IMG/VR virus record: IMGVR_UViG_3300036761_000167
Coordinates: 1 to 21,095 of that record
DNA: 21,095 nucleotides
Source of the DNA: a virus
Strand: one strand, 5' to 3'
Shown here: positions 1 through 21,095 of the stretch, piece by piece
How the letters are laid out: each line of letters opens with the position of its first letter
Numbering within the stretch: the stretch's first letter is position 1
Notes under the pieces: model-generated
Seen by the model: only the letters and a program-made list of their open reading frames with translations
Told to the model about the DNA's origin: nothing
The model's database searches: none
Translations under genes and position numbers: made by a program

Positions 1-188
1 GTCGTGATACGGCCGAACAGCTTGATGCGGATGGCCTTGCCGAGGAACTGGTTGAAGTAGCCAGCGCCCAGTGCCGGGAAGGCTCCAACCGGGTAGAGCG
101 CCTTGGCAGTAGCCGCCAGTGTGACAGCCGCAACGTCGGCGGCGACGAACGGAGTTCGCGTGTCGTGATAGAAGATGCCGTCAGCCAT
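1..188 (-). CDS. virion structural protein, N-terminal part (cut by window edge)
   Basis: The first 62 codons of a gene that runs off the low end of the window. It starts at an ATG (complement of 186-188) and begins MADGIFYHDTRTPFVAADVA, continuing with alternating hydrophobic residues and the stretch KAIRIKLFGRITT, which suggests a beta-rich fold. A Shine-Dalgarno-like TAGGAG lies about 12 bases upstream, overlapping the stop of the preceding gene, so it is translated with the tail and fibre genes before it. From memory, similar N-termini occur in uncharacterised virion proteins of metagenomic tailed phages, but I cannot name a family. A tail or head decoration role is inferred only from position after fibre genes. 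Confidence 0.75.
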   Translation of the reverse strand, partial: MADGIFYHDTRTPFVAADVAAVTLAATAKALYPVGAFPALGAGYFNQFLGKAIRIKLFGRIT

Positions 189-203
189 GTTGGAAGTCTA
201 CTC

Positions 204-572
204 CTACGGGTCGTTGTTGTCCATGGTGGAGGTCGTGCCCTTGACGGTGTACGTGCCCTGTGCCGCAAACACTTCGTCCGTGACGTCCTTTTTCCAGTAG
301 CGCACGGTGCCTGCCACGTTCCAGCAGGAGACCCATGCGACGGTGGAGGCAGGGACGTCGAAGACGACGTCACCATTCTGGGTCGCGACGCCAGCCGCCG
401 CTGCATTCCACGCGACGGCCTTGCGGGCGTACGCGGGGGACCCGCCAGTCAGTTCCCCGGTCGCCGAGTTAGCGCCTCCGGGGTCTACATTGTGGAGTGC
501 GAGGCGCAGGGCGACCGCAGCCACAGCATCGACCATGATATTGCGTGAGGTCGTATCCCAATCGTTAGCCAC
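204..572 (-). CDS. small tail-fibre-type structural protein
   Basis: A 122-residue protein starting at GTG, with GGAG 7 bases upstream. That site lies inside the end of the collagen-like gene, and the two genes overlap by 8 bases. The order of motifs (ALRLALHNVDPGG near residue 25, then a glycine-rich turn, YARKAV, DVPASTVAWVSCWN near residue 80, and FAAQGTYTV near the end) matches a short protein common in phages of actinobacteria and usually annotated as a tail fibre or minor tail protein. It is predicted to be nearly all beta strand. No enzyme motif is visible. Family recognition is by remembered pattern, so the exact role (fibre tip, collar or baseplate add-on) is open. Confidence 0.65.
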   Translation of the reverse strand: MANDWDTTSRNIMVDAVAAVALRLALHNVDPGGANSATGELTGGSPAYARKAVAWNAAAAGVATQNGDVVFDVPASTVAWVSCWNVAGTVRYWKKDVTDEVFAAQGTYTVKGTTSTMDNNDP

Positions 573-1056
573 GGGTTAGCTCCAACGGCCTTCCAGCCGC
601 GTCCCGCTTGACCGTGAACGTGCGCTTGCTTTCATCACTCAGATACTCTATCACCGTAGCGACCCGCTGGCTAGTGTCCCGCTGGAACTCGGCACGGACC
701 ACGACGGGACCGGGCACGCCGCGCGGGCCACGCAGCCCGGGCTGTCCCGGCGCACCGGGCGACCCGTTGAGGCCATTGAGGCCAGCGGCCCCATCGCGGC
801 CATCGAGCCCGTTGAGTCCGTTGATGCCATCGCGTCCATCAGCCCCGTCGCGGCCGGGAGCGCCGTCCTGCCCGGGTACACCCTGCGGCCCGGTGTCTCC
901 CTTGTCGCCCTTCTCTCCTTTGAGTCGTTCCTCCAAATCAGCCTGCTCTTGCTCAGCCGCTTCCTCGGCCGCTTCTGCGGCGGCCTCTGCGGCGGCCAGT
1001 GCTGCGGCCTCGCGCGCCAGTCGTGCTGCACGAGCCATGCCCCACCCGTCAGGCAT
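565..1056 (-). CDS. collagen-like tail fibre protein
   Basis: A 163-residue protein in three parts. First comes an alanine/glutamate-rich helical stretch (about residues 10-45) likely to form a trimeric coiled coil. Next are 23 uninterrupted Gly-X-Y triplets plus a final Gly-Pro (about residues 47-117), such as GEKGDKGDTG and GLNGLDGRDG. A C-terminal domain of about 45 residues ends in RPLELTRG. Collagen-like repeats in phages form rigid trimeric shafts in tail fibres, so this is probably part of the receptor-binding apparatus. I place the start at the ATG overlapping the stop of the upstream gene (ATGCCTGA, GGGAG 4 bases before it). An internal ATG at 1036-1038 giving MARAARLA is the alternative. 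The end overlaps the next gene by 8 bases. Confidence 0.85.
   Translation of the reverse strand: MPDGWGMARAARLAREAAALAAAEAAAEAAEEAAEQEQADLEERLKGEKGDKGDTGPQGVPGQDGAPGRDGADGRDGINGLNGLDGRDGAAGLNGLNGSPGAPGQPGLRGPRGVPGPVVVRAEFQRDTSQRVATVIEYLSDESKRTFTVKRDAAGRPLELTRG
706..918 (-). repeat. collagen Gly-X-Y coding repeat
   Basis: This stretch encodes 23 consecutive Gly-X-Y triplets. Aspartate, asparagine, leucine and proline are frequent at X and Y, and DNA-level near repeats such as the GLNGL units are visible. The repeat number could vary between relatives by slippage. Confidence 0.9.
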
Positions 1057-2473
1057 AGGACTCCCAGAACCACATGTGGCTCCCGTCCGTCGAGCCCGGG
1101 TCGAGCAGCGTGCCATTGACGGTCACGGTGTACGCGCTGGTACCGGCCGGGATGAATGGCCATGTCGTGGAGTTGGTGAAGGTCAGCCAGCTCCGGCGCA
1201 GCGACTCGACGCCGTTCTCCTGCACGGTGAACAGCTTGTCACGCTTGAAGCGCAGAAGGCGGTAGGACACCTTCGAGTAGTTGGACACGGTGTAGTTGAC
1301 CGTGATGTCGATGACTGCCCCGCCCGAGGTCAGTGACACGGAGAAGGCGTTGGCGGTCAGCCCGGTGGCAGACACGAAGTAGGTCGTGTTCAGGTTCAGG
1401 CCGGTCCCGCCCGTCAGGGTGGTGAAGTAGACCCGGTCCCCTGCGAGCAGGCCGTGGCCGGTCAGGGTGACGAGGTCCGTCCCGGCGTTGGCCGTGACCC
1501 CGGTGTAGGCAGGGTCGGTCGTGGCGGGAATTGCAATCGTGAAGTTCGAGCCGCCAGCGGAGACCGTGATGGTCCCAGCCTGTGCGCCGACTGCCATGAG
1601 CATGTTGAGCGGAGCGTTGTAGGTGCCGCGATTGAGGAAGTTGCCAGCGAAGGTCTGGAACTTGGACGCCTCGACTCGGGTGTAGTCCACCGTGATGTTG
1701 ACGGTGGCGCCACCGTTCGTGAGGCTCACGGCGAAGGCGGTAGAGGTCAGCCCGGCCGCGAGGACGTAGTAGCTGGTGTTCAGGCCGAGGCCCGTCCCGC
1801 CAGCAAGGCGCGAGAAGAAGATGCGGTCCCCGGCGACGAGGCCGTGGGCGGACAGGAACGACACAAGGTCGGTGGCCTGTGCGGCCGTGCCGTTGTTGAG
1901 CACGACGCCATCGGCGAAGGCCACGTCCTGCGGTGTGATGCCCTCGAAGGTCGGGTCACGCATCGTGAACATCCCGGACCAACTCATGGCCATGGCGTCT
2001 CCGTCCACGCCGCCGTGCTGGTCACGGTTGATGGGGGAGTGGAACCCCTTGGGCATGACGAGGGCGCGCATTTCAATTGCCCCAGTCGGGAAGTTGACAT
2101 TGTCATTCGTCGGGACGCTGAAGTACAGCGGCAGGTAGCCCTTGTCGCCCGGGATTTCCCGGGCCGCGAGCGTGGGGCTCATCGTCGCCCGGAGCTGCCA
2201 GAGGATGTCGTAGCACAGGGCGCGAGTCTTGCCGTACACGGTGCCCGAGAGGCGGATGCGCCGCCCACCGAGGAAGGGGCTGCCGACGTCCATGCCGTCA
2301 GCCTCCGCGCGCTTCTCGGTGAACTGGACGATGTCAACGTCATCGGGGTCGAACTCGTCAATGACGGAGCCCGCGATGCCCTTACCCAGCCCGTCGGAGC
2401 TGTCCACCCCGGACGCGACTGCGGCGTCGTTCAGCTTGAAGTTGCGGTAGATGATGTCCCGGGTGGTGTCCAT
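1049..2473 (-). CDS. Dit-like distal tail / baseplate protein with two inserted beta modules
   Basis: A 474-residue protein. Residues about 65-175 contain FLGGRRIRLSGTVYGKT, a run of leucines spaced as in a helix, LYFSVPTND and FTMRDPTFEG, the layout typical of distal tail (Dit-like) proteins of long-tailed phages. Two copies of an 75-residue module follow (about 190-265 and 323-397), sharing AGDR[IV][YF]F, GGTGL.LNT and AF[AS]VSLT. Similar modules are often reported in phage proteins as E1_FCCH-like domains. The C-terminus (WLTFTNSTTWPFIPAGTSAYTVTV) resembles the closing jelly-roll strand of such proteins. The start is an ATG preceded by GGGGAGG only one base away, after the capsid terminator. 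Dit identity is inferred from pattern; another tail protein with the same fold is possible. Confidence 0.6.
   Translation of the reverse strand: MDTTRDIIYRNFKLNDAAVASGVDSSDGLGKGIAGSVIDEFDPDDVDIVQFTEKRAEADGMDVGSPFLGGRRIRLSGTVYGKTRALCYDILWQLRATMSPTLAAREIPGDKGYLPLYFSVPTNDNVNFPTGAIEMRALVMPKGFHSPINRDQHGGVDGDAMAMSWSGMFTMRDPTFEGITPQDVAFADGVVLNNGTAAQATDLVSFLSAHGLVAGDRIFFSRLAGGTGLGLNTSYYVLAAGLTSTAFAVSLTNGGATVNITVDYTRVEASKFQTFAGNFLNRGTYNAPLNMLMAVGAQAGTITVSAGGSNFTIAIPATTDPAYTGVTANAGTDLVTLTGHGLLAGDRVYFTTLTGGTGLNLNTTYFVSATGLTANAFSVSLTSGGAVIDITVNYTVSNYSKVSYRLLRFKRDKLFTVQENGVESLRRSWLTFTNSTTWPFIPAGTSAYTVTVNGTLLDPGSTDGSHMWFWESYA
1283..1507 (-). repeat. beta module copy 2 in Dit-like protein
   Basis: Codes residues about 323-397, with GLLAGDRVYF, GGTGLNLNTTYFV and NAFSVSLTSGG. 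It aligns end to end with copy 1, and more distantly with the module inside the major capsid protein. Confidence 0.8.
1679..1906 (-). repeat. beta module copy 1 in Dit-like protein
   Basis: Codes residues about 190-265. It is recognisable by GLVAGDRIFF, GGTGLGLNTSYYV and TAFAVSLTNGG. It is clearly related to copy 2 in the same gene, also at DNA level, for example in the segment encoding AGDR and GGTGL. Confidence 0.8.
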
Positions 2474-2491
2474 GCCTCCCCATGGTACATG

Positions 2492-2526
2492 AACAACCCC
2501 CCTGCCGCAATGGCAGAGGGGTTGTT
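2492..2526 (-). terminator. hairpin terminator after the major capsid gene
   Basis: A 15-position inverted repeat (2492-2506 with 2512-2526) with one C-A mismatch and a 5-base loop. The stem is GC-rich in the middle and closed by AACAA/TTGTT. On the minus strand it lies 34 bases past the capsid stop and just before the Dit-like gene, ending in TTGTT, a short T-rich tail. It probably ends or weakens transcription after the capsid gene, so that capsid mRNA exceeds tail mRNA. Confidence 0.85.
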
Positions 2527-2559
2527 TGGACCGACTAGAGGAGCGTCACTCCCCAGCTA

Positions 2560-3789
2560 CTAGAGCTGAGACGTGTGCTCGATGCGGCGGTACCGCGCGG
2601 GCGTGACACCAGTTGCGTTGGTGCCTTCTCCCATGATGACCGCCCCGAACATCCCCTTCCAGCCAATCTGAGTGAGCTGGTGCAGAGGGTCCGTGGTCCC
2701 ACCCGGCTGGGTGAGGTAGGTCTGGATGGAGCCCCAGTCACCGAAGGCGTACGCCTCCGGGCCGAAGATGACCGCGTTGAGCACGTCGTTCACGACGTTC
2801 ATCGTCAGGACAGTGGTGTCCGACGTGATGTCGATGGCCGCACCGTTCAGCGTCGCGCTGAGCTTGAACACGAGGTTCGAGGTCGGCTGGACGATGAAGT
2901 AGGTGCTGCCCGCCGTCAGGCCAGCGCCACCAGTGATGGTGGCAATCTTGACGCGGTTGCCCGCGACAAGGTTGGTCGGCGCCGTGATGGTGACGTTGTC
3001 GGTCGCAGCGATGGCCGCAGCGCCGACGTTGGTGACGAGCGGCCCAAGGACCGCAGCGAACGAGACCGAAGCAGGCGACTCGATGAACCGAACCCCGGCG
3101 TACCGGCCGACCTCGCCCGTGAACAGGGCTTGGCTGCCAGCGTAACGCTGGGCGTCAATCCACCCACCCACCGCCGTATCGCTTTCGAGGTCGAAGGTCG
3201 AACCCGGGTGCACGATGGCGCGATAGGTGCCGTCCGCGAAGGTCGGGACAGCGGCTGCCTTCAGCCGGGCGACGGTCAGTTTGACCAGCGCGCCGGTAAG
3301 AGGCGAGTTGCTGTTGATGGTCGCGCGGGAAGTCCCCGACGCATACGTGACCTGCGCCCCAGCGGACAGAACCTCGGCGACCCGACGGTCGGCCGTGGCA
3401 ATGGCGTTGCGCGCAATCCGGTCAGCGGCCTCGCTCAGGAGGTCGAAAGGCGACTCCATGAGGCCGATGTCCGAGAGCTTGATGACACGACCGGCCTGAT
3501 TGGCAGAGAATTCCTCGTAGCCAATCGCGAGGTCTTCCGTCGTGTTCGGCGCGCCTTCATTGAGCCACGGGAGGGTGCCCGGGTTCGGCGTGCCAGCGAC
3601 GACAGACATGTCGGCGATGTTGATGAACCGCATGACGTTGTTCGTGCCCTTGACGAACGACGCCTCACGGAAGTTGCCCGGAAGAATGTGCGGCAGCGGT
3701 GCGCGCAGCAGTTCCTCCAGACGCTTGTTGACCAGAGCGACAACCGTCTGGTTGAAGTTCGTAGTCGCGGTAGAGATGATGGTGCCCAT
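2560..3789 (-). CDS. major capsid protein, N4-gp56 family
   Basis: A 409-residue shell protein with an HK97-type fold. Features of the N4-gp56 family: an N-terminal helix with RLEELLRAPLPHILPG (about 23-38), LSDIGLMESPFDLLSEAADRIARN (split here as about 105-128), YRAIVHPGSTFDL (about 189-201), GGWIDAQRYAG (about 208-218) and GEVGRYAGVRFIES (about 225-238). The C-terminus has VIFGPEAYAFGDWGS (about 340-354). Between residues 248 and 338 an extra beta-rich module interrupts what is normally a short link, probably forming a surface domain. It is preceded by a scaffold-like gene and followed by a strong terminator, as expected for an abundant protein. The start is an ATG whose nearest purine-rich site, GGAGAAAG, is rather far (about 13-17 bases). 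Confidence 0.9.
   Translation of the reverse strand: MGTIISTATTNFNQTVVALVNKRLEELLRAPLPHILPGNFREASFVKGTNNVMRFINIADMSVVAGTPNPGTLPWLNEGAPNTTEDLAIGYEEFSANQAGRVIKLSDIGLMESPFDLLSEAADRIARNAIATADRRVAEVLSAGAQVTYASGTSRATINSNSPLTGALVKLTVARLKAAAVPTFADGTYRAIVHPGSTFDLESDTAVGGWIDAQRYAGSQALFTGEVGRYAGVRFIESPASVSFAAVLGPLVTNVGAAAIAATDNVTITAPTNLVAGNRVKIATITGGAGLTAGSTYFIVQPTSNLVFKLSATLNGAAIDITSDTTVLTMNVVNDVLNAVIFGPEAYAFGDWGSIQTYLTQPGGTTDPLHQLTQIGWKGMFGAVIMGEGTNATGVTPARYRRIEHTSQL
2776..3048 (-). repeat. beta module inserted in the major capsid protein
   Basis: Codes residues about 248-338 of the capsid protein. NVTITAPTNLVAGNRVKIAT, ITGGAGLTAGSTYFIV and VFKLSATLNGAAID align with AGDRVYF, GGTGLNLNTTYFV and AFSVSLTSGGAVID in the Dit-like protein. 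A likely decoration or adhesion domain on the capsid surface. Confidence 0.75.
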
Positions 3790-3824
3790 GGTGGGTGGTG
3801 GTCTTTCTCCGGTCTAGCCGGGGT

Positions 3825-4379
3825 CTAGAGCCAGTCTGGTGTCATGGTCTTCAGTCGAGCCTTGATGTCCTCAGACGTGTCGGGCTTGACCGTAGTACCA
3901 ACGGCACTTCCGCTGGCGGCGCGATTGCTCGCGTTGGGGTTCTGTGGAGTCGGGGGTTCTCCCTCGACAGGGGTCTCGGCGAACATGGCCTCGAAGTATG
4001 CGAGCCGGACCTCATCGGTGATTTCCGGGAGCTGGGCTCGTGCGTTCGGGTACTTGACGTCGAGGATTTTTCCGTTGGCTGTGACCTCCGCCTGCGAGGC
4101 TCGCTTCTCAGCGGCTTCCAAACGGGCTTGAAGGGTGGCGATGTCGGCTGCCTTGGTCTGGTCTGCGTCACGGTCGGCCGCCTCGTACTTGGCGAGCTTG
4201 GCCTGTGCATCCGTGAGTTGACGAGCGGCTTCCTGACGAGCTGCCTCTGCTCCTGCCTGACGCTTCCGTGCGAGGGCGAGCTGGTCCACCGCTGGTGTGG
4301 CCGTCGGGTCCGGGGTCTCGGTAGAGCCCTCGCCTTCTGGCGACGTTGCGCTGGTCGCGCCGTCGATAAGGTCTGTCAT
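3825..4379 (-). CDS. capsid scaffolding-like protein
   Basis: A 184-residue acidic, low-complexity protein: a Thr/Pro/Glu-rich N-terminus (about 1-35), a long helix rich in Ala, Gln, Lys and Glu (about 38-105, for example RLEAAEKRASQAEVTANG) able to form a coiled coil, and a short C-terminal helix IKARLKTMTPDWL. Size, coiled coil and position immediately before the capsid gene are typical of phage scaffolding proteins, which guide shell assembly and then leave. I chose the ATG giving MTDLIDGATS because an AGAAAGAGAG tract lies 13 bases upstream. An in-frame ATG 12 codons earlier, inside the ATTGCAAT motif, lacks a ribosome site. Confidence 0.75.
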   Translation of the reverse strand: MTDLIDGATSATSPEGEGSTETPDPTATPAVDQLALARKRQAGAEAARQEAARQLTDAQAKLAKYEAADRDADQTKAADIATLQARLEAAEKRASQAEVTANGKILDVKYPNARAQLPEITDEVRLAYFEAMFAETPVEGEPPTPQNPNASNRAASGSAVGTTVKPDTSEDIKARLKTMTPDWL

Positions 4380-4430
4380 TGGGGAAACACTACTCTCTTT
4401 CTGCGGACATTGCAATAGCCCGCGTTACTG
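4380..4430 (-). other. short intergenic gap before scaffold gene
   Basis: About 50 bases between the stop of the giant protein and the scaffold start. It holds an AGAAAGAGAG ribosome-site candidate and one ATTGCAAT (4409-4416), the only one of the 20 motif copies lying outside a chosen coding region. No convincing promoter is seen. Confidence 0.5.
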
Positions 4431-7400
4431 TCACTTCGCCGTGACGAAAAGTTCCTTCAGCCGAGCGAGGTCATCCGCAAGGATGGGCGCCAGTGCTGCC
4501 GCAGGAGTTGGTCCTGAGATGCTGGAGTCTACACCGCTCAGCGCAGCGCCACCAGCCGGGGCGCCGCCAGCCGGGGCGGGCAGGTTGATGAGGGATTGCA
4601 ATGCGGGCTGCTGAGCCTGCTCGTTCTGGAGTGACTGCACGGCACCCGGGATTTCCTCCACCGTGTTGACGACCTGTGCCACCCAACGCTGCGGGCTGAT
4701 GGTGGCCAGCTCGTCCCTCCACATGGCGCCGGGGTCCTTGCCGTTGAAGATGTCGCGCACGAGCGGAGACATGCGGGCCTCGTGCGAGGACCACGGCAGC
4801 GACGGCGTCAGATAGTCCGCGAGGAAGGCCCCGGAGGAGTTGTCCACGGCGCTCATCTTCTTGTCGAAGTCCGTGTCGTACTCGCGCTGCACGGCGATGG
4901 CGCGCTGGACGTCGTTGATGATGTATGTGGCGGCGTACGGGTTCTTCGCGAGGAACTTCACGCTCTCCGGCAGGACCTTGCCCCACATGTAGCTCGACGG
5001 GTAGAGGCCGAACAGCGGGTGGTTCAGGCTGCGCTCCAGCACGGACCGCTTGGTCTGCATCTCGGCCAGCCGGAAGACGTCCTGCTGAGCGTCTTGGATT
5101 TTGTTCTTCAGCAGCGAGATGACCAGCCCGTGGGTTCGATTGAAATTGACGGCGTTCGTCGTCGGGACCTTCTCAACGAGGTCGCGGAGGTCGCTGCGGG
5201 TGCGGGCACCCAGCTCTGCGCCGATGTTGTCCTGCACCCACTTCGAGAGCGCCTGCATGTAGCCCTCGACCTCGGGGTTCGGATGCGGCTTGCCGGAGAC
5301 GATGCGCTCCTTCACCATCTGGGGGAAGTTGTTGCCGAAGAAATTGTCATAGGGGTCGGCCTCCATCGGATGCCACACGCCATCCACGCCCAGCATCTCC
5401 GTCTTCTCGGGCGGGATGTGGCCGACGGTCAGGCGGTCCTCGCCGCCGATGTGGCGCCCGGGGCCAATCTGGCCGGGGACGTCAGCCTCCTTGACGCGGA
5501 AGATGGCCTCGCCCTCGTTACGGTTGTAGAACGAGGTCGGCTTGCCGGTGGTCACGCCGATGTGGTCAGGGATGCCGCCAGCGGCAGCGCCCGGCTTCTC
5601 GACGCGGTAGACGTAGCCCGGCTCGACCTTGAAGGACTTGGGCAGGGCAGCGACGGCCGGGCGCGGTGCGGCGCCGGGGGCCGACTTCGGCACGACGTAC
5701 TCAAACTGGGCGGGCTCGATGTGCGGGTTCACGGCGCCCGTGGCCTTCTCGAACTCCTGCATCAGGGTCTCCTGCGCGGAGACGTCAAGGTGCGAGCGCC
5801 ACACCTTGGTCCACTCCTCCAAGGGCTGCGACGCCTTCCCGGCCCGCAGGAACTCGATGAGCTGGCCCATGTGCGTGTCAAGGCCCTTGCCGCCGATGTT
5901 CGAGCCCATCACGCCGGACATGTACTCCCACGGGTCCATGCCCCGGTTCTTAGCCTCCATTGCAATGATGTCCTGCGCCTCCGCAGCGAAGTGGGGGCTG
6001 ATGTCCAGCCCGCCCTCGTCAATCGGCTTGGCCAGTCGCGCCCAATAGTTGTCCCACGTGTCGCCGAAGTAGTCCAGCGCCCGCTTGATGACGTCCGGGT
6101 GCAGGTGCATCTTGGTGCGAAGCTGCTCCTCCAGCCACGGGATGTCGTGCTCGCCCTTGACCAGCATGAAGGACCCGTTGACCTTCTCGACGTGGCCGGT
6201 GACGTCACGGCGGAGCGCGGCGCCGTCGGCATAGCCTGACCCAACCTCCTGCGCGAGGTCGTCAGGATGGAAGGACTGGATTTCGCCGATGCTGTTGGGC
6301 ACGGCCCACTCGCCTTCGCGGAGGAGCATGGTGTGGTCAAGCGTGCCGTCAGGATTGACGCGCGTGTGGCGCCAGCCGGACAGCATGTCCTGCGTGTACT
6401 GGAGGCCGACCTCATCCCGGGTGAGGTTCCGCCCGGCCAGCTCGTTGTAGTGCATTGTAATCTCGTCGATGTTGGTCCTGAAGCGGTCGGCCTCGGCCAG
6501 CATCTCGGCTCGCATCTGCGGGTCCGCAGCCTGCTCAGCGACAGTCTTCAGGTTCTCCAGTGCGCCCTCAACGATGTCGCCCATGCGCGCGTGCAGCATG
6601 TTCGTCATGTTGTTGGCGATGATGGCGTCAGGCGCACGAGCGATTTGGGTCAGCTTGTTCGCGTCGAGGCCCGCCTGCTGGAACCCGGAGCGGATGCCCT
6701 CGGTGAAGTTAGAGTGGGTGGCGAACTCGGGCATGTCCATGCTGAAGTGGCGCCCGAGGCCAGTCCGGCCCATGTTCTCGGTGATGGCCCGCAGGGTGGC
6801 GTTGGCCTCGGACAGAGCGCCCTTGCCAACCGGGATGATGCCCTCGATGACGGAGTAGTACGGCGCGTCGGTGACGCGCTGGATGACGAACATCGGATTG
6901 AAGACGTACCGCATCTTGTTGTAGACGCCGACCGTCAACTGGCCCGACACGTTGCTGCCATCTTGGATGGGGCCGGGCATGTGGCGAAGCGCAACGCGTG
7001 CCTTCTGGGAGAGCGCAGAGGTCACTCCCATGATGCGGAAGTCGCCCTCGGCCGCCTGAAGCAGATGGTCCATGACAACGTGAACGTCGAGCGCGGCCCC
7101 GTTCGCCATCCTGAAGTCGATGGGGATGATGTCGTGGATTTCCTTCCACAGGTTCTCGGGCTTGATGCCGCGCACATTGGAATAGTCGAGCCCAGCAACC
7201 TCCTTGGCGCGCTTCATGATTGCCGCCGAGATGGGCTTGGGGATGCCCGCGTCGAACGTGCTGCGCTCGAACCGCTGGTCGATGTTCTTGACGAGGCGCT
7301 GCCCCGTCACGCCATCGCGGAGCGTGTTGATGTACGCCTCAACGGACTCGACGGGCTTGGTCAGGCTCTCGGCCTTGGACGGTCCGATGATTTGCCCGAG

Positions 7401-10400
7401 GACGTTGCGGGTCGTGTCGCTGAACCGCTGGCGCCCGAACGGAACGGCGTCCACGTTGTGGCTGATGGTCGGCGCACGGTCGATGGTGTAGAGGCCGGTG
7501 GACGCGTCACGCTTGAAGCCCCACGCGACCTCCTCCTTCGGGCGAAAGCCGATTTTCCACAGCGGCGTCTTGGTCGCCTCCATGACATCGGGAGCGCCCA
7601 GCTTGACGTCGCTGAAGTGGGCGGTCTCGGGCGGGTTGCCCTTGTTACCCGGAATTTCAATGCCATCGTAGCCCTGCGCCTCCAGTTGCGCGCGGAGCTT
7701 CTGCGCCTCGACCTTCAGCTCCTCGGCCCGCGCTGCCCACTGCTCGGGCGGCAGGGCCTTGCCCGCCTTGTCCTTGTTGGGGGCTTGGAAGTAGTCGAAC
7801 TTCTTGCGGGTCAGGGCAAACGGGTTCTTCAGCTCGGCCTCGGCGCCGTAGACCTTCCCGGCGGTGCCCGCGTACCGCTCAGCGGCGGGGCGGCTGGTGG
7901 TCGTGAAGGCACCGAACTGACTGGTGGCGTTGTCGAACTGGCGGGCGGCCGGGTCAGCGGATGCGGAGGACAGCCCGGTGTCGGGGCTGCCGTGGAACCG
8001 CGTCGGGGCCTTGGGCATCCCGGGGTGCTCCATGTAGACGACGTCAGGCGTGCCGCCCTTCCAGCCGTCCGGCGCGTAGGCCGGGTTCCACGGCTCACGG
8101 CGCGTGACCTTGAACCCGCCCTTGGCGTACAACTCGGGGAGGCGCCCGGTCTCATCGAACGCGTCACCCTTGGTGGCGCCCAGTGCGTGGAAGTGCGGGA
8201 CCAGCTTCTCGATGACGCCCTTCTCGGTCCCGGCGTTGAAGACGGACACGAGGTCGCCGTCCGCCTTGATGGCGAACCCGGCCTTGCCGTCAGCCGACAG
8301 CCAGAGCTTCATGTGGCGATACTCGCCCTTCGGGTAGCGGTAGACGGTCTCGCCGACCGAACGGCCGTTCGACTTGACGACCTTCTGCGCCTTGGTGACG
8401 GCCGCAAAGAACTTCTCGTGCGAGACCGGGGTGAACCCTGCCTGCGCGAGGGCCTGCTGGGCGTCGGCCACGGCGGCCTTCTCGCGGGCGACCAGCTCGG
8501 CGGCGGTCACGACACGCTGCTCGCCAGTGGTGGAGTTGCGGGCCATGAAGTCACGCAGCGGCTTCAGGGCCGGATGGGCCAGCTCGGCCGCTGTCGCGCT
8601 CCGGGAGATGGCGCCGCGCTCAATCTCCTTCTCCAGCTCCTTGACCAGCGTTTCGAGCTGGTCCTTGCCGCCGGTCGCGTGACCGATGGTGGCGATGTGC
8701 CCGTACCGCATGGTCAGGTTGTTCCACTCCTGCGTGGCCGTGGCGATGGGGTCCTCGATGGACTTCGCCTCGTTCTTCAGTGCACCACGGATGTTGGCTA
8801 CGATGGCCTCTGCGGTGGCGCGGTCCAGCGTCTCAGGCGACATGAGGACAGCGTCCCGCAGGGTGAGCGTGCCGTCGTACATGGCTTGGTTGATGGCGGC
8901 GCGGGCCTTCTCGAACCCGACCTCGGCGCGCTTGTAGGTGATAGCGTGCAGAGCGGACCGCTGGTTGAACGACATGGTCGTCAGGCGCTTCTCCCAGTAG
9001 GGCACGTCCTTCCCAAAGACAGAGGCCATGCGACCTGCGAGGTTGACCTCCTCCTCAGCCGTAAAGGTGTTCTTCATGATGCGCTGCATGTGGTCAGTCA
9101 GCTCGGTGACGGCGTCACGCCCGGCGTTCTGGGCGAGCACGCCGGAGACGTCATCCGGCGACGTGCGAGCAAGGTGCTCGGCAAGCCCCTCATTGAGCAT
9201 GTCGCGGGCGTAGGTCATCGTGACCATCTCGTCGGCCTTGTCCATGGCGTAGGTGGCCATCGCGCTGTCAATCTCAGTGGTGAGCCCGTGCTCACGAGCC
9301 AGCGCCCGGATATCCTTGATGGTCTGCGGCCCGTGGGAGCGCATCAGCGACTCGACGGCGACGCCGTTCTTCAGGTCGGTGACGGCCCGGGCGACGGACG
9401 AGGGCTTGTAGACGGCGAGCGGGTCGAACAGGCCGCGCGTGATACGGAAGATGGGGCCACTGACCTCGCCCTTCTGGACGGTGGCCACCACGACGGCCAG
9501 CTTCTCAGCGGTGGTCGTGGCGAGGTCCAGCTTCTCGGCCATCGAGGCGCCCTCGCCAGCCATTGTAATCAGGCGCGTGCCCGTGGTCAGTCCCAGCTTG
9601 GAGATGGACCCGGCGCCGAGGGTGGCGTAAGTCAGTGGGTCGAGCGCGGCGGAACCGATGATTTGCCCGACCGGGTTGCGGGTGACGCCCTGACCGTGGC
9701 TGATGATGTAGTCGTTGGCGTGCTGTCGGGACCAGAGGCCCGACTTCAGCGCGTTGGCGGCCTTGGTCTCGACATCGGAGACCTCCATCCCGGCGTCCAG
9801 ACGGACAGTGGACTCGCCGACGCGGTCGAGCTTCGTGTTGATGTTCTTGTCAATCCAGTCCTGCGCCTGCTGGTTGGTCCACTTGCCGGACGTGACGTTC
9901 TCGACGGCGAACTTCTCGTAGTCGTTGAACGAGTAGGGGGTCGAGGACCCGACGTGCGACATGTACTTGTTGGGGTTGTCGCGGATGTCGAGGAGCCGGG
10001 TGATGTTGGTGGACCCGCCTTCGCCCGGCTTGTGGCCGGAGTAGTACGGGTCGAGCAGGCTGACGTTGCCCGCGATGCCCTGCACCGTGTTGGAGCCGAG
10101 GCCGAGGAAGCCCTTGATGGCGCCACTGAGGGCACCACCCAGAGAGCCGACCCCGGTGCGGCCCATCGCCAGCTCCGGCGTCCCGCCGAGGAAGCTGTCG
10201 TGCATGGTGTCATCCAGCAACTTCTGATACTCGATATTGAAATCGGCCTTCAGGTTGCCACCGCCCAGCACGTCGGCGTCCGCGCGGGTCTTCAGGACCA
10301 GCCAGTCGCCGTACATGGCGGGGTCCTGCGTCTTCAGGATGGAGCCGATGTGGTTGAAGGTGTCGTCGGCCCCGCCCGGGACCCAGCCCAGCGGGATGTG

Positions 10401-10847
10401 CGACAGTACGGTTGCGCCAGCCTCGAACGGGGCGACGGCCAGTGAGCCCTGAAGGTGAAACGCCTCGCCTGCCATTCCAATTGCCTGTCCAAGCTGCCGC
10501 CCGCCCGCCACACCGCCGAGGAGCGAGCCATTGCCCTGCCCGAACAGCGCGTGGCCGAGGGAGTCGAGCCCGTGGCCGAACCTGTCCCATGGCGCCATGG
10601 CGTTGATTTCGGCCTGCGTGGCCTCGTGGTAGGAGCCGTCCGGGTTGATGGAGCCCTTGGGGTACGCGCCCGTCGCGGAGGAGTTGCCGAGTAGGTTTGG
10701 CACTCCAGCTCCGAACGACGCGCCGCCAGCCGGGGCAGGTGCGGCCAGAGAACCCGCCGATGGGGTCTGCGGCAGGGGCGGGGCCGTGGTCGTGGGCGTG
10801 GACGGAGTCGGCGAATTCGCCGGGCCTAGCTTGGTGTAATCAAGCAT
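4431..10847 (-). CDS. giant polyvalent virion protein with ADP-ribosyltransferase-like domain
   Basis: A 2138-residue protein, by far the largest gene here (6.4 kb). The N-terminus (about 1-50) is Pro/Thr/Ala/Gly-rich, followed by glycine-rich helices. Residues about 945-1080 read as an ART domain of the polyvalent-protein kind: RFHGSPD, then FGAFTTTSRPAAERYAG, VYGAEAELKNPF and GYDGIEIPG, matching the His / Tyr-with-Ala-x-x-Tyr-Ala / ELKNPF / GYDG spacing of that fold. A second possible ART-like stretch lies near 1744-1825 (YVYRVEKPG to HIPPEKTEMLG). The rest is mostly helical with no motif I recognise. It directly abuts the 832-residue gene (TAG then ATG) and lies between portal and scaffold, the usual place of MuF-type ejected proteins. 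Ejection into the host is inference; modification targets are unknown. Confidence 0.7.
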   Translation of the reverse strand: MLDYTKLGPANSPTPSTPTTTAPPLPQTPSAGSLAAPAPAGGASFGAGVPNLLGNSSATGAYPKGSINPDGSYHEATQAEINAMAPWDRFGHGLDSLGHALFGQGNGSLLGGVAGGRQLGQAIGMAGEAFHLQGSLAVAPFEAGATVLSHIPLGWVPGGADDTFNHIGSILKTQDPAMYGDWLVLKTRADADVLGGGNLKADFNIEYQKLLDDTMHDSFLGGTPELAMGRTGVGSLGGALSGAIKGFLGLGSNTVQGIAGNVSLLDPYYSGHKPGEGGSTNITRLLDIRDNPNKYMSHVGSSTPYSFNDYEKFAVENVTSGKWTNQQAQDWIDKNINTKLDRVGESTVRLDAGMEVSDVETKAANALKSGLWSRQHANDYIISHGQGVTRNPVGQIIGSAALDPLTYATLGAGSISKLGLTTGTRLITMAGEGASMAEKLDLATTTAEKLAVVVATVQKGEVSGPIFRITRGLFDPLAVYKPSSVARAVTDLKNGVAVESLMRSHGPQTIKDIRALAREHGLTTEIDSAMATYAMDKADEMVTMTYARDMLNEGLAEHLARTSPDDVSGVLAQNAGRDAVTELTDHMQRIMKNTFTAEEEVNLAGRMASVFGKDVPYWEKRLTTMSFNQRSALHAITYKRAEVGFEKARAAINQAMYDGTLTLRDAVLMSPETLDRATAEAIVANIRGALKNEAKSIEDPIATATQEWNNLTMRYGHIATIGHATGGKDQLETLVKELEKEIERGAISRSATAAELAHPALKPLRDFMARNSTTGEQRVVTAAELVAREKAAVADAQQALAQAGFTPVSHEKFFAAVTKAQKVVKSNGRSVGETVYRYPKGEYRHMKLWLSADGKAGFAIKADGDLVSVFNAGTEKGVIEKLVPHFHALGATKGDAFDETGRLPELYAKGGFKVTRREPWNPAYAPDGWKGGTPDVVYMEHPGMPKAPTRFHGSPDTGLSSASADPAARQFDNATSQFGAFTTTSRPAAERYAGTAGKVYGAEAELKNPFALTRKKFDYFQAPNKDKAGKALPPEQWAARAEELKVEAQKLRAQLEAQGYDGIEIPGNKGNPPETAHFSDVKLGAPDVMEATKTPLWKIGFRPKEEVAWGFKRDASTGLYTIDRAPTISHNVDAVPFGRQRFSDTTRNVLGQIIGPSKAESLTKPVESVEAYINTLRDGVTGQRLVKNIDQRFERSTFDAGIPKPISAAIMKRAKEVAGLDYSNVRGIKPENLWKEIHDIIPIDFRMANGAALDVHVVMDHLLQAAEGDFRIMGVTSALSQKARVALRHMPGPIQDGSNVSGQLTVGVYNKMRYVFNPMFVIQRVTDAPYYSVIEGIIPVGKGALSEANATLRAITENMGRTGLGRHFSMDMPEFATHSNFTEGIRSGFQQAGLDANKLTQIARAPDAIIANNMTNMLHARMGDIVEGALENLKTVAEQAADPQMRAEMLAEADRFRTNIDEITMHYNELAGRNLTRDEVGLQYTQDMLSGWRHTRVNPDGTLDHTMLLREGEWAVPNSIGEIQSFHPDDLAQEVGSGYADGAALRRDVTGHVEKVNGSFMLVKGEHDIPWLEEQLRTKMHLHPDVIKRALDYFGDTWDNYWARLAKPIDEGGLDISPHFAAEAQDIIAMEAKNRGMDPWEYMSGVMGSNIGGKGLDTHMGQLIEFLRAGKASQPLEEWTKVWRSHLDVSAQETLMQEFEKATGAVNPHIEPAQFEYVVPKSAPGAAPRPAVAALPKSFKVEPGYVYRVEKPGAAAGGIPDHIGVTTGKPTSFYNRNEGEAIFRVKEADVPGQIGPGRHIGGEDRLTVGHIPPEKTEMLGVDGVWHPMEADPYDNFFGNNFPQMVKERIVSGKPHPNPEVEGYMQALSKWVQDNIGAELGARTRSDLRDLVEKVPTTNAVNFNRTHGLVISLLKNKIQDAQQDVFRLAEMQTKRSVLERSLNHPLFGLYPSSYMWGKVLPESVKFLAKNPYAATYIINDVQRAIAVQREYDTDFDKKMSAVDNSSGAFLADYLTPSLPWSSHEARMSPLVRDIFNGKDPGAMWRDELATISPQRWVAQVVNTVEEIPGAVQSLQNEQAQQPALQSLINLPAPAGGAPAGGAALSGVDSSISGPTPAAALAPILADDLARLKELFVTAK
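4561..4580 (-). repeat. 20-base near repeat, C-terminal copy
   Basis: GCGCCGCCAGCCGGGGCGGG (plus strand) matches 10720-10739 at 19 of 20 bases. Both encode a PAPAGG segment, here near the C-terminus of the giant protein, with a further partial unit just beside it giving PAPAGGAPAGG. Confidence 0.7.
10720..10739 (-). repeat. 20-base near repeat, N-terminal copy
   Basis: GCGCCGCCAGCCGGGGCAGG (plus strand), the partner of 4561-4580. It encodes APAPAGGA near residue 40 of the giant protein. The two copies bracket almost the whole gene in direct orientation. Confidence 0.7.
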
Positions 10848-13346
10848 CTAACGAGCACCCGAATGATAATCCTTCGAGACGTCGTATGGCGTCGGGGCCG
10901 CAGTCGGGGCGGGTGTAGGCGTGACCGGCAGGTTGGTCGGCGTCGGCGTCGGTGTCGGCGTAACGGCTGTCGGCGTTGGAGTCGGCATCGGGCCAATCGG
11001 GCTCGGCTGCGCTGGAGGGGCACCCACGCCGGGCAGTGTACCAGCATTGGGACCTGCGGCGGGACCCTGACCTTGGAAGTGCGCCGCACCCTGCATGTTC
11101 TTCAGATAGGACGGCAGGCCCGGGACAACGAGAGTCTGTCCGCCGAAGTTGATGGTGGTTGGCTTGTCGTAGGCGCCCGGGGCGGTGGTGGTGCCCGGGT
11201 ACTGGAGGTCGGCCCGCAGCGCGGGGTTCGTGTTGCTCGCGCGCACGGCGTTGTCCAAGCTGTTCTCGTGCGCGGTCGTAACGACCTTCCACGCATCAGC
11301 GATGCGCGGGTCGTACGGGTCCTTGATGCCGAGACCGTTCATCGTCTGCGCGACGAACTGCTGCTGGAACGCCGGGTCATTGGCGAAGGCGGTCACTTGG
11401 TCGAGGGTCTGCGTCGCGGCCGTGGCCTTGACCGACGCGGCCAGAGGCGACGCGAAGGTGGTGCCCGGGACGAACCCGGCCTGAATACGGGACTGGCTGT
11501 ACCCCTGCGACTGCGCCCCCTGCACGGGGATGTCCGTCGGCGTGTCGGTGGACGCGATGACGTGGCCCTTGTCGTCCAGCGTGTTCTGCGTGACGGTCTG
11601 GGTGAACTTGTCGTCCTTGTAGGTCAGCGTGGTGGTCCCGATGACGTGGCCGTTGGCGTCGAGCGAGTTCTGCTTGACGCTGGCGCCGCCGGAGAAGTCG
11701 CCAGCATCGCGCTGTGCCTTCAACTGAGCGGCGAGCTGCGCGCCTGCGACGAGCGGGTTCCCGTCCTTGTCCTTCAGCCCGGCGGCTGCGACGGCGGGGT
11801 CCGCAATCTGCGCGGCGGGCGGCGAGACGTAGACGTCGCCCTTGTTGTCAATCTGGGTCGTCGCGCCATCCGCCAGCGGCGAGATGATGGACCACTGGGT
11901 CTTGCCCGTGTTGTCCTGATACGACCAGAGTGAAATGTCCTTGCCGCCGACCTTGTACGAAATCTGGTAGCCCGCCAGCCGAGGCGAAGCGCCCGGGTTG
12001 TTCGGGTCGGTGACGTACACGGAGTGGCCCGGCATCATGGCCATCACGGCCTTGCCGTCGGAGCCCGGGACCATGACGCCCGAGGCGGTGGGAGGGATGG
12101 CGCCAGCCGGGACGATGCCCAGCGCGCCCTGCCCGGTCGGGTCGTAGTTCCCGGCGTTGTCCACAGGAGCGTAGGCGAACCCAAGCGGGTTGGTCGCCAT
12201 TTCAAGAGCCTTCTGCTGGAGGACGGAGACGACCATTGCCGCCTCTGGGCTCACACCCGGGCGCGACAGCATGGACGAGCCGAAGGACGGGGCGTCCCCG
12301 GCATCTTGCCCCTGAAGGCGCAGCGCGTCGGCGGCAATCATGTCCTTCGAGCCTTGGTCGATGCCCGGGGTCTGGGCAAGCGTGCCGAGCTGCGTGGCGT
12401 AGATGTTGGACGCGTTCGTCTTGTCCATCTGGGAGGCGTTCGGGTCATTCATGACCTTCAGCCATGCGGTCTCGAAGTTGGTGTAGGACTCGGCGACCGG
12501 CCACACCTTCAAGTTCTGACCCCACGAGGCCATCGCGGACATGCCCTGCGCCGCATTGGCGTAGGCGGACACGAAGCCGCCCTTCTGCGCCTTGTCAGCG
12601 ATGAGGCTGTACCCGGCCACAGCGGACTTGATGTGCTGATTGAAATAGCCCTCGGTGAGCTGGCCGTCCCAGTGCGGGTCGCTTTTCTTGATGGTGTCGA
12701 GGAGCGCCCGGTACTTGTCCGGGTTCGCGTTGACGTCATTCGTCAACTGCGCCAGCAGCTCATCGCCATTGCCGGTGATGGACAGGCCCGTCGCCTTAGA
12801 CAGGTCGGACAGGGCGGTCGTCATCGCATCGCCGATTGCAATGTCGCTATTGGTGGTGTTGGTGACGAACGTGTTGAACGCGTCGGTCCGCGCCTTGTCG
12901 GCGTTCGCGTGGCTCTTGGCCTTCGCGCCCTCGATGAGCTGAGCCGCGTCCTTCTGGAGGGTGCGGTAGAACTCACTGTTCTTCGGGACCTTCTGTGCCC
13001 ACTTCAGGAAGAACTGCGCGTACGCGTTGTCGGACATCTTGCCCTGCACGTGCAGGACGTCAGCCTTCGACTGGGCGATGCCGTACTGAAGCTGCATGAT
13101 TTGGTTCTTGGCCTGCTCGTAGGTCGGGTCGCCCGGGTCCAGCCCCTCCTCCCGGGTCTTCCAGTACGCGAGCGCCATCTCGTCGGTGACTTTCTTCCCC
13201 TCGAAGGTGCCACCATTCCGCCACGCATCCATGATGAGCGAGTCCCTCTTTGCCACGTACTCGCGAGCGAGCGCGACGATTTGACCCGTGACATTCGGGG
13301 CTACCCGTGGCTGGAGGCCGAACGAGCCCCTACGACTCCGGGCCAT
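10848..13346 (-). CDS. 832-residue uncharacterised virion-associated protein
   Basis: I do not recognise a family. The N-terminal 400 residues are mostly helical (for example EFYRTLQKDAAQLIEGAKAK and KARTDAFNTFVTNT). The middle (about 400-600) is beta-rich with GHSVYVTDPNNPG and a Trp/Tyr-rich ISLWSYQDNTGKTQWS. A short internal duplication (QNSLDANGHVIGTT and QNTLDDKGHVIAST) falls near 560-600. The last 60 residues are a Pro/Thr tail of PTPTPT repeats. The start ATG overlaps the portal stop (TAATG) with AGGAAG just upstream, so it is translationally coupled to the portal. Position between portal and the giant protein suggests an internal or ejected head protein, or a portal-linked connector; this is inference only. 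Confidence 0.65.
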   Translation of the reverse strand: MARSRRGSFGLQPRVAPNVTGQIVALAREYVAKRDSLIMDAWRNGGTFEGKKVTDEMALAYWKTREEGLDPGDPTYEQAKNQIMQLQYGIAQSKADVLHVQGKMSDNAYAQFFLKWAQKVPKNSEFYRTLQKDAAQLIEGAKAKSHANADKARTDAFNTFVTNTTNSDIAIGDAMTTALSDLSKATGLSITGNGDELLAQLTNDVNANPDKYRALLDTIKKSDPHWDGQLTEGYFNQHIKSAVAGYSLIADKAQKGGFVSAYANAAQGMSAMASWGQNLKVWPVAESYTNFETAWLKVMNDPNASQMDKTNASNIYATQLGTLAQTPGIDQGSKDMIAADALRLQGQDAGDAPSFGSSMLSRPGVSPEAAMVVSVLQQKALEMATNPLGFAYAPVDNAGNYDPTGQGALGIVPAGAIPPTASGVMVPGSDGKAVMAMMPGHSVYVTDPNNPGASPRLAGYQISYKVGGKDISLWSYQDNTGKTQWSIISPLADGATTQIDNKGDVYVSPPAAQIADPAVAAAGLKDKDGNPLVAGAQLAAQLKAQRDAGDFSGGASVKQNSLDANGHVIGTTTLTYKDDKFTQTVTQNTLDDKGHVIASTDTPTDIPVQGAQSQGYSQSRIQAGFVPGTTFASPLAASVKATAATQTLDQVTAFANDPAFQQQFVAQTMNGLGIKDPYDPRIADAWKVVTTAHENSLDNAVRASNTNPALRADLQYPGTTTAPGAYDKPTTINFGGQTLVVPGLPSYLKNMQGAAHFQGQGPAAGPNAGTLPGVGAPPAQPSPIGPMPTPTPTAVTPTPTPTPTNLPVTPTPAPTAAPTPYDVSKDYHSGAR
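10936..10987 (-). repeat. Pro-Thr coding microrepeat
   Basis: Repeated GTCGGC/GTCGGT hexamers on the plus strand encode the PTPTPTPT tail of the 832-residue protein. Likely a flexible linker and prone to length change by slippage. Confidence 0.8.
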
Positions 13347-15313
13347 TACTTCCTACCGTACTTCGTGTTGTTCAGGATACGGCCGGAGAGCTTGCCACCT
13401 GCAATCATCGACTGGACCTGCGTGGACTGCGGGCCATTGGCCTGCGCGGTCGCACCTGCGGGACCCTGTGCGAAGGGCGAAGACTGGGCTCCGGCCACGT
13501 CCGGCGTCTGCGGAACCATGCCGTCTGCGGCCTGCCCGCCACCACCGAGGGGGTTCCCACCCGGGGTAGCCTGCCCAAGTGCAGCCTGAAGGTCGGCAGC
13601 GCCGGAGGCGGCCTGACCCTGAGCCTGCGCCTGCACGCCCTGCGGCGCCTGAGCGTTGGCCGCATTCAGCGCCGCCATGAGCTGGACCATGAGGTTGACT
13701 CGGTCCGGCCACAGCGTAGCGTCGGTGGACTCGCGGCGGATGATGTTCTGCTCCTGCTCCGGGTCATCGACACCGACGGCATCCATGCCTCGGGCCTGCG
13801 ACCAGAGCTTGGCGTTGACGAGGCTGGCGGCGCGGTTCGCGGTCTCCATCTCGTCGCGCGGGGAGAGCGACGGGTCCTGAATGTCAAGTCGCGGCATCCC
13901 ATTAGCGATGACGCGCTTGATGAACTGGCCGTTCTCGCCCTTCATGTTGGCCCACACCTTGCAGACCAGCTCCCACGTCTTGCGGTCCCACTCGTAGAAC
14001 AGCAGTCGGCGCATTGCAATCCGGGACTCGTAGTTGGCGACCAGCGCGTTGATGGCCTTCGAGCTGTTCAGGACCGCGCTCGGGGCGAGCCCCAGCAGCA
14101 GGTCATTCAGGCCCGAGATGATGGCCATTTCCCGGTCGATGCGCCCGAGGAACTGCTCCAATTGGAATTCGGCGATGTACGGAGCGATGGACTCGAACCT
14201 GTTGCCGGGTCCGGGGCTCACCGTCTGGTTGAGGATTGGCTTGACGTTCGCAGCACCGCGAGCTGGGGCGTTCTCGCCCGTGATTTGCCAGTAATCGCCA
14301 GCGGTGGCCTTCTGTATCATCTGCGCGCCCGCCGTGATGCGGGTCATCTTCTCGCGGATGAGCTGTTCCATATCGTGCAGCTCGGAACGTCCGGTTGGGG
14401 TGCCGGGAACGAACGTATTGAACAGCGGAACGTACGGCACGACGCCGTTGTAGTAGGCGTATTTCTCGTCGCGGACGACCTCGTTGCCGACGACGATGCA
14501 GTTCCACGTCTCCATCTTGGCGGGCGAGCCCTTCTTCCCGGGCTTCGTGACCTTGCGGTACCAGTAGTCCCAGACCTCGACGCGGGCCGGACCCCAGTTC
14601 AGCTCCGGGCGGGGGATGTCGGCGTACGCGGAGTCGATTGCTCCCGTCACCCACGGGACTATCGTCCCATCGGCCATGGACTTCGCGGTGATTTCGACGC
14701 TGTACCGCTCCATGGCGGACTTCGGGTCGATGAGCGTGACCTGCGCGGCCCACTCCAGCGTGTCGTAATTGTCATCCTTGAAGCCGAGGTACAGGTTGCG
14801 CGGGTTGATGATGACCTCGGCGCACGGGTACGCCTTGTCAAGGTCCGGGTAGACGAACGAGGCGGTTCGGCCGTACAGGCCCTTCACCGTGGCGCCCTTG
14901 TGGCGCTTCAACTGCCAGCCCTCGTCCACCTTCCATGACTCCCGGACTCGTTCAAGGGCGTTCGCGTTGTCGCGACCCTCCTCGGAGTCCTCGATGGCAA
15001 CGATGTTCTCGATGGGCTCGACCGCCTGAAGGGCGGCTGGGACCTCGACGTAGACCTGCGGGCTGTTCAGCGAGACGTGCGAGCGTCCATCGACCTTTAG
15101 GTTGGGGTCGTCGGGCCACAAATCGGCTCCGAACTGGGTGAAGGTGGTCGAATAGAACAAAGCGTCGTATCGCTTGCACTCGTCCGCGAAGGCGTCGTGT
15201 TCCAGCTTGATGCCCTGAATACGGCCCTGAAGCGCGCGTTGCAGCTCCATCTCGGACTTATCGCCCTCAGACAGGCCAATAACGAGCGTCAGGTCTTGGT
15301 ACTTGGGCTCCAC
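13346..15313 (-). CDS. portal protein
   Basis: A 655-residue portal (head-to-tail connector) protein, the dodecameric ring through which DNA is packed and released. Seen: an N-terminal helical region, DKAYPCAEVIINPRNLYLGF (about 158-177), a beta-rich middle with VEVWDYWYRKV and WNCIVVGNEVVRDEKY, PYVPLFNTFVPGTPTGRSEL, then the long helix region with GRSELHDMEQLIREKMTRIT and ISGLNDLLLGLAPSAVLNSSKAI split across about 300-430. The gly/gln/ala-rich C-terminus (about 555-640) is disordered. Size and layout fit podovirus- and P22-like portals. It begins at GTG 48 bases after the large terminase stop, with no strong ribosome site, and its stop overlaps the next start. Assignment rests on gene order plus these features. 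Confidence 0.85.
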   Translation of the reverse strand: MEPKYQDLTLVIGLSEGDKSEMELQRALQGRIQGIKLEHDAFADECKRYDALFYSTTFTQFGADLWPDDPNLKVDGRSHVSLNSPQVYVEVPAALQAVEPIENIVAIEDSEEGRDNANALERVRESWKVDEGWQLKRHKGATVKGLYGRTASFVYPDLDKAYPCAEVIINPRNLYLGFKDDNYDTLEWAAQVTLIDPKSAMERYSVEITAKSMADGTIVPWVTGAIDSAYADIPRPELNWGPARVEVWDYWYRKVTKPGKKGSPAKMETWNCIVVGNEVVRDEKYAYYNGVVPYVPLFNTFVPGTPTGRSELHDMEQLIREKMTRITAGAQMIQKATAGDYWQITGENAPARGAANVKPILNQTVSPGPGNRFESIAPYIAEFQLEQFLGRIDREMAIISGLNDLLLGLAPSAVLNSSKAINALVANYESRIAMRRLLFYEWDRKTWELVCKVWANMKGENGQFIKRVIANGMPRLDIQDPSLSPRDEMETANRAASLVNAKLWSQARGMDAVGVDDPEQEQNIIRRESTDATLWPDRVNLMVQLMAALNAANAQAPQGVQAQAQGQAASGAADLQAALGQATPGGNPLGGGGQAADGMVPQTPDVAGAQSSPFAQGPAGATAQANGPQSTQVQSMIAGGKLSGRILNNTKYGRK

Positions 15314-15361
15314 TAGGTGCGACTCACGGTGCGCTGAGTGTATGCCCGCTGATTGAGCGCG
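15314..15361 (-). other. 48-base gap between terminase and portal
   Basis: The only clear spacer in the packaging block. It contains short GC-rich sequence with one CTAG near the portal start. I see no strong Shine-Dalgarno site, hairpin or promoter in it. Confidence 0.4.
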
Positions 15362-17008
15362 TCAAGCTGGCCGCTTGAACCCGGCGAAGGTCGTCAGCCC
15401 GGGGTCGTACCCCTGCATCAGAACTTCCGCCGCAGACAGCTCTCGCTGCGCGTCGGGGTCTCCGAAGACGAACGTCGCAGACCTCGATTGCCCGGGACGG
15501 GGCAGGGAACGGCCGAGTTTCACGATGATGGCAAGGCACATGACCAAGTCCTGCTCCATCTTGCGGTCGGCCAGCTTGTAGTTGAGGCTCTGCTTCTGAA
15601 CCTCGGCCCAGAAGCCGCTCGCTGGCAGCTTGATGTTGCCCTCATCAAACGCGGTCCGCAGGTCCGAGAGAAGCTGGCGCTTGGTCTTGATGACCCCGCC
15701 AAACTCAATCGTGCGAACCACAGGAATAGCCTCCTCCAGTAGCTCCTTGAACATGTGGCCACCCAGAGCGGTGTGGTCCACTCCTGTTTCGACTTCGGCG
15801 CCATCCGCCGCGTACGCCATGTGGTCACGAGCGCCCAGCGCGACGATGCCGCGCGTCGTCTGCTTGCCCTCCTGCCTGTCGAGCGAGACGCCATTCAGCC
15901 TCCCATCAGAGTCCATCTCGCAGACCATCGACCAGCACTTGTCCTTCAGCCCCGGGTCGAGCGCGTGGGCGTAGACGTGTCCCGCCCCGGCAGGCTCGGT
16001 GCGCTCGGGCATGGAGTCGATGAAGGCCGCGCGCACGGAGGCGGCGTTGAACCAGACCCCCATCGCTTGGATGAACATGCCCTCGATGTTCTGGTCAATC
16101 CAGCCCTGCGGCTGATGCAGGATGAGGGCATCGAACGACTCGCGGTCGATGCCGTACCCGATGTTGTCGCGGGTGGACATTCTCATTGAGAAGGCGCGCG
16201 GGTCCCGGAACGGGTCCTCCGGGTCGCCCGTGTACCACAAGTCCTCGAACTCGGTGCTCGTGTCAGCCGACGGGGTCGAGATGAGGATGAACTGTCCGCC
16301 AGTCGAGAGCCGCCGGGCGTGCATGATTTCCTTGACGAGGTAGACGAGGGACGGCGCCTCTTGGAGCCCGGCCTCATCGAATGACAATCCGTGCATGTTC
16401 TGGCCGATGGCCGACAGGGCCTTGGCCTTGGTGCTACGGAAGTGGACCTGCGCGCCGCCCAGCTCGGCAGCGAATGCAATCCACGCGTACTCGCCGCGCT
16501 CCTTCAGGCCCTCGGTCCACTCAACTCCCTCGACTTGGGTGGCTTTCGCGACCTTTCGGGCACCTACGACCGAGTTCCCGCCGCCAATGGCCTTGGTCCA
16601 CGGGCAGCCTTCCTTCTGGGCCGGGTGTGAGCCGCCCAGCAGGTTGATGATTTCGGTGAACACCTGTTCTGCCGGAGCCTGCTCCACGGCGAAGTGCCAC
16701 CAGTGATAGGGCAGAGAGCCAAACCGCTTCAGCTCGTCCGGGCTGGACCCGGGCTTCGGCGGCTCCAGACCGGAGCGGTAGATGCACGAGTGCAGGATGA
16801 TGACCGCGAGGGCCAGCGTCTTGCCCGCGCGGTTCCCGGCGGCCACCATTATCCAGTAGTAGTAGGCGCGCCAGCGCGAGTCGGTGCGCTTGATGTAGGC
16901 GTCCATCATGCGCTGCTGCCCGGGGTGCAGCTTGATGCCGAGGAAGATGCGGGCGAACCTCTTTGGGTCCCAGCGGCACCGCTCGAATTCCTTGACCCAG
17001 TCAATCAT
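15362..17008 (-). CDS. terL: terminase large subunit
   Basis: A 548-residue packaging motor. It couples ATP hydrolysis to DNA translocation through the portal and cuts the concatemer. ATPase: Walker A GNRAGKT (about 58-64), Walker B LSFDEA (208-213) with its catalytic glutamate, and the coupling motif LISTPS (242-247). The C-terminal RNase H-like nuclease begins around YAHALDPGLKD (first acidic residue near 351), and further acidic residues follow. I take the ATG overlapping the small terminase stop (ATGATTGA), giving MIDWVKEFERC. In-frame ATGs 15 and 23 codons upstream are possible but lie deep inside the neighbouring gene. Confidence 0.93.
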   Translation of the reverse strand: MIDWVKEFERCRWDPKRFARIFLGIKLHPGQQRMMDAYIKRTDSRWRAYYYWIMVAAGNRAGKTLALAVIILHSCIYRSGLEPPKPGSSPDELKRFGSLPYHWWHFAVEQAPAEQVFTEIINLLGGSHPAQKEGCPWTKAIGGGNSVVGARKVAKATQVEGVEWTEGLKERGEYAWIAFAAELGGAQVHFRSTKAKALSAIGQNMHGLSFDEAGLQEAPSLVYLVKEIMHARRLSTGGQFILISTPSADTSTEFEDLWYTGDPEDPFRDPRAFSMRMSTRDNIGYGIDRESFDALILHQPQGWIDQNIEGMFIQAMGVWFNAASVRAAFIDSMPERTEPAGAGHVYAHALDPGLKDKCWSMVCEMDSDGRLNGVSLDRQEGKQTTRGIVALGARDHMAYAADGAEVETGVDHTALGGHMFKELLEEAIPVVRTIEFGGVIKTKRQLLSDLRTAFDEGNIKLPASGFWAEVQKQSLNYKLADRKMEQDLVMCLAIIVKLGRSLPRPGQSRSATFVFGDPDAQRELSAAEVLMQGYDPGLTTFAGFKRPA

Positions 17009-17651
17009 CTTCACTGTTTCCGGTATCTTCACCCTCAGTGTGAAGAACGACATTCGCTTCGATTTCAAGCGGTTCATTCGCTTGCTTGCCCGAGATGAGC
17101 TTCGGCGCCAGCCCGGCGGCCGTCATGGCCTCGAACAGCCCCAATTTCAATTCGCCCTGCACCTTCTCGCGCTTGTCGCTGAGACCCTGCGTCTTCAGGA
17201 TGGAGCCGATGGCGGACTGCATGTCCTTGCCGAGGATGTCGGTGAAGGACGACCAGTCCACGTTGGGGCGGTCGTAGTCCTCGCCCGCTGCCTCGTGCTT
17301 CTCGCGCTGCGCGTCGATGTACTCGTTCGTCTCGTCCGCGCGCATCTTGGCCAGCTCGATACGGCGCTCAATCTCGTCCAATTGCAATCGCTGGAGCCGG
17401 AGGATGCGCTCACGGACGGGCGCCTCGGGGGCGACGTCAACCTCGCGAGTAGCCCCGCCGAGTGAGTGTTCCTTCAGGTGCTTCAGGATGGTTGCGGGGT
17501 TCGGCGTGCCACCGAGCAGGTCCGAGATGGCCACGCCCGACATGCCGCCGTTCCACATCAGCTCGACGGCGTTGCGGCGGTCTGTGTGCTTGCAGATGAC
17601 GCAACGCGAGTTGATGGTGCGTCGAACCGCCATCTGGGATTGGGTCGTCAT
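17001..17651 (-). CDS. terS: terminase small subunit
   Basis: A 216-residue protein that would recognise the phage packaging site and present DNA to the large subunit. The N-terminus has RCVICKHTDRRNAVELMW with a Cys-x-x-Cys pair (17 and 20), then MSGVAISDLLGGTPNPATILKHLKEHS, a helix-turn-helix-like stretch (about 37-63). A long charged helix (about 78-118) follows, suitable for oligomerisation. The C-terminus is acidic. It sits directly before the large terminase (8-base overlap) and overlaps the VRR-NUC gene by ATGA. Small terminases vary greatly in sequence, so the call relies on position, size and the DNA-binding-like N-terminus. Confidence 0.8.
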   Translation of the reverse strand: MTTQSQMAVRRTINSRCVICKHTDRRNAVELMWNGGMSGVAISDLLGGTPNPATILKHLKEHSLGGATREVDVAPEAPVRERILRLQRLQLDEIERRIELAKMRADETNEYIDAQREKHEAAGEDYDRPNVDWSSFTDILGKDMQSAIGSILKTQGLSDKREKVQGELKLGLFEAMTAAGLAPKLISGKQANEPLEIEANVVLHTEGEDTGNSEDD

Positions 17652-18157
17652 AGAGCCCCCAGTATGGCGTTGAGGGTACCGTCGCGCAAATCGACCGGGC
17701 GGATGACCACGGCCGGAATGCCGCAGACGTTGAGCAACTGGAGGTATTCGAGCTGCCCGGGCTCGAAGGTCCCGTTCATCCGCTTCAGCTCGATGGCGAG
17801 CGGGCGACGCTGGCGCTCGTGGAGCAGGAATAGGTCGGGGAACGACTTGGCGGTGGACACGAAGATAGGGGCTCCAGCGGCGTCAAATGCCGCAATTCCC
17901 TTGCCAACGTGCTTGACATCCCACCCCCGGGACTTCGCGCGGGCGATTACCCGGCTCTGGAGGGTCTTTTCGCTCATCCTATTGTCCCGGCACCACTCCA
18001 CGCCCTCCTTATGGCGGATGAACTTGTCGCAAGAGGGGCAATACGACTTTGCCGCGTCCGCGAATGCCACTTTCGCGCCCTTCGGGTCCTGTTTCACCAT
18101 GACGAGGGACCGCCGAAGGCTGAAATCTGTTGAGTCGTGTAGCACATTGTCATTCAT
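17648..18157 (-). CDS. VRR-NUC domain nuclease
   Basis: A 169-residue protein of the PD-(D/E)XK superfamily, VRR-NUC branch. The C-terminal half holds the core: MSEKTLQSRVIARAKSRGW (61-79), KSFPDLFLLH with the catalytic Asp (about 108), LAIELKRMNG with Glu and Lys (123 and 125), and GQLEYLQLLN (134-143), followed by AVVIRP. The N-terminal 60 residues carry CPSC (40-43) with a later His and Cys (about 49 and 56), a possible zinc site. Such nucleases often act on branched DNA during phage replication or packaging. It lies between helicase and terminase, overlapping both neighbours (8 bases and ATGA), with AGGA five bases before its start. Confidence 0.88.
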   Translation of the reverse strand: MNDNVLHDSTDFSLRRSLVMVKQDPKGAKVAFADAAKSYCPSCDKFIRHKEGVEWCRDNRMSEKTLQSRVIARAKSRGWDVKHVGKGIAAFDAAGAPIFVSTAKSFPDLFLLHERQRRPLAIELKRMNGTFEPGQLEYLQLLNVCGIPAVVIRPVDLRDGTLNAILGAL

Positions 18158-19556
18158 CGTCGTCCTGAACGTCCGTCATGTTCTTCAGGCGGACTCCGAT
18201 GAAGAACCGGCCCGAGTTCTTGGTCCTGCGGTCGAACTTGCGGGCAAGCGCGAGGCCAAACCCGGTCTGGGTCATCTTCTCGGACCCGTTCCGGTCGCAC
18301 CAACCGTCAAATGCCTTCCAGAGCTGCCCCGAGGCGACCTCGGTGTTCGGGTCCCTCACACACATCTCCTCTACGAACGTACCCAGCGGGTCGTTCTCGG
18401 CGATGTACGCGTCCGACCAGTCCGTCACCTTCTGGGGCTGCGGCAGGCCCGACGTCAGGTACTCCTGCGCGGCGATGCCCATGACGAGCAGCGCGCCTTG
18501 GAGGTTCTTCGTCTCCTGAAGGCGGGCCTCGATGTCCTTGTCGTCGCGCTTGGGGTCCCGGTAGTCCTGCTCGAACCACAGCATCCGCACGCGGCGCTGC
18601 ATCGACGGGCCGACATCCTCCGTACGGGGCGGGTTGTTGGTCAGGAACACTATCTTGTGGGTGGGGTTGAAGGTCTTGAAGGTCTTGGAGTAGAGGGTCC
18701 GACCCTCGATGGGGTCGTTGCCGGTGTGCGCCTTCAGCATCTCCTCGTTGAACTGCCCACCCTGCGGCTCCGACATGTAGGTGAACCGCGCTCCCTCCAG
18801 CTTCAGCAGCTCCGGGCGGGGCTTCTCGCTGCTCGCGGACCCGTACTTGGTCTTCATGTAGAGGGTGTCCGGCGGGGTCGCGGCGTAGTCGCCAAGGGCC
18901 ATGGTCACTGTCCGCGCCAGCACGCCCTTGCCGTTCTGGCCCTGCCCGACCCACATCCAGAACTTCTGCTCCCGCGTCGTGCCGAGCGCCGCGTAGCCCA
19001 GCGTGCGGAGGAGATAGTCGCGCAGGTCCGCGTCGCCGCCCATGATGTCGTCCACGAAGCTGATGAACGGCCGGGTGTCTGCCTGCGGGTCCCAGTCCAC
19101 GCCGGTCGAGCGGCTGATGAGGAGTTCCGGCGCCGGGTTCGTGTCCAGTACGAGGGTCCGCAGGTCGAGCACGCCGTTGTTGAAGCCCAGTAGCTCCGGC
19201 CACTGGTCCCACTCCTCGCCCGTCATTGCAATACCCGGCATCGAGGCCAGCGCCTTCAGGACGGACACCTTCTTCCCGGTGTCGTAGAGGGCGGAGTACA
19301 GCTTGCCGTCAGCCTCGGTCTTGACCATGCCCGTGTTGATGTCGAACCAGTGCGACATGCGCTGCCGGATGAGGTCGAAGACCACGGTCGTCCGGTCGGG
19401 TGCCCAGCGGATGCCGTTCCAGACATGCCAGAGCTGGGTCGAGTGGTCGTACCGCACCGTGTCCCCGAGCCCGATGTCGTCGGGCTGGGCGAGCACCCAC
19501 GCGAAGTAGTCGTCGCGGGTGGTCGGATGGATTGGGAACGGCTCGATACTACCCAC
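18150..19556 (-). CDS. replicative helicase, SF3 / D5-like (P4-type primase C-terminal half)
   Basis: A 468-residue helicase. The middle carries SF3-type ATPase motifs: Walker A VGQGQNGKGV (203-212), Walker B ARFTYMSEP (256-264), motif C KIVFLTNNPP (301-310) and an arginine-rich RRVRM (about 321-325). The N-terminal region (about 30-150) with WHVWNGIRWAPD and GFNNGVLDLRT matches the D5_N domain preceding the helicase in phage and plasmid primase-helicases. The usual fused primase domain is absent and is supplied by the adjacent upstream gene. The C-terminal region (about 375-460) looks winged-helix-like. It starts at GTG overlapping the Prim-Pol stop by 8 bases. Role: unwinding at the replication fork. 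Confidence 0.92.
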   Translation of the reverse strand: MGSIEPFPIHPTTRDDYFAWVLAQPDDIGLGDTVRYDHSTQLWHVWNGIRWAPDRTTVVFDLIRQRMSHWFDINTGMVKTEADGKLYSALYDTGKKVSVLKALASMPGIAMTGEEWDQWPELLGFNNGVLDLRTLVLDTNPAPELLISRSTGVDWDPQADTRPFISFVDDIMGGDADLRDYLLRTLGYAALGTTREQKFWMWVGQGQNGKGVLARTVTMALGDYAATPPDTLYMKTKYGSASSEKPRPELLKLEGARFTYMSEPQGGQFNEEMLKAHTGNDPIEGRTLYSKTFKTFNPTHKIVFLTNNPPRTEDVGPSMQRRVRMLWFEQDYRDPKRDDKDIEARLQETKNLQGALLVMGIAAQEYLTSGLPQPQKVTDWSDAYIAENDPLGTFVEEMCVRDPNTEVASGQLWKAFDGWCDRNGSEKMTQTGFGLALARKFDRRTKNSGRFFIGVRLKNMTDVQDDDE

Positions 19557-20451
19557 GCGGGGCTCGTTTGTAGGCGCCCTTGATGGTGTCCCGGGCGCGT
19601 GAGCGCGGGTGTCCCCCTTGGATGGCGGCGGCCAGAAGTCTTGTCATCGAGACTTCATAGGGTACACCTTCATCGCGCGCTGTCATCGCCGCCCAGTGGA
19701 TGACGTTGTTCTGGTTGCCGTCCGCCGCGTTGATGATGGCCTTCTCCAGCCCCTCCAGCCCGTAGCTCCACGTCTTCGGCCACAGCCACCACGGCTTGCC
19801 CTCCTCGTAGGCGACGACGAAGCTCGTGACTTCTGGCTTGGGGAGCACGGCCTTCAGCCCCGCCCACTGGTCGGCGGCCTCGAACTTGACCCGCACCGAC
19901 TCCGGCAGGACGTCCGGCATGGAGAGGAACGACCCGCCGGAGACGAGGGGGAAGACCCATTCGTAGGTCCCGTCCTCGTCTCCGTCGGCATCGAAGTGGA
20001 GGGATGGAGGCGCGACGACGTATCCGCCGAACCCCTTGAAAAGGAGGGTACGGCCCGGGTCAGGCTGCTCGCCATCCCCGAGCCATCGGTTCTTGTTCGC
20101 GCCCGGGCACCAGAACCAGATGTGCAGGCCGTTCTTTGTCTTGGCGACGACCGAGTCGTCTTGGGGTAGCCAGCCCAGTTCGAGCAGCAGCTCTGCGGCG
20201 CGCTCGCTGTCCACGTCGGCGACGTAGAAGTTCTCCGGGATGAGGATTGCAATTCCGGTGGTGCCAACTTGGTCGCTGAACGCCTGCCAGAGTGCGTCGC
20301 GTTCGGCCTCGTTGTCCGGCGCGCCGTAGAAGCTGTCCTCCCACGACCAGCTCTCGCCATGCACCCGGCCGTTCGGGCGCTTGCCAGTCAGGGCGAGGAT
20401 GTGCAGCCCGGCTGTGGCGTATTCGACGGCGGCGGTTTGCAGGTCAGTCAA
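19549..20451 (-). CDS. primase-polymerase (archaeo-eukaryotic primase fold, Prim-Pol)
   Basis: A 300-residue primase that would make primers for the adjacent helicase. Motif I VADVDSE (acidic pair at about 79 and 81), motif II TKNGLHIWFW (His about 110) and motif III GGYVVAPPS (142-150) are all present and correctly ordered for bifunctional primase/polymerase domains. The C-terminal third (about 200-300) with KTWSYGLEGLEKAI and NNVIHWAAMTARDEG resembles the helical tail found after such domains. I place the start at TTG (complement 20449-20451), because AAAGGA sits 5 bases upstream. A longer reading from a TTG at 20541 would run through two hairpins and has no ribosome site. Confidence 0.88.
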   Translation of the reverse strand: MTDLQTAAVEYATAGLHILALTGKRPNGRVHGESWSWEDSFYGAPDNEAERDALWQAFSDQVGTTGIAILIPENFYVADVDSERAAELLLELGWLPQDDSVVAKTKNGLHIWFWCPGANKNRWLGDGEQPDPGRTLLFKGFGGYVVAPPSLHFDADGDEDGTYEWVFPLVSGGSFLSMPDVLPESVRVKFEAADQWAGLKAVLPKPEVTSFVVAYEEGKPWWLWPKTWSYGLEGLEKAIINAADGNQNNVIHWAAMTARDEGVPYEVSMTRLLAAAIQGGHPRSRARDTIKGAYKRAPRG

Positions 20452-20456
20452 GGGGT

Positions 20457-20462
20457 TCCTTT
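20457..20462 (-). promoter_or_regulatory. ribosome binding site fixing the Prim-Pol TTG start
   Basis: AAAGGA on the minus strand, 5 bases before a TTG codon. This is among the best Shine-Dalgarno matches in the window, and it decides the start of the primase gene. Confidence 0.75.
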
Positions 20463-20499
20463 CAAGGGATGCAGACCCGCCGACGCCGACCGTCTTACT

Positions 20500-20513
20500 C
20501 CGCCTTTCGGCGG
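20500..20513 (-). other. GNRA-loop hairpin in leader
   Basis: CCGCC-GAAA-GGCGG on the minus strand: a 5-bp perfect stem closed by a stable GAAA tetraloop, about 50 bases before the Prim-Pol start. No T tract follows. Confidence 0.65.
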
Positions 20514-20540
20514 CCCCCAGAACATCGGCGCGGCGGGTCA

Positions 20541-20558
20541 AGCCCTCGCATGAGGGCT
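20541..20558 (-). other. 7-bp hairpin after the helix-turn-helix gene
   Basis: AGCCCTC / GAGGGCT stem with a 4-base loop, 9 bases beyond the stop of the helix-turn-helix gene. A weak terminator or a dyad operator are both possible. Confidence 0.6.
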
Positions 20559-20567
20559 CATTTGGTC

Positions 20568-20750
20568 CTACGAGGTCCGGCGCTTCTCCCGCCAGTTGGC
20601 GAGGTCAACCGAAGCGATGACGTAGCCACGCCCCCGCTTGGTCGGCTCGCGCGTGGCCAGAAGCTCGCGCTTGCGGACAGCTCGCCGGATGGTCTCCGGG
20701 TTGCATCCGACCAGCGCGGCCGCCTCGGCGGTGCTGAAGTAACGCGCCAT
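20568..20750 (-). CDS. small helix-turn-helix DNA-binding protein (excisionase/MerR-like)
   Basis: A 60-residue protein. FSTAEAAALVGCNPETIRRAVRKREL (residues 5-30, here in outline) is a helix-turn-helix of the excisionase/MerR type, followed by the wing GRGYVIASVDLANWREKR. Proteins of this size act as transcription regulators or recombination directionality factors; no integrase is visible, so a regulatory role at the replication operon is more likely. The ATG lies two bases after the upstream stop, with AAGAAG just before. The hairpin leader downstream is a plausible target, by inference only. Confidence 0.85.
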   Translation of the reverse strand: MARYFSTAEAAALVGCNPETIRRAVRKRELLATREPTKRGRGYVIASVDLANWREKRRTS

Positions 20751-20752
20751 GG

Positions 20753-21095
20753 CTACTTCTTCAGGGGCTTGGCCGCGCCGAGGAACGCCTCGATTTGTGG
20801 CCAGCCCTTGTCATTGTGCGAGACCTGCGCCATCAGCACGCGACCGGACACGCTGGACAAGTCCACCGGGTTCTCGGCCGTGCTGGCCAGCCAGAGCTGG
20901 AACTCCTGCGGGGTCAGGATGCCCTTCAGGTAGAAGTAGCTGTTGCTGCGCTCGTCCGAGCTGAAGACCTTGACGCTCTTGGCCTGTCGCAGGTCGAGGG
21001 TGTCGTCGGGGCTCTCGGCCTCCGGCAGGAGGACCGGCTTGCGCTCGTCATCGAGCACAGTGGCGCTGAAGTCGAACCGACCGCCGTCGTCGGGC
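20753..21095 (-). CDS. C-terminal part of a replication-associated protein (cut by window edge)
   Basis: The reading frame is open to the high end of the window and ends at TAG (20753-20755), so the gene starts outside. A GTG at 21056-21058 could start a 101-residue protein but has no clear ribosome site, and the frame upstream stays open (FDFSATVLDD). The visible part contains KVFSSDERSNSYFYLKGIL, GRVLMAQVSHNDKGWPQIEAF and a basic end KPLKK. The GRVLMAQVSHN..GWPQIEAFLG pattern is reminiscent of OB-fold ssDNA-binding proteins of phages (DUF669-like), and the neighbouring primase and helicase fit such a role, but this is weak evidence. Confidence 0.6.
   Translation of the reverse strand, partial: PDDGGRFDFSATVLDDERKPVLLPEAESPDDTLDLRQAKSVKVFSSDERSNSYFYLKGILTPQEFQLWLASTAENPVDLSSVSGRVLMAQVSHNDKGWPQIEAFLGAAKPLKK

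Follow-up and report, generated by a model that had tools for sequence, protein, structure and literature searches.

A selected, clade-wide DNA octamer in a phage family without cultured members

The window, as the stretch of DNA analysed here is called, corresponds to a phage record of 21 kb in IMG/VR (21,095 nucleotides) and carries genes for a major capsid protein, a portal, a large terminase (TerL), a VRR-NUC nuclease, a D5-type helicase and a PrimPol. A 2138-aa open reading frame (4431-10847) separates the portal side from the capsid gene and has only weak PHROG matches of unknown function; no identification was reached for an 832-aa open reading frame. Adjoining the PrimPol gene, on the minus strand, lies a gene for a 60-aa HTH_17 winged-helix protein of MerR/BldC/RacA/Xis-like type (20568-20750). 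The window also avoids restriction-type sites to an extreme degree, with GATC (0 versus 101 expected), CCWGG (0 versus 66) and GAATC/GATTC (0) missing and CCGCGG, GCCGGC, GGGCCC, GTCGAC and CTCGAG all absent. Avoidance of CCWGG is clade-wide, and that of GATC is seen in some members only.

Among all 8-mers of the window, the palindrome ATTGCAAT is the most over-represented. It is one form of the word ATTGNAAT, which occupies 20 distinct sites between positions 1530 and 20253. Nine are copies of the palindrome, and the other 11 are asymmetric, matching ATTGNAAT on one strand. The first-pass annotation had placed 20 copies in this same interval, mostly inside genes and about 40-fold above expectation, and our recount returns the same sites at a slightly larger excess of about 50-fold (0.36 sites expected under an order-1 model). 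Strand matches number 29, compared with 0.43 after dinucleotide shuffles (maximum 3). Nineteen of the 20 sites fall in predicted coding sequence, where coding density predicts 19.1, and shuffling the synonymous codons of the window genes, with every encoded protein kept, leaves a mean of 0.39 intragenic sites (maximum 3) in place of the 19 observed. The sites are mostly single and occur in several reading frames, on both strands and also between genes; frame 0 is common, read as Ile-Ala or Ile-Glu codons. The plus strand holds 54 ATTG and 46 CAAT half-sites, compared with about 90 in the first-pass annotation. A weaker second form, ATTGTCAT/ATGACAAT, which that annotation had missed, has five copies in the window (2099-2106, 5343-5350, 14768-14775 and 18146-18153 on the plus strand; 16381-16388 on the minus strand, ATGACAAT on plus) and reaches 22× in the pooled clade. 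The window motif is real, and it is neither a codon nor a protein effect.

Relatives of the window preserve many of these sites at aligned positions. The palindrome at 12835-12842 is identical in 11 of 11 aligned relatives, those in the D5-helicase gene (19225-19232) and the PrimPol gene (20246-20253) are kept in all aligned relatives except L007 and L009, respectively, and the motif is present at 4409-4416 in five of five and at 14013-14020 in 12 of 14, the distant contig L025 included. The other palindromes lie at 1530-1537 (kept in G005, G001, G002 and G006, in the last as ATTGTAAT), 4595-4602 (G005 and G001), 5959-5966 (G001) and 17381-17388. The ATTGAAAT sites on the plus strand are kept in six relatives (10236-10243), in five (12639-12646) or, among the aligned relatives, in the window only (5139-5146). 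On the minus strand, ATTGAAAT occurs at 7654-7661, at 2070-2077 (kept in G005 and, as ATTGCAAT, in G002) and at 17144-17151, where relatives without the site have three to four bases changed together (GCTTCAGG and others). Two ATTGTAAT sites (plus strand) are found at 6454-6461, replaced by ATTGCAAT in G005, and 9562-9569, kept in G005 and L002, and ATTGGAAT sites at 7176-7183 (plus; kept in G005 and G001), 10474-10481 (minus) and 14161-14168 (plus), the last alternating with ATTGAAAT among relatives.

This retention exceeds that of AT-rich control octamers in genome pairs with 73-80% overall identity. Complete sites are retained at 13/19 positions between the window and G001 (controls 32%), 8/19 between the window and G002 (10%), 18/37 between G001 and G002 (18%) and 9/21 in another pair (13%); G005, the closest relative (92%), shows little difference (14/19 versus 67%). 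Substitutions within sites often stay within the motif (ATTGCAAT to ATTTCAAT, ATTGGAAT to ATTGAAAT), and aligned positions that lack a site usually differ by several bases changed together. The earlier proposal that selection acts on the DNA itself is thus borne out by the codon-aware shuffle, by conservation at aligned positions and by enrichment in close and moderately distant relatives alike.

IMG/VR yielded 29 relatives of the window, and the motif marks a clade of about 25 uncultivated, GC-rich phage contigs. Among 50,697 phage records (INPHARED), the window TerL has no relative and the portal no match, and the major capsid protein returns only weak matches (25-40%); one TerL alignment scan of bacterial and archaeal species genomes recovered neither a host nor a prophage relative. 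In the main terminase clade the motif is universal, with a density of about 0.4-2 sites per kb versus roughly 0.02-0.06 expected. It runs through the entire 48-kb genomes of the relatives G001 (55 sites) and G002 (56 sites), the latter of which bears a 123-bp terminal repeat and appears to be complete. Synonymous shuffles of motif-bearing genomes give 0.2-0.6 intragenic sites versus 12-41 observed, and the reversed-pattern control TAANGTTA, whose stop codons make it a poor one for cellular genomes, has zero copies in seven whole virus records. More distantly, L025 bears the motif (six sites in 5.8 kb), and L024/G004, L042 and L023 are without it (1, 0 and 1 sites); depending on the order of these deep branches, this distribution may reflect either gain or loss. 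A paired-motif scan of IMG/VR returned background among the matches listed, and a stricter GC-context scan gave five matches while missing the clade itself, which makes it weakly informative about other viruses. The word is real, strong, clade-wide and under selection in a phage family without cultured members. The early region of the larger genomes also contains a MoxR-like AAA ATPase gene next to a DUF2201 metallopeptidase/VWA gene (L031-L033 in G002, L028-L030 in G001), a pair that motif-bearing genomes have and that was not seen in G004, together with a dATP/dGTP diphosphohydrolase domain and a MazG-like gene.

Sequence specificity was measured on 301 kb of relatives from the left halves that precede CAAT. 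ATTG (169×), ATTA (167×) and ATTT (116×) dominate, followed by ATGA (22×) and ATTC (10×), and all remaining left halves lie below 6×, nearly all at 3× or less. This pattern defines the word, which may lie on either strand, as ATTGHAAT; ATTGTCAT and ATTGGAAT are its weaker forms, and the two half-sites must abut. The palindrome (137×) and the asymmetric ATTGAAAT (98×) and ATTGTAAT (134×) are about equally enriched, such that the word is not a strict palindrome. Specificity is nearly all-or-none, a sharpness that is unusual for a transcription-factor site.

In the 48-kb genomes the sites are more evenly spaced than random placement predicts (coefficient of variation (CV) 0.73 in G001 and 0.72 in G002; P = 0.0096 and 0.0062). 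Adding ATTGTCAT lowers these values to 0.68 and 0.61, an evenness that 5000 random placements never reached. The added sites fall in the gaps between the others, an effect that is significant in G002 (P = 0.002-0.004) and marginal in G001 (P = 0.02-0.05). The CV is also below random in G003, G005, G006 and the window, as a tendency or borderline effect that is mostly without significance. Asymmetric sites show no strand bias, with 12 sense and 12 antisense in G001 and 10 of each in G002. Together, spacing and orientation look like a coverage function rather than the regulation of single genes. In the large records, the pairs of sites nearest to each other all have a spacing of exactly 16 bp (718/734 in G002, 21596/21612 and 29321/29337 in G003, 41361/41377 in G001), and apparently represent two independent orthologous pairs.

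When the motif-less relatives were scanned for 8-mers, GTGTAAAC ranked first by significance among the dispersed words of G004. Its log10 P of -9 there is more extreme than that of the top-ranked word in 42 of 43 other viral contigs, and it is also among the leading words of L042 and L023 combined. The three relatives hold 10 copies versus 0.2 expected, with one-mismatch forms at background, and G001-G003 have none. The copies, often in the form CGTGTAAACG, are dispersed and mostly coding; they are less dense than those of ATTGNAAT and not palindromic. Judged by its flanks, one copy is apparently orthologous in G004 and L023, and another is common to L023 and L042. As the counts are small, a switch of octamer, ATTGNAAT in one set of lineages and GTGTAAAC in the other, is probable but not established. 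Outside the clade, the AT-rich viral contig L061 has 20 dispersed copies of CTAGAACA versus 2.35 expected.

Some sequence-specific protein probably reads the octamer array, and the 60-aa protein beside PrimPol is the leading candidate. It is a phage helix-turn-helix protein of the sort mentioned in the first-pass annotation, and it co-occurs with the motif. Its Pfam HTH_17 (PF12728) match is well above the gathering cut-off (E = 1.8e-9; 38.2 bits versus 27), and orthologues are present in all 21 clade contigs that a profile search recovered, some of which are duplicates of one record. Comparison with the motif covers the contigs that extend into the HTH region, leaving out L023, L025 and L042, which stop before it. 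Motif-bearing phages show almost no change in the recognition helix and wing (ETIRRA...ELLATREPTKRGRGY), with E19, T20, R22, R23, A24, R26, E29-A32 and R34 invariant in the orthologues, while the rest of the protein varies; a protein that reads more than 50 conserved sites should show frozen contact residues of this kind. In the motif-less G004, the orthologue (44% identity) lacks the wing residues K38 and R39, with TKRGRGY replaced by LAPGRTL. HTH_17 proteins with a similar helix and a different wing on the motif-less contigs L293-L297 fit this idea weakly.

The predicted structure (pLDDT 86) looks like a stand-alone MerR-like winged helix without an effector domain, an architecture that, on this model, the candidate would share with the small proteins BldC, RacA and pSK1 Par. 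The latter two serve in DNA anchoring or partition. The highest-scoring folds are BldC-DNA (6ama; Z 5.3, RMSD 3.3 over 49 residues) and RacA-DNA (Z 5.1, RMSD 2.3 over 49); domains of MerR, Xis and the terminase small subunit score on a par with them. The structural alignments have 12-16% sequence identity, and a sequence search of solved structures with the HTH profile gave weak hits alone. The BldC family is characterised by head-to-tail oligomers on direct repeats of DNA, and the sites of the octamer are mostly single. A BldC protomer covers a 9-bp site, with its helix in the major groove and its wing in an AT-rich minor groove (PMC5859096), a footprint that would suit an 8-bp asymmetric word.

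Other readings place the reader of the word in the host, and a host Chi or HIP word should also be enriched in the host genome. Across 446 sampled genomes (296 Actinomycetota and 150 Pseudomonadota), nothing near one site per kb was found in a GC-rich genome, although the phage host may lie outside this sample. Six genomes with odd motif-to-control ratios are at composition-model expectation, and a paired-motif scan of bacterial genomes gave tandem repeats or background among the matches listed. The survey lowers both host-side readings. If the octamer were Chi-like, halting degradation and starting recombination by a RecBCD/AddAB/AdnAB-type host nuclease, the phage would pack its genome with it to survive or to recruit the enzyme, and the GTGTAAAC switch would point to hosts whose signal is another one. 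The idea suits the octamer length, the sharp specificity (one-off variants being weaker), the intragenic sites on both strands, the even coverage and the non-palindromic GTGTAAAC, and phages do enrich Chi, an octamer selected on their DNA in a lineage-dependent way for which fixed positions are unnecessary (median observed/expected 2.3 in lambdoids, 3.1 in those without recombinases; PMC3784561). We nevertheless regard it as unlikely: the phage word is AT-rich, evenly spaced and enriched about 100× or more rather than 2-3×, known Chi sequences are G-rich (PMC3784561, PMC8022716), none of the sampled bacterial genomes is enriched, and G002 has two exonuclease-family proteins of its own. The cyanobacterial HIP1 (GCGATCGC) resembles the phage word in being an exact octamer, sharply specified, intragenic and present at about 1 per kb, the genome-wide density seen in these phages, with alternate HIPs elsewhere as GTGTAAAC is here (PMC4390886). 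In the scheme modelled for HIP1, a host or phage methyltransferase would modify the motif, and a repair bias or a need for strand discrimination would keep about one site per kb. HIPs, however, are cellular features tied to methyltransferases, whereas the phage word is AT-rich in a GC-rich genome and not strictly palindromic; neither its variable central base nor the ATTGTCAT form suits a simple palindromic methyltransferase, Pfam/PHROGs scans of most G001 and G002 genes found no methyltransferase, and no enriched bacterial genome was found. We consider a HIP-like methylation or mismatch-repair mark distinctly improbable.

A phage repressor that silences transcription in lysogeny from many dispersed sites has a precedent in Cluster A mycobacteriophages, whose lineage-specific stoperators co-vary with the phage protein that reads them (PMC6550527, PMC9283540). 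Those sites are 13 bp and mostly oriented with transcription (PMC6550527), whereas the present word is 8 bp and unoriented, numbers 69 per 48-kb genome with ATTGTCAT, and is mostly intragenic (19 of 20 in the window), with no predominant orientation in G001 or G002. This balance and the coding location argue against stoperator-like and polar segregation signals. The gene scans made recognised no repressor-lysogeny genes, the HTH_17 protein being present. The one terminase scan found no prophage relative, and we give the repressor model very little weight. Slightly less again goes to a sponge or decoy that titrates a host regulator or nuclease; more sites would mean more titration, which would fit selection on every site, but a decoy needs no even spacing, and no host factor of this kind is known. 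The many frame-0 Ile-Ala and Ile-Glu sites might raise the suspicion of an artefact, due to codon usage, protein repeats or shared ancestry. That reading is refuted by the synonymous shuffles of motif-bearing genomes, by motif-preserving substitutions and by retention above controls, with the multiple frames, both strands and intergenic sites also against it, and has virtually no probability left.

Our preferred reading, held at a probability of roughly 40%, is that the phage's own 60-residue winged-helix protein binds an evenly spaced, genome-wide array of sites. It is drawn from correlation in sequence and from a structural model. The ATTGNAAT array, with the weaker ATTGTCAT and ATTGGAAT, would be maintained by selection on DNA independently of the encoded proteins. 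The recognition helix would contact one octamer half in the major groove, leaving the other, AT-rich half to the basic wing in the minor groove. In an architectural or segregation-type role, the protein may coat the replicating genome of the phage or anchor it, roughly every 0.7 kb. Each extra site would help slightly, and coverage would matter where exact position would not. Against this, the link consists of co-occurrence and one divergent orthologue, whose overall divergence could explain the changes in the wing, and the fold scores are middling, at a level that any MerR-like domain would reach. HTH_17 proteins also usually bind longer, fuzzier operators or direct repeats, while sharp octamers are more typical of enzymes such as those of Chi recognition and methyltransferases.

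More tentatively, the octamer could be a lineage-specific address, rewritten at lineage splits (ATTGNAAT versus GTGTAAAC) and read by a co-evolving winged-helix protein that organises, segregates or protects phage DNA, which would amount to a virus-encoded, sequence-addressed nucleoid. We consider this broader possibility rather doubtful at present.

Short words selected genome-wide are familiar from bacteria, as HIP1, Chi and DNA uptake sequences. In the literature searched, no phage word is described that recurs about every 0.7-1 kb and is specified in a nearly all-or-none way, and searches for the octamer itself returned primers and unrelated sequence only. The genomes offer dozens of conserved natural sites together with a very small candidate reader, so that a single binding experiment could give the mechanism. 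What HIP-like sequences mean is an unsolved question to which the finding is also relevant, as their density, sharpness and lineage switching recur here in a testable 48-kb genome.

Follow-up and report, generated by a model that had tools for sequence, protein, structure and literature searches.

A polyvalent-type phage protein with a predicted ADP-ribosyltransferase and a GNAT-fold domain in a variable bay of a conserved backbone

Gene content of the window

The DNA analysed (the window, 21,095 nucleotides) is a 21-kb virus record whose main genes all lie on the minus strand and encode a primase and a helicase, a nuclease-like product, a terminase, a portal protein, an 832-aa protein, the 2138-aa protein P0001, a scaffold protein, a capsid protein and tail-type products. 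The portal protein (13346..15313, minus strand) was assigned by a match to phrog_156 (5.2e-6) and the major capsid protein (2560..3789, minus strand) by a match to phrog_1357 (1.4e-30), and the gene preceding that of the capsid (3825..4415, minus strand) encodes a probable scaffold protein with a weak match to Phage_scaffold (E=0.5). The 832-aa protein (10848..13346, minus strand) is encoded between the portal protein and P0001 and is a conserved neighbour, for which searches of Pfam and the PDB gave no match.

P0001 is encoded by an open reading frame at 4431..10847 on the minus strand, with an ATG start and the stop codon included. A preliminary description made from the sequence had taken this 2138-residue frame for a gene, and the frame is real: orthologues with the same neighbours were found, with identities of 36-84% per segment. 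About 13 more contigs, largely fragmentary, were shown by two scans to encode P0001-type proteins, several of these loci being parts of one contig. Wherever the contigs of the relatives cover the genes concerned, the order portal - 832-aa gene - P0001 - scaffold - capsid is kept; the earlier placement of P0001 between the portal and the scaffold and capsid genes holds, except that the 832-aa gene intervenes on the portal side. On the plus strand, an open reading frame of 1392 aa (6267-10445) was also present, probably as a by-product of high G+C.

The preliminary description had further labelled P0001 as MuF-type, and this label found no support. P0001 and P0002 were scanned with MuF and VG15 profiles and gave no match, at a profile level that a very divergent version could escape, whereas the same scan detected VG15 in the control, gp4 of Microbacterium phage Caron. 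The position near the portal would suit a minor head protein of MuF type with effectors at its C-terminus, and so would Caron gp4 itself, a VG15/MuF-like minor capsid protein that has the same GNAT-fold domain as P0001. Besides the negative profile result, however, the effector modules of P0001 are internal and are followed by ~1050 aa of mostly conserved backbone, and the 832-aa gene separates P0001 from the portal gene, so that this identity is considered highly improbable.

ART and GNAT-fold domains

An ART-PolyVal-type ADP-ribosyltransferase (ART) domain was assigned to residues 949-1091 (7575..8003, minus strand) on the basis of PF18760, relatives, an AlphaFold2 model and PDB matches. The motifs from which an ART-like domain had been proposed were found at the positions claimed (FHGSP at residue 951, FGAFTT at 978, AAERYAG at 988, ELKNPF at 1005 and GYDGIEI at 1059). 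Residues 945-1095 alone matched PF18760 (ART-PolyVal) with E=3.4e-6 and 28.3 bits, slightly under the family cut-off of 31.2 bits, and the domain was not detected in the Pfam scan of the whole protein. Both results would suit a chance motif match with no ART behind it, but this explanation is strongly disfavoured, to the point of being negligible, by relatives over the cut-off, by a confident model with the ART order of secondary structure and by ART matches in two aligners. The relative in L011 scored 37.3 bits against PF18760 and is 48% identical across the aligned domain.

The AlphaFold2 model of the ART domain had a pLDDT of 88.1 and a pTM of 0.80. Its PDB matches were mostly ARTs. In Foldseek, the top rows comprised an anti-CRISPR protein (6kyf, AcrIF11, which is an ART too) along with MbcT and PARPs, all weak (E 0.055 or more). 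In VIA-align, the best match was a segment (residues 1419-1610) of a cyanophage A4 pre-ejectosome chain (PDB 9k3a_B; Z 9.3, rmsd 3.7, 132 residues aligned, 13% identity, the comparison being with the ART model only), followed by PARPs at Z ~7 and by diphtheria toxin at 6.6, most values of Z being under 8. The check proposed beforehand, structure prediction and Foldseek of this region, thus bore out the domain, and the ART fold predicted for residues ~949-1091 is regarded as secure when all these results are combined. Residues H952, Y992 and E1074 were invariant in a 6-sequence alignment that included distant ART relatives, and are candidate catalytic residues of the predicted ART; the invariant acidic residue of this candidate triad is E1074, with D1080 nearby, and H-Y-D is given for the ART-PolyVal family by Iyer et al. 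(PMC5512222).

Relatives of the ART domain are encoded by two IMG/VR phages (53% identical for L011 and 45% for the other in the best segment) with no detectable similarity to the structural genes of the window. In both of these unrelated phages (L011 and L012), the ART gene lies between the portal and the scaffold or capsid genes, as read from translations, with profile confirmation for the L012 portal only. No match was obtained by tblastn with the ART domain among phages and plasmids, by scans of genome contigs for the domain or by a two-domain search across viral contigs. A search with PF18760 over whole records returned nothing, the window included; this first pass was too coarse for the ART domain, and its blank result is therefore not evidence of absence. 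The base composition of the ART module was not unusual relative to the P0001 gene and so gave no sign of recent import.

The remaining ~1900 residues had been described as lacking any recognisable motif. Residues 800-948 (8004..8450, minus strand), directly before the ART, nevertheless form a GNAT acetyltransferase-fold domain (PHROG_2563, 1e-11). This domain, modelled as a structure separate from the ART, had a pLDDT of 88.0 and a pTM of 0.81; every top row of Foldseek was a GNAT-type acetyltransferase (best E 9.7e-5), and VIA gave Z 12.6. Relatives of the domain were encoded in 122 viral stretches, of which 80 were kept, and nearly all lay within large phage proteins (about 500-3300 aa), including a 3125-aa protein of Limnohabitans phage DC33 (L007) and Caron gp4. 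Pfam and NCBIfam returned nothing meaningful for this family, and no name came from either. A Gly-containing loop, a candidate for the acetyl-CoA loop (R/Q-x-x-G-x-G/A), is present in the family and varies among its members.

Backbone segments, bays and cassette exchange

Three segments of P0001, all read from the minus strand, are kept across the relatives: residues 1-776 (8520..10847; 36-73% identity, no Pfam domain above the cut-off), residues 1095-1704 (5736..7565; 51-78%) and residues 1834-2138 (4434..5348; 52-84%). The two intervening stretches, here called bays, differ. In the window, bay A (residues 777-1094; 7566..8519, minus strand) contains the GNAT-fold domain together with the ART; L002-L004 lack the ART and have only the GNAT domain, and in L100 the GNAT domain is joined by ~745 aa. 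The bay measures ~684 aa in L103, ~1043 aa in L104 and ~134 aa in L105. In L106 there is no bay A insert and the two backbone segments are contiguous, which indicates that the cargo of bay A is dispensable for assembly. Bay B (residues 1705-1834; 5346..5735, minus strand) holds a 'YVYR' module, which is also found, at ~100 aa, in some relatives, and a longer unrelated sequence takes its place in L003, L006, L104 and L105. No family match was obtained for the 'YVYR' module in the Pfam scan. A 'YRAIS' module is shared by both bays: L100 and L104 carry it in bay A, L003 and L006 in bay B.

The 'YRAIS', 'HVTT' and 'YVYR' modules had appeared ART-like by eye, and were rejected as ARTs when Pfam and profile comparison gave no support. 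In the ART profile comparison only the 'FHGS' module of L100 exceeded 20 shuffles (22.3 versus at most 16.0), a result that is only suggestive of an ART-like module.

P0001 is a single large polypeptide with several domains of effector type (the GNAT-fold domain, the ART and the bay B module) and stands in a virion-gene context, with portal and capsid neighbours. The best reading is that it is a polyvalent protein with a conserved three-part backbone and two bays of varying contents.

When the window was compared with its closest relative (L003) at fourfold sites, identity was 0.97 for the portal, 0.97 for the scaffold, 0.99 for the capsid and 0.99 for the next tail gene, and dropped to 0.78 for the 832-aa gene and 0.63 for P0001; it recovered to 0.93-1.00 over the final ~140 residues of P0001, and the ends of the 832-aa gene stood at 0.96 and 1.00. 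Because synonymous sites and amino acids drop together, recombination that brought in a diverged allele is preferred as the explanation to selection at the protein level alone. In this one pair of phages, P0001 and the 832-aa gene thus appear, from the aligned sequences, to have been exchanged as a cassette. Only tentatively do we extend this to the view that the backbone defines a new family, of carriers ejected with effectors in two standardised bays, in which heads stay near-identical while carrier and partner are swapped as a cassette, so that the injected enzyme set would change and the capsid remain constant.

Delivery from the virion and alternative readings

The GNAT-fold domain and the ART stand at a spot where relatives carry other modules or none, and P0001 is therefore probably a carrier that delivers enzymes at the start of infection. 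P0001 would most likely be packaged in the head and enter the host together with the DNA, its backbone perhaps being an internal or ejection protein that acts with the 832-aa neighbour. The ART, of putative H-Y-E type, would move ADP-ribose from NAD+ onto a host molecule, the GNAT-fold domain might acetylate a host molecule, and such modification may favour takeover or blunt defence. Virion delivery is plausible by analogy, given the conserved position of the gene, the ART relatives encoded between portal and scaffold or capsid, and the ART-like segment of the pre-ejectosome chain. As to homology with T7 gp16-like ejection proteins, no solved structure was matched by the sequence of the backbone in the PDB, and hhalign profile comparison of its segments with large GNAT-bearing DC33-type proteins gave no match, so that an ejection role is argued from position and analogy. 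In a nearly complete 48-kb relative, whose tail genes mostly matched no family, neither a tape-measure nor a tail-tube gene could be recognised, and a weak SU10-type adaptor was seen in another relative; these observations fit, and fall short of proving, the short tail that the phage probably has.

Several known systems resemble P0001 in part. Polyvalent proteins, as treated by Iyer et al. (2017; PMC5512222), are likewise large, multidomain, variable in composition and encoded beside virion genes, with ART-PolyVal as well as a neighbouring GNAT-fold domain, and ART is given there as their commonest protein modifier, with GNAT beside it. P0001 differs from them in that its backbone is without a detected LPD, MuF or RNA-polymerase module, its cargo occupies two fixed sites, and its gene sits between portal and scaffold, adjoining that of the 832-aa protein. 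The 3125-aa protein of phage DC33 and its kin (L007), probably an internal virion protein, shares ART-PolyVal (7.9e-21) and the PHROG_2563 GNAT fold with P0001, but the domain order is reversed, LPD22 is present and the backbone has no detectable relation; its gene is preceded by a nozzle-like and a gp14-like gene (both weak), the gp14-like one standing two genes upstream. Caron gp4 shares the GNAT-fold domain and the position between portal and scaffold, but has 525 aa and a VG15/MuF-like N-terminus and is without the ART. T4 Alt is, according to PMC9503650, a head-packaged ART delivered with the DNA; unlike P0001 it does not carry several modules in this way, and the likeness drawn here is one of idea. 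Packaging and injection are presumed in PMC9503650 and PMC5512222 both for ARTs of polyvalent proteins and for those encoded close to head genes.

Two other readings retain the domains and dispense with delivery of enzymes. P0001 could be a purely structural or ejection protein, with the GNAT-like and ART-like modules non-catalytic and serving for binding or capsid packing; in structure the ART is indeed matched best by part of a chain from a solved phage pre-ejectosome, strict conservation of the acetyl-CoA loop is not seen in the GNAT-fold family, and the backbone is constant while the bays vary. The invariance of H952, Y992 and E1074 even among distant ART relatives, together with the existence of L106 with no bay A insert, nevertheless makes this reading unlikely. 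Somewhat more unlikely is a late protein that acts unpackaged in the producing cell, for example with phage or host proteins as its substrates while virions are assembled, much as T4 ModA and ModB act after infection. A possible protective role of such ARTs for packaging components is mentioned in PMC9503650. Action in the producing cell is disfavoured by the position between portal and scaffold, which is fixed among the relatives, by kindred ART modules in the corresponding position in other phages, and by the occurrence of GNAT-fold relatives inside ejection-type proteins.

On balance, P0001 is probably a polyvalent-type effector carrier that is made with the head genes, packaged and ejected, delivering ART and GNAT-fold cargo; its packaging, ejection, catalysis and targets are what we infer. 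ART-PolyVal, ART beside GNAT and mosaic polyvalent proteins have been known since 2017 (PMC5512222), and no description of the backbone family, of the two-bay layout or of the cassette exchange was encountered in a non-exhaustive search of the literature. Enzymes that arrive with the phage DNA act before phage gene expression and can blunt defences at once. With a fixed backbone and two interchangeable bays, such cargo could be listed by comparison of relatives, the unassigned bay contents being candidates for new effector or anti-defence domains, and the apparent exchange of carrier and partner against nearly unchanged capsid genes points to selection on the cargo.

Large proteins carrying the GNAT-fold domain

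The 3125-aa protein of Limnohabitans phage DC33 (L007, 4822-14199) contains LPD22, ART-PolyVal and GNAT-fold domains, and in a 1902-aa protein of another locus (L016, 2895-8600) LPD22 occurs together with the GNAT-fold domain and a region that matches GGDEF weakly. A weakly T7 gp14-like gene was located near the DC33 protein; the taxonomy line of the DC33 record, Inoviridae, is at odds with these genes.

Bay inserts in contigs with the P0001 backbone

Large bay inserts were located at 5528-7840 of L100, 5717-7804 of L103, 4397-7564 of L104 and 7379-9586 of L105, loci from relatives sharing the backbone of the polyvalent-type protein P0001. No family match was obtained for the tested pieces of these inserts; HVTT, YHYT or FHGS stretches, ART-like by eye, were observed in several pieces.

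Capsid and tail genes

A domain of about 75 aa, phrog_4711, was found within the major capsid protein (window 2560-3789, residues 246-326), in the product of the next tail gene (window 1049-2473), and in tail-type proteins of relatives (L094 and L095). Amid the tail genes, a 183-aa ORF (window 565-1116) encodes collagen-like Gly-X-X repeats.

Apparent exchange of the 832-aa gene and P0001

In a synonymous-site comparison of one pair, the window and L003, the 832-aa gene and P0001 (window 4431-13346) appeared to have been swapped as one block, and the flanking genes were 97-99% identical at synonymous sites.
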